Part shown: in pieces, positions 1 through 64,000 of the stretch
How the letters are laid out: every line of letters begins with the position of its first letter
Position numbering within the stretch: the stretch's first letter is position 1
Source of the DNA: Porphyromonas sp. oral taxon 275
GTDB lineage: Bacteria; Bacteroidota; Bacteroidia; Bacteroidales; Porphyromonadaceae
NCBI RefSeq assembly: GCF_018127745.1
Contig: NZ_CP072333.1
Span: 682,001-746,000 of the forward strand
Reading direction: 5' to 3'
DNA length: 64,000 nucleotides
Notes under the pieces: model-generated
Told to the model about the DNA's origin: nothing
What the model saw: the letters and a program-made list of their open reading frames with translations, nothing else
Database searches by the model: none
Made by a program: the position numbers and the translations under genes

Positions 1-169
1 TGATATGCCCGTAGCTATTGGCGTCATCCGCGACGTCGCAGGCATCAGCTACGACGAGGCGGTCACGCAGCAGATCGAGGAGGTCAAGGCTCAGAAGCCA
101 GGCATTCGCAAGCTCGAGGACGTGCTCCTCAAGGATGCCTACTGGGAAGTCAAGGCCGAGGATCTCTAG
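1..169 (+). CDS. 2-oxoacid:ferredoxin oxidoreductase beta subunit, C-terminal end (partial)
   Basis: An open frame enters from the left edge (codons start at base 2) and ends at TAG 167-169, giving 55 residues that begin DMPVAIGVIRDV and end in KAED L. The short segment resembles the C-terminus of the beta subunit of 2-oxoglutarate (KorB-like) or related 2-oxoacid:ferredoxin oxidoreductases, which often end in a 'P-A-lGVi..v..ptYdea...qi' stretch. These enzymes oxidatively decarboxylate 2-oxoacids to acyl-CoA in the cytoplasm using TPP and iron-sulfur clusters. The thiamine-binding part lies outside the window, so the substrate cannot be decided. A terminator follows at 219-253. Confidence 0.5.
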   Translation, partial: DMPVAIGVIRDVAGISYDEAVTQQIEEVKAQKPGIRKLEDVLLKDAYWEVKAEDL

Positions 170-218
170 TCCTAGACCATGCCCTGAGCGTAGCATAGCG
201 CTCGGCGGACAGAAGGAC

Positions 219-253
219 AAAGGGGCTAGCACCACGTAGGTGCTAGCCCCTTT
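219..253. terminator. Two-way intrinsic terminator between convergent genes
   Basis: A perfect 15-bp stem (AAAGGGGCTAGCACC pairing with its complement) closes a 5-base loop ACGTA. The A-run on one side and T-run on the other let it work on both strands, which fits its place between the plus-strand oxidoreductase gene and the minus-strand udk. Confidence 0.8.
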
Positions 254-279
254 GCTGTATACTAGGAGGTCGAGGTCGC

Positions 280-903
280 CTAGCGGAGGAGGGAATGGAT
301 ATTCTCCACCAAGAGGGAGAGGGCCACGGGATTCATGCCGCCCTCGGGGATGATGATGTCGGCGTAGCGCTTGGAGGGCTCTACGAAGTCGCGGTGCATG
401 GGCTTGACCGTAGAGAAGTACTGCTTGAGCACCGAATTCATGTCGCGTCCACGCTCCTGGACATCGCGCACGAGGCGGCGTGCTAGGCGTACGTCGGCAT
501 CGGTATCGACGAAGACCTTGACGTCCATCAGTTCGCGCAGCTCCTTATGCTCGAGGATGAGGATACCATCGAGGATGAGCACCTTGGCTGGGTGTACGAG
601 TACCGTCTGCGGGAGTCGGTTGTGCTCGGTGAAGGAGTAGACGGGGCGCTGGATGCTCTCTCCCTGCTTGAGCTGGCGGATATGCTCGATCATCATATCC
701 GTGTCGAAGGAGTGCGGATGGTCGTAGTTGAGCTGGGTGCGCTCCTCGAAGCTCAGTTCGTCATGGGCCTTATAGTAGTAGTCGTGACAGAGCGTGGTGA
801 CGTGCTCCTCGACAAAGGCCTCCTGCAGCTTGCGTACGAGGGTAGACTTACCAGAGGCCGAGCCTCCAGCGACACCAATTACCGTAGTTTGATTAGGACT
901 CAT
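280..903 (-). CDS. udk: Uridine kinase
   Basis: Phosphorylates uridine and cytidine to UMP and CMP with a nucleoside triphosphate, in pyrimidine salvage in the cytoplasm. The 207-residue product has the P-loop GVAGGSASGKST at residues 10-21, the nucleoside-binding segment around HDYYYKAHDELSFEER, and the FDTDM/YSFTEHNR blocks typical of the family; length is normal. The start was set at MSPNQTT (ATG at 901-903) because the longer frame upstream only adds low-complexity Ser/Arg residues that overlap the preceding gene's 3' end. A second salvage enzyme, upp, lies at 45.5 kb and thymidine kinase at 8 kb. Confidence 0.93.
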   Translation of the reverse strand: MSPNQTTVIGVAGGSASGKSTLVRKLQEAFVEEHVTTLCHDYYYKAHDELSFEERTQLNYDHPHSFDTDMMIEHIRQLKQGESIQRPVYSFTEHNRLPQTVLVHPAKVLILDGILILEHKELRELMDVKVFVDTDADVRLARRLVRDVQERGRDMNSVLKQYFSTVKPMHRDFVEPSKRYADIIIPEGGMNPVALSLLVENIHSLLR

Positions 904-931
904 CGGGATGATATTATGCTGATAGTGATAT

Positions 932-2203
932 TTACTTGCGGCGGGAGGCAGCGCCCGTGGCTGCCGTGGGGTCTTGCTCCTTCGCTCGCTTCGTCCCCAG
1001 CTGCTCGAGCTGCTGCCTGAGGCGAGCCTCCTCACTAGTCCAGATGCGGTGCTTGACCTCAGCAGGGCTGGCCTCCTGGCTGGTGCCCGGGTGGACGATG
1101 AGGGCGTACTTGAAGCGTAGGATCTTCTTGCACTTCTCCTCCAGCAGTTGCGCGGGGATCTCTCCCTTGCTTAGGGCTTGCTCCAGCTCCCGTAGGGCCT
1201 GCTGCGGCTGAGGGGGGCCAAGGAGGATGTCGTTGCCTGCTAGTAGCGCTGCGACGATCAGGGACTCTCCAGGCTTCACCTGTGCTCCTTTCATCTCGAG
1301 GGCATCGGTGAAGATTAGCCCCTTGAAGCCCATCTGCCTCTGGAGTAGGTCGGTTGTGATCGCTTGGCTTAGGGAGGCGGGGCGCCCCGTAGAGTCATAG
1401 GCGGGGACACGTAGGTGGGCTGTCATCACGCCTCCATAGCCCGCAGCGAAGTAGCTGCGGAAGGGCACGAGCTCGAGGGCCTCCATACGCGCCTTGCTGG
1501 CGTTGACACTCGGGAGCGTCTTGTGCGAGTCCTCGGAGGTGTCGCCATGGCCAGGGAAGTGCTTGGCTACGGAGAGGACGCCACCCGACTCGAGCCCTCG
1601 GGCGTAGGCCAGTGCTCCACGCTTGACCTCTTCCACGGTGCTGCCGAAGCTACGCGTGCCGATGACAGGATTGCGCGGATTGCTGTTGACGTCCAGCACG
1701 GGGGCGAAGTTGATGTGTATCCCCATGAGGCGGCATTGGCGGGCGACCTCACGGCCGTAGGCCTCGAGGAGCTGGGTGGAGGCGGCTGCGATCTGCTGGC
1801 TGCGTGGATAGCGCGGGGCATCCTTGAGGCGCATATAGAGCCCCCATTCGCCGTCGAGGGCGATGAGCAGGGGTGTACGGGCTGCCTGCTGTAGGCGGAG
1901 GGTAAGCTGGCGCTGCTCTGCCAGCAGTCCCTTCTGGAAGAGGATGCCACCCCACTGCTCGCGCTTTAGGCGCTCCAGCAGCTGTGTGCTATCGGCGGGG
2001 ACGGGGTAGATGATGGGCATGATGAGCTGCCCGAGACGCTCGCGGGGGCTGAGTTCCCGATAGACGCTATCGACCCAGCGTTCCATAGGACGCTGGGGGA
2101 CACCCTCTAGTACGCGTAGGGATCTAGAGGTCGTGGGGCGCTGGGCTGCCAGTGGGAGCGCTGCGAGGAGTAGAAGGGCGCAGCGGAGAAGCGGAGTGAT
2201 CAT
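932..2203 (-). CDS. Glycoside hydrolase family 3 protein (beta-N-acetylhexosaminidase-like)
   Basis: Secreted or periplasmic glycosidase of family GH3, probably acting on N-acetylglucosamine-containing cell wall fragments (NagZ-like). The 423-residue product starts with a signal peptide (hydrophobic residues 4-20 ending in LPLAAQ). It carries the catalytic His loop KHFPGHGDTSEDSH at residues 214-227, a family hallmark of NagZ-type enzymes, and the nucleophile region FTDALEMKG with Asp300. There is no C-terminal beta-lactamase-like domain as found in some Bacteroidota homologues, so this is the short form. It lies 28 bases upstream of udk and may share its transcript. The substrate is inferred from the family only. 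Confidence 0.85.
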   Translation of the reverse strand: MITPLLRCALLLLAALPLAAQRPTTSRSLRVLEGVPQRPMERWVDSVYRELSPRERLGQLIMPIIYPVPADSTQLLERLKREQWGGILFQKGLLAEQRQLTLRLQQAARTPLLIALDGEWGLYMRLKDAPRYPRSQQIAAASTQLLEAYGREVARQCRLMGIHINFAPVLDVNSNPRNPVIGTRSFGSTVEEVKRGALAYARGLESGGVLSVAKHFPGHGDTSEDSHKTLPSVNASKARMEALELVPFRSYFAAGYGGVMTAHLRVPAYDSTGRPASLSQAITTDLLQRQMGFKGLIFTDALEMKGAQVKPGESLIVAALLAGNDILLGPPQPQQALRELEQALSKGEIPAQLLEEKCKKILRFKYALIVHPGTSQEASPAEVKHRIWTSEEARLRQQLEQLGTKRAKEQDPTAATGAASRRK

Positions 2204-2218
2204 CTCGAGGTCATGCAG

Positions 2219-2650
2219 TTACTTAGGCGCGCGGCGGAAGACCCAGAAGCGCTGTAGGGTGTAGTTGAAGAGGACGGAGACGACGAGGTCGGCTGCGAGC
2301 TTACCCAGCTTGTAGTCGACACCAGCATAGCGCTGCAGTGCATAGGTGCCTAGGTACTTGAGCAGGATGCTTCCTGCGACGGTGAGGGTGAAGCGGAAGA
2401 GCTGCCCCCTGAGGCTGCTCGTATAGTCCGCCTTAGGGTCGCTGCTGCGGAAGGTCCAGTAGCGATTGAGCGTGAAGTTGATGATCGCCCCCACGATACC
2501 TCCGATCGCGATGGCCCAGAAGAGGGGGAAGCCTAGGAGCTGACGGCAGCAGACCATCAGCCCATAGTCCACGACAGAGCCTGCACCGGCTGAGACCTGC
2601 GCTAGGGAGAAGGTGAGCACTAGGGCTCGGAGACGAGCGCGGATTCCCAA
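2219..2650 (-). CDS. GtrA-family membrane protein
   Basis: Small integral membrane protein of the GtrA/DPMS1-like family, usually linked to transfer of lipid-linked sugars across the cytoplasmic membrane. Four hydrophobic segments are visible, with the family signature NFTLNRYWTFRSSD in the middle and FNYTLQRFWVFR near the C-terminus. The only ATG upstream (at 2758) would overlap the preceding gene by 100 bases and add a non-hydrophobic, Arg/Ser-rich stretch; I therefore chose TTG at 2648-2650, 7 bases after the preceding stop, giving 143 residues. The start remains uncertain. It probably forms a transcription unit with the phosphatidyltransferase-family gene upstream. Confidence 0.75.
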   Translation of the reverse strand: MGIRARLRALVLTFSLAQVSAGAGSVVDYGLMVCCRQLLGFPLFWAIAIGGIVGAIINFTLNRYWTFRSSDPKADYTSSLRGQLFRFTLTVAGSILLKYLGTYALQRYAGVDYKLGKLAADLVVSVLFNYTLQRFWVFRRAPK

Positions 2651-2657
2651 GGGGCCC

Positions 2658-3353
2658 CTAGGACTCGGATGAGTGCTTCTCCTTCTGCTCCAGGCGTGCA
2701 GCGGCGTCACGCTCGTTGGCCAGTGCCAAGAGACCCGCGAAGTCTGTGAGGAAGGCAATGAGGAGTACGACGGAGATAGCGAGGCCTATCCACTGGATGC
2801 TGCCTGGGAAGAAGTACTCGCTAGAGAAGAGCAGGGCGAGGATGATACGCACCTCCGTCGGGCCGAGGAGGCCCGAGTCGATGGAGTAGCGGTCGGTGAC
2901 CTTGTAACGGAGCTGGGAGATGATCATCTCTGCACCGTAGAGGGCGACGAAGATGAAGCCGACGAGCTTCCACTCAGGCGCTACGTAGCTGTAGTATCCG
3001 AGTCCGATAGCTACGATGCCTATCCAGTCCACGACGATGTCGAGGCAGAAGCCGAACCACTTGCGTGGCTTGCCTCGGTAGTAGGCGAGGCGCCCGTCGA
3101 GCGAGTCGCCGAACCAGTTGATGGCGAAGCCTAGGGGCGTGAGTAGGAGCCACCAGCTCTCACCCGTCAGTGCCCCGAGGAGCATGAAGAGGGCTACGAG
3201 GAGGTTGCCACAGAGCCCGATGGTGGTGAGCATATTGGACGTGACCCACCGCGGCATACGCTCGACGAGGTAGGCAATGAGGGCGAGCTCCTGGGTGTGG
3301 AGCACGTTGGTGCGTTTGCGATCTTGGCTGATCGACTTCTTTGTATCCGACAT
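2658..3353 (-). CDS. CDP-alcohol phosphatidyltransferase family protein
   Basis: Membrane enzyme of the CDP-alcohol phosphatidyltransferase family, 231 residues with about six membrane segments. The active-site motif lies at residues 83-109: D83, D86, G87, A90, G101, D105 and D109 match D-x2-D-G-x2-A-R-x8-G-x3-D-x3-D, except that the Arg after the Ala is Tyr91 and the spacer to Gly is one residue longer. The three or four metal-binding aspartates are kept, so it could still be active, but the acceptor alcohol cannot be told. It sits directly upstream of gtrA-like, which suggests a role in lipid or glycolipid synthesis. Confidence 0.8.
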   Translation of the reverse strand: MSDTKKSISQDRKRTNVLHTQELALIAYLVERMPRWVTSNMLTTIGLCGNLLVALFMLLGALTGESWWLLLTPLGFAINWFGDSLDGRLAYYRGKPRKWFGFCLDIVVDWIGIVAIGLGYYSYVAPEWKLVGFIFVALYGAEMIISQLRYKVTDRYSIDSGLLGPTEVRIILALLFSSEYFFPGSIQWIGLAISVVLLIAFLTDFAGLLALANERDAAARLEQKEKHSSES

Positions 3354-3468
3354 AGGGTGTGATGTCTTTACGCTAGCTGGCCCCTAGAGGGAGGGGCGAG
3401 GCTGCTGTTCTTATTCTAGTTAAAGTACCAGCGGGGGCCAAGGCTTAGTCGCTACCTCAAGCGGCAGG

Positions 3469-5622
3469 CTAGCGTGGCTGGGCTAGCTGGGGCTGTGGGG
3501 CGGCTTTGCCCCCCTTGCCCCAGCGCTTGTAGTACTCGATGTTCTTATCTATGCGCTGCTTCTTGGCCGTGTCAGGCTTGACCTTGCGCAGCTCCTGGGG
3601 CTTCGACTCCATGGGATCTGTGGCCCGGATGTCCCACTGCTCCTCGGTGGTGAAGCCCTTCTTGATCGCGAAGGTCTGCGGGCAGTAGAAGACCTCCTCG
3701 GGCTGTCGTGGGTAGTCCCCAGGAGTGAAGGCTCCATCGCCGTCTGCGTCTACGATGAGGCGCAGGTAGTATTCCCCAGGCTTGAGGTCCTTGAAGCGCA
3801 CTGCGAGGAGGCCAAGGCTATCCGAGGCTGCTGGCTTCGCGCTGGGCTGGCTTAGGCTATCGCTAGCAGCCTTTTGGGGGCTCTGGGTGAGGCTGTCTGC
3901 TGTGCCGCGTGCCTGCTGGCGCTGCTTGTTGAGCAGCTGCTGGAGGACGGCATCGGAGGCCTCGGACTGGGGTGCAGGGTTGGCCTTGGCCTGTGTCGAA
4001 GCGCGCTGCGCGCTGTCCTTATGAAGGGGGAGCGCCTTGGTCTGGGTGATGACGGCGTCGCTCTTGTCGAGGAGCTGCACGAGGGCGTGCTCGTGTATGC
4101 CCTTGAGTTGGACGGAGAGCTGGCCGAGCTCCTGCTCCGCAAGGGTGCTTTGGCTGAAGCTCAGCGAGTCGGCGGCTGCCCCGTAGATGTCGCGTACAGT
4201 GGCCGAGTCGAGCTTCAGCTGATACTGTCGCCCATAGCCTCGGGCGAAGTGTAGGCTGTAGCTGAGGCGGTCGAGACTGTCCTGTACGAGGGTGAAGTCA
4301 AGAGGCTTCGTCGTGGAGTCCACCGTCACCGTCAGCCGCAGCGCCTCCTTGGGCAGCTGAGCGAGGGGACGACTTGCGGTGATCTTGAGGCTATCCTCTA
4401 GGCTCTGGGCGCGTAGTCCTGTGGCGCCGCTCGCCAGTAGCTGCAGGGGGGACTTCTCTACCTCGCCCTTCTTGGTGCGCGGCGTCCGTAGGCGGGGCTT
4501 GAGGAAGCTAAGCGTATCGGTATGCAGGGCTACGCGCTGCAGGGAGTCGCTGCGCTCGTAGCTGAGGGCGAAGCGTACCGAGTCCCCAGCGATGAGCTCG
4601 GCATCACGTAGCCATAGGTCGAGGGTGCGGCCCTTCATGCTCGCCAGATAGAGCTGCGCAGCGGGAGCGCTCGGCTTGTCGAGGGAGCGGATGACGGGGA
4701 AGCTACCCGTCGGGGAGAGGAACTCGATGCGACAGAGGAGGCTATCCACTCGGCTGTGGCGCTCTATGCCCTTGCGGACGATGGTGGGCACGGAGTAGCG
4801 CAGGGCTACATCCTGGGGGTAGTAATAGGTATAGGGGCGCGTAATCAGGCTGTCGCGGTGGAGCGTGTCACGCCGCACGATGGAGTCGATGCGCAGCGTG
4901 TCGGTGCGCAGGCTGTCCTTGAGCGAGGTGCGGTAGCTGCGCGGGCTGAAGGCGAGCCCTTCGCTAGGCTCGTTGTAGCGGTAGTTCCTATCGTTATCCT
5001 TCGTGGCGAAGACGAGGTAGGTGGAGTCGGGGAGGCCTCTCAGGGTGAAGCGCCCCATCTTGTTGCTCTTGGATACGTAGGGGAAGGTACGCTGGGCGAG
5101 CGTGCTGTCGCTCATCTGCCCTGGGTGGTAGGCGCCGATGAGCAGGTCGCCGATGGGCTCGTAGGTGAGGGCATCGACGACGCGCCCCGAGACCTGCATG
5201 GAGTCTACTCTGTCCCCCGTGGAGAAGAGGTAGGAGAAGTCCTCGAGGGCGTTGTCCTCATTGTTGTCCATGATCGCGTCATCGAAGTAGAAGCTGTAGG
5301 TTGTCGCTGGGCGCAGGCTATCCTCTAGATAGATGATGACGCTGTGCCCGCTGGTGGTGATGCGCGCGGGCTTGAGCTGGGCGGGGGATACGATGATCTT
5401 ATCCTGGTCGCTGGAGAGCTTGATATACTCGTCGAAGTTGAGGACGAGCCGTCGGCTACGTACCCCCGTGGCCTTGTTCGAGGGGTTGGCCTGCAGGAGG
5501 CGTGGAGGCTGGGTATCGTAGGGGCCTCCCTCTGGGGCGCCTTGGTTCGCACAGCTGCCGATGAAGAGGGCGCTGAGGAGGAAGGCAAGGACGAAGCAGA
5601 GGGTATGCTTGGGATAGGTCAT
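3469..5622 (-). CDS. Lipoprotein with N-terminal Ig-like domain
   Basis: A 717-residue protein with a lipoprotein signal (hydrophobic residues 8-21, lipobox LFIGSC with Cys24), so it should be anchored in the outer or inner membrane facing the periplasm or surface. Residues around 33-115 (GGPYDTQPPRLLQANP... NFDEYIKL) match the Ig-like (Big_5/SbsA-like) domain seen at the start of a widespread Bacteroidota lipoprotein family. A Ser/Gln/Ala-rich stretch follows near residues 550-610, then a segment with a calcium-site-like DADGDGAF and a basic C-terminus. The function of the family is unknown to me. It follows the cysA/cyuA-like gene after 25 bases. Confidence 0.75.
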   Translation of the reverse strand: MTYPKHTLCFVLAFLLSALFIGSCANQGAPEGGPYDTQPPRLLQANPSNKATGVRSRRLVLNFDEYIKLSSDQDKIIVSPAQLKPARITTSGHSVIIYLEDSLRPATTYSFYFDDAIMDNNEDNALEDFSYLFSTGDRVDSMQVSGRVVDALTYEPIGDLLIGAYHPGQMSDSTLAQRTFPYVSKSNKMGRFTLRGLPDSTYLVFATKDNDRNYRYNEPSEGLAFSPRSYRTSLKDSLRTDTLRIDSIVRRDTLHRDSLITRPYTYYYPQDVALRYSVPTIVRKGIERHSRVDSLLCRIEFLSPTGSFPVIRSLDKPSAPAAQLYLASMKGRTLDLWLRDAELIAGDSVRFALSYERSDSLQRVALHTDTLSFLKPRLRTPRTKKGEVEKSPLQLLASGATGLRAQSLEDSLKITASRPLAQLPKEALRLTVTVDSTTKPLDFTLVQDSLDRLSYSLHFARGYGRQYQLKLDSATVRDIYGAAADSLSFSQSTLAEQELGQLSVQLKGIHEHALVQLLDKSDAVITQTKALPLHKDSAQRASTQAKANPAPQSEASDAVLQQLLNKQRQQARGTADSLTQSPQKAASDSLSQPSAKPAASDSLGLLAVRFKDLKPGEYYLRLIVDADGDGAFTPGDYPRQPEEVFYCPQTFAIKKGFTTEEQWDIRATDPMESKPQELRKVKPDTAKKQRIDKNIEYYKRWGKGGKAAPQPQLAQPR

Positions 5623-5647
5623 CTAGGAGGTCTGTCGTTGGGAGTCT

Positions 5648-6985
5648 TTAGTGAGCAGCGGCCTTGGCCTTCTTGCTCGTCATGATCTTGAGGACGTGCT
5701 GGTCGGTCAGAGCCATACCCTCACGCCCTAGCTCGGCGAGGTTGCTGATGCAGCGGTCTATGTCCTCATCCACGATCCCCTCGTTGCCCGTCACGACCTG
5801 GCCCTGCATGGACAGGAGGGCGGCGATCATCGCGGAGCCCACGCCCGTGGATGCCTTGAGGCTGCAGCTGGGCTTGGCGCCATCGCAGATCATCCCTGCG
5901 ACATTGCCTATCATGTTCTTGATCGCACCGATGGCCTGGTCTCGTGTGCCGCCGAGGAGGTAGGTCAGGGCGCAGGCCGTGCCTACCCCCGAGACGACCA
6001 TGCCACAGAGGCAGGATAGACGCCCCAGCTGCTGCTTGATGTAGATGACGATGAGGCTGCTGAGCATCAGCGCCCGTGTAGCCTCCTCGCGGCTCGCCCC
6101 CTGGTGCTCGGCGAAGGTGAGGACGGGGAGCATGGAGGAGATCCCTTGGTTGCCGCTGCCCGAGTTGCTCATCACCGTCACGGGCGCTCCGTCCATGCGG
6201 GCATCGCAGGCCGAGCTCGTGTAGGTGAGCATCTGCGCCAGCACCGTGTCGCCGAAGAACTGCTTCCCGAGGTCACTCTGCATCATCTTCCCGAGCTGGT
6301 GTCCGCAGCTGTGCCCGAGGGAGTACTCACTGGCACGCTTGTTCTGCTGGGCCGCCTCGTAGATGAAGTCCATGTCCTCGATGGGTCCCGTGAGGGAGTA
6401 TTCGTAGACGAGGTCGAAGTCGAGGCGGATGTCCGTGCCCTGCTCGGGGCAAGGCGAGCCCTCACGCTCTGTCTCGACGCTCTGTCTCGAGGCTCGCTGG
6501 GGGACACCGTCCAGCTCCAGCTCCGTGAGCCCCGTGTGCGTGCGGCAGAGGACGGCGCGTGCGCAGTGCCCCGCAGTGTCCTCCAGGAGTGCCTCTACGT
6601 AGAGCTTGTCGATGCCCTCGCCCTCCTTGAGTCCGATGGTAATGAGACCACTGTCTACGAGCTCCTTGGCGTGCTGGAGCTCCTCGCAGCTGAAGCAGTC
6701 GAGCAGCTCCAGCTGCTTCTCCGGCCGTGCTAGGATGACCCCGAGGGCGATAGCGATGGGGATGCCGAACATGCTCGTCCCTGGGATGCCGACTCCGAGG
6801 GCGTTTTTCAGCATGTTGGCGCTGAGGAGTACCTCGACGCGGGAGAGCTGGGCTCTGTCCTCGAGGAGGGAGGCCGCATAGGCTACGGTCAGCGCCACGG
6901 CGGCGGGCTCTGTACAGCCCGTAGCTGGGACGACCTCGCGGTGCACCAGCTCGGCGATCTGCTTCAGCTGACAGGGGGTAAGCAT
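5648..6985 (-). CDS. cyuA: L-cysteine desulfidase / serine dehydratase-alpha family protein (CyuA/YhaM, UPF0597)
   Basis: Predicted iron-sulfur enzyme of the family that includes E. coli CyuA (YhaM) and archaeal L-cysteine desulfidase, which break cysteine into pyruvate, sulfide and ammonia in the cytoplasm. The 445-residue sequence has ATGCTEP with Cys24 near the N-terminus and clustered cysteines later (SCGHQLGK, SCLCGMVVSGVGTAC, MICDGAKPSCSLK) that fit cluster ligands. Length is close to the family norm of about 430-440. Sulfide production from cysteine is a known trait of Porphyromonas, but the substrate here is inferred. It lies in a minus-strand run with the acid phosphatase gene 12 bases upstream. 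Confidence 0.8.
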   Translation of the reverse strand: MLTPCQLKQIAELVHREVVPATGCTEPAAVALTVAYAASLLEDRAQLSRVEVLLSANMLKNALGVGIPGTSMFGIPIAIALGVILARPEKQLELLDCFSCEELQHAKELVDSGLITIGLKEGEGIDKLYVEALLEDTAGHCARAVLCRTHTGLTELELDGVPQRASRQSVETEREGSPCPEQGTDIRLDFDLVYEYSLTGPIEDMDFIYEAAQQNKRASEYSLGHSCGHQLGKMMQSDLGKQFFGDTVLAQMLTYTSSACDARMDGAPVTVMSNSGSGNQGISSMLPVLTFAEHQGASREEATRALMLSSLIVIYIKQQLGRLSCLCGMVVSGVGTACALTYLLGGTRDQAIGAIKNMIGNVAGMICDGAKPSCSLKASTGVGSAMIAALLSMQGQVVTGNEGIVDEDIDRCISNLAELGREGMALTDQHVLKIMTSKKAKAAAH

Positions 6986-6997
6986 AGGATAGGCTGC

Positions 6998-7840
6998 TTA
7001 GGGGTGGCTACGTAGGAGCTGGGGGAGCTTCTTGTCGCGCTTCTTGAGGGGAAGGTAACCGCCGTTCATAGCGGGCTCCCAGGTGCCGTAGTTGGGGTTG
7101 GGCAGCACGATGAAGCGTCGGCCGAACTCCCGAGCGAGCTTGGCCACAGCTGCCTCACGTGTCTGCTCCTGCTTGCTGTCGAAGACGTGATCGAAGTCCC
7201 CGAGGTTGTCCCCCAGCAGCATCAGGATCTCGTACTGCTGGAGTACGGCGTTGCGGCGCGCTGTCTTGTCTGAGTTGCGGGAGGCATCACGCAGCATCAG
7301 GTGCTGGTCATCGGCCTGCGGTAGGCCGAGGCTGCGGAGGTTGCGCAGCGTGCCCGCGCGGTTGGCCTCATCACGGTTGGAGATGTAGAAGATCTGCACC
7401 CCGAGGGAGTCTGCCTTGCGGAAGAAGTCGATGGCGCCCGCCAGTGCGATGGCGGAGGCCTGGTCGCACCACTTGTCCCAGGAGGCCTGGGTGAAGTCCT
7501 CGCCCTTGAGGGCCTGGTGCACGGAGTTGGCGCTGTTGTCTACGATCGTCTCGTCGATGTCGGTGACGATAGCCCAGCGGTGCCCGCCTCGGGCCGTGGC
7601 GGCCAGGAGCCGCTCGGTGGCGATGTTGTAGGCCTGATGGCAGAGGGCCTTGTATTCGGCCGAGCGCTGGATCCAGGCCGAAGTATAGAGCTTGCCTCCC
7701 AGTGTGGGGCTCATAGCCTCGGGGCTGGCCTTGGGCGTCATGACGCTGCGATCATTACCCACGGCGATGATGCAGCTGGAGGTGGTCGCTAGGGCGAGGG
7801 AGCTAGCTAGCGCCATGGTGAGGTAGGTACGGCGGATCAT
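6998..7840 (-). CDS. 5'-nucleotidase, lipoprotein e(P4) family acid phosphatase
   Basis: HAD-superfamily phosphatase exported as a lipoprotein (hydrophobic residues 8-18, lipobox TSSC with Cys23), likely removing phosphate from nucleoside monophosphates outside the cytoplasmic membrane so that nucleosides can be taken up. The 280-residue product has the nucleophile motif [10 protein letters not shown] (Asp94 and Asp96), the FYISNRDE motif II region, and GDNLGDFD as motif IV. Its start overlaps the tdk stop by 4 bases (ATGA type), so it is translationally coupled to thymidine kinase; nucleoside release plus tdk fits salvage. Confidence 0.88.
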
Positions 7841-8436
7841 AGGTTCTTACTTTCGTGTGGTGTATGCTGGTGATTGAGGTAACACTTGCGGCAGAGCGGG
7901 CTGTACTCCTGGGCCTCCCCGAGCATGACCTGCTGGTCGCCCGCTACCAGGCGGTAGGAATAGTTGGCCCAGCTGCCGCACTCGACGCAGATGGCGTGTA
8001 TCTTGTCCACATTGTCTGCGATGCAGCAGAGCTCGGCCATAGGGCCGAAGGGGCGCCGCTGGAAGTCCATGTCCAGCCCTGCGATGATGACGCGCACCCC
8101 TTGGTCGGCGAGCTGCTCGACTACGGAGATCAGCCCCTCGTCGAAGAACTGAGCCTCGTCGATCCCGATGACATCCACGTCGGAGGCCATCAGTAGGATG
8201 CTCGAGGAGCCCGATACGGGGCTGGAGGGGATGGCGTTCTGGTCGTGGGAGACCACCTGCTGGACGTCGTAGCGGGTGTCTAGACTGGGCTTGAAGATCT
8301 CCACGCGCAGCCCAGCGATCTTGGCCCTGCGTAGGCGGCGCAGCAGCTCCTCCGTCTTGCCGCTGAACATCGAGCCGCAGATGAGCTCGATGCTCCCGCG
8401 CTCGCGTGCGTGGCCTGTCTCGAAGAGGTTCATCAT
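7837..8436 (-). CDS. tdk: Thymidine kinase
   Basis: Phosphorylates thymidine (and deoxyuridine) for DNA precursor salvage. The 199-residue protein shows the P-loop [12 protein letters not shown] (residues 21-32), the lasso-region [14 protein letters not shown] and IIAGLDMDF, and a zinc-binding set of cysteines (CVECGSW and CRKCYLNH), so it is the type II tetrameric form; length is typical. Start overlaps the tsaE stop by 4 bases and its stop overlaps the next start by 4, making tsaE-tdk-phosphatase one coupled unit. Confidence 0.95.
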
Positions 8437-8885
8437 CGTCCCACCCCTCCCTCGGCGCGTATGCGGAGCTCACGTGTGCCGTCGGCCAGCTCACGCAGCT
8501 CTATATATAATGTATCCTCGGGGAGTAGGGGCTCGAGGACCTCTGGCCACTCGATGAGGCAGATCGCGCCGCTCTGGAGGTAGTCGTCGGCGCCAAGGTT
8601 CAGTGCGTCCTCCAGCCGTTCCAGTCGGTAGCAGTCGAAGTGGTAGATCACTTGCCCCGAGGGCTCAGCCTGATACTCGTTGATGATGGAGAAGGTGGGG
8701 CTATTGATCACATCCTTCACTCCTAGGCGCTCACAGAGGGCTTTGATGAAGGTCGTCTTCCCAGTCCCCATGGGAGCTAGGAAGGCAAAGACTCTGCTCT
8801 GAGGCAGCACCTCGCGGATGAAGCGGTCGGCGACGTCGCCAAGCGCATCAGGGGAGGGAAGTAGATAGCTGGTGTCTAAGTCCAT
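8433..8885 (-). CDS. tsaE: tRNA threonylcarbamoyladenosine biosynthesis ATPase TsaE
   Basis: ATPase partner of TsaB/TsaD in making the universal t6A37 modification on tRNAs that read ANN codons. The 150-residue product has the P-loop [13 protein letters not shown] (Gly40-Thr44), switch region [10 protein letters not shown] and the conserved HFDCYRLE and CLIEWPE motifs, at normal family length. First gene of the minus-strand run; a promoter-like pair is visible at 8907-8937. Confidence 0.94.
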
Positions 8886-8906
8886 TTGTTCGTTGCCTCG
8901 CAGGGT

Positions 8907-8937
8907 AAGCTATACCCTACATATAGGATATTACAAA
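8907..8937 (-). promoter_or_regulatory. tsaE: Candidate Bacteroidota promoter for tsaE-tdk
   Basis: On the minus strand TTTG (8937-8934) is followed after 19 bases by TATAGCTT (8914-8907). The -33 box and spacing match the Bacteroidota pattern TTTG-N19-21-TAnnTTTG, but the -7 box keeps only TA and the TT pair, so this is a weak match about 20 bases from the tsaE start. Confidence 0.4.
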
Positions 8938-9177
8938 TTTAGGACATTCGGCGCATATCACCGCATGCCGAGCTGTGGGCAGAGGGATGAACTCTTGCTA
9001 AGGCTCAGGGTGGGCTGCTCTTGCTCCCTGCCTCGGGATGGTGGAGCGATAGGCGGTGCGGGAGGCCTTGCCCTTAGCCCTTGTAGCCTCACGAGCAGGC
9101 TGCGAAGGCTGCCATAAAAGCTCCTAGCAAAGGGCGCAAGGTGGGCGCCTCAGGGGGAGGGCCTGGTCTCTGCTCCG

Positions 9178-9265
9178 TGAGGGATATCCCTCGGCCTCCT
9201 GACCGCTATCCCTCACGCTCGTGACGGACGCCCCTCAGCGCTCTGACTGGTATCCCTCACGGGGG
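9178..9265 (+). repeat. Four-unit 88-bp intergenic element, copy 1
   Basis: Four 22-bp units lie head to tail (9178, 9200, 9222, 9244). Unit 1 holds the palindrome GAGGGATATCCCTC; unit 2 TGACCGCTATCCCTCA; unit 3 TGACGGACGCCCCTCA; unit 4 TGACTGGTATCCCTCA; each ends in six more variable, GC-rich bases. The same architecture is seen at 18.1, 24.2, 32.8, 39.1, 49.0 and 57.1 kb. Here it lies between the metK terminator and the tsaE promoter. Confidence 0.9.
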
Positions 9266-9364
9266 CTCCTTCTAGGGACGCAGCTCGGGGCGACTTGCCT
9301 GTCCTCTCTGCGATTTTATAAATAGGGTAGGGGAAGAGGTGCTGCTTCGTCCCGATAGAAGCAG

Positions 9365-9405
9365 CTAGCCCCGATAGCGTGGCGGGTGCCGTCTATCGGG
9401 GCTAG
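9365..9405 (-). terminator. Probable metK terminator hairpin
   Basis: A perfect 13-bp stem (CTAGCCCCGATAG, 9365-9377, with its complement 9393-9405) and 15-base loop lies 40 bases past the metK stop. There is only a short T-rich stretch after it on the minus strand, so termination efficiency is unclear. Confidence 0.6.
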
Positions 9406-9444
9406 TAGAGCATGGGCTTAGCTCCTAAGAGGGAGCTGGGGCAG

Positions 9445-10743
9445 CTAAGCCTTGATGCCGAAGGCCTCGCGCACCTGATCTACGTAGTCGAGACGCTCCC
9501 AGGTGAAGAGCTCGACGTCGAGGCTCAGCGTGCTGCCGTCGTAGTTATTGACCGTGCGGGTCACGCGGCGGGGCTCACGGCCGAAGTGTCCGTAGCTCGC
9601 CGTAGCCTGGTAGATAGGCTTGCGCAGCTGTAGGCGCTGCTCGATGGCATAGGGGCGTAGGTCGAAGAGCTGCTGGATGCGCTCGGCGATCTCGCTATCG
9701 CTCAGCCCTACGTGGGACGTGCCGTAGCTGTTGACGAAGATGCTGATGGGCTTGGCCACCCCGATGGCGTAGGCCAGCTGCACCAGAAGGCGGTCTGCGA
9801 CGCCAGCAGCGACGAGGTTCTTGGCGATATGGCGCGCAGCGTAGGCTGCCGAGCGGTCTACCTTAGAGGGGTCCTTACCCGAGAAGGCGCCGCCACCATG
9901 CGCCGCACGACCGCCGTAGGTGTCGACGATGATCTTGCGCCCCGTCAGGCCCGTGTCTCCGTGGGGGCCTCCGATGACGAACTTGCCCGTGGGGTTGACG
10001 TAGAGCTTGAAGTCCGCATGCTCGATCTGCTCGAACTCGGCGGCGTAGCCAGCAAAGACGCGGGGCAGAAGGTGCTGGCGGATGTCGGCCGTGATCTTGG
10101 CCTGCATCGCAGCGTCGGCTGCTGCCTGTGCCTCGGGGCTCTTGTCCTGGGGCTGGATGAACTCATCGTGCTGCGTGCTGATGACGATGGTGTCGATGCG
10201 CAGAGGCTTGCCCTCCTGGCTGTACTCGACCGTGACCTGGCTCTTGGCATCGGGGCGTAGGTAAGGCATCAGCTCGGGCTCCTCCTTACGGATGCGAGCT
10301 AGCTCCTCCAGCAGCGCGTGCGAGAGGTCAAGGGTCAGGGGCATATAGGAGGGGGTCTCGCGGCAGGCGTAGCCGAACATGATCCCTTGGTCTCCTGCGC
10401 CCTGCTCCTCAGGTTGTGTGCGGTCTACCCCGCGGTTGATGTCGGCACTCTGCTCGTGGATGGAGGAGAGCACGGCGCAGCTATTGCCGTCGAAGCAGTA
10501 GTCACTCTTGTTGTAGCCGATCTGGCGGATGACCTCGCGGGTGATCTCCTGGAGGTCTATGTAGGCCTTGCTCTTGACTTCGCCAGCGAGGATCACCTGC
10601 CCCGTCGTGACGAGGGTCTCACAGGCGACCTTGGACTGCGGGTCGAGGGCGAGGAAGTGGTCGAGGATGGCGTCGGAGATCTGGTCTGCGACTTTGTCGG
10701 GGTGTCCTTCGGAGACGGACTCCGAGGTGAAGAGGTAGCTCAT
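9445..10743 (-). CDS. metK: S-adenosylmethionine synthetase
   Basis: Makes S-adenosylmethionine from methionine and ATP in the cytoplasm. The 432-residue sequence has the N-terminal [18 protein letters not shown] block, DQGIMFGYA for adenine binding, the loop [21 protein letters not shown] and [19 protein letters not shown]. It is longer than the usual 380-400 because of an insert near residues 150-230 rich in Glu, Ala and Gln, a form common in Bacteroidota. It stands alone between two terminators and is led by a SAM-II-like aptamer and terminator (10797-10945), so its own product probably shuts it off. Confidence 0.97.
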
Positions 10744-10796
10744 AGCTATATATCTTGTAGTTATTTGGTTGATAGGAGGCCGAGCGCCTATAACGT

Positions 10797-10829
10797 AAAA
10801 AGCCTTGGCTGCAGTGGGGCAACCAAGGC
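10797..10829 (-). terminator. metK: Intrinsic terminator in the metK leader
   Basis: On the minus strand GCCTTGGTTGC (10829-10819) pairs with GCAGCCAAGGC (10812-10802) as an 11-bp stem with one G-U pair around a 6-base loop CCCACT, followed at once by five T (10801-10797). This is a textbook terminator 53 bases before the metK ATG, which would stop all transcription unless opened; the aptamer upstream offers the opener (see the riboswitch). Confidence 0.85.
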
Positions 10830-10891
10830 GCGATAAGGGCGTTCACTCTGTCCTGCCGCAGCACTCGAGCCAGCAGGCTACTGGTGGCGGC

Positions 10892-10945
10892 GTGACGGGT
10901 TTAGCATTTTTTCGCGTGGTTGCAAGCATCACAAATCTGTCCACG
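10892..10945 (-). promoter_or_regulatory. metK: SAM-II-like riboswitch aptamer controlling metK
   Basis: The minus strand from 10945 reads CGTGG (P1), a loop with GATTTG and GCTTGCAA, CCACG (P1 closing, 10919-10915), an A-rich joint, then TGCTAAA and CCCGTCAC. P1, the GATTTG/TTGCAA loop and the 3' GCTAAA are the hallmarks of the SAM-II family, and loop GUGA can pair with 3' UCAC to make the expected pseudoknot. It begins about 20 bases after a -7 box (10973-10966) and precedes the metK terminator. GCAACCA plus CGCG of the aptamer (10923-10913) are complementary to TGGTTGC plus CGCG of the terminator arm (10832-10819), so ligand-free RNA could open the terminator. Family call is from motif memory, not a covariance search. 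Confidence 0.75.
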
Positions 10946-10965
10946 TACTGGTCTCTTAGCCGCCA

Positions 10966-10973
10966 CAAAGGTA
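10966..10973 (-). promoter_or_regulatory. metK: Promoter -7 box of the metK leader
   Basis: TACCTTTG on the minus strand matches the Bacteroidota -7 box exactly. It would place the transcript start near 10958, a dozen bases before the aptamer P1. No clear TTTG box is seen 19-21 bases further upstream. Confidence 0.6.
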
Positions 10974-11018
10974 CGAAAAAAAGCGATGTAGCTTATCTCG
11001 TCCCTTGTGGAGCGCCCT

Positions 11019-11054
11019 AGGGAGCGGGGCTGTGCGCTAAGTGCCTCGCTCCCT
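11019..11054. other. Long GC-rich hairpin between metK and cas9
   Basis: AGGGAGCGGGGC (11019-11030) pairs with GCCTCGCTCCCT (11043-11054): 12 bp with one G-U pair and a 12-base loop. Neither strand has a T-run after it, so it is not a plain terminator. It lies outside both predicted transcripts (metK starting near 10958 leftward and cas9 near 11162 rightward), which leaves its role open. Confidence 0.55.
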
Positions 11055-11123
11055 CTCGGGACGCGTCTGCTCGAGGACGAGGGATAGGGACTGATACTCC
11101 TTGTCCTAGTGCGTGCTAAGTTA

Positions 11124-11155
11124 TTTGGCTTATTCCTTGATTTTGGCTACGTTTG
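11124..11155 (+). promoter_or_regulatory. cas9: Bacteroidota promoter of the cas operon
   Basis: TTTG (11124-11127), 20 bases, then TACGTTTG (11148-11155): an exact match to the TTTG-N19-21-TAnnTTTG consensus. The transcript would start near 11162, about 34 bases before the cas9 ATG at 11196, and this rules out the longer in-frame ATG at 11109. Confidence 0.8.
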
Positions 11156-11195
11156 TAGCAAGCCTTCAACGTGTAAGGCCCTAATAGAGTATAGC

Positions 11196-14100
11196 ATGAA
11201 AAAAGTCTTAGGTCTCGACCTCGGGGTCGGATCCATAGGGTGGTCACTGATCACCCTCGACGAAGACCAGCACCCCGCCGAGATCCTTGGCATGGGCTGC
11301 CGCATCGTCCCCCTCACTACCGAAGAAAGTAAGTTCGCCAGTGGCGAAGGCATCAGCAAGAATGCCGAGCGTACCCAAATGCGCACCATGCGCAAGATGC
11401 TCGACCGCTACCAGCAGCGCCGCACCAAGCTCGCCAACATCCTTCACGAGCATCAGATGTACCCCGACGAGGCACTCATGCAGCTGCCGCTCATGCAGCT
11501 CTGGCAGCTGCGTGCCGATGCTGTAACGCCTGGGCGACAGCTGAGTCTACCCGAGCTGGGGCGCGTCCTCTACCATCTGAGTCAGAAGCGCGGCTACCGA
11601 CACAGCAAGAGCGACGAGAGCGGAGAGAAGAAGGACACGGAGTATGTCGCCGAGGTCAAGAGTCGCTACCAGCAGATCCAGGAGGAGGGCCTCACCGTGG
11701 GGCAGCACTTTGCCAAGCTCCTCAAGAATAACGAGCAGCACAGCGAGCGCGGCGGCGTGTACTACAACTACCGCACGAAGGATCAGGTCTTCCCCCGTGA
11801 GGCCTATACCGAGGAGTTCGATCGCATCATGGCGGTGCAGCGCGGCTTCCATCCTAGCCTGACGGATCGTCTTATCGCCAAGCTAAGGGACTGCATCTTC
11901 TACCAGCGCCCGCTCAAGTCCTGCAAGCATCTAGTCTCCTACTGCGAGTTTGAGCGCAAGCAGGTCGAGCTCCCCGTCAAGCAAGTGGAGCGCGACGGCA
12001 CGATCACCTACAAGAAGCAGCTCGTAGACGTCGGGCCCAAGGTGGCGCCCAAGTCCTCGCCGCTGGCCGAAGTATGCCGCATCTGGGAGACGCTCAATAA
12101 CCTCTGCCTCTACTTCCCCGACGGCAGCGAGCGCACTATCACGCAAGAGGAGCGCCAGCGGCTCTTCGATTACCTGCAGGAGAACGATGCCCTGAGCTTC
12201 ACCCAAACAAAGAAGCTCCTTAAGATTAAGCCTAAGGAGCAGGTCTGGTGCAACGATCTATTGACAAGTAAGGTAAAGGGGAATCGTACTATAGCACCCC
12301 TCATTAAGGCCTTTGCCGACTATCCGCAGTACCTTGACCTGCTGTCCTTCGAGCTCTCCGAGGAGGAGAAGGCTGATCCCGAGACGGGCGAGCTGCGTCC
12401 TGCCATCAGCGAGCGCTACCAGCAGGAGCCTCTCTACAAGCTGTGGCATATCCTCTACTCCATTGAGGACAAGGAGGCTATGAGACGAGCGCTGACGAGG
12501 CAGCTCGGCATCTCCGAGGCCGACCTCGACACAGGGCTCCTCGATCAGCTCTTCAAGGTAGACTTCGTCAAGCAGGGCTACGCCAACAAGTCCATCAAGT
12601 TCATCAGCAAGCTCCTCCCGCACCTTATGCAGGGGCAGATGTATAGTGAGGCAGCCAAGCGAGCAGGCAAGCGCCATTCCGAGAGCCTTACCCTAGACGA
12701 GCTCCAGACTCGTCCGCTCCTCGATAAGATCCCCGTGCTCCAGCGCAACTCGCTTCGTCAGCCCGTCGTGGAGAAGATTCTCAACCAGATGATCAACCTT
12801 GTGAACCAGCTCAAGGCGGACTACGGGGAGATCGACGAGGTACGCGTAGAGCTAGCCCGCGAGCTCAAGATGAGTCGCGAGGAGCGTGAACGTACTGCGA
12901 AGAATCAACGTAGGAACGAGAAGGAGAACAAGCGTATCGCTGAGCTGATCAACGAGCTAGGTCTTTACCCAACGCGAGCCAGGATACAGAAGTACAAGCT
13001 ATGGGAGGAGAGTCAGGAGTGCTGTATGTATTGTGGCAAGATGATGAACCTTACGCAGTTCCTTTCGGGGAGCGAGGTAGAGGTTGAGCACATCATCCCG
13101 CGCTCCATACTCTACGATGATTCGCTGTCGAATAAGACTTGCGCTTGTCGCCGATGCAACCAAGAGAAGGGAAACCGTACGGCCAAGGAATATATCCTAA
13201 GTAAAGATGAGGCGACTCAGAAGGACTATAACGCTCGGGTGCAGGAGCTCTTCGAACTGCATAAGATTAGCGCCTCGAAGCGTAGCCGCCTGCACATGAC
13301 GCTCGCTGATATCCCCGAGGACTTCCTCGAGCGACACCTTCGCTTAACGCAGTATATTTCGCGTGAGGCACATAGCATCCTCGCTAAGGGAATACGCCGC
13401 GTGCAGGCCTCCGAGGGCAGCATCACCGCGACCCTACGCCGCCTCTGGGGCTACGACGAGATCCTCAAGAGACTGAACTTCGAGATCTACAAGTCCCGAG
13501 GGGAGACCGAGATGGTACGCGTCGGAGATACGCCTACTGAGCGTATTGCGAACTGGTCCAAGCGTAATGACCACCGTCACCATGCCTTGGATGCCCTCGT
13601 CGTTGCCTGCACACGTCAGGGCTACATTCAGCGGCTGAATCGCCTAAATACGGAGGACGATAAGCTGAGTATGTGGGATGAGCTAGCCTCACTAGAGCGG
13701 CAGCATGCGGAGCGGCTGCAGTTGCTAGAGCGCTGGCTGACCGCGCAGCCGCACTTTGCTCCGCGTGTCGTGCAGGATAGAGTTGCTGAGATCCTCGTCT
13801 CCTTCCATCCCGGGGGGAGGACCTATTCTAGAGGACGGAATATCATCAAGCGGAAGGGACAAAGGTTTGTCCAGGAGGGCATCCTGGTGCCACGTGGGGC
13901 CCTATCAGCTGAGACCGTCTATGGCAGCATACAGCAGGGAGACCACAGAGAGGTCGTCTGCAAGTACCCGCTACATAGTATCACGGCGAAGGATACGCCC
14001 TATATCATAGACCCGCGCCTAAGGAATATCATTGCCGAGCGCCTAGCGGAGTACGGCGATGACCCCAAGAAGGCCTTCGCTGAGCCGCTGTACTCAGACC

Positions 14101-14714
14101 GAGCTCAGACGCAGCAGGTACGCACTGTGCGCTGCTTCACGGGGCTACAGAAGGAGAAGCTGGCTCCGCTACGTCGGGATGAAGAGGGGCAGGCTACAGC
14201 CTTTGTCTCGCCCAGTAATAACCATCATGTTGCTCTCTATCGAGATGTAGAGGGGCAGCTGCAGGAGTGTGTCTCTAGCTTCTGGCAGGTCATCGAGCGC
14301 GTGCGCTTCGGCCTACCGTCCATCATCTACGACCCTCGAGCTACGATGGAGCAAGCCCTTGCCATCGCTGAGCTCCCTGAATCTGTTCTCAAATCCCTCC
14401 CTCCTTCGGATTGGCGCCTCGAGGTGACGCTGAGGCAGAATGAGTTATTCCTTATGGGGCTAACTGACCAGGAGCTAGCTACAGCTCTCGAAGTTCAGAA
14501 TTACAGCTTGCTCAGCCTCCACCTTTACCGTGTACAGAAACTCTCCTCTATGTATTACGTCTTCCGCCATCACTTGGAGACTAGTGTAAAGGATGAGCAG
14601 AATACTACTGGGGAGGTTCCTAAGTTCTGTAGAGTACGTAGTATGAAAGCCTATATCTCTCTTAATCCAAGGAAGGTGAAGGTCGACCGACTCGGTAAGA
14701 TCAGCCTCCTCTAA
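11196..14714 (+). CDS. cas9: CRISPR-associated endonuclease Cas9, type II-C
   Basis: RNA-guided DNA nuclease that cuts targets matching crRNA spacers. The 1172-residue protein has RuvC-I (LGLDLGVGSIGW, Asp8), an Arg-rich bridge helix (ERTQMRTMRKMLDRYQQRR), RuvC-II (EVRVELAREL, Glu552), an HNH domain (EVEHIIPRS, His632) and RuvC-III (NDHRHHALDALV, His796, Asp799), so both nuclease sites look intact. Two Cys pairs frame the HNH (CMYC and CRRC), as in zinc-binding II-C Cas9 such as that of Actinomyces naeslundii. Size and the absence of csn2/cas4 place it in II-C. ATG 11196 was chosen from the promoter and conserved N-terminus. The second half is somewhat less GC-rich than the first. It is followed by cas1 after 18 bases. 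Confidence 0.97.
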   Translation: MKKVLGLDLGVGSIGWSLITLDEDQHPAEILGMGCRIVPLTTEESKFASGEGISKNAERTQMRTMRKMLDRYQQRRTKLANILHEHQMYPDEALMQLPLMQLWQLRADAVTPGRQLSLPELGRVLYHLSQKRGYRHSKSDESGEKKDTEYVAEVKSRYQQIQEEGLTVGQHFAKLLKNNEQHSERGGVYYNYRTKDQVFPREAYTEEFDRIMAVQRGFHPSLTDRLIAKLRDCIFYQRPLKSCKHLVSYCEFERKQVELPVKQVERDGTITYKKQLVDVGPKVAPKSSPLAEVCRIWETLNNLCLYFPDGSERTITQEERQRLFDYLQENDALSFTQTKKLLKIKPKEQVWCNDLLTSKVKGNRTIAPLIKAFADYPQYLDLLSFELSEEEKADPETGELRPAISERYQQEPLYKLWHILYSIEDKEAMRRALTRQLGISEADLDTGLLDQLFKVDFVKQGYANKSIKFISKLLPHLMQGQMYSEAAKRAGKRHSESLTLDELQTRPLLDKIPVLQRNSLRQPVVEKILNQMINLVNQLKADYGEIDEVRVELARELKMSREERERTAKNQRRNEKENKRIAELINELGLYPTRARIQKYKLWEESQECCMYCGKMMNLTQFLSGSEVEVEHIIPRSILYDDSLSNKTCACRRCNQEKGNRTAKEYILSKDEATQKDYNARVQELFELHKISASKRSRLHMTLADIPEDFLERHLRLTQYISREAHSILAKGIRRVQASEGSITATLRRLWGYDEILKRLNFEIYKSRGETEMVRVGDTPTERIANWSKRNDHRHHALDALVVACTRQGYIQRLNRLNTEDDKLSMWDELASLERQHAERLQLLERWLTAQPHFAPRVVQDRVAEILVSFHPGGRTYSRGRNIIKRKGQRFVQEGILVPRGALSAETVYGSIQQGDHREVVCKYPLHSITAKDTPYIIDPRLRNIIAERLAEYGDDPKKAFAEPLYSDRAQTQQVRTVRCFTGLQKEKLAPLRRDEEGQATAFVSPSNNHHVALYRDVEGQLQECVSSFWQVIERVRFGLPSIIYDPRATMEQALAIAELPESVLKSLPPSDWRLEVTLRQNELFLMGLTDQELATALEVQNYSLLSLHLYRVQKLSSMYYVFRHHLETSVKDEQNTTGEVPKFCRVRSMKAYISLNPRKVKVDRLGKISLL

Positions 14715-14732
14715 ACCATCAAAGCTTGTATC

Positions 14733-15656
14733 ATGATAAAACGCACGCTTTACTTTGGGAATCCTGCTTATCTGTCTCTTAGGGACAGACAGCTTGAGGT
14801 ACACCTAAGACAGGATTCCCCTAGTAAAGTACCATCACGGACGATCCCGATAGAAGATGTCGGGGTCGTCCTCCTTGATGATCCTCAGATCACCATTACC
14901 CACGGAGCCTTGAATGCTCTGCTGGAGCAGAACTGTGCCCTCATTACTTGTGGAGCTAGTCACCTGCCTTCGGGCTTGATGCTCCCTTTAGATGGGCATA
15001 GCCTTCAGAATGAGCGCTTCCGGAGTCAGCTTGATGCCTCATTGCCGCTACGCAAGCAGCTATGGCAGCAGACGGTGCAGGCCAAGATTCGTAACCAAGC
15101 TACGCTGTTGGCCTATGTGCTGCAGGAGCCTGTCCCCAATATGCTTGCTTGGGCTCGACAGGTAAAGAGTGGGGATAGTGAGAATCTCGAGGCACGTGCG
15201 GCAGCTTTCTACTGGCGCAATCTTTTCATTCCACTTCCTGATTTTACTCGTGAGCGAGAGGGCTCGGCTCCTAATTCGCTGCTGAACTATGGCTACGCTA
15301 TCCTCCGCGCTGTCATTGCTCGCGCCCTAGTGAGCGCTGGCCTACTGCCTACCCTTGGTATTCATCACCATAATAAGTATAATGCCTATTGCCTTGCTGA
15401 TGATATCATGGAGCCCTACCGCCCCTACGTGGATCAACTCGTGGTGGAGCTCTGTCAGGATGGGTATCCCAGTGAGCTCACGAAAGAACTAAAGGCTGAG
15501 CTGCTGATGATCCCGACGCTCGATGTGGAGCTGGAGGGGCAGCGGCGGCCCTTGATGGTCGCTGCAGCGCAGACGGCGAGTTCGCTGCAGCAGTGCTTCG
15601 CTGGCAAGCTTCGTACTCTAGCTTATCCATTACTGCGATGCGACGACGTAGACTAA
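14733..15656 (+). CDS. cas1: CRISPR-associated endonuclease Cas1, type II
   Basis: Integrase subunit that inserts new spacers with Cas2. The 307-residue product starts MIKRTLYFGNPAYLS and shows the type II Cas1 blocks DVGVVLLDDPQITIT, the metal-binding Glu in NLEARAAAFYW, and LGIHHHNKYNAYCLADDIMEPYRP (His and acidic residues of the active site). Its 3' end overlaps cas2 by 19 bases. All catalytic blocks seem present, so spacer acquisition is plausible. Confidence 0.96.
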   Translation: MIKRTLYFGNPAYLSLRDRQLEVHLRQDSPSKVPSRTIPIEDVGVVLLDDPQITITHGALNALLEQNCALITCGASHLPSGLMLPLDGHSLQNERFRSQLDASLPLRKQLWQQTVQAKIRNQATLLAYVLQEPVPNMLAWARQVKSGDSENLEARAAAFYWRNLFIPLPDFTREREGSAPNSLLNYGYAILRAVIARALVSAGLLPTLGIHHHNKYNAYCLADDIMEPYRPYVDQLVVELCQDGYPSELTKELKAELLMIPTLDVELEGQRRPLMVAAAQTASSLQQCFAGKLRTLAYPLLRCDDVD

Positions 15657-15976
15657 GTGAATATCGTATTATGTGGGTGTTTGTTCTCTTCGATCTCCCG
15701 ACCTATACTGCCTCCGAGCGTAAGGCGGCCTCCGGCTTTAGACGCGAACTGCTCAAGGATGGCTTCATCATGTTCCAGTACTCGGTTTATATACGACATT
15801 GCTCCAGTGTGGAGAATGCTGCCGTACATATTCGTCGAGTCAAGAATATGCTTCCAGAGGAAGGGGAGGTCATTATCATGCAGGTCACAGATAAGCAGTT
15901 TGGAATGATCGAGCATTTTTCCTCGCATCAGATTGGGCCGACTCCCGCCCCCTCTCCCACCGTAGAGATGCTTTAG
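15638..15976 (+). CDS. cas2: CRISPR-associated endoribonuclease Cas2, type II
   Basis: Structural partner of Cas1 in spacer integration. The 112-residue protein reads SEYRIMWVFVLFDLPT, GFIMFQYSVYIRHC and VIIMQVTDKQFGMIEHF, all typical of type II Cas2. I chose ATG 15638 (MRRRRLSEYRIMW) because family members begin with such a short basic lead followed by EYRIMW; a start at 15671 (MWVFV) is the alternative. It ends 27 bases before a two-way terminator. Confidence 0.92.
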   Translation: MRRRRLSEYRIMWVFVLFDLPTYTASERKAASGFRRELLKDGFIMFQYSVYIRHCSSVENAAVHIRRVKNMLPEEGEVIIMQVTDKQFGMIEHFSSHQIGPTPAPSPTVEML

Positions 15977-16002
15977 GCTCAGAAAAAATGGGCCTAAACG
16001 AG

Positions 16003-16032
16003 AAAAAGCCAGTGGTCACCCACTGGCTTTTT
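16003..16032. terminator. Two-way terminator between cas2 and the CRISPR array
   Basis: AAAAAGCCAGTGG (16003-16015) and its complement ending in TTTTT (16020-16032) form a 13-bp stem with loop TCAC, with A and T runs that serve both directions. It would end the cas mRNA and also stop leftward array transcripts before they run antisense into cas2. A smaller hairpin (TTTAGGC/GCCTAAA) lies at 15972-15998. Confidence 0.85.
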
Positions 16033-16086
16033 CTTTCTTCGCATTCCTTGCTAAGTAGCTGGTCCTATTCGATTTGTTGAGGTCGT

Positions 16087-17902
16087 GTTGGATCGCTACT
16101 GCGAAGGTACATAAACGGGAAGCCAATCACAACCTCGGTGGCTTCGGGCAGCATAGCCTACGGGTTGGATCGCTACTGCGAAGGTACATAAACGGGAAGC
16201 CAATCACAACACCCTCCCAGCGCTTGCGGATGCGATAGAAGTTGGATCGCTACTGCGAAGGTACATAAACGGGAAGCCAATCACAACTGTAGGTAGGTCG
16301 CTCTCAGCGTGGTGTTCGTTGGATCGCTACTGCGAAGGTACATAAACGGGAAGCCAATCACAACAACTGAGTTGGCGAGACAAGCAGGCGTGACGTTGGA
16401 TCGCTACTGCGAAGGTACATAAACGGGAAGCCAATCACAACTGTATCGAGCGCCGCAAGTACCTCTGTCTCGTTGGATCGCTACTGCGAAGGTACATAAA
16501 CGGGAAGCCAATCACAACGCAGCACCAACAGAGCAGACTTATTGATGCGTTGGATCGCTACTGCGAAGGTACATAAACGGGAAGCCAATCACAACTCAAG
16601 GAGGAGACGCACCGCAAGCTCACGGGTTGGATCGCTACTGCGAAGGTACATAAACGGGAAGCCAATCACAACATATCTATTATACTTATCCTCTCTGTTT
16701 GAGTTGGATCGCTACTGCGAAGGTACATAAACGGGAAGCCAATCACAACATCGATGGTGCGATGTGTGGTAACAACATCGTTGGATCGCTACTGCGAAGG
16801 TACATAAACGGGAAGCCAATCACAACAAATGGGCGGATAGCTTGGGCGTAGACCTCGTTGGATCGCTACTGCGAAGGTACATAAACGGGAAGCCAATCAC
16901 AACATCCATAAGGATAGGCGTGGCGTAGCATAGTTGGATCGCTACTGCGAAGGTACATAAACGGGAAGCCAATCACAACCGCAAGCCAACGATAGTGCAG
17001 CTCAAAGATGTTGGATCGCTACTGCGAAGGTACATAAACGGGAAGCCAATCACAACACTCCGTCCAGACGGTGATGCTGTTCGTCCGTTGGATCGCTACT
17101 GCGAAGGTACATAAACGGGAAGCCAATCACAACAATATCACCTAACACGATGAGTAAAGATTCGTTGGATCGCTACTGCGAAGGTACATAAACGGGAAGC
17201 CAATCACAACTTCCTGTTGAAAGGAGCTACAACCTTCTGAGTTGGATCGCTACTGCGAAGGTACATAAACGGGAAGCCAATCACAACCCCAGCGGGTGGC
17301 GATCTCCAAGCGCGGATGTTGGATCGCTACTGCGAAGGTACATAAACGGGAAGCCAATCACAACGGCGCAATCAGGGTAGTGCTCGGTGATTTCGTTGGA
17401 TCGCTACTGCGAAGGTACATAAACGGGAAGCCAATCACAACAAAAGAACGTGCGCTTACGGCGATCCTTGGTTGGATCGCTACTGCGAAGGTACATAAAC
17501 GGGAAGCCAATCACAACACGACGGCCAACACTGACCACGGCGAGACAGTTGGATCGCTACTGCGAAGGTACATAAACGGGAAGCCAATCACAACGAGGTC
17601 GTAAGTGTGAATTACGGCCTCCATGTTGGATCGCTACTGCGAAGGTACATAAACGGGAAGCCAATCACAACTAGCATGATGTGGTTGTAGCTATGGATGG
17701 AGTTGGATCGCTACTGCGAAGGTACATAAACGGGAAGCCAATCACAACTACGATGCCGTCAGCCTCTACGTCGAGGAGGTTGGATCGCTACTGCGAAGGT
17801 ACATAAACGGGAAGCCAATCACAACTGCTGGAGGCCGTCTTTGGTAGAGCGGTTGGTTGGATCGCTACTGCGAAGATACATAAACGGGAAGCCAATCACA
17901 AG
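16087..17902 (-). CRISPR. Type II-C CRISPR array, 24 repeats and 23 spacers
   Basis: 47-bp repeats (plus strand begins GTTGGATCGCTACTGCG and ends AAGCCAATCACAAC) recur every 77 bp from 16087; all spacers are 30 bp except two of 29 bp (16904-16932 and 17442-17470). The first 23 repeats look identical; repeat 24 (17856-17902) has a G-to-A change and ends AAG in place of AAC. The crRNA strand is taken as minus, because its repeat then starts GTTGTGATTGGCTT, like known 47-bp Bacteroidota II-C repeats, and because anti-repeat candidates on the minus strand (18.2-18.4 kb) could pair with it. Each minus-strand repeat holds GTTG-N20-TACCTTCG, close to a promoter. All spacers differ from one another. 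Confidence 0.98.
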
Positions 17903-17931
17903 CACCAGTAGGCGTCCACCTTGCGCCTCGA

Positions 17932-17978
17932 GTCGGATTGCTACTACGAAGGAGTATAAATGATTCGAATCTAAGGCT
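17932..17978 (-). repeat. Decayed CRISPR repeat beyond the array
   Basis: After 29 further bases (17903-17931, spacer-like), the sequence GTCGGATTGCTACTACGAAGG matches the first part of the repeat with a few changes, and the later part has drifted. It looks like the eroded oldest repeat. Decay at this end marks it as the end away from spacer insertion. Confidence 0.75.
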
Positions 17979-18071
17979 TGAGCTTTGGTGTTCTCAGCGG
18001 ATAGATGGGTATGTCTCTGCTCTATCGGCTGATAATCCTCACATGTGTAAGCATACATGCCTTGCTGGCAT

Positions 18072-18159
18072 TGACGGGTATCCTTGGGCGCGCTGACAGA
18101 TATCCTTCAGACGGCTGACAGGCATCACTGAGAGCGCCGACTGATATCCTTCAATGAGC
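18072..18159 (+). repeat. Four-unit 88-bp intergenic element, copy 2 (diverged)
   Basis: Units start at 18072, 18094, 18116 and 18138, all 22 bp: TGACGGGTATCCTTGG, TGACAGATATCCTTCA, TGACAGGCATCACTGA, CGACTGATATCCTTCA. This is the most diverged copy (CCTTCA in place of CCCTCA), lying between the decayed end of the CRISPR array and the tracrRNA candidate. Confidence 0.8.
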
Positions 18160-18246
18160 TGAGGTACTGGTCGCAGATCAAGGCCGCTAGTGAGGTGACT
18201 TAGCGTACTGGAAGTTTGGAGAGAAGGTACTGACCCAATATAGGGA

Positions 18247-18362
18247 GATTAGCTTCCCCGTTAATGTGTCTTCACAGCAGCGATACAACTCCTCGAGTAT
18301 AGTTGCTCGTGGATTCCCCCTTGTTATTGGCTTTCAGTTTGTGCGGGACTTCGGTGCGGCTT
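18247..18362 (-). ncRNA. Candidate tracrRNA region: two inverted, diverged CRISPR repeats
   Basis: Two stretches match the array repeat in inverted orientation. The left one (18247-18289) matches 35 of 42 positions plus one extra base; the right one (18320 to about 18362) matches the first 24 positions at 19 and then drifts. They are exactly 30 bases apart, the spacer length of the array. Transcribed on the minus strand, both are anti-repeats: CACAAACTGAAAGCC-AATAACAAG of the right one pairs with positions 2-24 of the crRNA repeat, the part a tracrRNA must bind. After it the minus strand can form CAACU/AGUUG, UGUG/CACA and GGGA/UCCC hairpins. No clear promoter or T-run terminator is seen, so the ends are open; a dead inverted mini-array is the alternative. 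Confidence 0.5.
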
Positions 18363-18376
18363 CCCCTCAGTATTTG

Positions 18377-18384
18377 TATCTTTG
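18377..18384 (+). promoter_or_regulatory. dapB: Promoter -7 box of dapB
   Basis: TATCTTTG matches TAnnTTTG exactly, 74 bases before the dapB ATG. The -33 box is not recognisable at the expected spacing. Confidence 0.45.
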
Positions 18385-18458
18385 CTCTAGGCGCGTGCTG
18401 CGCTAGGGCTGGATCTTGGCCTCGCGCGCGTACCTCTATTATTACAGACTAGTCAAGG

Positions 18459-19184
18459 ATGAAACAACTCAAGATCGTACTCATCGGCTACGGCAAGATG
18501 GGACGCATCATCGAGCATATCGCTCAGGAGCGTGGCCACCAGGTCGTGCTCACGATAGACCGAGGCGAAGAGGCGCTCTTCGATGATCCGCGCTTTGCTT
18601 CGGCGGATGTAGCCATCGAGTTCACCTCCCCCCAGGCAGCCTATGCCAACTGCTTGAAGACCTTAGAGCGGGGCCTACCCTTGGTCTCTGGCTCTACGGG
18701 CTGGAGTGAGCGTCTGCCCGAGCTCAAGACACTCTGCGAGCAGGAGGGGAAGACCTTCTTCTGGTCCTCCAACTTCAGTATCGGCGTCTACCTCTTCCGT
18801 CAGCTCGTGGCTCAGGCCTCGCGGCTGATGAAGCTGGCCCCTGACTATCAGCTCAGCATGAGCGAGACGCACCACGTGCACAAGCTAGATGCCCCCAGCG
18901 GTACGGCTATCACGCTGGCCGAGACGGTGCTGGCCGAGCGCCCAGAGCTCGAGCGCTGGACGCTTGGTGCAGCTGTGGAGGGCGAGTTGCCTGTCGTGGC
19001 CTATCGCGAGGGCGAAGTCCCAGGGACGCATAGCCTGAGCTTCACCTCCGGTGTAGATCGTATCGAGCTGACGCACGAGGCCTTTGGGCGCGAAGGCTTT
19101 GCTCACGGTGCTGTCCTCGCAGCCGAATATGCCGCCACGCATAGCGGTTGGCTGACGATGGAGGACCTCCTGCAGTCTCGTTAA
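18459..19184 (+). CDS. dapB: 4-hydroxy-tetrahydrodipicolinate reductase
   Basis: Reduces hydroxy-tetrahydrodipicolinate with NAD(P)H in the lysine and diaminopimelate pathway that feeds peptidoglycan synthesis. The 241-residue protein has the nucleotide-binding VLIGYGKMGR at residues 6-15, the acidic residue after the second strand (TIDRGEE), SGSTGW, FSIGVYLF and the active-site loop ETHHVHKLDAPSGTA. Length is at the short end for the family, as common in Bacteroidota. It is followed by lepB after 22 bases. Confidence 0.95.
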   Translation: MKQLKIVLIGYGKMGRIIEHIAQERGHQVVLTIDRGEEALFDDPRFASADVAIEFTSPQAAYANCLKTLERGLPLVSGSTGWSERLPELKTLCEQEGKTFFWSSNFSIGVYLFRQLVAQASRLMKLAPDYQLSMSETHHVHKLDAPSGTAITLAETVLAERPELERWTLGAAVEGELPVVAYREGEVPGTHSLSFTSGVDRIELTHEAFGREGFAHGAVLAAEYAATHSGWLTMEDLLQSR

Positions 19185-19206
19185 TCCTAAGTATGCCGAT
19201 ATCCCT

Positions 19207-20652
19207 ATGAATAGATACCCGCTCTCGGGGCTCAGTCCTCGTCAGCTCCTCATCCGCCGCGTTAAGGGCGGGATTATGATCGTACTGCTCCTGCTCTTCG
19301 CCCTCTGGGCGGGCTGGGGCTGGCTTCTGCTGCTGCCTTTCTTGGTAGACTTCTACTTCACACGCTTCATCCCCTGGCGCTACCTCAAGGAGCACCCCAA
19401 CGGTATGGTACGCCTGCTGGGAGGGCTGCTGGAGGACATCGTCTTCGTCGTGGTGACGGTGACGATCATCTTCACCTACTTCTTCCAGAACTTTGCCATC
19501 CCCTCCTCCTCGCTGGAGAAGACGCTCTTGATTGGGGACTACCTCTTTGTCAATAAGCTCAGCTACGGGCCGCGCGTGCCGATGACGCCGCTGGCACTGC
19601 CGCTGGCGCACAATACGGCCTTCGGGCACAAGTCCTACCTCGATAGCCCTTCACTGCCTTACCGCAGGCTCAAGGGGCTGGGCAAGGTGGAGCGTAATGA
19701 CCTCGTTGTCTTCAATTTCCCTGCGGGGGACACGGTGGCGCTTTCCATGCCGAACCCCGACTACTATACGCTGTGCGCGCAGTACGGGCGCGAGCAGGTG
19801 TGGAGCGATCGCCAGCAGTTCGGCGAGGTCGTCGCTCGTCCTGTAGACCGTCGTGACCACTATGTCAAGCGCTGTGTCGGGCTGCCCGGAGAGACGGTAG
19901 AGCTACGTGCCAATCAGCTGTACATCAATGGTAAGGCCATGGCCAATCCGCGTCAGATGCAGCTCAACTACTTCGTCCAGACCGACGGGACGCCGCTGTC
20001 GCAGGAGCTCCTCGACCAGCTGGAGATCAACGACAGAGATGTGCAGCTCATCTACGACTACCGTACGAGCGATGGGGGAGACCTCTCGCCCTTCCTTGCG
20101 CAGATGAAGCTCGCCTTCCAGTCCGAGGGTTCGCGTGGCTACGGCCTTATCTATCACCTACCGCTGACGGCTGAGATGGTGCGCGTACTGCAGGCTGAGC
20201 CCTATGTCAAGGGCCTTGGGGTGGAGCGTACGACGACCGAGCTCAGCGGGCAGGTCTATCCGCTGGACTACGCTACGGGCTGGACGCGTGATGACTACGG
20301 GCCGCTCCTCATCCCGCGTAAGGGACTGACGGTCGAGCTCACCCCCGCGACGCTCGCCTACTATGCCCGCTGCATCCATGCCTATGAGGGGCACCAGCTG
20401 GAGCAGCGCCCCGATGGTGTGATCCTCATCGATGGTCGTCCCGCGACGCACTACACCTTCGCGATGGACTACTACTTCATGCTGGGGGACAATAGGCATA
20501 TGTCTGCTGACAGCCGCTACTGGGGCTTCGTGCCCGAGGATCATGTCGTAGGTAAGCCCGCCTTCCTCTGGCTCTCCATCAATAGCGAGCGTCCGCTCCT
20601 CTCTGGCGGTATCCGCTGGGGGCGGATGATGCGTCTCATCAATGGGAAGTAA
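19207..20652 (+). CDS. lepB: Signal peptidase I
   Basis: Membrane serine protease (S26) that cuts signal peptides from exported proteins. The 481-residue protein has hydrophobic segments near residues 18-45 and 75-95, the catalytic Ser in IPSSSLEKTLLIGDYLFV, the Lys general base in HYVKRCVGLPGETVEL, and the C-terminal box MLGDNRHMSADSRYWGF. Long inserts between the boxes explain the length, usual for Bacteroidota. It overlaps by 11 bases with a second S26-family gene that lacks these catalytic residues. Confidence 0.94.
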   Translation: MNRYPLSGLSPRQLLIRRVKGGIMIVLLLLFALWAGWGWLLLLPFLVDFYFTRFIPWRYLKEHPNGMVRLLGGLLEDIVFVVVTVTIIFTYFFQNFAIPSSSLEKTLLIGDYLFVNKLSYGPRVPMTPLALPLAHNTAFGHKSYLDSPSLPYRRLKGLGKVERNDLVVFNFPAGDTVALSMPNPDYYTLCAQYGREQVWSDRQQFGEVVARPVDRRDHYVKRCVGLPGETVELRANQLYINGKAMANPRQMQLNYFVQTDGTPLSQELLDQLEINDRDVQLIYDYRTSDGGDLSPFLAQMKLAFQSEGSRGYGLIYHLPLTAEMVRVLQAEPYVKGLGVERTTTELSGQVYPLDYATGWTRDDYGPLLIPRKGLTVELTPATLAYYARCIHAYEGHQLEQRPDGVILIDGRPATHYTFAMDYYFMLGDNRHMSADSRYWGFVPEDHVVGKPAFLWLSINSERPLLSGGIRWGRMMRLINGK

Positions 20653-21337
20653 GGGCCGATATATCCCTAGCCTACTACGCTACGGAGCCTTGCCGCTGGG
20701 AGTCGTACTCCTGGTGCTGCTCCTACGTGCCTTTCTCCTCGTGCCGCTGACGCTGCAGACCAGCGCCCTGGCCCCGAGCTATCCTCGGGGAGCGTGGGTG
20801 CTGGTGCTCAAGAGCTTCGAGCCTGAGCGTGGCGACTGCGTCCTCATTGACCTAGCTCGACTAGGACTGGCGAAGCCCTCAGAGCCTAGCCTCGTGGCAG
20901 GGCGTGTCGTCGGTCTGCCGGGCGATAGCCTCGAGCTACGACAGGGACTGCTCTATGTCAATGGTCGCCGCACGCTCGATCATCGCCGTGCGCTCAGCGC
21001 TGGCGAGAGCTACGCACTGCGTCTACCGCGTGCTCAGGGCGTCTATCCCCTGAGCCCCGTGAGCCTCGTGGCCTATCGCCAGGCCCTCCTAGAGGAGCAG
21101 CGCGCCGAGGAGCGTCTGCACCCAGGGCGCGGACAGCTCGGGCTGGACTCCGCCCGCTGGATGGCGCGCCTCAGTGAGCGAGCGCTCTACACCTTTGCCC
21201 AGGACTACTACTGGGTGCTGGCGGACGACACTGCCTCGGGGCCTGACTCACGTCACCTAGGGATTATCCCGCGCGAGGCCATCGTAGGGCGTCTGCTCTT
21301 CGGCCTCGGCACGCGCAGCCCCTTCGTCTATCCTTGA
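20642..21337 (+). CDS. S26 signal-peptidase-like protein, catalytic residues missing
   Basis: A 231-residue homologue of signal peptidase I with one N-terminal membrane segment (residues 13-34). The family boxes can be aligned, but the catalytic serine position is alanine (QTSALAP where active enzymes read PSGSMMP), the Lys of the KR-VVGLPGD box is glycine (VAGRVVGLPGD), and the GDN box reads ADD (VLADDTASGPDSRHLG). The fold is therefore expected, the protease activity is not. It overlaps the active lepB by 11 bases and the WbqC gene by one, so it may serve as a partner or regulator of LepB; this is inference. Confidence 0.8.
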   Translation: MGSKGRYIPSLLRYGALPLGVVLLVLLLRAFLLVPLTLQTSALAPSYPRGAWVLVLKSFEPERGDCVLIDLARLGLAKPSEPSLVAGRVVGLPGDSLELRQGLLYVNGRRTLDHRRALSAGESYALRLPRAQGVYPLSPVSLVAYRQALLEEQRAEERLHPGRGQLGLDSARWMARLSERALYTFAQDYYWVLADDTASGPDSRHLGIIPREAIVGRLLFGLGTRSPFVYP

Positions 21338-21993
21338 TGCACTACGACCTCCTGCTCTCCACGGCGCTGACGCCCCCCATCAGCTACTTCACCCTCCTGT
21401 ATCATCACCAGTCGGGTAGGGTAGGCCTTGAGGCTGCCGAGCACTACATCAAGCAGAGCTACCGCAATCGCTGCTACATCCTCGGGCCTAACGGCGTGCA
21501 GCCACTGAGCATTCCCGTGGAGCTCCCCCAGGGGACGAAGACCCCCATCACCGAGGTGCGTCTCTCTACGCACGGGCAGTGGCGCTCCGTCTGGCATCAG
21601 ACCCTAGCCACGGCCTATGGTGCTAGTCCCTACTACGAGTACTACATCGACGAACTGGAGGCGCTGTGGGGCACCCTCGAGGACGATAGCCTCTGGGCCC
21701 TGAACCTGAGGCTGCTGCAGCACCTCTGTCCCCTGCTCGAGATCGACCCCGCCTGCCTCTGCCCGACCGAGGACTTCACTCCGCTGGAGTGCCACGAGGC
21801 GGACTACCGCTATAGCCTGCGCCCCAAGCAGGGCACACTGCCCCCTGCCTACCTCCCCCAAGCCTATCATCAGCTCGATCGACCCGCTCGGGGCTTCGTC
21901 CCTGAGCTCAGTATCCTCGATCTCCTCTTCAATATGGGGCCCGAGAGTCCCCTTATTCTCCAAGCTAGCTACCATCCCTATCCTCATGAATAA
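21337..21993 (+). CDS. WbqC family protein
   Basis: A 218-residue member of the WbqC-like family, often encoded near surface polysaccharide genes and thought to act in sugar or amino sugar modification, though not well studied. The conserved start (PISYFTLLYH), SYRNRCYILGPNGVQPLSIPV and the central KTPITEVRLS...W...W block are present. The ATG at 21337 overlaps the upstream TGA, a coupled start; a TTG codon directly before it is not needed. It overlaps the oligopeptidase gene by 8 bases. Confidence 0.8.
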   Translation: MHYDLLLSTALTPPISYFTLLYHHQSGRVGLEAAEHYIKQSYRNRCYILGPNGVQPLSIPVELPQGTKTPITEVRLSTHGQWRSVWHQTLATAYGASPYYEYYIDELEALWGTLEDDSLWALNLRLLQHLCPLLEIDPACLCPTEDFTPLECHEADYRYSLRPKQGTLPPAYLPQAYHQLDRPARGFVPELSILDLLFNMGPESPLILQASYHPYPHE

Positions 21994-24088
21994 GCCAAAG
22001 CAATCAGCCTTCGGCCCAGCCCCTCGTGTGGCTTCGCGCCCCGAGGAGCTGCGTCACCTCGATGACCTACGTGTCGACCCCTACTACTACCTGCGGGACA
22101 AGGAGCTCCCCGAGCTACAGGACTACCTCCAGGCCGAGAATGCCTACACCGAGGAGGTGATGGCCTCGACCCAGGAGCTGCAGGAGGAGATCTATCAGGA
22201 GATCGTGGGGCGCATCAAGGAGACCGACCAAAGCTATCCCACACTGCGCCGAGGCTATTACTACTATACCCGCACCGAGCAGGGCAGGCAGTACCCTAGC
22301 TATTACCGCTACGAGGAAGAGGCCTTCGACGAGCGCTGGAGTGAGCGCCCGCAGGAGGTGGAGGGTGGCGAGCTGATCTTCGACGTCAACCTCATGGCCG
22401 AGGGGCAGCCCGCCTATATCTTCGCAGGCTATAGCGTCAGCCCTGATAATCGCTGGGTAGCCTATATGTCCAATACGACGGGCTCCTACGCCGAGTTCGA
22501 CCTCAGGATCAAGAGCCTCGAGACGGGGCAGGAGCTGCCGCTGTGCATCGCGGGCGTCGCTTCGCTGGCCTGGGCTGAGGATAGTGAGACCATCTACTAC
22601 AGCCTGATCGACGAGACGCTGCGCTCTAGCCGCGTCCTTCGTCAGCGTCTCGACGAGGCCGAGGGGCAGCTGATCTACGAGGAGCTGGATGGCCGCTTCT
22701 CCTGCAGCGTCAGCGAGACCAAGACGCACGAATACCTCTTCATCTCCTGCTCGAGCAGCACCAGTAGCGAGGAGTACTACCTGGCTGCGGACGGGCGGGA
22801 CACAGAGCCCAAGCTGCTGCTAGCGCGCCAGCCCGACGTGCGCTACTCGGTGCTGACGCACCGCGATCGCCTCTACCTATACTATAAGGATAAGGAGCAG
22901 CTCAACGGCGCCCTCTACGCGACGAGCCTCGAGGGCGTGGCTGACCGCTCCTCCTGGCGTACGATCCTGGCGCATCGCCCCGAGGTGCGCCTCGAGAGCC
23001 TCGGCATCTACGAGCACTATGTGGTGACGGAGGAGCGCGTCGAGGGCCTCTCGCAGATCCGCATCCTCGATCCGCTGGGGCAGCCGCTGCGCGAGGTCGC
23101 CTTCCCCGAGCCCGTCTATACGCTGGCTCTGAGAGGTAGCAGCCAGTACAGCACGCGCAAGGTGCGCTACACCTATTCCTCGCCCAATAGACCCAGCAGC
23201 CTCTATGAGTACGACCTCGAGACGGGGCAGAGTCGACTGCTCAAGCAGCAGGAGGTCGGCGGGGGCTACCAGCCAGAGGACTACATCGTGGAGCGCCGCT
23301 GGGCGCTCGGCGAGGACGGCACGACGCGCATCCCTATGGCCTTGCTCTACCGTAAGGGCCTCAAGCGCGATGGCTCGGCGCCTGCTCTGATCTACGGCTA
23401 TGGGAGCTATGGGATCTCGATGGAGGCACAGTTCAGCGTCTCTATCCTTAGCCTCGTGGATCGTGGCTTCGTCTATGCGCTGGCTCAGGTGCGTGGCGGG
23501 AGCGAACTCGGGGAGCAGTGGTACGAGGATGGCAAGTTCCTCAAGAAGGAGCATACCTTCACTGACTTCGCTGCCTGCGCCCGTCTCCTCGTGGATGAGG
23601 CTTATACCTCCCCCGAGCGTTTGGCAGCTATGGGGGGCAGCGCGGGCGGTATGCTGATGGGGGTCGTGGCCAATCGCTGGCCCGAGCTCTTCGGCTGTAT
23701 CGTCGCCCAGGTGCCCTTCGTGGACGTCGTGACGACGATGCTTGACGATAGCCTACCTCTGACGACAGGGGAGTACGAGGAGTGGGGCAATCCCAATGAG
23801 CCGGAGTACTACCACTATATGAAGGGCTATTCCCCCTACGACAACCTCCGTGCGCAGCGCTATCCTGCGATGCTCGTCACGGGCGGGATCAATGACTCGC
23901 AGGTCCTCTTCCACGAGCCGACCAAGTACGTGGCGAAGCTGCGCAGCCTCAAGACGGATGACGAGCTCCTCTTGCTGCGCATGAATATGGACTCGGGCCA
24001 CGGCGGCGCTACGGGGCGCTACAGCGGGATACGCGACACGGCCTTTGAGTACGCCTTCATCCTCTACGCCCTAGGGCTTGTCTCCTAG
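21986..24088 (+). CDS. ptrB: Oligopeptidase B (prolyl oligopeptidase family, S9A)
   Basis: Serine peptidase expected to cut short peptides after basic residues. The 700-residue protein has an N-terminal seven-bladed propeller region and a C-terminal alpha/beta hydrolase domain with the nucleophile in MGGSAGGMLMG, a downstream acidic residue in VTGGINDSQVLFHEP and the catalytic His in DSGHGGATGRY. The start PRVASRPEELRHLDDLRVDPYYYLRD and the length match oligopeptidase B. No signal peptide is seen, so it acts in the cytoplasm or periplasm by other means. Confidence 0.9.
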   Translation: MNKPKQSAFGPAPRVASRPEELRHLDDLRVDPYYYLRDKELPELQDYLQAENAYTEEVMASTQELQEEIYQEIVGRIKETDQSYPTLRRGYYYYTRTEQGRQYPSYYRYEEEAFDERWSERPQEVEGGELIFDVNLMAEGQPAYIFAGYSVSPDNRWVAYMSNTTGSYAEFDLRIKSLETGQELPLCIAGVASLAWAEDSETIYYSLIDETLRSSRVLRQRLDEAEGQLIYEELDGRFSCSVSETKTHEYLFISCSSSTSSEEYYLAADGRDTEPKLLLARQPDVRYSVLTHRDRLYLYYKDKEQLNGALYATSLEGVADRSSWRTILAHRPEVRLESLGIYEHYVVTEERVEGLSQIRILDPLGQPLREVAFPEPVYTLALRGSSQYSTRKVRYTYSSPNRPSSLYEYDLETGQSRLLKQQEVGGGYQPEDYIVERRWALGEDGTTRIPMALLYRKGLKRDGSAPALIYGYGSYGISMEAQFSVSILSLVDRGFVYALAQVRGGSELGEQWYEDGKFLKKEHTFTDFAACARLLVDEAYTSPERLAAMGGSAGGMLMGVVANRWPELFGCIVAQVPFVDVVTTMLDDSLPLTTGEYEEWGNPNEPEYYHYMKGYSPYDNLRAQRYPAMLVTGGINDSQVLFHEPTKYVAKLRSLKTDDELLLLRMNMDSGHGGATGRYSGIRDTAFEYAFILYALGLVS

Positions 24089-24198
24089 ACGAGGGGAGGC
24101 TGCCCCTAGGGGCACTGTCTAGCGGAGGGCCTTAGCCTAGGTGCTCTAGTACAGCCCGATAGGATCTGGAGCGAGGCGCTAGCCTACTCCTAGCTTTT

Positions 24199-24286
24199 CG
24201 AGGGATAGCGGTCAGGACGCTGACTGCTATCCCTCGCACGCTTTATGGACGTCCCTCAGCCTCGTGACTGATATTCCTCAGGCACC
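24199..24286 (+). repeat. Four-unit 88-bp intergenic element, copy 3
   Basis: Units start at 24199, 24221, 24243 and 24265. Unit 1 is reversed (GAGGGATAGCGGTCA) so that units 1 and 2 form an inverted repeat with TGACTGCTATCCCTC around six bases. Unit 3 holds GGACGTCCCTCAG and unit 4 TGACTGATATTCCTCA. The flank after unit 4 (CTTCCCCTTATCTCTG, 24288-24303) resembles that of copy 6. Confidence 0.9.
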
Positions 24287-24421
24287 CTTCCCCTTATCTC
24301 TGGGCTTTGTGGGACTACCTCCGCCCCTTTGTCTTACCTAAAGGGAGGGTAGGGGGAAGGCTATTCCCTGCCTGCTCTGATGCTCTGTGTGCGGCGTCGC
24401 GTCTAGTGCAGTAAAATTCAT

Positions 24422-24429
24422 TACCTTTG
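24422..24429 (+). promoter_or_regulatory. Promoter -7 box for the FKBP gene cluster
   Basis: TACCTTTG is an exact Bacteroidota -7 box, 90 bases before the first FKBP start; no TTTG at the right spacing upstream. Confidence 0.45.
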
Positions 24430-24519
24430 TCCCCGTATTATCCCAGTCTCTCGGTAGCGGGCTCTTGCCTCGCCCTTCGTAGGGCTGCGGACGCACTAGA
24501 TACATTATATATAAAGGAT

Positions 24520-25104
24520 ATGAACAAGGTAAGCTATGCCCTAGGGCTAAGCATCGGGCAGAACTTCCGTGCCTCGGGCTTTGACGAACTGATCTTCGAG
24601 GACTTCCTACAGGGCGTACGCGCCGTCTACGAGGAGGCACAGCCCGAGATGAGCTACGACGAAGCGAAGCAGATCATCAACGACTACTTCCAGGAGGTGC
24701 AGCGCAAGGCTGTCGAGCGCAACAAGGAGGCCGGTGAGGAGTTCCTCAAGATCAACGGCCACAAGGCAGGCGTCGTCACGCTGCCTAGCGGTCTCCAGTA
24801 CGAGATCCTGCGCGAAGGCGATGGCCCCAAGCCTAAGCTCACCGACAGCGTAGAGTGCCACTACCACGGTACGCTCATCAATGGGCAGGTCTTCGATAGC
24901 TCGATGGACCGCGGCGAGACGGCTACCTTCCCCCTGCAGGGCGTCATCAAGGGCTGGACGGAGATCCTCCAGCTGATGCCTGTGGGCTCTAAGTGGAAGG
25001 TCACGATCCCTGCTGACCTGGCCTACGGCGATCGTGGTGCTGGGCAGATGATCCAGCCAGGCAGCACGCTCATCTTTATCATCGAGCTCATCGCGATCAA
25101 GTAA
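24520..25104 (+). CDS. FKBP-type peptidyl-prolyl cis-trans isomerase (no signal peptide)
   Basis: Protein-folding helper that speeds rotation of bonds before proline. The 194-residue product has an N-terminal dimerising segment (KVSYALGLSIGQNF) like FkpA/FklB and a C-terminal FKBP domain (SVECHYHGTLINGQVFDSS, VIKGWTEILQLMPVGSKWKV, PADLAYGDRGAG). The start MNKVSYALG (ATG 24520) was chosen; the longer frame only adds residues from the promoter region. With no signal peptide it should be cytoplasmic, unlike the two that follow. First of three tandem FKBPs, 6 bases before the second. Confidence 0.92.
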   Translation: MNKVSYALGLSIGQNFRASGFDELIFEDFLQGVRAVYEEAQPEMSYDEAKQIINDYFQEVQRKAVERNKEAGEEFLKINGHKAGVVTLPSGLQYEILREGDGPKPKLTDSVECHYHGTLINGQVFDSSMDRGETATFPLQGVIKGWTEILQLMPVGSKWKVTIPADLAYGDRGAGQMIQPGSTLIFIIELIAIK

Positions 25105-25110
25105 GGCTAG

Positions 25111-25929
25111 ATGAAGAAGACCGCTCTAGTGAGCCTCGGGCTGGCTACGGCCCTGCTCCTGGGGGCTTGCTCCCCCCGCCTCAAGCAGCGCACCAGTGCC
25201 CTACCCTCAGCGCAGGACTCGGTGGCCTATGCCTTTGGGGTGCTGAATAGTCAGGCCTTCTCCTCCGCTATGGCGGGTATGCCTGGCGATAGCCTTAGCC
25301 GTGAGCAGATCCTACAGGGCTTCTCCGACGCCTTCCTCAGCCGCCCCGCTCAGGTGCTCAGCCTCGACGAGGCACGTCGTATCTACGAGGGCTATATCAA
25401 CGGGCTGCGCGCAGCCGAGGCGCGCGAGCGTAGCGCTCGTGCCGACTCGCTGCTGCGCCTCAACGCTCAGCGCCCTGGCGTACAGACGACCGCGAGCGGC
25501 CTGCAGTGGCGCGTGCTACGTGCCGCCGAGGGGCAGCGCCCCAGCGCTCAGGACACCGTAGTGGTGAACTACGTGGGTCGACTGGCCGATGGGGGCAAGG
25601 AGTTCGATAGCTCCTACAAGCATGGCGAGCCCGCGACCCTTCCGCTCAGTGCCGTCATCAAGGGCTGGACGGAGGGTATCAGCCTCATGTCCAAGGGGGC
25701 TAAGTACGAGTTCCTCATCCCTGCGCCCCTGGCCTACGGCGAGCGTGGCGCAGGTGGGGTGATCCCCGCTGGGGCGCCTCTCTTCTTCGAGGTCGAGCTC
25801 CTGGATATCAAGCCTTACGTCGAGCCTCAGGCAGCCGACGAGGTCTCAGAAGCACAGCCACAGTCCGGCTCCAGCACTAAGGCTAGCCCTCGGACTAAGG
25901 TGGGTAAGCGCACCAAGCGCACTAAGTAA
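25111..25929 (+). CDS. FKBP-type peptidyl-prolyl isomerase, lipoprotein
   Basis: A 272-residue paralogue with a lipoprotein signal (LLLGAC, Cys20), the same N-terminal dimerising region (SVAYAFGVLNSQAF) and an FKBP domain (VVVNYVGRLADGGKEFDSS, VIKGWTEGISLMSKGAKYEF, LAYGERGAGG). The C-terminus is a basic Ser/Thr/Lys-rich tail (SPRTKVGKRTKRTK). It should help fold proteins outside the cytoplasm, anchored in a membrane. It lies 31 bases before the third copy. Confidence 0.92.
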   Translation: MKKTALVSLGLATALLLGACSPRLKQRTSALPSAQDSVAYAFGVLNSQAFSSAMAGMPGDSLSREQILQGFSDAFLSRPAQVLSLDEARRIYEGYINGLRAAEARERSARADSLLRLNAQRPGVQTTASGLQWRVLRAAEGQRPSAQDTVVVNYVGRLADGGKEFDSSYKHGEPATLPLSAVIKGWTEGISLMSKGAKYEFLIPAPLAYGERGAGGVIPAGAPLFFEVELLDIKPYVEPQAADEVSEAQPQSGSSTKASPRTKVGKRTKRTK

Positions 25930-25960
25930 GTAAACTTCAAATCAATTCTATAAGACGACA

Positions 25961-26848
25961 ATGAAAAAGTTCGCAATGATCCTGGCTGCATCAGCCATGG
26001 CCCTCGGTACCTACTCCTGCCAGCAGGGAGGCTCCACGCCCAAGGACAGCGTAGACAGCGTAGCCTACGCTATGGGCTTCAGTAATGCTGCTGAGCTGAT
26101 GAACGCCATCAAGGGCGCTCAGGCTCAGGGCCAGCAGATTGACTCCGCGCTCTTCTTCAAGGGCTTCGAGGAAGGCTTCAACAGCGATACGACCAAGCTC
26201 TGGTACTACGTAGGTCAGATGCAGGGCGTACAGGCTGCTCAGCGCTTCAAGGAAGACTCCACGCTGATGAACAAGAAGGCCCTCTTCCTCTCTGGCTTCA
26301 AGAAGGCGCTGGCTCTGGACTCCGCTACGCGCGTAGGCCAGGTAGACAGCCTCGGAGCTGTCGCTCAGAAGTACTACGAGAAGAAGTACGAGGAGGAGCA
26401 GAAGAAGCAGGAGGCTGAGATGGCGAAGCAGATGGAGCAGCAGTATGGTGAGAATAAGACCAAGGGTGCTGCCTACATCAAGAGCTTCGCCGCTGAGGCT
26501 GGTGTCAAGACCACGGCTAGCGGTATTGCCTACAAGGTGATCAAGGAAGGTACGGGCGCTACGCCTACGGCTAACGATGTCGTGAAGGTCAACTATAAGG
26601 GTATGCTCATCGATGGTACCGTCTTCGACGAGTCCAAGGATAAGCCCGTCGAGTTCCCCGTCAACGGTGTCATCAAGGGTTGGACCGAAGTGCTCCAGCT
26701 GATGAAGGCCGGTGAGAAAATCAAGGTGGCTATCCCTCAGGAGCTGGCCTACGGTGCACGCTACCAGGGCGACAAGATCCCTCCCTTCAGCACGCTGGTC
26801 TTCGAGATCGAGCTCCTCGAGGTCAAGCCCGCTGCTGCCCAGCAGTAG
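25961..26848 (+). CDS. FKBP-type peptidyl-prolyl isomerase, lipoprotein
   Basis: A 295-residue third tandem copy with lipobox TYSC (Cys20), the N-terminal region VAYAMGFSNAAELM, a long charged helix rich in Lys, Glu and Gln (KKYEEEQKKQEAEMAKQ), and an FKBP domain (VVKVNYKGMLIDGTVFDES, VIKGWTEVLQLMKAGEKIKV, LAYGARYQG). Its codons use AAG and GCT more evenly than its neighbours, as in highly expressed genes. A strong terminator follows at 26887. Confidence 0.93.
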   Translation: MKKFAMILAASAMALGTYSCQQGGSTPKDSVDSVAYAMGFSNAAELMNAIKGAQAQGQQIDSALFFKGFEEGFNSDTTKLWYYVGQMQGVQAAQRFKEDSTLMNKKALFLSGFKKALALDSATRVGQVDSLGAVAQKYYEKKYEEEQKKQEAEMAKQMEQQYGENKTKGAAYIKSFAAEAGVKTTASGIAYKVIKEGTGATPTANDVVKVNYKGMLIDGTVFDESKDKPVEFPVNGVIKGWTEVLQLMKAGEKIKVAIPQELAYGARYQGDKIPPFSTLVFEIELLEVKPAAAQQ

Positions 26849-26886
26849 GGTAGTAGCCTTGGGCTAAGCCTAAGACATTAGTGCGC

Positions 26887-26920
26887 AAGGGCCGCTGCTC
26901 CATATGGAGCGGCGGCCCTT
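26887..26920 (+). terminator. Terminator after the FKBP cluster
   Basis: AAGGGCCGCTGCTCC pairs with GGAGCGGCGGCCCTT as a 15-bp stem (one G-T pair) with loop ATAT, followed by a T-containing stretch GCTGCTTTCT. Confidence 0.75.
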
Positions 26921-27029
26921 GCTGCTTTCTCGGCTCTGTGGTAGCATGCTAGGGGCTCGGTCTAGAGCCTGATCTCGCGCGCGGGATACCTTAATAGAAG
27001 GTGCGTTGAGGGATAAGTTTTGGCTAGAA

Positions 27030-27061
27030 TTTGGAGCGTATGGATAAAAGTGCTACCTTTG
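27030..27061 (+). promoter_or_regulatory. Promoter of the initiator tRNA gene
   Basis: TTTG (27030-27033), exactly 20 bases, then TACCTTTG (27054-27061): a full match to the Bacteroidota consensus, placing the transcript start about 10 bases before the tRNA. Confidence 0.85.
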
Positions 27062-27077
27062 CAGTGCAAAAAGATAG

Positions 27078-27149
27078 CGCGGAGTGGAGCAGTGGCAGCT
27101 CGTTGGGCTCATAACCCAAAGGTCGTAGGTTCGAATCCTGCCTCCGCAA
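27078..27149 (+). tRNA. Initiator tRNA-fMet (anticodon CAT)
   Basis: A 72-base cloverleaf: acceptor GCGGAG/CTCCGC, D arm GAGC...GCTC, anticodon arm TTGGG-CTCATAA-CCCAA and T arm with TTCGAAT. Position 1 is C opposite A72 (unpaired) and the anticodon stem ends in three G-C pairs; both are the marks of an initiator rather than elongator tRNA. CCA is not encoded. It has its own consensus promoter and a terminator at 27171. Confidence 0.96.
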
Positions 27150-27170
27150 CTAAGTAAGGGTATCCTTATC

Positions 27171-27209
27171 AGAAGAGAGTCTCCACAGTCACTAGCGGAG
27201 ACTCTTCTT
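27171..27209 (+). terminator. Terminator after the tRNA gene
   Basis: AGAGTCTCC (27176-27184) pairs with GGAGACTCT (27197-27205), extended on both sides by AGAAG/CTTCTT with a small bulge, and is followed by TCTTGCATTT. Confidence 0.65.
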
Positions 27210-27259
27210 GCATTTACGACAGCGTACTACTCACCTCCCCAAGGCAGCGATCATCTATT

Positions 27260-28087
27260 ATGGCCCAGTCCGTCCCCCTAGCACTACGAGATATTGACAA
27301 GGAGCATCTCCTGGAGTTCCTTCTGCGCTACGCGACGACGCAGACCAGCGTCGGGGTGCAGACCTCCCGCATCGTCGTCAATACGACGCGTATAGCCCAT
27401 GCCTATGGCTATGAGCTGACGATCATGATGTTCCAGCGCAACATCGCCATGACGCTGACCCCCGTCCTGGAGGGTGCTGCGGGGAGCTATCAGCGCCTTG
27501 ACTACGCCCACCCCGTGACGGGCATGAGCCAGCATAAGCACAGCCCGCTGAACTTCTACCTCAATGCCGAGCTTAGCCGTCTGAGCTGGTACACCTATGA
27601 TAACCACCCCGATCTAGATGAGCTGGAGGCACGCTTCGAGCGTATCCTCACCACACAGCCCGTCAATCGCTGGCTCGTGCTCTACCTCATTAGCCAGGCC
27701 AATATGTGCCTGTGTCTGCTCTTCGGCGGCGATCTCGTCTCCTCGCTCTTCGTCTTTCTCGGGACCTTCCTCGGCTTCTTGGTGAGGCAGGAGCTCAATA
27801 GACGGCACGCCTATATCTACCTGACGATATGCCTCTCTGCCTTTATCGCCTCCTTCGTCGTAGGCCTAGGGGCGAAGTGGGGGCTGGAGGCTAGCCCTGA
27901 GATCGCCCTAGGGGCAAGCGTCCTCTACCTCATCCCCGGCGTCCCCTTCATCAATGGCATCATGGACCTGCTGGACGGCTATATGCTCAATGGGCTTTCG
28001 CGTCTGATGACTGCGGCCATGATCGTGGTGAGCATCACGGTCGGGCTCAGCGGTACGCTGCTACTGCTCGGACTATCGCTGCTCTGA
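27260..28087 (+). CDS. Threonine/serine exporter ThrE, N-terminal half (DUF1212)
   Basis: Membrane protein for export of threonine and serine. The 275-residue product has a soluble front part (TTQTSVGVQTSRIVVNTTRIAHAYGY...) typical of the ThrE N-terminal domain, followed by about five membrane segments from residue 138. In Corynebacterium ThrE is a single protein; here the second half is the next gene, 43 bases on, as in many split systems. The transported amino acid is inferred from the family. Confidence 0.87.
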   Translation: MAQSVPLALRDIDKEHLLEFLLRYATTQTSVGVQTSRIVVNTTRIAHAYGYELTIMMFQRNIAMTLTPVLEGAAGSYQRLDYAHPVTGMSQHKHSPLNFYLNAELSRLSWYTYDNHPDLDELEARFERILTTQPVNRWLVLYLISQANMCLCLLFGGDLVSSLFVFLGTFLGFLVRQELNRRHAYIYLTICLSAFIASFVVGLGAKWGLEASPEIALGASVLYLIPGVPFINGIMDLLDGYMLNGLSRLMTAAMIVVSITVGLSGTLLLLGLSLL

Positions 28088-28130
28088 TCCCCTCGCTTCG
28101 CCTCTTCCCCTTATACGACACACCTTCCCT

Positions 28131-28622
28131 ATGGACTTCGTCTTGATCTTTCAGAAGGGCTTCTTCGCCGCCATCGCAGCACTCGGCTTCGCTGCTGTCG
28201 GGAATCCCTCGCCTGCGGCCTTCCGCTACGCTCCGCTTCTAGCCTTCTTCGGCAATGTGATCCGCTTCTCTCTCATGCAGTACGCAGAGGTGAACATCGC
28301 TGTGGCCTCCTTCTTCGCCGCCATCTTCATCGGCTTCATGGCCGTAGGCTTCGCCTTCTATGCCCGCTATCCGATCGAGGTCTTTGCCTTCCCGGCCTTG
28401 CTCCCGATGATCCCAGGGCAGTATGCTTACCGCTCACTCCTGGCGATGATCCGCTTCATCGAGACCAGTAGTACTGAGATGCAGGAGCAGTACCTGCCGA
28501 TGATCATCAGCAACGCGATCACGGCGCTCCTGACGATGTTCGCCCTCGGGGTCGGGGTCGCGATCCCGCTCTTCATCTTCTACAAGACCTCCTTCCGTAT
28601 GACGCGTGGCGAGGCCAAATAG
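28131..28622 (+). CDS. Threonine/serine exporter ThrE, C-terminal half (DUF3815)
   Basis: A 163-residue membrane protein with about four hydrophobic segments, including GNVIRFSLMQYAEVNIAVASFFAAIFIGF split by polar residues, and the family block FAFPALLPMIPGQYAYRSLLAMIRF. It corresponds to the C-terminal half of single-chain ThrE and presumably joins the preceding product to form the exporter. Confidence 0.85.
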   Translation: MDFVLIFQKGFFAAIAALGFAAVGNPSPAAFRYAPLLAFFGNVIRFSLMQYAEVNIAVASFFAAIFIGFMAVGFAFYARYPIEVFAFPALLPMIPGQYAYRSLLAMIRFIETSSTEMQEQYLPMIISNAITALLTMFALGVGVAIPLFIFYKTSFRMTRGEAK

Positions 28623-28641
28623 GAGGTTGCTCTAAATGATG

Positions 28642-28649
28642 TACCTTTG
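28642..28649 (+). promoter_or_regulatory. leuS: Promoter -7 box of leuS
   Basis: TACCTTTG, an exact -7 box 88 bases before the leuS ATG, 20 bases after the end of the ThrE genes; the -33 box is not clear. Confidence 0.45.
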
Positions 28650-28736
28650 TGTTGCGCTTACCTATACCCCTTGACGGAGCTATATGTAGGCGCAACGATT
28701 ATTTAAGGAATACGTATCATCATAGTAAGGTCATAG

Positions 28737-31538
28737 ATGGAATACAACTTTAGAGCGATAGAGGCTCGCTGGCAAGAGTACTGGAGCGCACACGAGGTCT
28801 ACCGAGTCACTGAGGACAGCACGCGTCCAGCGTATTATGTGCTAGATATGTTCCCCTATCCCTCTGGTGCAGGGCTGCACGTGGGGCATCCACTGGGCTA
28901 CATCGCCTCGGATATCTTCGCTCGCTACAAGCGTCTACGCGGCTTCAACGTACTCCATCCTATGGGCTATGATGCCTTCGGTCTGCCCGCCGAGCAGTAT
29001 GCGATCCAGACGGGACAGCACCCCGAGGTCACTACCGAGGAGAACATACGGCGCTACCGCAGCCAGCTGGAGCGTATCGGCTTCAGCTACGACTGGTCGC
29101 GCGAGCTCCGCACCTCAGACCCCGAGTACTACAAGTGGACGCAGTGGACCTTCATCCAGCTCTTCCACTCCTACTATGATAAGGCGGCTGATAAGGCTCT
29201 CCCCATCGCCCAGCTCGTGGCTCAGCTGGAGCGCACGGGTACGGCTGGCCTTCATGTCGCTCAGGGCGAGGAGCTGCACTTCACGGCAGCCGACTGGCAG
29301 AGCTGGTCGGAGACCAAGCGTATGCAGGTGCTGATGAACTATCGCCTTGCCTACCTCGGCGAGACGATGGTCAACTGGTGTGCCGCTCTGGGCACCGTGC
29401 TGGCTAATGATGAGGTCAGCGATGGCGTCAGCGTCCGTGGTGGCCACCCTGTGGAGCAGCGCAAGATGCAGCAGTGGTGTCTGCGCGTCTCGGCCTATGC
29501 GGGGCGTCTGCTGAGCGGCCTCGATGGACTGAACTGGAGCGAGTCACTCAAGGAGTCGCAGCGCAACTGGATCGGCCGCAGCGAGGGTGCTGAGGTGCGC
29601 TTCCCTGTGCTCCGCTCGCCTGAAGGCTCCGAGGAGAAGGGAGCCCTGACGGTCTTCACCACGCGTGTCGATACGATCTATGGTGTGACCTTTATGGTGC
29701 TTGCCCCCGAGAGTGACTACGTCGCCGAGGTGACCACCCCTGAGCAGGCAGCGGCTGTCGAGGAGTACCTCGCTGCCACGCGCCGCCGTACCGAGCGCGA
29801 TCGCATGTCCGATCGCCGCGTCTCGGGCGTCTTCACTGGCGCCTATGCTCGCCACCCGCTGACGGGTGCAGCCATTCCCATCTGGGTCAGCGACTATGTC
29901 CTGGCGGGCTATGGTACGGGCGCTGTGATGGCCGTACCCGCCCATGACAGCCGGGACTTCGCCTTTGCACGTCACTTCGACCTGCCCATCGTGCAGGTCG
30001 TCGTCCCCGAGGGCGAGGAGCCCAGCGATACCAGCACTTGGACGGAGAGCAAGGATAGCAAGCAGGGCGTGCTTATCAATTCGGGTATCCTTGACGGCCG
30101 CTCCGTGGCCGACGCCATCGCGACGATGAAGGCCTATGTCGAGGCTGAGGGCCTCGGCCGCGTCCAAATCAACTACCGCCTACGTGACGCCATCTTTAGC
30201 CGCCAGCGCTACTGGGGCGAGCCCTTCCCTATCTACTACGACGCTGAGGGCATAGCCCGCACGCTCCCCGAGGATCAGCTGCCGCTGCACCTTCCCGAGG
30301 TCGATAAGTTCCTCCCCACGACGGACGGGCAGCCACCGCTGGGTCGTGCTAAGGGCTGGCATACCGCTGAGGGCTACCCCTACGAGCTGAGCACGATGCC
30401 TGGCTTCGCAGGGAGCTCGGCCTACTACCTCCGCTATATGGACCCCCACAATGAGCAGGCACTCGTGAGCCCCGAAAAGAATGCCTATTGGCGTAGCGTC
30501 GACCTCTACGTCGGCGGCGCCGAGCACGCTACGGGCCACCTGATCTATAGCCGCTTCTGGAATAAGTTCCTCTACGACCTCGGCCTCGTTGTCGAGGACG
30601 AGCCCTTCCAGAAGCTCGTCAATCAGGGCATGATCCAGGGACGCTCCAACTTCGTCTACCGCATCAAGGACACCAATACCTTCGTCTCGCTCGGTCTACG
30701 CGATCAGTACGACACGACACCCATCCACGTGGACGTCAACATCGTCTACAACGACCAGCTCGACCTCGAGGCCTTTAAGGCCTGGCGCCCTGAGTATGCC
30801 ACTGCTGAGTTCATCCTCGAGGACGGGAAGTATATCTGCGACTGGGCTGTCGAGAAGATGAGCAAGTCGATGTTCAACGTCGTTAATCCCGACATGATCA
30901 TCGAGCGCTACGGTGCCGACACCCTTCGCCTCTACGAGATGTTCCTTGGCCCGCTCGAGCAGAGCAAGCCTTGGGACACGAACGGCATCGACGGGGTGCA
31001 CCGCTTCCTACGTAAGCTCTGGGCGCTCTACTACGGTGCTGAGGGGCTGCGCGTGACAGATGGGGCGGCCACCAGCAAGGACGAACTGAAGAGCCTGCAC
31101 AAGCTGATCAAAAAGGTCACGCAGGACGTCGAGCAGTTCTCCTTCAATACCTCCGTAGCAGCCTTCATGATCTGCATCAACGAGCTGCAGGCGCTTAAGA
31201 CTAGCTCCCGCGAGGTGCTGCAGCCGCTGCTCATCCTCCTAGCGCCCTTCGCTCCGCACATCACCGAGGAGCTGTGGCACGCCCTCGGCGAGACGACGAC
31301 TATTGTCTCTGCGCAGTGGCCCGAGTGCCGCGAGGAGTATCTGGTAGAGGATCAGGTCAAGTATCCCGTCAGCTTCAACGGCAAGACACGCTTTACGATG
31401 GAGTTCCCCACCGCGGCCACACCCGCCGAGATCCAGGAGGCTGTACTCGCCTCGGAGGAGGCACAGCGCTGGCTCGAGGGTAAGACGCCCAAGAAGGTGA
31501 TCGTCGTCCCTGGGCGCATCATCAACATCGTCCTCTAG
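28737..31538 (+). CDS. leuS: Leucyl-tRNA synthetase
   Basis: Attaches leucine to its tRNAs. The 933-residue class I enzyme has the HIGH box as HVGH (residues 48-51) and KMSKS at residues 707-711, the editing (CP1) domain with the conserved TTRVDTIYG and [17 protein letters not shown] motifs, and the C-terminal anticodon-binding region. The insert between residues 150 and 190 and the insert after residue 620 are usual in Bacteroidota LeuS. It stands alone under its own promoter. Confidence 0.98.
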
Positions 31539-31578
31539 CTCCCTTAGCTACTACTACCACTCATTATATCTATCACCT

Positions 31579-32577
31579 ATGTCTGCTCAGTTTAACCTCC
31601 TGCACTTCTTCGGGCGTAAGTTCAAGGAGCTAGGAGAGGAGCTCTCGCGTCAGCTGGTATCGAAGTACTTCTGGCGAGACCTTCTTGTCGTCTTCGCTGG
31701 GGTGCTCATCTACACGGTGGGCTTCAGCTTCCTTATCTATCCCCAGCGTGTCACTACGGGGGGGCTCATGGGGATCTCCAACATCATCACCATCATCACG
31801 GGGGTGCCCGTTGACGTGCCGTACAACCTGATCAACATTACCCTGCTGGTCATCGCCTTCCTCTTCCTTGATAAGAACTTCTTCATCAAGACGCTCATAG
31901 GCATTGGTCTCCTGGCGATCATCGTCCCTATAGCGACGCGCTATGTGATCCCTGACCCCAGCAATGAGGCCTATTGGCACCTGATGGTACTGAAGGATCA
32001 GCCGCTCCTTGCGCTTATCCTTGGGTCGATGATGACGGGGCTTGGGCTAGGCTTTGTCTTCTCGGTGAACGGCAGTACGGGGGGGACGGACGTGATCGTG
32101 GCGCTCATCAGCCGCTATCGCAACATGTCCTTCAGCCGCCTCTACGTGGCTACGGACTCCACCATCGTCCTCTTCTCCTTCATCGCCAACGTGTATCTGG
32201 CGGACATCAAGATCGACCCGCTGGTCGCCTTTGACAAGATCGTGATGTCCTTCATCCAGGTTGTCCTGCTCGGCATCACGATGGATTGGTACACGAGCGG
32301 CAATAGGCAATCCATCCAGTTCCTTATCTTCAGCCAGAAGTACAAGGAGATCAACGACGCGATCATCTCACGCCTGCACCGCGGTTGCACCATCCTAGAG
32401 GCTACGGGCGGCTATACGGGGCAGTCGCAGAAGGTGCTGCTGGTCGTCGTGCGTAAGCAGCAGTCTGTCGCCATCTCCCGCGTCATCGAGGAGATTGACC
32501 CCAAGGCCTTCGTCTCACAGGGGGCGGTCAAGGGCGTCTACGGCCAAGGTTTCGAGAGCCTCAAGAGCCTCAAGTAA
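31579..32577 (+). CDS. YitT family membrane protein
   Basis: A 332-residue membrane protein with about five to six hydrophobic segments (first near residues 35-52) and a C-terminal soluble domain (DUF2179) with HRGCTILEATGGYTGQSQKVLLVVVRKQQ split among its blocks. The conserved TTGGLMGISNII, FSVNGSTGGTDVI and MSFSR motifs identify the YitT family. Its function is not known; transport is assumed. It is followed by a strong terminator. Confidence 0.88.
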   Translation: MSAQFNLLHFFGRKFKELGEELSRQLVSKYFWRDLLVVFAGVLIYTVGFSFLIYPQRVTTGGLMGISNIITIITGVPVDVPYNLINITLLVIAFLFLDKNFFIKTLIGIGLLAIIVPIATRYVIPDPSNEAYWHLMVLKDQPLLALILGSMMTGLGLGFVFSVNGSTGGTDVIVALISRYRNMSFSRLYVATDSTIVLFSFIANVYLADIKIDPLVAFDKIVMSFIQVVLLGITMDWYTSGNRQSIQFLIFSQKYKEINDAIISRLHRGCTILEATGGYTGQSQKVLLVVVRKQQSVAISRVIEEIDPKAFVSQGAVKGVYGQGFESLKSLK

Positions 32578-32654
32578 GGTCTTCCGCATCCTTCCCCGCG
32601 CTTATCTACATCTTAGCCTAAGCGCCGACTCCCTCCTCATATAGAATCTCATCA

Positions 32655-32693
32655 CGAGCGCCCCACCTACCTTCGCGGTAGGTGGGGCGCTCG
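32655..32693 (+). terminator. Terminator after the yitT-family gene
   Basis: A perfect 17-bp stem (CGAGCGCCCCACCTACC with its complement, 32677-32693) and loop TTCGC, followed by CTGTTTATT. Confidence 0.85.
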
Positions 32694-32805
32694 CTGTTTA
32701 TTGGGCTGCGCCCTTGGCCTCCCGAGGCTCTTCAGCTGGTGAGGTAGGTCGCTGATGCTTCTTGGAGCCTGCGACGAGCCTCCCCGTCCTTGCTCCTCGG
32801 CAAGT

Positions 32806-32893
32806 TGACTGATATCCCTGAGCGAGCTGACGGACGTCCCTGAGGTCGGTGACTGATAGCCCTCACGGCGCTGAAGGATATCGCTCAGCCCCC
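32806..32893 (+). repeat. Four-unit 88-bp intergenic element, copy 4
   Basis: Units start at 32806, 32828, 32850 and 32872: TGACTGATATCCCTGA, TGACGGACGTCCCTGA, TGACTGATAGCCCTCA, TGAAGGATATCGCTCA. In this copy the GGACGTCC unit is second, not third. It lies between a terminator and the nusB promoter. Confidence 0.9.
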
Positions 32894-33090
32894 GTCTGAC
32901 TAGGCTCGCAGCTTGCTGCTGGGCGGGGCAAGCCGAGTGCTTGGCGGTCTACTCCATGAGGCCTGGCTGATTGCCTTAGGCGTCTTCGCCTGCTGTGGAG
33001 CCTTAGGCGAATGCTCCCTAGGGGAGAGCTATGGATGTAGCTTGCGCTCCTTCGGCTTTAGGCGGTGCGTACTAATTGGCCGAATCATCG

Positions 33091-33098
33091 TATCTTTG
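33091..33098 (+). promoter_or_regulatory. nusB: Promoter -7 box of nusB
   Basis: TATCTTTG, an exact -7 box 106 bases before the nusB ATG; no clear -33 box. Confidence 0.45.
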
Positions 33099-33203
33099 TC
33101 GTACAGCTAGAGGATAGCCTGGTGATCTTTGCTCATAGGGACTGGTAGTCGTCACACCGAAGAGTACTGTCATCCGTCCCGAGAGCTCAAGGAATCAAAC
33201 GAT

Positions 33204-34259
33204 ATGATCAACAGAGTACTGATACGCACCCGTGTGCTGCAAGTGGCCTACGCCCACCTACATCGAGGAGAGCTAAGCCTCTCAGCGGCTGAACAAGATC
33301 TAGAGCTGAGCCTTCAGCGCACCTATGATCTCTACCTCTACCTACTGCAGCTGATCCCTTCCCTTACCGACTTCTATCGCGAGGTGCTCGAGGTGCGCCG
33401 CCGTAAGCATCTGGCTACACAGGCCGAGCGTACGCCGAATATGCGCCTGGTCGAGAACCGCCTAGCCGCTCAGCTCTCTGAGACGCCCGAGCTCACGGCC
33501 TGGTATGCGAACTTCGGTCTCCGCTGGGAGGACGATGAGGCGCTGCTGCGTCATCTGCTGCGCAAGATCGAGCGCTCCGAGCTCTACCAAGACTATACCC
33601 ATGGTCGCAGTGATAGCTGGGCCGCTGATCAGACCTTCTGGCTAGAGGCCTTCCACCAGCTCATCGCGGGCGACGAGCTCCTCAATGAGTACCTCGAGGC
33701 ACACTCTATATACTGGGAGGATGACCTTGCCGTGGTCGAGAAGGCCGAGGTAGAGGAGCGTCCACACAGCGAGGAGGAGCAGCTACAGCAGGCTCTTCAG
33801 GTAGCCCGTGAGGCCGGTACCTATCAGGCCGTACGCCTGGAGAACGGTCCCGTAGAGGTCGTCAAGGACTTCCTTGAGAAGACGCTACGTCGTGCCACCG
33901 AGGAGGAAGGGCTGCAGGGGCAGATCCTGCCGATGTTCCGCGACGAGGAGGACGAGCTCTTCGCCCGTCACCTCCTTCGCCAGCTCCTGATGAAGGGCAA
34001 TGACTACATGCAGTTCATCGAGCCGGTTCTCTCCGAGGGCTGGAGTACCGAGCGTCTTGCTGACATCGATGCGCTGCTGCTGCGTCTAGGCGTGACCGAA
34101 TTCCTCCACTTCCCCGCCATCCCCACGCACATCACGATCAACGAGTACGTCGAGCTCGCCAAGCACTATTCGACGGCGCACAGTGCAGCCTTCGTCAACG
34201 GCGTGCTGGATGCTGTAGCGCGCCAGCTCAAGGATAGTGGGAAGATCATCAAGCAATAA
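33204..34259 (+). CDS. nusB: Transcription antitermination protein NusB (long form)
   Basis: RNA-binding factor that with NusE and others supports antitermination on rRNA operons. The 351-residue product starts MINRVLIRTRVLQVAYAHLH; the conserved NusB fold lies at the C-terminus (DEDELFARHLLRQLL split as DEEDELFARHLLRQLLMKG, WSTERLADIDALLLRLGVTEFLHFPAIP, NEYVELAKHYSTAHSAAFVNGVLDAVAR). The N-terminal extension of about 190 residues is usual in Bacteroidota. ATG 33204 was chosen because the 25 residues upstream are not conserved and lie in the leader. yajC follows after 40 bases. Confidence 0.92.
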   Translation: MINRVLIRTRVLQVAYAHLHRGELSLSAAEQDLELSLQRTYDLYLYLLQLIPSLTDFYREVLEVRRRKHLATQAERTPNMRLVENRLAAQLSETPELTAWYANFGLRWEDDEALLRHLLRKIERSELYQDYTHGRSDSWAADQTFWLEAFHQLIAGDELLNEYLEAHSIYWEDDLAVVEKAEVEERPHSEEEQLQQALQVAREAGTYQAVRLENGPVEVVKDFLEKTLRRATEEEGLQGQILPMFRDEEDELFARHLLRQLLMKGNDYMQFIEPVLSEGWSTERLADIDALLLRLGVTEFLHFPAIPTHITINEYVELAKHYSTAHSAAFVNGVLDAVARQLKDSGKIIKQ

Positions 34260-34299
34260 TTCAACCTTTTCCCAAAAGAACTAAGAACAAGTACAAACG

Positions 34300-34602
34300 A
34301 TGGTAATGACGATCCTACAAGCCTCCCCTCAGGGTGGGGGTATGATGAATATAGCGATGATCATACTGATCTTCGTGATCTTCTACTTCTTCATGATCCG
34401 CCCACAGCAGCGCAAGCAGAAGGAGCTCCAGAAGAAGCGCGAGGCGCTCGGGACCAATGACCGTATCGTGACCAGTGGCGGCCTCTATGGCGTCATCAAG
34501 GATATCAAGGAGACGGAGTTCGTCGTCGAGATCGCCGACGGCGTGCGTGTGCGCGTCGATAAGGGCTCGGTCTTCCCCGCTGGCGATAGCTCAGCTCGAT
34601 AA
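34300..34602 (+). CDS. yajC: Preprotein translocase subunit YajC
   Basis: Small membrane protein of the Sec-associated SecDF-YajC complex. The 100-residue product has one membrane segment (about residues 17-32) ending in MIRPQQRKQKE, then KKREALGTNDRIVTSGGLYGVI and a short beta-rich end, all typical. A start at the second Met (MTILQ) is possible. nusB-yajC pairing is common in Bacteroidota. A terminator follows. Confidence 0.93.
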   Translation: MVMTILQASPQGGGMMNIAMIILIFVIFYFFMIRPQQRKQKELQKKREALGTNDRIVTSGGLYGVIKDIKETEFVVEIADGVRVRVDKGSVFPAGDSSAR

Positions 34603-34637
34603 GCGCTCCCTATAGAGGAGCAGATCCTACTACGTGA

Positions 34638-34676
34638 GGGCTGCCCTCGGAGCGTACCGCGCTCGGAGGGCAGCCC
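34638..34676 (+). terminator. Terminator after yajC
   Basis: GGGCTGCCCTCGGAGCG (34638-34654) pairs with its complement at 34660-34676, with one mismatch and a 5-base loop, followed by a T-rich stretch CGCTGTTTGTT. Confidence 0.75.
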
Positions 34677-34758
34677 CGCTGTTTGTTCCCTAGCTGGGAG
34701 CCTCGGGCTGCCTTGGCCTTAGCCCCTATGCCCTGCTAGGACTCATAGATCATATAGG

Positions 34759-35796
34759 ATGCGTCTCGAGATAAAGAACCTCCCCACGACGAATGCCGAC
34801 AGGCAGCAGCCCCAGCAGCGCTCTCGGCGGCAGGGGGCTAGCCGCCAGCTGCTCACCTTCCTCTTCTTCGTCTTGCTCTCCGCTGCCCTGTGGTTCATCC
34901 AGAGCATGGAGCGCCGCTTCACCTACACGCTGCATATCCCTGTCCGCTATGACTCGGTACCGCCAGCGGTAGGGATCAATACGCGTCTGCCGGAGGAAAT
35001 CCAGGTGACGCTCGAGGATACGGGGGCGCACATCCTCGAGTATGCGACGCGCGGAGTCAATGTCCTGCACGTCCCACTGAAGCTCGACCAAGGGGTCCCC
35101 GTGGGCTTCAGCCTCAGCGTGGAGGAGCTGCAGCACGCTGTCAGTCAGCGCCTCTATAATACGGCGCGCGTCAGCCAGATCACTCCGCAGACGCTCCAGG
35201 CGACCTCCTACCGTAGGCAGCGCAAGGTCGTACCCGTGGAGCTGGGAGCACTGCCTCCCATCGTCTCGGGCTTCACGGTACAGGATCGGGAGCTGACGCC
35301 GAGTGAGGTGACGATCTTCGGCTCACGCGAGCAGCTCGATGGCATCAGCAAGATCTATACGGCGGCCTTTGCCGAGGAGCAGCTCTCTGGGACGACGACG
35401 ACCAAGGTCGGGCTCCAGCTCCCCGAGGGCATCTATGCCTCGACGCGGGTCATCCAGGTGCACCTAGCCATCGAGCGCCTGATCGAGAGTAGCCTCACGC
35501 TACCGCTCTCCGTCCTCGGTGTCCCCGAGGGGCAGACGCTCTACCCCCTGCCCAGCCGCGCCACACTCCAGCTGCGCATCCCTTACTCGCGTAGCGGTCA
35601 GGTACGTCCTGAGGACTTCGCCCTCACCGTCAATTATCCTCAGCCTACGCCAGACGAGCATGGGCAGCTGCGCTACCCGCAGAATCTCGCCGTGGAGCTG
35701 AGCAAGAAGCCCAGCTGGGTCAAGTACTGGAGCATACAGCCCGATAGCATACAGTACGTCATCGAGTCGGATCATGAGCGCGCACAATCCAAGTAA
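34759..35796 (+). CDS. YbbR-domain membrane-anchored protein (CdaR-like)
   Basis: A 345-residue protein with one N-terminal membrane segment (residues 31-47) after a basic, Gln-rich lead, then repeated YbbR-like beta domains (IPVRYDSVPPAVGINTRLPEEIQVTL..., VPVELGALPPIVSGFTVQDREL..., SLTLPLSVLGVPEGQTLYPLPS...). In Firmicutes such proteins (CdaR) tune the diadenylate cyclase CdaA; no cyclase gene is in this window, so that role is only possible. coaE overlaps it by 23 bases. Confidence 0.82.
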   Translation: MRLEIKNLPTTNADRQQPQQRSRRQGASRQLLTFLFFVLLSAALWFIQSMERRFTYTLHIPVRYDSVPPAVGINTRLPEEIQVTLEDTGAHILEYATRGVNVLHVPLKLDQGVPVGFSLSVEELQHAVSQRLYNTARVSQITPQTLQATSYRRQRKVVPVELGALPPIVSGFTVQDRELTPSEVTIFGSREQLDGISKIYTAAFAEEQLSGTTTTKVGLQLPEGIYASTRVIQVHLAIERLIESSLTLPLSVLGVPEGQTLYPLPSRATLQLRIPYSRSGQVRPEDFALTVNYPQPTPDEHGQLRYPQNLAVELSKKPSWVKYWSIQPDSIQYVIESDHERAQSK

Positions 35797-36406
35797 TCCC
35801 TACCGCGAGCCGCGTATCCTGACGCTGGGCCTCACGGGCGGTATAGGCAGTGGCAAGAGCTATGTCTCGCGTCTCCTCGAGGCGGCAGGCCTCCCCGTCT
35901 ACGACAGTGATCGGCGGGCTAAGGAGCTCTACGATGAGGATACCCAGCTACGAGGCGCCGTGCAGGAGCTCTGTGGGGCAGATGTTTACGACGCGGAGAC
36001 GGAGCGCCTCGACCGAGCGCTGCTGGCCTCGCGCATCTTCGCTGACCCGAGGCTCCTCCAGCAGGTCAATGCCTTAGTACACCCTGCGGTGCGTCGAGAC
36101 TTCCAGCGCTGGCGCCGCGAGCAGCTCGAGGCGGGCGCTGCGCTTTGTGCCCTAGAGAGCGCCCTTCTACTAGACTCGGGCCTGCGACACTATGTCGATC
36201 GGGTCGTCGTCGTCGCGGCCTCGGAGGCACTCCGCCTGGCGCGGGCGATGGCTCGTGATGGGGTAGGGGCGGAGGCGATACAGCAGCGTATGGCGCGTCA
36301 GAGACCCCAGGCGGAGCTCATCGCCGAGGCCGATCACGTGCTCTACAACGAGCTAGACAGCGATCTCGAGGCTCAGGTATCGAGCCTTCTGGCCTCGTTA
36401 GCGTGA
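35774..36406 (+). CDS. coaE: Dephospho-CoA kinase
   Basis: Last step of coenzyme A synthesis, phosphorylating dephospho-CoA with ATP. The 210-residue product has the P-loop LTGGIGSGKSYVS, the DSD(R)RAKELYDED block, VHPAVRRDFQRW and the lid region (RLARAMARDGVGAEAIQQRMARQ). Its start lies inside the end of the YbbR-domain gene, so the two are probably co-translated. Confidence 0.94.
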   Translation: MSAHNPSNPYREPRILTLGLTGGIGSGKSYVSRLLEAAGLPVYDSDRRAKELYDEDTQLRGAVQELCGADVYDAETERLDRALLASRIFADPRLLQQVNALVHPAVRRDFQRWRREQLEAGAALCALESALLLDSGLRHYVDRVVVVAASEALRLARAMARDGVGAEAIQQRMARQRPQAELIAEADHVLYNELDSDLEAQVSSLLASLA

Positions 36407-36413
36407 TATTGCT

Positions 36414-36421
36414 TACATTTG
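36414..36421 (+). promoter_or_regulatory. Promoter -7 box of the DUF5606 gene
   Basis: TACATTTG, matching TAnnTTTG, 35 bases before the ATG at 36456; -33 box not clear. Confidence 0.45.
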
Positions 36422-36455
36422 CACTACCAAGTATATAGAACCACATAGCAATCAT

Positions 36456-36872
36456 ATGTTACAGACCATCCTCTCCGTCTCAGGTAAGCCTGGGCTCTAT
36501 CGCCTCCTATCGCAGGGTAAGAATACGCTCATCGTCGAATCGCTACAGACGAAGCAGCGCCTGCCCATCCTCCCTAAGGATAAGGTGGTCTCGCTGGGGG
36601 ATATCTCTATGTTCACCATCGAGGAGGACGTGCCTCTGTCGGAGGTGCTGACCCGCGTGCAGGAGCATCAGGCAGGCGTGCCCTTCGCCGAAGAGCTGCT
36701 GAAGGACGGCGACGCGCTGCGTGAGACCTTCGGTGAGATCCTCCCCAGCTACGACAGAGAGCGTGTCTACACCTCGGATATCAAGAAGCTCTTCAGCTGG
36801 TACAATATCCTCCTCGCCGCTGGCATCACCAGCTACAACGACGAGGAAGAGGCCACCGAGGCAGAGCAGTAA
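36456..36872 (+). CDS. DUF5606 domain protein
   Basis: A 138-residue soluble protein of a family confined, as far as I know, to Bacteroidota. The N-terminus LQTILSVSGKPGLYRLLSQGKN and the block KDKVVSLGDISMFT are conserved; the C-terminus is acidic. The first part folds like a small beta-barrel by its pattern, but no function is known to me. It has its own -7 box and a terminator, so it is a single-gene unit. Confidence 0.85.
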   Translation: MLQTILSVSGKPGLYRLLSQGKNTLIVESLQTKQRLPILPKDKVVSLGDISMFTIEEDVPLSEVLTRVQEHQAGVPFAEELLKDGDALRETFGEILPSYDRERVYTSDIKKLFSWYNILLAAGITSYNDEEEATEAEQ

Positions 36873-36882
36873 GCACAAGTAA

Positions 36883-36916
36883 AAGGGTAGCGCAGCACGA
36901 GGCTGCAGCTACCCTT
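36883..36916 (+). terminator. Terminator between the DUF5606 gene and kbl
   Basis: AAGGGTAGC-GCAGC pairs with GCTGC-A-GCTACCCTT (one bulged A) around loop ACGAG, preceded by an A-run and followed by ATCAGTT. Confidence 0.7.
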
Positions 36917-36951
36917 ATCAGTTAATATACCTACATTAAGACACAAGTACT

Positions 36952-38142
36952 ATGTTCGCAGGCATGAAGGAGTTCCTCTCCAAGGAACTGCAAGCCATCG
37001 ATGAGGCTGGGCTCTACAAGCGTGAGCGCATCATCGTCACCCCACAGACGGCTGACATCAAGATCAGCACGGGACAGGACGTCATCAACTTCTGTGCTAA
37101 TAACTACCTCGGGCTCTCCGACCATCCCCGCCTCGTGGCTGCGGCCAAGGCAGCTATGGATAGTCATGGCTTCGGCATGAGCTCGGTGCGCTTCATCTGC
37201 GGCACGCAGGATCTGCACAAGGAGCTGGAGCAGGCCATCGCCCGCTACTTCCACACCGAGGACACCATCCTCTACGCTGCGTGCTTCGATGCCAATGGTG
37301 GGCTCTTCGAGCCGCTCTTCGGCCCTGAGGACGCTATCATCAGCGACGCCCTGAACCACGCCTCCATCATCGACGGCGTGCGTCTGTGCAAGGCTCAGCG
37401 CTACCGCTACGAGAACGCCAATATGGAGGACCTCGAGCGCGTCCTCAAGGAAGCCCAGTCCGCACGCTTCCGCATCATCGTCACTGACGGGGTCTTTTCC
37501 ATGGATGGCAACGTCGCTCCTATGGATAAGATCTGTGACCTGGCAGAGCAGTACGATGCCCTCGTGATGGTCGATGAGTGCCACTCGGCAGGAGTCGTCG
37601 GTGCTACGGGGAGAGGTGTGGCAGAGCAGTTCGACTGCTACGGCCGTATCGACATCCACACCGGGACGCTGGGTAAGGCCTTCGGCGGCGCGGTCGGCGG
37701 CTTCACCACGGGCCCTAAGGAGATCATCGATATGCTTCGTCAGCGCTCGCGCCCCTATCTCTTCAGCAACTCTATCCCCCCCGCAGTTGTCGGCGCAGGG
37801 CTCGAGGTCTTCAAGATGCTCGAGGAGAGTGACGAGCTCCACACCAAGCTGATGGAGAACGTCAACTACTTCCGCGACAAGATGCTGGCAGCGGGCTTCG
37901 ACATCAAGCCCACCCAGTCAGCGATCTGCGCCGTGATGCTCTACGATGCCAAGCTCTCTCAGGAGTACGCTGCTCGTCTCCTCGAGGAAGGGATCTACGT
38001 CACGGGCTTCTACTATCCCGTCGTCCCCAAGGGGCAGGCACGTATCCGTGTCCAGCTCTCGGCTGCACACGAGCGTCACCACCTCGACAAGGCGATCAAC
38101 GCCTTCATCAAGGTAGGGCGTGAGCTCGGCGCGCTGAAGTAA
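36952..38142 (+). CDS. kbl: Glycine C-acetyltransferase (2-amino-3-ketobutyrate CoA ligase)
   Basis: PLP enzyme that splits 2-amino-3-oxobutyrate with CoA into glycine and acetyl-CoA, the second step of threonine breakdown. The 396-residue sequence follows KBL closely: NFCANNYLGLSDHP, FGMSSVRFICGTQDLHKELE (spread over residues 74-93), DECHSAGVVGATGRG, and the PLP-binding Lys242 in HTGTLGKAFGGAVGG. Related AONS and serine palmitoyltransferase share the fold, but the MSSVRFICGTQ stretch and length favour KBL. No threonine dehydrogenase gene lies next to it. Flanked by terminators on both sides. Confidence 0.92.
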   Translation: MFAGMKEFLSKELQAIDEAGLYKRERIIVTPQTADIKISTGQDVINFCANNYLGLSDHPRLVAAAKAAMDSHGFGMSSVRFICGTQDLHKELEQAIARYFHTEDTILYAACFDANGGLFEPLFGPEDAIISDALNHASIIDGVRLCKAQRYRYENANMEDLERVLKEAQSARFRIIVTDGVFSMDGNVAPMDKICDLAEQYDALVMVDECHSAGVVGATGRGVAEQFDCYGRIDIHTGTLGKAFGGAVGGFTTGPKEIIDMLRQRSRPYLFSNSIPPAVVGAGLEVFKMLEESDELHTKLMENVNYFRDKMLAAGFDIKPTQSAICAVMLYDAKLSQEYAARLLEEGIYVTGFYYPVVPKGQARIRVQLSAAHERHHLDKAINAFIKVGRELGALK

Positions 38143-38168
38143 GCAGAGCGCCTCCCCACCTATGACAC

Positions 38169-38214
38169 TAAGGCTACCGCTCTGCCCTCGCTATGGGGTA
38201 GGGCGGTAGCCTTA
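38169..38214 (+). terminator. Terminator after kbl
   Basis: TAAGGCTACCGC (38169-38180) pairs with GCGGTAGCCTTA (38203-38214); inner CTGCCC/GGGGTAG pairs extend the stem. T-rich CTTACTTACTT follows. Confidence 0.7.
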
Positions 38215-38236
38215 CTTACTTCGCCCCTTCGCTGCG

Positions 38237-39070
38237 ATGACAGACCTTTTAGCTAATCGCCTGATTGACCTCCTAGCACTGCAGCAGGCGGGGCTGGCGC
38301 GTCGTGAGCTCCTGCAGCTCTTTGACCCCACCACGACTGAGCCCGAGCTGCCCCTAGACCTACCGCCACTGCTTCACGCCTATGAGGCCGAGCTAAGGAG
38401 CGGCCACGCGGCTGCCTGCACGCTCCTCGAGCGCTGCGACGAGCTCGGGATTAGCCTCCATCCCATCTTTGCCCCAAGCTATCCCCAGCGTCTACGACGC
38501 CTCGGCGCAGGGCGCCCGCTCGTCCTCTATAGTCGGGGTAATAGCCAGCTGCTGGAGTCGCCGAGCGCGCTGTGTATCGTGGGGACGCGCCAGCCCGATG
38601 CAGCGGGAGCAGCCCGAGCCTACCAGCTGGGCTATGATGCCGCACGGAGTGGCGCAGTGGTCATCAGTGGCTTGGCGCGGGGCTGTGATGCTGAGGCGCA
38701 CCGTGGGGCACTCTCCGCGGGAGGAGCGACGCTGGCCGTCGTCGCCACGGGGCTCGATGTGACCTATCCCGAGGAGCACGCCGAGCTCTCGGAGCAGCTC
38801 CTCGTGCACGGCGGCCTCATCCTCTCGGAGTACCCTCTGGGCGTCGGGGTCGCCCGGGAGCGCTTTGTACATCGGGATCGCTTGCTCGCGGCGCTCGCCG
38901 AGGAGGTGCAGGTCGCGCAGTGTGGCCTCGATAGTGGTACGCTGCATACGGTGCGGGTCGCTCGGCGGCTGCACATCCCCGTCTCGGCCTCCAGCTATAC
39001 CCCTTATACCGAGCAGAGCCGCGGCAATGAGTACCTCCTGGAGGCGGGGCTGGCACGGCCTTTAGATTAA
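38237..39070 (+). CDS. dprA: DprA/Smf-family protein, short and diverged
   Basis: DprA loads RecA on single-stranded DNA taken up during transformation. This 277-residue protein keeps the Rossmann-fold core: CIVGTRQPDAAG, GAVVISGLARGCDAEAHRGAL, TLAVVATGLDVTYPEEH, GGLILSEYPLG. It differs from typical DprA: GCD for GID, HRDRLLAAL for the usual P-RNRIIA-L, and AQCGLDSGTLHT for the usual VVEA-SGSL-TA; it also ends right after the core, without the C-terminal winged helix. It could be a diverged DprA or a relative in the same superfamily; strand use and neighbours give no more. Confidence 0.78.
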   Translation: MTDLLANRLIDLLALQQAGLARRELLQLFDPTTTEPELPLDLPPLLHAYEAELRSGHAAACTLLERCDELGISLHPIFAPSYPQRLRRLGAGRPLVLYSRGNSQLLESPSALCIVGTRQPDAAGAARAYQLGYDAARSGAVVISGLARGCDAEAHRGALSAGGATLAVVATGLDVTYPEEHAELSEQLLVHGGLILSEYPLGVGVARERFVHRDRLLAALAEEVQVAQCGLDSGTLHTVRVARRLHIPVSASSYTPYTEQSRGNEYLLEAGLARPLD

Positions 39071-39148
39071 GTCAAAGGTCTCCTCGCCTTAGCCTAAGGG
39101 TAGGGTCAAGGGGGCTCAAGCGAAGCCCGAGCATAAGGCGAAGGTTCC

Positions 39149-39236
39149 TGATGGATATCAGTCAGGCTGCCCAGGGGCGTCACTCAGCAGCGTGACTGGT
39201 ATCATTCAGAGGGCTGACGGCTATCCCTCACGGAGC
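39149..39236 (+). repeat. Four-unit 88-bp intergenic element, copy 5
   Basis: Units start at 39149, 39171, 39193 and 39215: TGATGGATATCAGTCA (reversed sense), CCAGGGGCGTCACTCA, TGACTGGTATCATTCA, TGACGGCTATCCCTCA. It lies between convergent dprA and the MBOAT gene, before their shared terminator. Confidence 0.85.
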
Positions 39237-39274
39237 CTCTGCCTCTCCCTTGATTCCCTTAGCGCGTAAAGATA

Positions 39275-39306
39275 AAGCCCCGAGCACCGTATGGCGCTCG
39301 GGGCTT
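39275..39306. terminator. Two-way terminator between dprA and the MBOAT operon
   Basis: AAGCCCCGAGC (39275-39285) pairs with GCTCGGGGCTT (39296-39306), 11 perfect pairs, 10-base loop, with A-rich and T-containing flanks. Confidence 0.75.
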
Positions 39307-39331
39307 CCTTGTACCCTAGGGGAGGCTAGGG

Positions 39332-40855
39332 CTAGAAGTTGAAGTAGATGAAGGGCTGGGCATCTGCGCTGCGTATCTGGATGAGCAGGAAGATGACCCC
39401 TACGAAGAGCAGCAGCTGCACGAGGAAGCCGCTCTCGGTGATCCACTGGCGCAGGGCGAGCTCCTGCCTGCGGCTGGTGAAGTGCAGCAGGTAGCCCACT
39501 GCCAGCATCGCCAGCGGTCGCCAGTAGCCGAGCACGAACTGGTCGAAGATCTCAGGACTGAAGTGATCCTTGATCTGCCCGATGACACCTAGGGCACTCT
39601 CCATGCTGTCGGCACGGAAGAAGATCCAGGCGAAGCAGACCAGGTGGAAGGTGATCACGCCTCCGAGGATGCGCTGGATGCGCCAGGGCTGCTTGCGCCT
39701 CAGCCCCATCCAGCTGGTCAGCTGCACGTAGAGCTTGTGCAGCGCGAGTGCCACACCATGGATCGCGCCCCAGAGGACGAAGCGCATGGCAGCCCCGTGC
39801 CATAGTCCGCCCAGCAGCATCGTCACGATGAGGTTGACATAGGTGCGTACCGCGCCCTTGCGATTGCCCCCGAGCGGGATGTAGAGGTAGTCCCTCAGCC
39901 AGGTGGAGAGCGAGATGTGCCAGCGCCGCCAGAACTCCGTGATCGAGCCCGACTGATAGGGCGAGTCGAAGTTGATATTGAAGCGGAAGCCCAGCAGCAG
40001 CGCGATCCCGATAGCCATGTCAGAGTAGCCCGAGAAGTCGCAGTAGATCTGCATCGCATAGCCATAGACAGCGAAGAGGTTCTCCACGCCCGTGAAGCGG
40101 GTGGGCTCGGCGAAGATCTGGTCGACGAAGTTCGTGCCGATGAAGTCCCCGATGATAGCCTTCTTGATGAGCCCCGAAAGGATGAGCGTCAGTGCCTCGC
40201 CATACTCCGCCTTCAGCAGCTGCGGGCGGCGGTAGATCTGAGGGATGAAGTCACGCGCGCGGACAATCGGCCCAGCGACGAGCTGAGGGAAGAAGGAGAG
40301 GTAGAAGAGGTAGTCGATCCAGCGCTTGAGGGGCTTGATCTCCCCGCGGTAGATGTCCACCGTGTAGCTCAGCGTCTGGAAGGTGTAGAAGGAGATCCCA
40401 GCCGGGATAAAGTAGTCCCGCGCCTCTAGCGGCACGAGCGGCGCACTTGCCCAGCCAAGGTAGCTGAGGAGCTCCTGCCCGAGGTCGAGGATGAAGTAGA
40501 AGTACTTGAAGTAGGAGAGTAGCCCGAGGTTGACGAGTATGCTCAGCGTCACGAGCCGCTTGCGTGCCCTTGGGTCCTCACTAGCTCCCATTGCCCGCCC
40601 GATGCAGTAGTCCATCGTGGCAGAGAAGAGGAGGATCAGGACGTACTCACCGCTGCTCTCGTAGTAGAAGAAGAGCGAGAAGAGCGCGACGAAGAGGATG
40701 CGCAGCGTCGTCGTGCGCCGCAGCATCATGTAGATGGGGAGGAAGAAGAGGGCGCAGAAGAGGAAGAGCCCCGAGGAGAAGATCATCGGGCTCGACTTGG
40801 AGAAGCGTAGCACCTCAGGGAGGCGCCCCCAGTCTATGCTGTCGATATAGTCCAT
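39332..40855 (-). CDS. MBOAT-family O-acyltransferase (AlgI/DltB/PatA-like)
   Basis: Membrane-bound acyltransferase expected to carry acetyl groups across the membrane for O-acylation of a cell-surface polymer. The 507-residue protein has about ten membrane segments, the family blocks FSKSSPMIF, FPQLVAGPIVRARDFIPQI, FSGYSDMAIGIALLLGFRFNINFDSP (broken here for length: GYSDMAIG...NFDSPY) and the catalytic His region LLGGLWHGAAMRFVLWG. Two SGNH-hydrolase-fold genes lie directly upstream in the same operon (10-base gap), as in PatA/PatB or AlgI/AlgJ systems, so the three probably work together. The polymer is unknown. Confidence 0.9.
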   Translation of the reverse strand: MDYIDSIDWGRLPEVLRFSKSSPMIFSSGLFLFCALFFLPIYMMLRRTTTLRILFVALFSLFFYYESSGEYVLILLFSATMDYCIGRAMGASEDPRARKRLVTLSILVNLGLLSYFKYFYFILDLGQELLSYLGWASAPLVPLEARDYFIPAGISFYTFQTLSYTVDIYRGEIKPLKRWIDYLFYLSFFPQLVAGPIVRARDFIPQIYRRPQLLKAEYGEALTLILSGLIKKAIIGDFIGTNFVDQIFAEPTRFTGVENLFAVYGYAMQIYCDFSGYSDMAIGIALLLGFRFNINFDSPYQSGSITEFWRRWHISLSTWLRDYLYIPLGGNRKGAVRTYVNLIVTMLLGGLWHGAAMRFVLWGAIHGVALALHKLYVQLTSWMGLRRKQPWRIQRILGGVITFHLVCFAWIFFRADSMESALGVIGQIKDHFSPEIFDQFVLGYWRPLAMLAVGYLLHFTSRRQELALRQWITESGFLVQLLLFVGVIFLLIQIRSADAQPFIYFNF

Positions 40856-40864
40856 GCGTGTGGC

Positions 40865-42109
40865 TTAGGGCTTAGGCTCGAGCTGAGCGAGGAGCGCCTC
40901 GGTGAGCAGCTGCCCCTGGCGCTCGTAGCCCTCCTGAGCGTAGTGTACACGATCCCCGAGGAGGAGACCATCGGCGATCCAGCTCTTGATCCCCTGCTCG
41001 CCCCCCATAGCGCTATGGAGGTCAAAGGCGGCGATGCCCTCCTCCTGGGCTAGGCGTATTAGGGCTGCGGCGAATTCGCGCGCTTTCGTATTGTAGCTGT
41101 AGACGGTCGTCGTCACACGACGGCGACGGCGCTTCTTGCGCTTCCCCGTGTAGACATAGCTGACACTGGCGCTGCGGAAGTAGCTTGGGGGCGGGGTCGT
41201 GAGGAGGATCTTGGTCTTCGGTAGCAGCTCACGGACCAGCTGGACGAAGCTACGGGCCTGCGCCAGCGCCTCCTCGACATTGGCCTTGGTGCTGTAGGTG
41301 TCGTTCGTGCCCAGGGAGAGGATGAGGAGCTCGGGGCGAAGCTGCGCGAGCTGCTCGGCGTAGTCTGCCGCGAGATAGTGGCGGTAGGCAGCGCCGTTGA
41401 TGCCGATATCACTGACGAGGGCACCGCCCTTGCCTGAGAGCAGGGCGCAGCCTGCGTAGACGGCTTCATCGCCCTCCGAGAGCTGGGGGCTGAGGCTGGT
41501 ATCCATGATCGGCGTGCTCCAGCTGAGGGTGTCGGCGACATAGCTGCCGATGGCGAACTGTCCGCGCTGTGCGCTGCTTTGCCCCGTACCCACCAGAGGA
41601 TAGGAGAGGGCGGAGCGTAGGACTACGAGCTGACGAAAGGGACGCCCGAGGCTGCTGATGGATAGGGTGAAGGAGCGTCCAGCGGGGGCGGAGAGCGAGT
41701 AGCCCCCGAGGCCGATGGGACGCGTAAGCTCGCTGCGCAGCACCGTCTCGCCGCTCCAGGGGAGCCCCAGGCTGGTGACGCTGTAGTCGCGTGGGGCATT
41801 CGACCCATAGAGTCGATACCAGCCGATCCAGCCACGGCCTGCATCCCCGTAGCGCTGCTGCAGCGCCTGGCGTAGGGGGCGTGTCGCATAGCCCGCCTGG
41901 ATGTGGCTGTCGCCGAGCTGTATGATGGAGACGCTGCGCTGCTCGGCTTGGGCGGCCTTGAGGCTCGTGCTGAGCTCCGTGAGGTAGCCCTTGGGAGCAT
42001 ACCAGTTGGGGAAGCTCATAGGGCTGGGGGGCGCGGCCTCGGCATGACCAGCCCCGAGCATGAGGCTGAGTGCGAGGGCTGTGTATCGTAGCTTATCGAA
42101 TAGCATCAT
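40865..42109 (-). CDS. Secreted SGNH/GDSL-fold hydrolase or acetyltransferase
   Basis: A 414-residue exported protein (signal peptide LSLMLGAGHAEA after MMLFDKLRYTALA) with SGNH blocks: IIQLGDSHIQAGY (block I Ser), LGTNDTYS (block III Asn) and DRVHYAQEGYE (block V Asp-His). A basic patch KRKKRRRRR occurs at about residue 326. The ATG at 42109 was chosen (a second at 42106): it overlaps the upstream gene by 17 bases and starts a clean signal peptide. With the MBOAT protein downstream it likely transfers or removes acyl groups on a surface polymer. Confidence 0.85.
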   Translation of the reverse strand: MMLFDKLRYTALALSLMLGAGHAEAAPPSPMSFPNWYAPKGYLTELSTSLKAAQAEQRSVSIIQLGDSHIQAGYATRPLRQALQQRYGDAGRGWIGWYRLYGSNAPRDYSVTSLGLPWSGETVLRSELTRPIGLGGYSLSAPAGRSFTLSISSLGRPFRQLVVLRSALSYPLVGTGQSSAQRGQFAIGSYVADTLSWSTPIMDTSLSPQLSEGDEAVYAGCALLSGKGGALVSDIGINGAAYRHYLAADYAEQLAQLRPELLILSLGTNDTYSTKANVEEALAQARSFVQLVRELLPKTKILLTTPPPSYFRSASVSYVYTGKRKKRRRRRVTTTVYSYNTKAREFAAALIRLAQEEGIAAFDLHSAMGGEQGIKSWIADGLLLGDRVHYAQEGYERQGQLLTEALLAQLEPKP

Positions 42110-43547
42110 AGTATTTGGCTTCGAGCGTGAAGGCATCGAGGAAGATCCGAGCGAGCTCTGCTCCGCCTCGATGCGAGAGATGGGTGAAGTCCTTGCTGGC
42201 CCAGCCCTTAGCTGCGAGCTGGCCTATACCCCCGATCTGCAGCACGGCCGAGCGGGTACTCCAGAAGGCGAGCCCCTGTGCTGCCGCTAGGCGTATCTGC
42301 GCCTGCTCGAGGCTGCGCACGGCGGGCATGGTGACGACCACCCCGTCCTGCTTGGTGCCTCGGTCCGAGACACCGAGCAGGAGGTAGTCGGCACGGCCGG
42401 TCTGCTGTCTGAGGTGCTGGATAGCCCCCGCCATCTGCTTGGCGTAGCCCGTGTAGTCGAGCTGCTTGGGCGAGATGATGTTGAGCCCGTACTGTAGGAT
42501 GATGAGGTCGTAGGGGCGTGCGGTGCAGAAGGCGGCGTTGAGGTCGCTGGCTACGGAGCGCAGGCCAGTGCCTGAGTGGCCTCTTAGGGAGAAGTTGTCC
42601 AGCGAGATGCCGCTCTTCCCGTCGAGGGAGATCCCGTAGCAGGTGAGGGCGCTGGCCTCAGCTCCTACGCTGAGATAGATGCTGCGCACCTGCCCTTCGG
42701 CCAGCGTATAGCTGCGCATCGCCTCTCCCTCGGTGGCGGGGAGGGTAAGCTCCTGGGGCTCGCCGCCATTGACCTTGAGGCTAAGGCTGACGGGGCTCGT
42801 CGCCTTATAGTAGATCGTCGCCAGCTCGCAGGGGCGGCTAAGGGTGTAGCGCGCCCAGTCGCCTGGAGCTGCCGTGTAGTAGTGTCCCGTGATGGGGAAG
42901 CGTCCCTTGGCATGCAGCTGGTTGCGCTCACGCCAGCCCTTGAACTCGTGGCGTACCGTCTTGCGGAAGCCCGCCGTCTCGCTGCTCATCGGGAGCCAGC
43001 CGACGCCGCTACCGCCGTAGCGCTCCTGGAGGGCCTTACGTAGGCTGCCAGTAAAGATGTCGCCCTCGATGAAGGAGTCGCCGAGCACGGCGATGCGTAC
43101 GGGGCGTCCGAGACTGGAGCGGCGGTGCAGCGCGTCGTAGAAGTGGATCAGCGCGTCGTGGTGGGGGCTCATGTCCACGAAGTTATTATGCGCCTGCAGT
43201 GTCGAGTCCGTAGGGAGGGCGGCGTCGGTATCGATGCTACCCAGTGGGGCGCGGGGTGCCGCCTGCTGCTCGGCCTGCTGCTCCTGGATGAGCTTGAGGT
43301 GGATGGCTTCGCGCTCCTGGGTCACTTGGTCGCCCTTCTTCGCTGCTTGGCTCAGGGCGAGGGCATCGACCTCAGTCTCTGCCGTGCTGTCGGCCGCACT
43401 GCGGCGTAGGTCGCCGAGGAGGTCTACCTTATTGAGCTCCCAGGAGCCGATGCGCTCGGGGAGGAAGTAGAGCGCTCCTAGCACGAGGGTGATACTAAGG
43501 GCTAGGAGCCAGAAGCGTAGGAGGTAGTCGGGTTGTTTCTTATCCAT
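42093..43547 (-). CDS. SGNH/GDSL-fold protein, membrane-anchored
   Basis: A 484-residue protein with one N-terminal membrane segment (residues 9-26) and a periplasmic domain with SGNH blocks: RIAVLGDSFIEGDIF, LIILQYGLNIIS (Asn of block III) and DFTHLSHRGGAELA (Asp-His). Residues 50-120 are a Gln/Ala-rich linker. It is the first gene of the operon SGNH-SGNH-MBOAT and overlaps the next by 17 bases. The duplicated SGNH genes may act one as anchor/partner and the other as the enzyme that moves acyl groups to the target; this is inference. Confidence 0.85.
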   Translation of the reverse strand: MDKKQPDYLLRFWLLALSITLVLGALYFLPERIGSWELNKVDLLGDLRRSAADSTAETEVDALALSQAAKKGDQVTQEREAIHLKLIQEQQAEQQAAPRAPLGSIDTDAALPTDSTLQAHNNFVDMSPHHDALIHFYDALHRRSSLGRPVRIAVLGDSFIEGDIFTGSLRKALQERYGGSGVGWLPMSSETAGFRKTVRHEFKGWRERNQLHAKGRFPITGHYYTAAPGDWARYTLSRPCELATIYYKATSPVSLSLKVNGGEPQELTLPATEGEAMRSYTLAEGQVRSIYLSVGAEASALTCYGISLDGKSGISLDNFSLRGHSGTGLRSVASDLNAAFCTARPYDLIILQYGLNIISPKQLDYTGYAKQMAGAIQHLRQQTGRADYLLLGVSDRGTKQDGVVVTMPAVRSLEQAQIRLAAAQGLAFWSTRSAVLQIGGIGQLAAKGWASKDFTHLSHRGGAELARIFLDAFTLEAKYYDAIR

Positions 43548-43589
43548 TGTAGGGGTAGGGTCGGGCAGAGCCCGAGGGGGAGGAGAGGT

Positions 43590-45476
43590 CTAGGCCTGAT
43601 AGATCTTCATCTGGCAGACGGCGCAGTCGAACTCTAGGCGTAGTCTGTTGCCCTCATGCAGCAGGTACAGCGGTTCGGCATAGGGGAGGGGCTCCTTCGT
43701 CTCACGTATGCAGTAGCCCAGCTCGTGCTTGATGCAGTGCTTGGTGCACATCAGTTCGGCATCCGCCACGGGGCTGAGCTCGAAGGCATCGGCTGCCTCC
43801 GTATAGCCCATAGCCGCATAGTAGGCATGGGCCAGCTGGTTGGCGATGTTCGCGCGGTAGTCGGCCTGCTTCATGCGGCGTGGGGGGACGTCGCTCTGCG
43901 TCTTGGTGCGCATCAGCGGAGTCTTCTCTGAGCTCAGCGGCGTAAGGGCGCTATCCCAGCGCGCGAGGAAGCGCTCGCAGACGGCTCGGCGTAGAGGCGC
44001 CAGCAGCGATACGGGGATGAAGGGCGGGGTGTCCCCGAGCTCGAGCTGCACCTCAGCGGCTAAGAGGTCGGTATCCCCGAGCTTGCTCAGCTCTGTGCGT
44101 AGGCGCTCGGGCTGGTAGCGCTGGGCGGGCTCGAGGCTGAGCTCAAGGACCTGGCTAGCCTCGATCTCGGGCTTGTCAAGGGAGCGCATCGAGAGCTCCA
44201 GTTCGCGCTCATGGAGGCGCAGCGTCAGCGCGACCCTTAGGCGGCGCTCTGCGGTCGGGCCAGCCAGCAGCCGCTCAAAGGCTTGGTCGTAGTTGCGGTA
44301 CACCTCGCTCCCCTCGGGGATCGACTCGCGGCGTGCTAGGAGCAGCTGTCCACGCTCGTCTACCCGATTGACCTTGATGCCCCCGACCTGGCCTGCGGGG
44401 GTGATGAAGAGCAGGCCGTCGCCGTTGCTCATCGCCTGCTTACTCTCGAGGATGAGGCTGCCGCTCTTGCTGCGCTTAGCCTTGCCGAGGTACTCGCCCT
44501 GGCTCTTAGGGGAGTGGACGTTGATGACGGAGGCGTTGGGCTTGCTGGGGGTGGCGTGGTGGAAGAGGTAGGGGGTGAAGCCTCGGTTGAAGCTCTTGTT
44601 GGGGTCGGGCGTGAAGCGATGCTGCACCTCGCCGTAGCTGGCGCGGCAGTAGCGCTCGGGATAGCGTGCGATCAGCTGGTCGAGGAGCTGGCGGTAGTGC
44701 GCGGTGATGTTCTTGACGTAGCTCTCACTCTTGAGGCGCCCCTCGATCTTGAGAGAAGAGGCACCCGCATCCAGCAGCGCCTCCAGCTGGGCCGAGCGGT
44801 TGAGGTCACGCGGGGAGAGGAGGTGCTCGTCCTGGCGTATCTGCTGCCCTGAGGCGTCGATCAGCTCGTAGGGCAGACGGCACTGCTGGGAGCACTCTCC
44901 ACGGTTGGCCGAGCGCCCCGTCAGGGCATGCGAGAGGTAGCAACGCCCGCTATAGCTGACGCAGAGGGCGCCGTGGATGAAGACCTCGAGCGGCACCTGG
45001 GTCACCGCATGGATGCGTCGTATCTGCTCCACATTGAGCTCGCGTGCTAGCACGACCTGCTCGAAGCCCAGCGCCTCGAGGTGCTGGACGTCGCTTGGCT
45101 CCAGCGTGTCGCACTGGGTGCTGGAGTGTAGCGGGATGGGCGGTAGCTTCATCCGCGTGATCCCCATATCCTGAATGATCAGGGCATCCACGCCTGCACG
45201 CCACAGATCCCAGATCATGGCCTCGACCTCGGCGAGCTCCTTGTCGTAGATGATCGTATTGCAGGTGACGTAGATGCGCACCCCGAAGCGATGCGCCTCC
45301 TCAGTGAGCGTCCGTATGTCCTCTAGGGAGACCCCAGCGGCAGCACGAGCTCCGAAGCGAGGCGCACCTATGTATACGGCGTCAGCACCATGAGAGATGG
45401 CTACGCGCGCGGTGCTGAGGTCACGGGCGGGCGCTAGGAGTTCGATCGGGCGTGGGCGTGGGGCTGTCTGCGGCAT
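43590..45476 (-). CDS. U32 family protein (RlhA/TrhP-type RNA hydroxylation)
   Basis: Members of this family (E. coli YdcP/RlhA and YegQ/TrhP) hydroxylate rRNA or tRNA bases using a prephenate-dependent, iron-sulfur system, although first named peptidases. The 628-residue protein has the family start ELLAPARDLSTARVAI, HGADAVYIG, the signature EVFIHGALCVSYSGRCYLS and NRGECSQQCRLPYEL (conserved Cys residues), and a C-terminal region with CTKHCIKHELGYC and CAVCQ. Length and the C-terminal domain favour the RlhA-like type; which RNA is modified cannot be told. It lies 38 bases after upp on the same strand. Confidence 0.85.
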   Translation of the reverse strand: MPQTAPRPRPIELLAPARDLSTARVAISHGADAVYIGAPRFGARAAAGVSLEDIRTLTEEAHRFGVRIYVTCNTIIYDKELAEVEAMIWDLWRAGVDALIIQDMGITRMKLPPIPLHSSTQCDTLEPSDVQHLEALGFEQVVLARELNVEQIRRIHAVTQVPLEVFIHGALCVSYSGRCYLSHALTGRSANRGECSQQCRLPYELIDASGQQIRQDEHLLSPRDLNRSAQLEALLDAGASSLKIEGRLKSESYVKNITAHYRQLLDQLIARYPERYCRASYGEVQHRFTPDPNKSFNRGFTPYLFHHATPSKPNASVINVHSPKSQGEYLGKAKRSKSGSLILESKQAMSNGDGLLFITPAGQVGGIKVNRVDERGQLLLARRESIPEGSEVYRNYDQAFERLLAGPTAERRLRVALTLRLHERELELSMRSLDKPEIEASQVLELSLEPAQRYQPERLRTELSKLGDTDLLAAEVQLELGDTPPFIPVSLLAPLRRAVCERFLARWDSALTPLSSEKTPLMRTKTQSDVPPRRMKQADYRANIANQLAHAYYAAMGYTEAADAFELSPVADAELMCTKHCIKHELGYCIRETKEPLPYAEPLYLLHEGNRLRLEFDCAVCQMKIYQA

Positions 45477-45513
45477 CTATTATGGGCTAGGTGAGGGAGG
45501 GCGGTGTGCTGGG

Positions 45514-46167
45514 CTAGAGCTTCTCGCCGTAGGCTAGGTCGCCAGCATCCCCGAGGCCGGGGACGATATAGGCGTGCTCGTCGAGCTGAGGGTCAATGGC
45601 GGCGACCCAGAGGGTGATGTTGTCCTCGGGGAAGAGCTGCATGAGGTTGTCCACTGCCTGCTGGCTGGCAATGATGGAGACTAGGTGTACCTCGGCGGGC
45701 TTGCCCTTGGTCAGTAGCGCACGATAGGCTAGCTCCATAGAGCTCCCCGTGGCGAGCATGGGGTCTACCAAGAGGAGGGTCTTACCCTCGAGTGCTGGGG
45801 AGGCGATGTACTCGATGAAGATGTCGAAGTTGAGTCTATCCTTGTACTTGCGGTAGGCCGAGACGAAGGCGTTCTCCGCCTTGTCGAAGTAGTTGAGGAA
45901 GCCCTGGTGCAGGCTGAGCCCCGCGCGTAGGATGGTAGCGATGACGACCTGGTCAGAGATCTGGGCACAGCTAGCTACGCCCAGCGGGGTACGTACCTCG
46001 CGCTGCGTGTAGTGGAGTCGCTTGCTCAGCTCGTAGGACATGATCTCGCCGACGCGCTCTACGTTGCGGCGGAAGCGCATGGAGTCACCCTGTACAGTGA
46101 CGTCACGCATCTCGGAGACGAAGTGACAGAGGAGGGAGTTCTCCTCGATGAGGTGTTGGACGCGCAT
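45514..46167 (-). CDS. upp: Uracil phosphoribosyltransferase
   Basis: Makes UMP from uracil and PRPP. The 217-residue product has REVRTPLGVASC, ATILRAGLSLHQGFLNYF and the PRPP loop LLVDPMLATGSSMELAYRAL (at residues about 130-148), ending in the uracil-binding YIVPGLGDAGDLAYG. Length is normal. The segment ENAFVSAYRKYKDRLNFDIFIEYIASPALEGK matches the Bacteroidota type. Confidence 0.95.
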   Translation of the reverse strand: MRVQHLIEENSLLCHFVSEMRDVTVQGDSMRFRRNVERVGEIMSYELSKRLHYTQREVRTPLGVASCAQISDQVVIATILRAGLSLHQGFLNYFDKAENAFVSAYRKYKDRLNFDIFIEYIASPALEGKTLLLVDPMLATGSSMELAYRALLTKGKPAEVHLVSIIASQQAVDNLMQLFPEDNITLWVAAIDPQLDEHAYIVPGLGDAGDLAYGEKL

Positions 46168-46213
46168 AGTGCTTGTGTTCCTTAGTCGGTGAGGGGATAG
46201 GGGGAGCTATACT

Positions 46214-47437
46214 CTATTCAACGTAGAGCACGAGCCCCTTGAGGTATTCGCCCTCGGGGTGATAGATATTGATGGGATGATCCACGGGCTGCGTCAGCTG
46301 GTGCAGGATGCGTACGCGGCGTCCCGAGCTGGCTGCGGCGGTGAAGACCGCCAGGCGGAACTCCTCCTTGGACACCGCCTGAGAGCAGCTGAAGGTGAAG
46401 ACGATCCCGCCAGGGGCTACCTTCTTGAAGGCAAGGGTATTGATCTTGCGGTAGCCCATCAGGGCATTGCGTAGCACCTTGCGATGCTTGGCGAAGGCAG
46501 GCGGATCAAGGATAATCAGGTCATAGGCATCCTGGGGCATCTGCTCCAGGTACTCGAAGGCATCCTGCGTGATGGAGCGGTGACGTGGGCAGTCCTTGCC
46601 GAAGTTCAGCGCCACATGCTCCTCGGTGAGGTACATCGCCTTGGCCGAGCTGTCTAGCGAGTCCACCTGCTGGGCTCCAGCATGGAGGGCATAGATGGAG
46701 AAGCCGCCCGTGTAGCAGAAGGCATTGAGCACGCGACGGCCTGAGGCGTAGTCGGCCACGAGCTGGCGGTTGTCACGCTGGTCGATGAAGAAGCCCGTCT
46801 TCTGTCCCTTGAGCCAGTCGGGGATGAAGCGTATGCCGTGCTCATAGACGGGCTGCGCCTCGCTGTGGCCGATGAGGAAGCCGTCCTCGGCCAGCTCGCG
46901 CAGCTCCTGCGTGGGGAGCGTCGTCTCGGACTTGTAGTAGACGGCCTCTAGGGGGATGGGCGCCGCTTCGCTCTGGTAGACCTCCATGAGGACCTCGGCG
47001 AGCGTCTGGCGGATGAGGTGCATCCCTAGGCTGTGAGCCTGCATCACGGCGGTGCTGCCGTAGACGTCGATGATGAGCCCGGGTAGGCCGTCGCCCTCGC
47101 CATGGACGAGGCGGTAGCAGGTATTGGGGCACTCTGTCCCCTCGGGGCGCAGCAGGTGGCTGCTGACGCGTAGGCGTAGGGCCTCGCTCAGGCGCTCGCG
47201 GTAGAAGGCTCGGTCGATCTCCGTGGAGGGCTCGAAGGTGAGCATACGTACGGCGATGCTGCCCGAGGCGTAGTGCCCGAAGCCGCGGCTGGTGCCGCGG
47301 CTGTCACGTACCTCGACGAGCGAGCCCTCAGTGGGCTGCCCCTCGATGCGGGCTATAGCCCCCGAGAAGATCCAGGGATGGAGGCGCTGTAGGGACTCCT
47401 CCTTGCGAGGATATAGATGTACAGTGGGGTACTTCAT
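46214..47437 (-). CDS. rlmI: Class I rRNA (cytosine-C5)-methyltransferase, RlmI-like
   Basis: SAM-dependent methyltransferase; in E. coli RlmI modifies C1962 of 23S rRNA. The 407-residue protein has an N-terminal PUA domain (PTVHLYPRKEESLQRLHPWIFSGA), a central EEHI-like domain, and a Rossmann fold with the SAM loop VLNAFCYTGGFSIYA, the motif ILDPPAFAKHRK and VFTFSCSQAVSKE with a Cys. The start MKYPTVHLYP was chosen over an ATG ten codons upstream whose extra residues overlap the previous gene. It lies 16 bases after the exonuclease gene. Confidence 0.9.
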   Translation of the reverse strand: MKYPTVHLYPRKEESLQRLHPWIFSGAIARIEGQPTEGSLVEVRDSRGTSRGFGHYASGSIAVRMLTFEPSTEIDRAFYRERLSEALRLRVSSHLLRPEGTECPNTCYRLVHGEGDGLPGLIIDVYGSTAVMQAHSLGMHLIRQTLAEVLMEVYQSEAAPIPLEAVYYKSETTLPTQELRELAEDGFLIGHSEAQPVYEHGIRFIPDWLKGQKTGFFIDQRDNRQLVADYASGRRVLNAFCYTGGFSIYALHAGAQQVDSLDSSAKAMYLTEEHVALNFGKDCPRHRSITQDAFEYLEQMPQDAYDLIILDPPAFAKHRKVLRNALMGYRKINTLAFKKVAPGGIVFTFSCSQAVSKEEFRLAVFTAAASSGRRVRILHQLTQPVDHPINIYHPEGEYLKGLVLYVE

Positions 47438-47453
47438 AGCTGGATGATGGGGG

Positions 47454-48224
47454 CTAGAGCAGGGCAAAGTATACGGGCGAGGGATTGGGCTGCTGACGGA
47501 GCTCGAGGAAGATGCGCAGCGCGGCCCAGGCGTCGAGGGCAGCGTAGTGGATCTGTGCGGGGCTGAGCTCCTTGGCCTCCCAGTTGCTCATCCGGGAGGC
47601 CTTGCTCATGCGCTCCTTGAAGAGGATGGCGTAGATCTTCTGCAGGCCGAGCTCGCGTATGCCGTAGCCGAAGCAGAGCTTCTGCAGCTCGACGAAGGAG
47701 CCGGGCTCGAAGGGGCGCAGACGTCTCAGGCAGCGCACATCGTCCGAGAGGCTCAGGCCGATCTTGAGGATCTTCTCATCCGAGAGGAGGTTCGCCAGCG
47801 CTACGGAGAAGCCGATGAGGTTCAGTCGGAAGAGGTAGCAGTCCGTGGGGGTGGCTATCTGCAGTAGCGATACCTCGTAGCGTATGCCCTGCGTGAAGCT
47901 CGGGCGCGTCTCGGTGTCGATGCCGATGACCTCGTGGCGGCGTATCTTGGCGATGGCCTTGCGTGCCTCCTCCTTGTCGGTGATGACGTGCAGGGGGACG
48001 GGGCACTTAGCCAGGGGGAGTGCCTCGAGTTCGCTCTCGAGGATATGGCTCGGGTAGAGGTAGGGTGGGTGGAGCTGTACCTTGGGCTGCTCCTTGCGGC
48101 GCTTCTGCTCCTTGATCTCGGCTCCCTCTGGGTGCTCGGTGCGCTGGCCCTTGGAGCTGCTGCGCTTGCTGCTTTTAGAGGTACTCTTCGTCCTCTTCGT
48201 TGTCGTCTGCGTAGTCTTCGTCAT
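47454..48224 (-). CDS. 3'-5' exonuclease domain protein (RNase D-like)
   Basis: A 256-residue DEDDy exonuclease: IDTETRPSF (Exo I), GLSLSDDVRCL (Exo II) and HYAALDAWAAL (Exo III with Tyr and Asp), so the active site is complete and it probably trims RNA or DNA 3' ends. There is no HRDC domain, so it is shorter than E. coli RNase D. The first 45 residues are Thr/Ser/Lys-rich and basic; their codons overlap the acidic end of the upstream gene by 50 bases in another frame. Confidence 0.87.
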   Translation of the reverse strand: MTKTTQTTTKRTKSTSKSSKRSSSKGQRTEHPEGAEIKEQKRRKEQPKVQLHPPYLYPSHILESELEALPLAKCPVPLHVITDKEEARKAIAKIRRHEVIGIDTETRPSFTQGIRYEVSLLQIATPTDCYLFRLNLIGFSVALANLLSDEKILKIGLSLSDDVRCLRRLRPFEPGSFVELQKLCFGYGIRELGLQKIYAILFKERMSKASRMSNWEAKELSPAQIHYAALDAWAALRIFLELRQQPNPSPVYFALL

Positions 48225-48762
48225 CTTCTTCTAGTCGGAGGAGCTGGGTGTAGGTGCGATGGAGCGAGGTCAAGGCCTCGAGTAGATGCGCTCCCCAGTA
48301 TTCGCGGAAGTAAAGGATACAGCGCCCGATGGCTGCCGGGAGGGCGCGCTCGTTCTCATCGCGTAGCACCCCGAGGAGGTTGCCCACCTGCTGGTAGACA
48401 TCAGCCAGGTACTCCGAGACGAAGACCGCCAGCGGCGTATCGCTGTACTGCATCTCCTCGCCCTGGCAGGAGAGGAAGCTATCATCCTCGTCCAGCAGGG
48501 AGGCGATACCAAGGCGTATACGCTCGTAGCTCTCCTCGCTGACGAACTCAGGGACTAGGTCCTCCTCCGCATTATATAGGTAGTCGGGCAGTCGGAGCGT
48601 CGCGTAGTAGAGCTGGGGGAGTAGGCTGAGCGCCTGCTCGATGAAGGGGCGCTTCTCTAGGGAGCGTCCCTCGAGTAGGGCGGCTGTCTTCACCCCAAGG
48701 GCAGCAAACTCTAGGACCTCGGTCGTGTAGAGGGTCCCGGTGACTTGTTCCTTTGATTCCAT
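48175..48762 (-). CDS. DUF5063 domain protein
   Basis: A 195-residue, mostly helical, acidic protein of a family typical of Bacteroidota; no function known to me. The N-terminus (TTEVLEFAALGVKTAALLE) and the PFIEQALSLLPQLYYATLRLP block are conserved, and the last 20 residues are nearly all Asp, Glu and Tyr. It overlaps the exonuclease gene by 50 bases and is followed by it closely, so the two are likely made together. TATTTTTG lies at 48778-48771 on the minus strand, so close to the ATG that the mRNA would be almost leaderless. Confidence 0.82.
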   Translation of the reverse strand: MESKEQVTGTLYTTEVLEFAALGVKTAALLEGRSLEKRPFIEQALSLLPQLYYATLRLPDYLYNAEEDLVPEFVSEESYERIRLGIASLLDEDDSFLSCQGEEMQYSDTPLAVFVSEYLADVYQQVGNLLGVLRDENERALPAAIGRCILYFREYWGAHLLEALTSLHRTYTQLLRLEEDDEDYADDNEEDEEYL

Positions 48763-48819
48763 AACGTCTGCAAAAATACCGCTTATTCTGCTAATACTCC
48801 TTGTCCTAGCTCAGCGCCT

Positions 48820-48857
48820 AGGGCTAAGCCCCTTCCTCTCCTGGGGGGCTTAGCCCT
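48820..48857. other. Perfect inverted repeat in the divergent region
   Basis: AGGGCTAAGCCCC (48820-48832) and its exact complement (48845-48857) with a 12-base T/C-rich loop. No T-run follows on either strand and it lies upstream of both divergent genes, so it is not an ordinary terminator; it may be a protein-binding site. Confidence 0.55.
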
Positions 48858-49013
48858 TACGAGCAGCCGAAGAGCCGTATGCAGCTAGGCTCGGGAGCAG
48901 CCTTAGTCTAGGCCTGTGCGGGCAGGCGCACAGGAAGAGGCGGGGCTTCGTCCAAGCCTCCGAGCTCGGGGTGGAAAGCGAGGCAGCGCGGCCAGTGCCT
49001 AGCCCCAGTACCC

Positions 49014-49101
49014 TGAGGGGTATCCCTCGGCCCTCTGACTGGCGTCCCTCAGAGACGGCACGGACGTCCCTCAGCGCCCTCACTGATATCCCTCAGCTAG
49101 C
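49014..49101 (+). repeat. Four-unit 88-bp intergenic element, copy 6
   Basis: Units start at 49014, 49036, 49058 and 49080: TGAGGGGTATCCCTCG, TGACTGGCGTCCCTCA, GCACGGACGTCCCTCA, TCACTGATATCCCTCA. The right flank CTCCCCTTCATCTCTG (49102-49117) resembles that of copy 3. This copy lies between divergent genes. Confidence 0.9.
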
Positions 49102-49336
49102 CTCCCCTTCATCTCTGAGTAGCGACCAAGGATAGCCCAGCCTCGGGCACACTCTAAGGGGTGCAGCATCATAGGGCTGCCCCTAGCTGGTTCCCGAGAG
49201 CTAAGGCCTAAGGTGCCCCACTAGGATGACTTGTCCCCTTCCTTACCTATTATAATAGGGGAGAAGGATCGAGGAGCAGAAGCTGCCTTGCCCCTTGTCA
49301 GCCTCCCGAGGGAGCGGCATAGTGCGCCTATTTGGC

Positions 49337-49344
49337 TATTTTTG
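49337..49344 (+). promoter_or_regulatory. ruvA: Promoter -7 box of ruvA-sprA
   Basis: TATTTTTG, matching TAnnTTTG, 34 bases before the ruvA ATG; the -33 box is not recognisable. Confidence 0.4.
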
Positions 49345-49377
49345 TGCCTACTCAAGGATACGACTAATCTTACCTCT

Positions 49378-50001
49378 ATGATTGCTTACCTCAAAGGACT
49401 ATATACCGAGCTGAGCCCTACGGCTGTGACCGTGGAGTGCGCAGGCGTCGGCTACGCCGTCTCCATATCGCTGACGACCTACTCTGCCCTGATGGGGCAG
49501 CGCGAGGGGCGGCTGCTCATCACGGAGATCATCCGTGAGGACGCCCATCTGCTCTACGGCTTCGCCACGAGCGCAGAGCAGGAGCTCTTCCGTCACCTCA
49601 TGAGCGTCTCGGGTGTCGGGCCCAATACGGCGCGCATCATCCTCAGCTCGTACCCTCCTATGGAGCTCAATAGCATCATCACCCTCGGGCAGATCGAGCC
49701 ACTCAAGGCCATCAAGGGGATAGGCCTCAAGACCGCCCAGCGCATCCTCGTCGACCTGCGTGGCAAGCTCCCTCCCATGGACGAGCTGCCCGCAGACGAA
49801 GCTCGCCCCAGCGGCGCCTCCGCCTCCGCGAGGTCGCGCCAGCAGCCGCTCGATACCGCCACGCCCAGCGAGGCCATCAGCGCGCTCAAGATGCTGGGCT
49901 TCCCCGAAGCTGCTGCGCAGAAGGTCGTACGCCAGCTCATCGCCTCCGATCCCACGATCTCGGTCGAGGAGCTGATCAAGCAGAGTCTCAAGCTCCTCTA
50001 G
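49378..50001 (+). CDS. ruvA: Holliday junction branch migration protein RuvA
   Basis: Tetramer that holds Holliday junctions for the RuvB motor in recombination repair. The 207-residue protein starts MIAYLKGLYTELSPTAVTVEC (OB fold), has the two helix-hairpin-helix motifs (LMSVSGVGPNTARIILS and IKGIGLKTAQRILVDLRGK), an Ala/Ser-rich linker near residues 140-160 and the C-terminal RuvB-binding helices. The ATG at 49378 was set by this conserved start. sprA follows after 5 bases. Confidence 0.96.
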   Translation: MIAYLKGLYTELSPTAVTVECAGVGYAVSISLTTYSALMGQREGRLLITEIIREDAHLLYGFATSAEQELFRHLMSVSGVGPNTARIILSSYPPMELNSIITLGQIEPLKAIKGIGLKTAQRILVDLRGKLPPMDELPADEARPSGASASARSRQQPLDTATPSEAISALKMLGFPEAAAQKVVRQLIASDPTISVEELIKQSLKLL

Positions 50002-50006
50002 AGCGC

Positions 50007-53000
50007 GTGCGTCGGAGCTGCGTCGTCTATGTCGTCTGTCTCGGGCTGGGCCTCGCGCCTAGCTCGCAGCCCTCAGCGGCACAGCGCCTAGCCAGCGCCC
50101 TCGACAGCACCGCCCTGAGCCTGAGCTACCGAGGCGGGCTCCTAGAGCAGCGCTTCGTTTACGATCCCCGCACCCAGCTCTATCTGCTGACCAGCTACGT
50201 CGCAGGGCAGCCTCTCGGCGAGGCCGTGCCCTATACTCGGGAGGAGTATCTGAGGCTACGGGCGCAGTGGGGAGAGGCGCGCTACTGGGCGGAGCTCAAT
50301 AAGGAGGGAGGCGTACGGGCGCAGGGCTTCGACCCGCTCAGCCTCCGTCCGCAGCGGGTCTCGGCGATTGACCGCGCCTTTGGCCCAGGAGGCCTGCAGC
50401 TCACCCTTCAGGGCTCTGTAGAGCTGAGGGGCGGGGTGCGCAGTGTCGTCAATCCCAATCCGCTGCTCAGCCAGCGGGCGCGTCGTCGGGAGGACTTTGA
50501 CTTCGGCGAACAGATACAGGCCAGCCTCGATGCACGCCTCGGGACCCGCCTCGGGCTCAAGCTCCACTACAATAGCAGCTCTACCTTCAGCGTTGACAGC
50601 CGGCAGCTGCGCCTGCGCTATGAGGGCCGAGAGGATGACATCCTGCGCTTCGTCGAGCTCGGGCAGGTCCAGCTCCAGTCGCGCAATCGCCTGATCCATG
50701 GCGGTGGCTCCGCACTTGGACTGCGGGCACAGATGCAGCTGGGACGCCTGACGGCCGACCTGCTGGTGAGCCAGCAGCGCAGCCAGCTGCATACGCTCCA
50801 GACGCAGGGCGGGGTGCAGACGCAGGAGTTCAGCTGCCGCTCCAGTGACTATGATGCCTCGCGGCACTTCTTCCTCTCGGGCTTCTTCCGTGCACGCTAT
50901 GAGGAGGCGCTGCGCCAGCTTCCGCACATACGCTCAGCGGTGCGTATCACGCGTGTGGAGCTCTGGGTGACCAATAGACGCGGCGACTACAGCGCTTCGC
51001 GTAGTCTGCTGGCGCTGGCGCAGCTGGCCGATCCTGCCCGAGGAGATACGCAGCAGCCCCCGCACAACGAGGCGGGCTTGGGCTACCGCAGGCTGAGTGC
51101 CCTACCTCAGCTCCGCATGCTAGGCGGCGTCGAGACGACGCTGGCGGGGACGGGGCTACGCGCTAGCTGGGACTACGAGGCGCTGGAGCATGCGCGACGT
51201 CTCGAGCCCAGCGAGTACACGCTGCAGCCCGAGCTCGGCTACATCAGTCTCAAGACGGCGCTAGCGCCCGACGAGGTGCTGGCGGCGGCCTTCGAGTACA
51301 GCTATGAGGGACGTATCTATCGGGTGGGGGACTTTGCTCGTGGCGATGTGGGGGCTCAGGGTGGGCGCCTCTTCGTCTCGCTCTTGAAGGGGACGGAGCC
51401 GAGCCCCGAGACGCCCTACGGCTCCTTGATGATGCGCAATGTCTACCGCATCGGCTCGGGGACGACGAAGCTCGAGCCTAAGGGCTTCGAGCTCGAGATC
51501 AACTATCAGGATGCCGCTACGGGGCTTAGCCTCCCGTACCTAAGTGAGGGTCCGCTGAAGGGGCAGACGCTTCGTAGCCTCCTCGGCCTCGACCGCCTCG
51601 ACCGTAGCGGGGTGCAGCGCCCCGATGGGCACTTTGACTTTGTCGAGGGCTACACAGTGCGCAGTAGTGAGGGGCTCATCATCTTCCCCACGCTGGAGCC
51701 CTTCGGGAAGACCCTCGAGGGGCTGCTGGGCTCTGAGCCATGGAAGGGGCGCTACAGCTACCCCGAGCTCTACAGCCAGACGAAGGCAGAGGCTGCGCGC
51801 GTGACGGCTAAGGACAGATACCAGCTGCGGGTGCGCTACGAGGGACGTACCCTCGGGGAACTCGACCTCGGGCGCCGTGAGGTAGACCCCGAGTCCCTGC
51901 GTCTACGTGCTGCAGGGCAGGAGCTGAAGCCCGGAGTTGACTACCTCCTCGACGCCAGCGCGGGTAAGGTACGCATCCTCAACCAGCAGCTCCTCGAGAG
52001 CAATACGCCCATAGAGGTCTCGCTGCAAGGCGCAGCCGAGCAGGCGATGACGCGCCGCAACCTCGTGGGGCTGGAGCTAAACTACGAGCTCAGCAAGCAG
52101 CTGAAGCTGGGCGCGACCCTCATGCACCTCAGCGAGCAGCCTGGGAGCAGTCGCCTCCGGGTGGGGCAGGAGCTGCTGCGCAATACCATGTGGGGCGCGC
52201 ATCTGAGCTACGAGGCCGAGAGCATGCGCCTGACTGACTGGCTCAATAAGCTCAGCTGGGGGCACTTCACCGTCCCCTCTCGCATCCAGCTGACGGGGCA
52301 GTTCGCTCAGCTCCACGCGGGGACGGGGACGGACGGCTATGATGATGGGGCGAGCAGCTTGGATGACTTCGAGCAGGCACGTAGCGGCATCGACCTGATG
52401 AACCCGATGAGCTGGCACCTCGCCGCTACCCCCGTGACGCTCAGCCCGCGCTTGGGGCAGGGGCTGGCGCAGAACGGCGAGCGGGCACTGCTCTCGTGGT
52501 TCAGCATCGACCCGATATTCTCGCAGCACCGCAGCAGCCAGACCCCCGCCTACATACGCAACAACCCCGACCTCGTCAGCAACCACTTCGTCCGCGACGT
52601 GCTGAGCTCGGAGCTCTATCCCTACCGTGAGCAGCTCCTCAGCCAGGCGAGCTATCTCCCGACGCTCTCCCTAAGCTATTACCCCAGGGAGCGCGGCCCC
52701 TACAACCTCAATGCCGCAGCCCTCACCACCGAGGGCTATATCGCCGAGCCCGAGCGCAGCTGGGCCGGGATCACACGGAGGGTAGACCAGACGGACTTCG
52801 ACCAGGCGGGTATTGACTACCTCGAGTGCTGGCTGATGGATCCTTTCGTCTATGAGCCTACAGCACGTGGCGGCTCGCTCTTCATCAACCTCGGGGAGAT
52901 CTCGGAGGATGTCCTTCCCGATGGCTACAAGGCCTATGAGAACGGCCTCCCGCTGACCGATGATCCCGCCTCGACGCGCAGCACGCTCTGGGGGCGCGTC

Positions 53001-56000
53001 TCCACACAACCCAGTGTGGGCTATAGCTTCGCTACCTCAGCCGAGGGCCTGAGGAAGCAGGACGTCGGCCTTGACGGCCTTGCCTCGGCGGCCGAGCAGA
53101 GCCATCCCAGCTACGGCAGTTACCTCGCCCAGCTGCGCAGCCGTATGAGTGCCGCGACCCTCTCCCGCTGGGGACAGCAGCCCATGAGCCCGCTGAGGGA
53201 CCCTGCAGGGGATGACTTCCACCACTACAGAGGCTCTGACTACGATGCCGCTCAGCTACCCATCCTCGAGCGCTACAAGTACTATAATGGTACGGAGGGC
53301 AACTCGACGGATGCCGACTATGCAGCCAGCGCGAGCCCCGACACCGAGGATATCAATAGAGACAATAGCCTGAACGAGGCCAACCGCTACTATGAGTATG
53401 AGGTCAAGCTAAGCCCCGAGGCGCTACGCGTCGGGCAGGGCTTCGTCGTCGGCGAGCGTAAGGTCGATGTGCAGCTACGCAATGGGCAGACCTCGGAGGT
53501 GCGCTGGTACCAGCTGCGTATCCCGCTGCAGGCGCCTACGCGCCGGGTCGGGGGCATCGAGGACTGGCGTAGCATACGCTTTATGCGCCTTTACCTCAGG
53601 GGCTTCGATAGGACGACGCAGCTACGCTTCGGGGCACTCCGCCTGATGCGGGGGGACTGGCGCGCCTGGCAGGGGAGCCTCGGGGAAGAGCAGGGGGCGG
53701 CAGCTGCCGCGGCTCCGAGCGTAGAGGATGGCGGCCTGCTCGTCTCCTCGGTCAATATCGAGGAGCATGGGGATCGCCGCCCGATCAACTACGTCTCGCC
53801 TCCCACCAGCGCCCGCCAGCTGGGGCAGCGACTAGGGCAGAGCCAGCTGCAGAACGAGCAGGCGCTCTCGCTCAAGCTCCGTGAGCTCGAGCCGCAGCAG
53901 GCACGCGCCGTCTACCGCAGCGTGCAGTACGACCTCAGGCGCTACGGGCGCTTGCAGCTCTTCGTCCACGCTGAGCAGCTCCTCGAGCAGCCGACGGACA
54001 CCCAGGACGATGAGCTCCAGCTCTTCCTCCGCTTAGGCTCGGACTACACGCGCAACTACTATGAGTACAGCCTCCCGCTCAAGCTCACCGCCCCGGGACG
54101 CTATGCCAATGAGCTGGCCTCCGACCGTGCTCGGGTGTGGCCCCTAGCCAATATGATCGACCTTGCCCTAGAGCAGTTGCCGCAGCTCAAGCAGCGACGT
54201 AATGCTCTCGCGGCTACCCGTCCCGAGCAACTCTATCGGCGCTACAGTGAGCCCGACCCCGAGCACCAAGCGGCCCAGTGGAGCGTGCTTGGCAACCCCA
54301 GCCTAGCGCATGTCCGCTCGCTGATGATCGGTGTGCGCAATCGTTCGGGGCAGGTGCGCAGTGCTGAGATCTGGGTCAATGAACTCCGTGCCAAGGACTA
54401 TAGCGCTCCTGGGGGATGGGCAGGTAGCGGACAGCTGGGGCTCCAGCTCTCGGATCTAGGTACGGCTAATGTCAGAGCGCACTATCAATCGGCGGGCTTT
54501 GGCGCTATTGACCAGGCGCGCGCGCAGCAGTCCTTGGAGTCACGCAAGAGCCTAAGCCTCTCGCTGCGTGCCGACCTGGGGAAGCTCCTGCCGCAGGGCG
54601 TGAAGCTCCGTGCCCCCATCTACTATGCGCTCAATAGCGAGGAGGCGCGCCCCGAATACGCCTCGGGAGCGGAGGACCTACGCCTTAGTGAGGTGCTGGA
54701 TGCCGCACCTACGGAGGCGGAGCGGCACGCCCTGCTGCAGCGCAATCAGCGTGGGCGCAGTAGCCAAAGCCTCTCACTGACGGGACTTCGCCTTGAGCAG
54801 CGCTCCCGCAAGGCTATGCCTTATGACCCAGCCAACCTTTCCCTTAGCTTTATGCAGAATAGCAGCCAGGAGCACAGCCCCGAGACGGAGTACCGCCGCA
54901 CGCTCGATTGGCAGGGTAGCCTCAACTACGACTATAGCCCGAGCTGGGAAGCCTGGCGCCCCTTCCGTAGCCTCTCAGGTGCGGGCGCCTGGCGGCAGTT
55001 CCTCAGGCAGTATGGTCTCAAGCTCTGGCCCGAGAAGCTCAGCCTACAGACCAGCATGCAGCGCCACTATGATGAGGAGCAGCTGCGCAGCATCACGCCG
55101 CAGGGCGTGGAACCGAGTGCGCTGGCGCCTAGCTGGTCGCAGCTCTTCCTCTGGAACCGACGTCTAGACCTCAGCTGGACGCCACTCACCGACCTCCACC
55201 TTAGTCTACAGGCAGGAACCGATACACGTATCGAGGAGCCGCACCGCCAGGTCAATCGCCAGCTCGACCCCGATGGCTGGCGGGTCTGGCGCGACTCTGT
55301 CCTAGAGAGCATCGCCGCGGGAGGTACGCCGCTGCACTATGGGCAGCAGACGAGCCTCAGCTGGCAGCTCCCGACGACACGCATCGCGCCGCTCTCCTTC
55401 CTCACGGGTCAGCTCAGCTATCACGCTAGCTATACCTGGGATCGGGGTACGCTGCTCCCACTAGAGACCGAGCAGCTGAGCAATAGCCTAAGTAATGAGG
55501 GAAGTACCGAGCTGCAGCTACGCCTGCAGCTACGCAAGCTCTATCAACAAATCCCCTACCTGCGCCGCCTCGAGCAGCGCTATGGCTCGAGTGGCAGCGG
55601 CAAGCCGCAAGGTGTGACCTCCTGGCTCGACCGACTCGTCTACACCCTCCTGATGCCGCGGGAGCTCAGCCTCCACTGGCGACACAGCCAGCACAGCCTC
55701 GTCACGGGCTATCTGCCCCTCATCGGGAGCCTAGGGGGGCAGGTACAGCAGTCTAGTGGAGGCCTTAGCCCAGGGCTGCCCTTTGCCCTCGGGCTAAGCA
55801 CGCTCGAGACGCTGGAACAGCTCGCGCGCCGTGGAGAGCTGGTAGCAGACGCTAGCTACGCCCGTCCGCCCGTCTATAGCCTGACGCGTAGCCTAGACCT
55901 CAAGGCCACCCTGCAGCCGCTGCGCGACCTCACGATCACCCTTACAGCCAACCACACACGCACCGAGCGCACCGAGCTCCAGTACTACTATCCCGAGGCT

Positions 56001-57017
56001 CCACGGCTCTATGGCGGGGACTTCACGATGACGACGATTGGCCTCAGGGGCTTCTTCGCCCAGCCCCGACTAGAGGCAGGCTATCGCTCGGCGAGCTTCG
56101 AGCGCTTCCTCGACTACAGGGCACGGATCGCCGCGCGACAGCATGCCCGCAGTCCCGAGCCCTTGGTGCAGCTGGAGGCGAATGATCCCGCGGTCTTGAT
56201 CCCCGCCTTCCGTGCCGCCTATGGCCTAGCTGGAGGAGCCGAAGGCGTGAGCCTCGAGGCACTGCCAGGCCTTGGGAGCCTGCTCCCCAACTGGAACATC
56301 TATTATTCGGGACTAAGCCGTCTGCCGCTCCTCAGCCGCTACCTACGCAGCGTCGTCCTGCGCCATGCCTATCGCGGCGTCTACACGGTCGGGGCTTACA
56401 ATAGCTTCGGTGACTGGCAGGGCACAGATCCCGACGGGCTGGGACTGCGGCCTCAGACGGAGGGCAGAGCACCGCGCCTCAGCTACGCCTATGACCTCGG
56501 GAGCGTGGCCCTGCAGGAGAGCTTCTTCCCCCTGATTGGGCTGGATCTGACCTGGCTTAATGGTCTTGGCCTCAGTACGCAGTGGCGTCGTAGTCGTGGC
56601 CTCGTGCTTGGGCTGAGCGCCCAGAGTATCGTGGAGACCTTCTCCGACGAACTGGCGCTGGACCTCGGCTATAAGGTGGCTGATCTCACCGAACTCTTGC
56701 GCCCCGGGCGCAGCCGTCGACGGAGCCCGAGAGGGGCTGTAGGTCGCGGCCTTATCCTTAAATCCTACTACAGCTACCAGCGCAGCCTAAGCCTCATCCG
56801 CCGCATCGAGGAGCTCTACACGCAGAGCCTCGCGGCGACAGACGAGCATCGCCTGCGCTTCAGCGCTGAGTACGAGCTGAGCAGCCTTGTCAGCCTGCGT
56901 GCCTACTACGAGTGGACCCGCAGCCGCAGTCAGGTCAGCAGCTATGCCTTCCCCATCACGCTGCGTAGCTACGGTCTCAGCCTACGTCTCTCGCTTCCTA
57001 GTTCGCTAGGACGCTAG
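50007..57017 (+). CDS. sprA: Type IX secretion system outer membrane translocon SprA (Sov)
   Basis: Giant outer membrane barrel through which type IX secretion moves folded cargo such as gingipains in P. gingivalis (where it is called Sov). The 2336-residue protein starts with GTG and a signal peptide (CVVYVVCLGLGLAPSSQPSAAQ), has many plug-like inserts, SprA-type blocks (RAQWGEARYW, GLQLTLQGSVELRGGVR, MSWHLAATPVTL), and ends in a run of beta strands with alternating aromatic residues (SYAFPITLRSYGLSLRLSLPSSLGR). Length agrees with SprA homologues of 2300-2500. It starts 5 bases after ruvA, an adjacency I recall from other Bacteroidota. porV at the right edge belongs to the same system. Confidence 0.95.
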   Translation: MRRSCVVYVVCLGLGLAPSSQPSAAQRLASALDSTALSLSYRGGLLEQRFVYDPRTQLYLLTSYVAGQPLGEAVPYTREEYLRLRAQWGEARYWAELNKEGGVRAQGFDPLSLRPQRVSAIDRAFGPGGLQLTLQGSVELRGGVRSVVNPNPLLSQRARRREDFDFGEQIQASLDARLGTRLGLKLHYNSSSTFSVDSRQLRLRYEGREDDILRFVELGQVQLQSRNRLIHGGGSALGLRAQMQLGRLTADLLVSQQRSQLHTLQTQGGVQTQEFSCRSSDYDASRHFFLSGFFRARYEEALRQLPHIRSAVRITRVELWVTNRRGDYSASRSLLALAQLADPARGDTQQPPHNEAGLGYRRLSALPQLRMLGGVETTLAGTGLRASWDYEALEHARRLEPSEYTLQPELGYISLKTALAPDEVLAAAFEYSYEGRIYRVGDFARGDVGAQGGRLFVSLLKGTEPSPETPYGSLMMRNVYRIGSGTTKLEPKGFELEINYQDAATGLSLPYLSEGPLKGQTLRSLLGLDRLDRSGVQRPDGHFDFVEGYTVRSSEGLIIFPTLEPFGKTLEGLLGSEPWKGRYSYPELYSQTKAEAARVTAKDRYQLRVRYEGRTLGELDLGRREVDPESLRLRAAGQELKPGVDYLLDASAGKVRILNQQLLESNTPIEVSLQGAAEQAMTRRNLVGLELNYELSKQLKLGATLMHLSEQPGSSRLRVGQELLRNTMWGAHLSYEAESMRLTDWLNKLSWGHFTVPSRIQLTGQFAQLHAGTGTDGYDDGASSLDDFEQARSGIDLMNPMSWHLAATPVTLSPRLGQGLAQNGERALLSWFSIDPIFSQHRSSQTPAYIRNNPDLVSNHFVRDVLSSELYPYREQLLSQASYLPTLSLSYYPRERGPYNLNAAALTTEGYIAEPERSWAGITRRVDQTDFDQAGIDYLECWLMDPFVYEPTARGGSLFINLGEISEDVLPDGYKAYENGLPLTDDPASTRSTLWGRVSTQPSVGYSFATSAEGLRKQDVGLDGLASAAEQSHPSYGSYLAQLRSRMSAATLSRWGQQPMSPLRDPAGDDFHHYRGSDYDAAQLPILERYKYYNGTEGNSTDADYAASASPDTEDINRDNSLNEANRYYEYEVKLSPEALRVGQGFVVGERKVDVQLRNGQTSEVRWYQLRIPLQAPTRRVGGIEDWRSIRFMRLYLRGFDRTTQLRFGALRLMRGDWRAWQGSLGEEQGAAAAAAPSVEDGGLLVSSVNIEEHGDRRPINYVSPPTSARQLGQRLGQSQLQNEQALSLKLRELEPQQARAVYRSVQYDLRRYGRLQLFVHAEQLLEQPTDTQDDELQLFLRLGSDYTRNYYEYSLPLKLTAPGRYANELASDRARVWPLANMIDLALEQLPQLKQRRNALAATRPEQLYRRYSEPDPEHQAAQWSVLGNPSLAHVRSLMIGVRNRSGQVRSAEIWVNELRAKDYSAPGGWAGSGQLGLQLSDLGTANVRAHYQSAGFGAIDQARAQQSLESRKSLSLSLRADLGKLLPQGVKLRAPIYYALNSEEARPEYASGAEDLRLSEVLDAAPTEAERHALLQRNQRGRSSQSLSLTGLRLEQRSRKAMPYDPANLSLSFMQNSSQEHSPETEYRRTLDWQGSLNYDYSPSWEAWRPFRSLSGAGAWRQFLRQYGLKLWPEKLSLQTSMQRHYDEEQLRSITPQGVEPSALAPSWSQLFLWNRRLDLSWTPLTDLHLSLQAGTDTRIEEPHRQVNRQLDPDGWRVWRDSVLESIAAGGTPLHYGQQTSLSWQLPTTRIAPLSFLTGQLSYHASYTWDRGTLLPLETEQLSNSLSNEGSTELQLRLQLRKLYQQIPYLRRLEQRYGSSGSGKPQGVTSWLDRLVYTLLMPRELSLHWRHSQHSLVTGYLPLIGSLGGQVQQSSGGLSPGLPFALGLSTLETLEQLARRGELVADASYARPPVYSLTRSLDLKATLQPLRDLTITLTANHTRTERTELQYYYPEAPRLYGGDFTMTTIGLRGFFAQPRLEAGYRSASFERFLDYRARIAARQHARSPEPLVQLEANDPAVLIPAFRAAYGLAGGAEGVSLEALPGLGSLLPNWNIYYSGLSRLPLLSRYLRSVVLRHAYRGVYTVGAYNSFGDWQGTDPDGLGLRPQTEGRAPRLSYAYDLGSVALQESFFPLIGLDLTWLNGLGLSTQWRRSRGLVLGLSAQSIVETFSDELALDLGYKVADLTELLRPGRSRRRSPRGAVGRGLILKSYYSYQRSLSLIRRIEELYTQSLAATDEHRLRFSAEYELSSLVSLRAYYEWTRSRSQVSSYAFPITLRSYGLSLRLSLPSSLGR

Positions 57018-57348
57018 GGGCTAGAGCTGTCCTGTCCTAGCCCAAGCGCCTTGCCTCCGTCCTCGTCTTTATGGGTGAGGAGGGAAGCATGCTGTATCGC
57101 ACTGCGCTGTGGGGTAAGGGGAGGGGCTGGTGAGGGATATCAGTCAGCGCGCTGAGGGACGTCCGTGACGGGCGCGAGGGATATCAGTGAGTTGGGCTGA
57201 GGGATAGCCCTCACGAGGGGTCGGACGAAGCGCTTGCTTCTTCCCTAGCTTCATGCTAAGGAAGTACCCCCCATCCTTTTGTGATCTAAGACATGCTCTG
57301 AGCCCTCGCCCCCCTGCCGTGTGGTGCGAAGGGGAGGCTTTAGTTCTG
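57018..57348. other. Gene-free stretch between convergent sprA and the endonuclease-family gene
   Basis: 331 bases holding the four-unit element (57125-57213, minus orientation). No clear terminator for sprA was found, which is unusual since the other convergent pairs have one. Confidence 0.55.
57125..57213 (-). repeat. Four-unit intergenic element, copy 7 (89 bp)
   Basis: Read on the minus strand, units are TGAGGGCTATCCCTCA (57213), TCACTGATATCCCTCG (57190), TCACGGACGTCCCTCA (57168), TGACTGATATCCCTCA (57146). One extra base between units 1 and 2 makes it 89 bp. It is the only copy in inverted orientation and preserves the unit order seen in copy 1 and 6 best. Confidence 0.9.
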
Positions 57349-58485
57349 CTACTTCGCGGACTCGCTGGGGAGCGGGTAACTGAAGCCTGCGAGCACGGGG
57401 TAGTGATCGCTGTAGCCTCCATGGTAATAGGTGCCGAGGTAGCTGCGGCGTGGGCGAGGAAAGTCGCTCCGCTCCTTCGCCTGCTCCCCGAGCCAAGGGA
57501 AGAAGACTACCCGGCTGGAGTGGGGCAGGTAGCGTAGCCCCTTGGGCTCCTGCTCCAGCAGCGAGGCGGAGGCAAGGATCTGATCAAGGTAGCTCCATAT
57601 CCCTTGATAGCAATAGCTGCCCGGGGGCTCTCCCTTGCCTTGCCGTGGCTGTAGGTAGTAGAGCTTCGCAGGCGAGGCTTGCATCGCAGCATCGGATGGA
57701 TAGGGCTGCGCTCCGAGGATACGCCGCGTCGGGGCTTCGTCGGGTGTCCCATTGAAGTCCCCGAGGATAAGGATATGGCAGCGAGCACCCTCTACCGCTT
57801 GCTGGAGGAGCGGCTGGCAGCGCGCAGCTAGGAGCGAGGCGGCATGATCTCTATAGGGCTGGCTATGTCGGGCGCCGCCTCGTCGTGAGGGCAGGTGGCA
57901 GACGAAGATGTGGAGGCTGTCGCCTGAGGGGAGCCGCCCGAGGGCATGGAGTAGGGGGCGCGTGGCTAGTGGCTCGACCCCAGGAGGCTGCAGGTCGATT
58001 TGCTCCCAGCCAAGCAGCTGAAAGGCCGAGCGGCGGTAGAGCAGGGCGACATCTATGCCGCGGCGATCGGCCCCCTCTGTGATCAGGTAGCTGTACTCCT
58101 CAGAGAGGCGCGTCTGTAGCCGAAGGAGGTCCTCCAGACAGCGTGCACTCTCGACCTCGACGAGGCCTATGAGGTCAGGCGAATAGAGGCCCTCTCGAGC
58201 CGAGCTGAGGACGGTGGCGACCTGCATGAGTTTGGTGCGGTAGCGCGTCTTCGTCCAGTGGTAGCTCCCCTCGGGCAGGAAGTCTTCGTCCGCCTTCGAC
58301 GGGTCGTCCTCGGGGTCGAAGAGGTTCTCCACGTTGTAGCTCATCACCCAGAGCTCGGCACGCTCTTGGGCTGCGGCTTTTGCGTCTCCTAGCAGGAAGG
58401 CGAGGAGGAGTAGGCTAAGGCGGAGGGCAGAAGGGCGGCGAAGGAGGTGGGAGGTGTGGGGCGCGGAGGCTGTGGTGTCGTTCAT
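57349..58485 (-). CDS. Endonuclease/exonuclease/phosphatase family protein, exported
   Basis: A 378-residue protein with a signal peptide (LRLSLLLLAFLLGDAKAAAQ) and the metal-dependent EEP fold: MSYNVENLF (Asn), LIGLVEVES (Glu), LILGDFNGTP (Asp-Asn) and the end GYSDHYPVLA (Asp-His). Active residues are all present. It could be an extracellular nuclease or phosphatase; the substrate cannot be told. It is the last gene of the minus-strand group, 18 bases after folK. Confidence 0.87.
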   Translation of the reverse strand: MNDTTASAPHTSHLLRRPSALRLSLLLLAFLLGDAKAAAQERAELWVMSYNVENLFDPEDDPSKADEDFLPEGSYHWTKTRYRTKLMQVATVLSSAREGLYSPDLIGLVEVESARCLEDLLRLQTRLSEEYSYLITEGADRRGIDVALLYRRSAFQLLGWEQIDLQPPGVEPLATRPLLHALGRLPSGDSLHIFVCHLPSRRGGARHSQPYRDHAASLLAARCQPLLQQAVEGARCHILILGDFNGTPDEAPTRRILGAQPYPSDAAMQASPAKLYYLQPRQGKGEPPGSYCYQGIWSYLDQILASASLLEQEPKGLRYLPHSSRVVFFPWLGEQAKERSDFPRPRRSYLGTYYHGGYSDHYPVLAGFSYPLPSESAK

Positions 58486-58503
58486 GGCTAAGGTGGGGGT
58501 AGC

Positions 58504-58971
58504 CTAGCGCTGGAGCCTGCTGTAGAGCTCGGCGATGCTGAGCCCCAAGACAGGGTGCTGCAGCGTAGGGGCAAGCTGCTGGAGCGGTTCGAGGACGAAG
58601 TCCCTGAGGTGCATCAGCGGGTGCGGTAGGGTGAGGCGGGGCGTCTCGAGTACGAGGTCGTCGTAGAGCAGTAGGTCTAGGTCAATGGGGCGGTCTTGGT
58701 AGCCAGCCGCCGAGCTCTTGGTCTGACGCCCGAGCTGCCGCTCGATCTCCTGCGTGCGCTCTAGGACTGCTAGCGGGCTGAGCTCGGTCTCCAGCTCCAG
58801 CACGGCATTGAGGAAGGGGTGGGGGCTCGAGAAGCCCCAGGGAGCGGTCTCTATATAGTCCGAGCAGCCCGTGACCCTCCCGAGGGAGGCATCACAGGCT
58901 GCTCGTGCTGCGTCTAGAAGGGCCTTGCGGTCGCCTTGGTTGCTCCCGAGGGCAAGATAGAGCTTCGCCAT
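58504..58971 (-). CDS. folK: 2-amino-4-hydroxy-6-hydroxymethyldihydropteridine diphosphokinase
   Basis: Transfers pyrophosphate from ATP to hydroxymethyldihydropterin in folate synthesis. The 155-residue protein has YLALGSNQGDR, ETAPWGFSSPHPFLNAVLEL and the signature RPIDLDLLLYDD, then LPHPLMHLRDFVLEPL; length is normal for the single-domain enzyme. It follows queA after 20 bases. Confidence 0.95.
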   Translation of the reverse strand: MAKLYLALGSNQGDRKALLDAARAACDASLGRVTGCSDYIETAPWGFSSPHPFLNAVLELETELSPLAVLERTQEIERQLGRQTKSSAAGYQDRPIDLDLLLYDDLVLETPRLTLPHPLMHLRDFVLEPLQQLAPTLQHPVLGLSIAELYSRLQR

Positions 58972-58991
58972 GGGATGCTTAGCGCTAGGCC

Positions 58992-60053
58992 TTAGTCGAG
59001 GATGAACATCGCGTCGCCGTAGGCGCCGAAGCGGTACTTCTCCTTGATGGCTACCGAGTAGGCGTGCATCACGTGCTCGTAGCCCCCGAAGGCCGCGGCC
59101 ATCATCAGGAGGATGGACTTCGACATGTGGAGGTTGGTCACTAGGCGGTTGGGGACGTTGAACTCGTAGGGGGGGAAGATGAAGCGGCTGGTCCAGCCGT
59201 CGAAGGGCTTCATGTGGCGCTGCGTGCCCGAGGCTGTCTCCATGGCGCGGAGGGTAGAGGTACCGACGGCACAGATGTTGCGTCCCGCATCACTGGCCTT
59301 ATTGACGATGGTGCAGGCCTCCTCGGGGATGATGATCTGTTCACTCTCCATCTTGTACTTCGTGAGGTCCTCTACGTCGATGTCACGGTAGTTCCCCAGG
59401 CCGTTGTGCACGGTGATGAAGGCCTTGTGGATGTCGCGGATCTCCATGCGCAGCAGCAGCTCGCGGCTGAAGTGGAAGCCTGCTGCTGGGCCGATGACCG
59501 CACCTTCGTTGCGTGCGAAGAGCGTCTGGTAGCGCTGCGAGTCGTCGCTCGTAGGCGTGCGATTCATGTATTTGGGCAGCGGTGTCTCGCCCATGCTGTA
59601 GAGCATCTGGCGGAAGGTCTCCTGGTCGCCATCGTAGAGGAAGCGCAGCGTACGACCGCGTGAGGTAGTGTTGTCGATGACCTCGGCCACGAGTTCGTCG
59701 TTCTTCCCGAAGTAGAGCTTGTTACCGATGCGGATCTTGCGCGCGGGGTCGACGACGACGTCCCAGAGCTTGAGGGCGGGGTTCAGCTCGCGTAGGAGGA
59801 AGACCTCGATTTGGGCGCCCGTCTTCTCCTTGTTGCCATACATGCGGGCAGGGAAGACCTTGGTGTCGTTGAAGACGAAGACGTCATCCTTCTCGAAGTA
59901 GTCGAGGATGTCCCTGAAGTGTCGGTGCTCGATCTCGCCCGTCTGGCGGTGCAGGACGAGCATACGGGCATCGTCGCGGAAGGCAGCGGGCTTCTTGGCG
60001 ATGAGCTGCTCGGGGATGTCTAGTTCGAAGTGACTTAGCTTGGTATCCTTCAT
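58992..60053 (-). CDS. queA: S-adenosylmethionine:tRNA ribosyltransferase-isomerase
   Basis: Moves the ribose of SAM onto preQ1 in tRNA to form epoxyqueuosine. The 353-residue protein starts MKDTKLSHFELDIPEQLIAKKPA and shows DDARMLVLHR, VFNDTKVFPARMYGNK and the end block IRDIHKAFITVHNGLGNYRDIDVED (split over residues 230-255). The start at 60053 was chosen because the upstream in-frame residues overlap truB and are not conserved. It depends on SAM from metK. Confidence 0.94.
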   Translation of the reverse strand: MKDTKLSHFELDIPEQLIAKKPAAFRDDARMLVLHRQTGEIEHRHFRDILDYFEKDDVFVFNDTKVFPARMYGNKEKTGAQIEVFLLRELNPALKLWDVVVDPARKIRIGNKLYFGKNDELVAEVIDNTTSRGRTLRFLYDGDQETFRQMLYSMGETPLPKYMNRTPTSDDSQRYQTLFARNEGAVIGPAAGFHFSRELLLRMEIRDIHKAFITVHNGLGNYRDIDVEDLTKYKMESEQIIIPEEACTIVNKASDAGRNICAVGTSTLRAMETASGTQRHMKPFDGWTSRFIFPPYEFNVPNRLVTNLHMSKSILLMMAAAFGGYEHVMHAYSVAIKEKYRFGAYGDAMFILD

Positions 60054-60076
60054 ATTGTATCTTCTCTGTTTCTTGC

Positions 60077-60808
60077 TTAGTTCGTGGCGCAGGCAGCGGC
60101 TTCGTCGAGCGTCATCACCTGCTCGTGGAGGAAGTGCTCGAGCTCCTCGAGGGTGATGCACTGGTCTATGCTGTAGTCACCCACACGGGTGCGTCTGAGG
60201 TCGGTGAGGTAGCCGCCCGAGCCTAGCGCCTGCCCGATGTCACGGGCTAGAGCACGTATGTAGGTGCCCTTGCTACACAGCACGCGGACCTTGAGATCCG
60301 GGAGCTTGCATTCCAGCAGCTCCAGCTCGTCGATGACGATGGGCTTGGCCTTGAGCTCGAAGTCGCGTCCCTTGCGGGCGAGGTCATAGGCGCGACGGCC
60401 ATCGACCTTGACGGCGGAGAAGGTCGGCGGCACCTGGTCTATAGGGCCTACGAAGCGCTCCAGGGCCTGGGCTACCAGCTCGGGGGTGATGTGCTCGGTG
60501 GGGAAGTGGGCGTCGGGCTCACTCTCGCGGTCGAAGGTCGGGGTCGTCGCCCCGAGGCGGATGTCCGCGATGTACTCCTTGCGTCCCGCCTGCAGCTCCT
60601 CGATGCGCTTGGTATGGCGTCCCGTGCAGAGGATCATTACGCCGCTGGCCAGCGGATCAAGGGTGCCAGCGTGGCCTACCTTGAGCTTCTTGATGCCCAG
60701 ATAGCGGCAGCACTCCTTGCGTACCTTATTGACGAGCTGGAAGGAGCTCCAGGTGAGGGGCTTGTCTACCGCGAGGGTAGCTCCGGCTACGAGGTCTAGC
60801 TTCTGCAT
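60077..60808 (-). CDS. truB: tRNA pseudouridine-55 synthase TruB
   Basis: Makes pseudouridine 55 in the T loop of tRNAs. The 243-residue product has LAVDKPLTWSSFQLVNKVR, the catalytic motif KVGHAGTLDPLASGVMIL with Asp51, and KVDGRRAYDLARKG; the C-terminal PUA domain is short or missing, as usual for Bacteroidota TruB. It begins 6 bases after uppP ends. Confidence 0.95.
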   Translation of the reverse strand: MQKLDLVAGATLAVDKPLTWSSFQLVNKVRKECCRYLGIKKLKVGHAGTLDPLASGVMILCTGRHTKRIEELQAGRKEYIADIRLGATTPTFDRESEPDAHFPTEHITPELVAQALERFVGPIDQVPPTFSAVKVDGRRAYDLARKGRDFELKAKPIVIDELELLECKLPDLKVRVLCSKGTYIRALARDIGQALGSGGYLTDLRRTRVGDYSIDQCITLEELEHFLHEQVMTLDEAAACATN

Positions 60809-60814
60809 GGAGGC

Positions 60815-61648
60815 TTAGCTGAGCGAGAGGTCTGCGCCTAGGAGGAGCGCCAGGGCCACGATGAGCGCCAGGGCGATGCGATAGTAGCCGAAGAAGCGGA
60901 AGCCGTACTTGCTGACGAAGCCGATGAAGAACTTAATGGCCAGCAGAGCTACGATGAAGGCAACGACATTACCTACGAGGAGCGTATCCCAGTTGTCGCG
61001 GAAGACCTCTACGCCTAGCTCCTTATACAGCTTGTAGCCCTTCAGCAGCGTAGCCCCTGCCATCGTGGGGATGGCGAGGAAGAAGGAGAACTCGGCTGCC
61101 TGGCGGCGTGTGAGCCCCTGCTGCATACCCCCGACGATTGTCGCCATAGAGCGCGAGACCCCAGGGATCATCGCCAGGCACTGGAAGAGCCCGATGATGA
61201 GGGCGTTCTTCGGCCTTAGCGGGCGCTCGCCGTGCTCAGGGAAGAGGCGGTCGATGTAGAGCATGAGGATCCCCCCGAGGAAGAGCATCACGAGGACGAC
61301 CCAGGTGCTGCCTAGGAGGGTGTCTATATAGTCATTGAGCAGCAGCCCCAGCACCGCAGCGGGGATGCAGCCTAGGATCATCAGCCCGTAGAGTGACCAG
61401 CCACCGAGGCTCGTACTGCTGTCGGGCTTCAGCCCAAATATAGGAAAGGGGAGGAAGCGACGGAAGTAGTAGACCAGCACCGAGAGGATGGCGCCGAACT
61501 GGATCATCACCGTGAAGGCCTTGAGGTAGGCCGTGCTCTCCATGCCCAGGATACCCTCGGTGAGGATCATGTGCCCCGTAGAGGAGACGGGGAGGAACTC
61601 GGTCAGACCCTCGACTATGGCGAGGATGAAGCTCTGTAGGATGGTCAT
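60815..61648 (-). CDS. uppP: Undecaprenyl-diphosphatase
   Basis: Membrane enzyme that recycles undecaprenyl pyrophosphate to the monophosphate carrier needed for peptidoglycan and surface polysaccharides; its loss also gives bacitracin sensitivity. The 277-residue protein has about eight membrane segments and the two active-site regions IVEGLTEFLPVSSTGHMIL and PGVSRSMATIVGGM. It overlaps the upstream DUF3098 gene by 4 bases, so it is coupled. Confidence 0.95.
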   Translation of the reverse strand: MTILQSFILAIVEGLTEFLPVSSTGHMILTEGILGMESTAYLKAFTVMIQFGAILSVLVYYFRRFLPFPIFGLKPDSSTSLGGWSLYGLMILGCIPAAVLGLLLNDYIDTLLGSTWVVLVMLFLGGILMLYIDRLFPEHGERPLRPKNALIIGLFQCLAMIPGVSRSMATIVGGMQQGLTRRQAAEFSFFLAIPTMAGATLLKGYKLYKELGVEVFRDNWDTLLVGNVVAFIVALLAIKFFIGFVSKYGFRFFGYYRIALALIVALALLLGADLSLS

Positions 61649-61890
61649 GCTGCGTCCTCTCCTCCCTTCTGATGATGCCCACGGGTGCCGCCGGCTAGGA
61701 TAGCATAGATCATTAGCACGAAGCCGAGGACACAGATGATGGGCGCCACGACAATGCGCTGCGCGCTGAAGATCTCGGCGCTGAAGGCCGTCGGATCAGT
61801 ACTCTTGCCCCCCGCCATCAGGAGGAAGCCCACGAGGATGAGCAGCACAGAGGCTCCCATTAGGGCGTAGTTTTTCTTGCTGTAGAGCAT
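61645..61890 (-). CDS. DUF3098 small membrane protein
   Basis: An 81-residue protein with two membrane segments (residues 9-26 and 47-65), typical of a Bacteroidota family placed between ftsX and uppP; function unknown to me. It starts 65 bases after ftsX and ends in a His/Lys/Gly-rich tail that overlaps the uppP start by 4 bases. Confidence 0.85.
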   Translation of the reverse strand: MLYSKKNYALMGASVLLILVGFLLMAGGKSTDPTAFSAEIFSAQRIVVAPIICVLGFVLMIYAILAGGTRGHHQKGGEDAA

Positions 61891-61955
61891 AGCTTAGGAT
61901 ATTACTTGCTCAGCAGGGGAGGGCTCTTGGACGCTCCCCGCTGCATTCATTGAGT

Positions 61956-62834
61956 CTAGAGGAGATGGATCTTAGCCTCCTCCATGTGGATGTACTTACG
62001 TGTGGCGATCCAGGAGGAGAGGCAGCTGACGAGGACCCCCACGAGGAGGACGCATAGGGCGATGATGCCCAGCTGGAGCGGGCTGCAGAGCTGGAGCAGA
62101 GCGTAGCCGAAGAAGTCCTGGCTGAACCATGTGAGCCCCGCGATCAGCCCGAGGGCGATGACGCCCCCGCCCAGCCCGTCGAGCATGGCGCTGCCGATGA
62201 AGGGGCGGCGTACGAAGCCTGGGCGCGCGCCGAGGAGCGACAGGGTACGGATGCGCATGCGCTGCGAGTAGATGACGAGCCCCGTAGCAGTGTTGATCTG
62301 CAGGAAGCTCACCAGGAGATGGAGGCCGAGGAAGGCCCAGAGGATGTAGCGGATGGTCTGTAGATTGCGCGCAGCGCTGCTCCACTGCGTCTGCTGGTCG
62401 CTGTAGCCCTCGGAGCGGCGTAGGATGGGCTCGCGCTTCATCAGCTGCTCGAGGCTGTCGGGATGGGTGTAGGCGGGCTGCAGGTAGACCTTCATCAGGG
62501 GCTGCAGCGGGTTATAGCCCAGTAGTTTGGTGGGGTCCTCTCCGAGTAGCGAGGATAGGGAGCGGGCGGCGCTATCGGCAGAGATAAGCTCTACGTGATG
62601 CACCCAGGGTGCTTGCTTGAGCTGGATGATGCTGGTCTGAGGGCTGGCTGCCTCCTGCTCGCTGAGCTCTATGGTCAGGCTCATGCGGGACTGGATGGAG
62701 GAGCTGAGCCCCTGCTCGAGGGCATAGACGAGGCCGAGGATGCCGAGCATGAAGAGGGTAAAGGTGATGCTGATGAAGCTCAGCAGACGTGCATAGCGCA
62801 GCGTCGAGGATTGTTTGGCTTTGGGGGCACCCAT
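61956..62834 (-). CDS. ftsX: Cell division protein FtsX-like permease
   Basis: Membrane part of the FtsEX complex that activates peptidoglycan hydrolases during division. The 292-residue protein has an N-terminal membrane segment (residues 18-36), a periplasmic loop of about 120 residues, and three C-terminal membrane segments with LSLLGARPGFVRRPFIGSAMLDGLGGGVIA as the conserved FtsX block (shown in parts: TLSLLGARPGFV). No ftsE is in the window, which is usual in this phylum. First gene of the group ftsX-DUF3098-uppP-truB-queA-folK. Confidence 0.88.
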   Translation of the reverse strand: MGAPKAKQSSTLRYARLLSFISITFTLFMLGILGLVYALEQGLSSSIQSRMSLTIELSEQEAASPQTSIIQLKQAPWVHHVELISADSAARSLSSLLGEDPTKLLGYNPLQPLMKVYLQPAYTHPDSLEQLMKREPILRRSEGYSDQQTQWSSAARNLQTIRYILWAFLGLHLLVSFLQINTATGLVIYSQRMRIRTLSLLGARPGFVRRPFIGSAMLDGLGGGVIALGLIAGLTWFSQDFFGYALLQLCSPLQLGIIALCVLLVGVLVSCLSSWIATRKYIHMEEAKIHLL

Positions 62835-62909
62835 CTGTATGGTTTATTCCGAGTTCGCTTACCTTCTAGTTCCTGTCCCTAAGACTCTATAATAGGGGCA
62901 ATTTGCGCA

Positions 62910-62917
62910 CAAAGATA
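62910..62917 (-). promoter_or_regulatory. ftsX: Promoter -7 box of the ftsX operon
   Basis: TATCTTTG on the minus strand, an exact -7 box 76 bases before the ftsX ATG; no clear -33 box. Confidence 0.5.
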
Positions 62918-63010
62918 GTCATAATTGCTGGTATAGTGCGCGAGGCGCTTGCCCTAGCTGCACACGGAGCTGTGTCACGGCGCGGCGCGTGATGGGATGA
63001 GGAGAAGGAT

Positions 63011-63051
63011 ACAGCCCCCAGCCGAGGTCTAGGCCTTCGGCTGGGGGCTGT
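63011..63051 (-). terminator. Terminator after ispF
   Basis: ACAGCCCCCAGCCGA and its complement (63037-63051) make a perfect 15-bp stem with an 11-base loop; on the minus strand a short T-rich stretch TATCCTTCT follows. It separates porV-ispF from the ftsX unit. Confidence 0.75.
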
Positions 63052-63072
63052 GCTGTCTGTGGAGGCTGTGTG

Positions 63073-63567
63073 CTAGAGCGCCTCGCGCAGGGCGATCAAG
63101 GCCGTCGCGTAGGCGGCCATCCCTTCGCTGCGCCCGACGAAGCCTAGGCGCTCCGAGGTCGTAGCCTTCAGCGAGATAGCCTCGACCTCAAGGCCCATGA
63201 TGCCCGCCATCACCTGACGCATCTGGGGAATGTGTGGGTTGAGCTTGGGCGCCTCGGCTGCGATCGTCGCGTCGATGTTGCCCAGCTCATAGCCGGCCTC
63301 ACGTACCAGCTGGCATACGCGCTCGAGGAGGATCTTGCTGTCGATGCCCTTGTACTGCATGTCCGAGGGGGGGAAGTGGACGCCGATGTCGCCCAGGGCT
63401 GCGGCGCCAAGGAGCGCATCGCAGACGGCGTGCAGCAGGACGTCCGCGTCGGAGTGGCCCTCTAGCCCGAGTTCGTGGGGGATCTTGATCCCGCCGAGCC
63501 ACAGGTCATAGCCTGGCTCCAGGCGGTGCACATCGTAGCCGAAGCCGGTACGGAATGGTATCTTCAT
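63073..63567 (-). CDS. ispF: 2-C-methyl-D-erythritol 2,4-cyclodiphosphate synthase
   Basis: Cyclises CDP-ME 2-phosphate in the non-mevalonate isoprenoid pathway, which supplies among others the undecaprenyl carrier. The 164-residue protein has the zinc ligands in GYDVHRLEPG (Asp12, His14) and HAVCDALLGAAALGDIGVHFP (His46), plus HSDADVLLHA; length is normal. It follows porV after 34 bases, an order I recall from P. gingivalis. Confidence 0.96.
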   Translation of the reverse strand: MKIPFRTGFGYDVHRLEPGYDLWLGGIKIPHELGLEGHSDADVLLHAVCDALLGAAALGDIGVHFPPSDMQYKGIDSKILLERVCQLVREAGYELGNIDATIAAEAPKLNPHIPQMRQVMAGIMGLEVEAISLKATTSERLGFVGRSEGMAAYATALIALREAL

Positions 63568-63601
63568 CGCTTTACTTGATAGATGGTGTTGCGTGTGGAC
63601 T

Positions 63602-64000
63602 TTACTTGAGGAGCTCGCGCAGCCCTTCGTAGTCGAGGCCTAGGGATAGGCGGAAGGTCTGGTCGAGCGGATTGTGCTTGATCGTGCTGATGAGGTAGGA
63701 GGCGTCTAGGCGGAAGGCCTTGAGGCGCAGTCCTACCCCCGAGGTCAGTGCCTGTAGGTTGCCCTTGGTGGGGTGGAGGTAGCTATAGCCCAGGCGCACA
63801 TAGAAGCGCTGGTCAAAGCTGTATTCTGCCCCGAGCGCCCAGCGCACCTCGTGAAGCTCCTCCTTGAGGCCGTCGGGGGCGTCGCTCAGGCTGCGGAAGA
63901 TCCCCGCGATGGAGGAGGTGTCGTAGTAGCGCTGGCGTGCGGCGGCATCGTCGCCCATGATGGGACTCGGGACGAGCAGCTTGCTAGCCTCGATATGTAG
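63602..64000 (-). CDS. porV: Type IX secretion outer membrane protein PorV (LptO), C-terminal part
   Basis: The frame is open at the right edge and ends at 63602, giving 132 residues. The text FYVRLGYSYLHPTKGNLQALTSGVGLRLKAFRLDASYLI (parts: VRLGYSYLHPTKGN, LTSGVGLRLKAFRLDASYLI) and the end RLSLGLDYEGLRELLK match the last strands of the FadL-like barrel PorV, which shuttles cargo from the SprA channel to the attachment complex. No start is visible within the window; the ATG at 63958 is internal. Placement before ispF supports the call. Confidence 0.75.
   Translation of the reverse strand, partial: LHIEASKLLVPSPIMGDDAAARQRYYDTSSIAGIFRSLSDAPDGLKEELHEVRWALGAEYSFDQRFYVRLGYSYLHPTKGNLQALTSGVGLRLKAFRLDASYLISTIKHNPLDQTFRLSLGLDYEGLRELLK

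What the first reader, a model, noticed from the sequence alone, without database searches (positions are those of the whole stretch)
9178..57213. A family of seven intergenic elements, each four tandem 22-bp near-palindromic units
Seven places (9178, 18072, 24199, 32806, 39149, 49014, 57125) hold the same design: exactly four units of 22 bp (88 bp; 89 in copy 7). The core of the unit is TGACTGATATCCCTCA or the full palindrome TGAGGGATATCCCTCA, followed by six variable bases; one unit, mostly the third, has GGACGTCCCTCAG. All seven lie between genes. Fixed unit number and length point to selection for a defined array, not to slippage. 22 bp is about two helical turns, so four dimer-type sites would face the same side of DNA. 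This could be a binding array for an unknown nucleoid, gyrase-type or regulatory protein (compare BIMEs in E. coli), or a small mobile element; P. gingivalis BrickBuilt MITEs are said to hold tandem repeats of similar unit size, but no terminal inverted repeats were seen here.
Basis: partly seen in the sequence, partly recalled or inferred. Interest (0 to 1): 0.85.

Follow-up and report, generated by a model that had tools for sequence, protein, structure and literature searches.

The report
Spaced four-unit palindrome arrays between genes
Between its genes this bacterium carries many copies of a short DNA array made of four evenly spaced near-mirror-image sites, its relatives carry the same kind of array in quite different sequences, and several of those sit right in front of genes for histone-like proteins, which suggests an undescribed way of organising bacterial chromosomes.

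Summary
In 864 kb of the window's genome I found 86 arrays; 76 have exactly four 22-bp units and none overlaps a predicted gene by more than 20 bp. They keep apart: 3 of 85 spacings are under 3 kb, 16.2 ± 3.2 expected. No other genome searched matched this sequence at E 0.01, but the design recurs: six relatives sampled carry 40-84 lag-22 arrays per Mb, of other near-palindromes, often several families per genome. In P. pasteri families avoid each other too (3 close pairs, 12.4 ± 2.9 expected). BrickBuilt is one such family. No hairpin covariation (108, 109), no RAYT link (49).

Lead to a reader: 36 of 56 HU-HIG (histone-like) genes have an array within 600 bp upstream (baseline 186 of 1514), mostly each its own motif, and dispersed arrays tend to match one of their own genome's. 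Best reading: cooperative dimer-binding arrays for nucleoid proteins. Against: the window's dominant family has no HU-HIG partner, two array-rich relatives have one strong HU-HIG gene each, and gap length was not matched.

The parts
9178..9259 (+). family A array, four units (82 bp core to core), between tsaE (8433-8885 -) and S-adenosylmethionine synthetase (9445-10743 -)
18072..18153 (+). family A array, four units, the most diverged of the seven by eye, upstream of dapB-like gene 18459-19184
24199..24280 (+). family A array, four units, between prolyl oligopeptidase (21986-24088 +) and FKBP isomerase (24427-25104 +)
32806..32887 (+). family A array, four units, between YitT-like (31579-32577 +) and NusB-domain gene (33129-34259 +)
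39149..39230 (+). family A array, four units, between convergent dprA-like (38237-39070 +) and MBOAT gene (39332-40855 -)
49014..49095 (+). family A array, four units, between divergent DUF5063 gene (48175-48762 -) and ruvA (49231-50001 +); in 10 of 22 testable relatives the 1500 bp before the ruvA match hold an array of another family
57131..57213 (-). family A array, four units with one 23-bp step, between convergent sprA (50007-57017 +) and an endonuclease/exonuclease/phosphatase gene (57349-58485 -); in 11 of 23 testable relatives the 1500 bp after the sprA match hold an array of another family

Best explanation
Each unit is the site of a dimeric DNA-binding protein; in the window's family four sites two helical turns apart are filled cooperatively, giving one bound segment of about 90 bp per array. 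Shown: sites, number, period, intergenic place, conservation of core over spacer, the same kind of array with other sequences in relatives, mutual avoidance at the 3-5 kb scale. Inferred: the readers are nucleoid proteins, for several families HU-HIG paralogues (HU-domain proteins), each controlling its own gene through the array in front of it, and the dispersed arrays mark operon-block boundaries about every 10 kb, perhaps as topological or structural anchor points.
For: Core positions 87% identical to the majority, spacers 61%, flanks 47% over 68 copies; the most conserved positions (3, 6, 11, 14) are dyad-symmetric and the same in all four units. In 66 copies arm positions 4-13 are unpaired in 58, 59 and 62 copies of units 2, 3 and 4 and positions 5-12 in 48, 30 and 52, and pairs do not covary, so not a hairpin (25 copies). 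Spacing: 3 of 85 under 3 kb against 16.2 ± 3.2, 0 of 5000 draws; P. pasteri 5 of 83 against 17.0 ± 3.0, and different-family neighbours 3 against 12.4 ± 2.9, P 0.00025. HU-HIG genes with 44 bits or more: 36 of 56 have an array within 600 bp upstream, baseline 186 of 1514, control lags 0 of 56. Motifs at HU-HIG genes mostly differ from gene to gene: own B, C, E, never A; P. pasteri six arrays at seven genes, six motifs, four of them rare in the genome and two common. Of confidently matched dispersed arrays, those matching best an HU-HIG array of their own genome: own 8 of 11 (17 examined), G004 32 of 62 (70), G025 6 of 6 (12), G022 1 of 1 (7); label permutation P 0.012, 0.030, 0.017, 0.10. Protein identity and motif similarity correlate weakly (Mantel 0.18, P 0.013); the two cross-genome pairs at 94-95% identity share the motif.
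Against: No HU-HIG gene found carries a family A array upstream; of 64 A arrays only 2 matched any HU-HIG array confidently. G017 and G020 have one strong HU-HIG each, without an array upstream, yet 65 and 60 lag-22 arrays per Mb in several families. Arrays sit in 84 of 139 own gaps of 300 bp or more, so enrichment at genes with long upstream gaps is partly expected; I did not match for gap length. In G004 30 of 62 confident arrays matched another genome's HU-HIG array better. A looser scan separated same from other genomes poorly: 17.8 vs 11.9, 25.9 vs 16.4, 24.0 vs 14.4 and 28.3 vs 3.6 matches per Mb. Pairs at 87-90% protein identity have low motif similarity. Strong HU-HIG matches are rare outside this bacterial family (2 of 24 other-order genomes better than E 1e-12), while lag-22 arrays may reach further. 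Unit number is not fixed at four in P. pasteri. HU proteins are usually weakly sequence-specific (recalled).
Confidence: 0.5

Rival explanations
1. Mobile-element remains: family A is an old MITE-like element whose array hitchhiked, as proposed for BrickBuilt; sites have no present function.
For: Copies share unit-specific variants (unit 3 CG, unit 1 symmetric) and weak flanks, so they descend from one element. The R1 search gave no match at E 0.01 in relatives (it scores a capped number of candidates and loses weak ones). Three near-identical HU-HIG loci with their family C array look like copies of a 1-kb module. BrickBuilt was described as a MITE with IS5-type ends (PMC4596501, parts read).
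Against: Neutral decay would not spare the same dyad-symmetric core positions in every unit; different families avoid each other; no inverted repeat of 12 bp or more spans the 5 elements tested; no high-copy gene in the sampled own stretch.
Confidence: 0.25
2. Operators of ordinary transcription regulators (for example octameric Lrp/AsnC-type proteins, four dimers on four sites; recalled), many regulators per genome.
For: Palindromic cores, two-turn period, four sites; a mild excess between divergent genes, 29 of 86 against 46 of 194 gaps of 150 bp or more.
Against: 13 of 86 lie between convergent genes, about the share of convergent gaps (28 of 194); copy number and even spacing are unusual for a regulon. 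Lrp families were not searched.
Confidence: 0.15
3. RNA or cruciform structure: hairpins, terminators or attenuators.
For: Four folded window arrays have z -4.2, -1.3, -2.6 and -2.1 against shuffles, as any palindromic array would tend to.
Against: Neither the unit hairpins nor the whole-array hairpin covaries in 66 copies: 19 against 21.4 and 72 against 73.3 cells changed on both sides.
Confidence: 0.05
4. REP/BIME-type elements spread by a RAYT transposase.
For: One Y1_Tnp gene in the genome.
Against: Y1_Tnp at E 0.001 in 3 of 26 genus genomes, none in G004 and G025 which have arrays; the repeats around the own RAYT-like gene are different.
Confidence: 0.02

Closest known systems
BrickBuilt (P. 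gingivalis 23-nt minisatellite MITE, PMC4596501)
   Same: Intergenic, near-palindromic tandem unit of about two helical turns, flanking leader and tail; in G025 one array of the 23-mer stands in front of an HU-HIG gene (locus L326), and the paper's Table 1 lists a PF00216 DNA-binding gene beside BrickBuilt_14.
   Different: 23-nt unit of another sequence, 1 to 22.8 repeats, 19 copies, IS5-like terminal repeats; here 22 bp, 76 of 86 with four units, 86 in 864 kb, no terminal repeats seen in 5 tested.
REP/PU and BIMEs of E. coli (recalled)
   Same: Many intergenic palindromic repeats, proposed contacts with nucleoid proteins and gyrase.
   Different: No fixed four-unit array, RAYT-linked; here many exchangeable families and no RAYT link.
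HU-HIG / TIGR01201 HU-related proteins (PF18291)
   Same: Candidate readers. All 37 genomes of this bacterial family have a PF18291 match at E 1e-16 or better, 3 to 17 matches each.
   Different: The model also matches ordinary HU (it rings in E. coli), so counts include canonical HU. Binding sites are not described in the papers found; the one P. gingivalis HU paper opened (PMC3969353, outline and abstract only) concerns canonical HU PG0121.

Membership tests
BrickBuilt MITE | 23-nt unit sequence | tested here: not met
   0 matches to the 19-nt core seen in G025 with up to 3 mismatches in the window; 22-22-22 in 68 of 76 four-unit arrays
BrickBuilt MITE | variable repeat number (1-22.8) | tested here: not met
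   76 of 86 arrays have four units
BrickBuilt MITE | terminal inverted repeats GAGACCTTTGCA type | tested here: not met
   3 matches with up to 2 mismatches in the window, 4.4 expected by chance; no inverted repeat of 12 bp or more spans the 5 tested elements
BrickBuilt MITE | intergenic | tested here: met
   0 of 86 in predicted genes
REP/BIME with RAYT | RAYT transposase that shares the repeat | tested here: not met
   3 of 26 genus genomes have Y1_Tnp; repeats beside the own gene differ
Rfam RNA family | match to a described RNA family | tested here: not met
   only a tRNA and a SAM-II riboswitch reach the gathering score in the window
HU-HIG-read arrays | same motif in front of an HU-HIG gene of the genome | tested here: inconclusive
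   met for own families B, C and E and several of P. pasteri and G025; not met for the dominant family A
HU-HIG-read arrays | the protein binds the array | not testable with these tools
   needs binding data

The most novel reading that the evidence does not exclude
Porphyromonadaceae, and perhaps Bacteroidales at large, carry a chromosome-marking code: sets of paralogous, self-regulated histone-like HU-HIG proteins, each reading its own short array of two-turn-spaced palindromes, and these arrays, whatever their sequence, together mark operon-block boundaries at about 10-kb intervals; sequence families are replaced from species to species while architecture and spacing stay.
Probability: 0.3. 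Interest if true: 0.95.

Novelty: new variant of a known kind. Interest (0 to 1): 0.85.

Why it matters
As far as I recall, bacterial chromosome domains of about 10 kb lack known fixed, sequence-encoded boundary sites. An array class with conserved design, conserved spacing and exchangeable sequence, tied for some families to histone-like paralogues, would offer such sites and make the question testable. It would also recast BrickBuilt, so far called a MITE, as one of many such families.

Tried and rejected
Rejected: RNA hairpins, REP/RAYT, Rfam families, a tail terminator hairpin common to all copies (scattered stems), arrays as recombination breakpoints (26 of 27 testable array gaps are not conserved in P. 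pasteri, but 16 of 19 array-free gaps of 200 bp or more are not either). One search's single-linkage family split lumped families and was replaced. One search read minus-strand loci the wrong way round; one search replaces it; one search stopped on a script error. One search was too permissive and is reported as inconclusive. Own minor families against family A: all 12 arrays gave no significant avoidance (median P 0.064, under-3-kb P 0.45); family B alone, chosen afterwards, did (0 of 8 under 3 kb, P 0.016, median P 0.044), and two of those eight (348225 and 351651) look like a local duplication. CV of own spacing is not below the null on all data (0.77 vs 0.85, P 0.16), only without the two array-poor regions (0.60 vs 0.76, P 0.0024). 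Literature: ten searches were answered, one of them with no paper; by titles and abstract starts none describes four-unit 22-bp arrays or HU-HIG binding sites, apart from BrickBuilt; the library holds open-licence papers only. PMC5771137 was seen in passages only.

Full report
Check. A model of 25 copies found 171 matches at E 1 or better in the 2.18-Mb genome although only 150 of 2224 first-look candidates were scored. I fetched 40 stretches around the window, 864 kb in all with it, and scanned them with a 16-bp matrix. 86 arrays have two or more units; 76 have exactly four. Density is one per 10.1 kb; about 217 in the genome by extrapolation (inference).

Anatomy. Aligned in one direction, the copies show unit-specific features: unit 1 tends to the full palindrome TGAGGGATATCCCTCA, units 2-4 prefer TGAC on the left, unit 3 has a CG centre. 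Core positions agree with the majority in 87%, spacers in 61%, the 45-bp flanks in 47% (68 copies). The copies therefore probably descend from one element, but the core has been kept while spacers drifted. Mean pairwise identity of the 82 bp is 72%, the highest 88%: an old set.

Place. 0 of 86 overlap predicted genes; 29 are between divergent, 44 between co-directional and 13 between convergent genes, against 46, 120 and 28 of 194 gaps of 150 bp or more. 84 of 139 gaps of 300 bp or more hold one, 2 of 430 shorter gaps do, and never two in a gap. Against random choice among the 194 gaps, close pairs are far too few: 3 under 3 kb, expected 16.2 ± 3.2.

Relatives. The family A model gave no match at E 0.01 or better in 60 relatives or the 25 others of the genus (two weak matches, best E 0.036, in G004); these searches score only 75 or 150 candidates per genome. 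A two-unit pattern gave none in 84,980 species genomes and none, in a looser form, in viral contigs (records near the own genome may be left out there). Lag 22 stands out in all seven genomes sampled (own, G004, G020, G025, G022, G017, G031): 89, 84, 60, 45, 40, 65 and 62 arrays per Mb; none in shuffled sequence; other lags average 0 to 0.17 arrays per stretch, but 0.9 and 1.1 in G020 and G017, which also have many lag-21 and some lag-14 repeats. G031 is of another genus, 80 kb only. In 63 loci of Prevotellaceae and other Bacteroidales (1.11 Mb) lag 22 gives 27 arrays against 0-6 for lags 19, 20, 23, 25, 26, 28 and 29, but lags 14, 16 and multiples of three are also raised, so this is suggestive only. 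In 50 kb of E. coli no lag-22 array appears. 0 of 157 arrays in six genomes lie mainly in predicted genes. Unit number is less fixed outside the window's family: in P. pasteri 31 of 34 arrays have 3 to 6 units, most often five, by a self-similarity caller that undercounts in the own genome. What is shared is thus period, near-palindromy and place rather than the number four.

Same flank, other sequence. In the 1500 bp after the sprA match 12 of 24 genomes, and before the ruvA match 11 of 23, have an array (own included), control lags 0, coding side 0 of 24 each; the families differ between most species. Genes in general have one upstream within 1500 bp in 13-27%, but these are operon ends, so the excess is not proof of conserved position. 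Operon order itself is scrambled between own and P. pasteri.

Families exclude each other. In 800 kb of P. pasteri 84 intergenic arrays (of 90; three control lags gave 6) lie 9.3 kb apart on average; 5 of 83 spacings are under 3 kb against 17.0 ± 3.0; for neighbours of different family 3 against 12.4 ± 2.9 (P 0.00025). Recombination between copies or family-specific target immunity would not explain avoidance between families; a shared function would (inference). In the own genome the same test on minor families against A is not significant for all 12. One own array at 1000407 is mixed: a family A unit, four family B units and two A-like units in the same 22-bp register.

Reader. Of 20 genes beside minor-family arrays two were HU-HIG genes. 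I then examined HU-HIG matches in eight genomes: 56 of 58 with 44 bits or more (one masked, one with a stop not fetched). 36 of 56 have an array within 600 bp upstream, baseline 186 of 1514 genes; without near-identical copies 33 of 53. Of matches under 44 bits, 2 of the 8 examined. The motifs mostly differ from gene to gene: own C (three near-identical loci), B, and AACGTATACGTT; P. pasteri six arrays, six motifs; G025, P. gingivalis by its BrickBuilt 23-mer, ten arrays at 14 genes with nine motifs, BrickBuilt among them. Dispersed arrays tend to match an HU-HIG array of their own genome (permutation P 0.012, 0.030, 0.017, 0.10 in own, G004, G025, G022). PF18291 matches all 61 genomes searched, but the model also catches ordinary HU; matches at E 1e-16 or better are in all 37 genomes of this family and in 2 of 24 others. 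Against: family A has no such partner, G017 and G020 have one strong HU-HIG and many arrays, gap length was not matched, and protein-to-motif correlation is weak (Mantel 0.18, P 0.013). So HU-HIG as reader is well motivated for some families and open for the dominant one.

Known? BrickBuilt (abstract, part 1 of the text, sections 5 and 8 and part 1 of section 7 read; passages) is the nearest published case and, by the 23-mer in G025, one family of this kind. Its authors mention 22-nt tandem repeats in strain W83 without places. I found no account of the design as a whole in the searches listed. The verdict is a real, selected, genome-wide array class; mechanism at even odds.

Noticed in passing
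G000:C1:34967-35302 (L079): A single RAYT-like Y1_Tnp gene surrounded by many other repeats of the type GCCCTGCAGGGGCGACC: looks like an ordinary REP/RAYT pair, apart from the arrays.
   Followed up: partly
L296, L297, L298 (G000:C1 562677, 1225201, 2091038): Three HU-HIG loci with identical domain sequence, 92-93% identical DNA over about 1 kb, each with a family C array upstream: looks like a copied gene-plus-array module.
   Followed up: partly
G000:C1:1000407-1000560 (L071): Mixed array: a family A unit, four family B units and two A-like units in the same 22-bp register.
   Followed up: partly
G000:C1:348093-351870 (L042): Two family B arrays 3.4 kb apart with very similar flanks: a local duplication.
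   Followed up: no
G000:C1:481300-521300 and 1053075-1104600: Two stretches of about 40 and 52 kb without family A arrays, possibly acquired islands; the second holds a family B array.
   Followed up: no
window 10891-10950 (-): SAM-II riboswitch upstream of the S-adenosylmethionine synthetase gene 9445-10743.
   Followed up: no
L100-L109 and L130-L139 (G020, G017): Composite arrays mixing CCACGTGG and CTTCGGAGGAA units at 21-22 bp, and separate TCTAACC-type 7-bp repeats.
   Followed up: no
L281:16722, L292:12300, L262:11352: Near-perfect 22-bp palindrome arrays in Prevotella-type records (AGTAAAATAGGCTATTTTACT, ACCAAAATAGCTTATTTTGGTC, AAAGTTCGCGAACTTT).
   Followed up: partly
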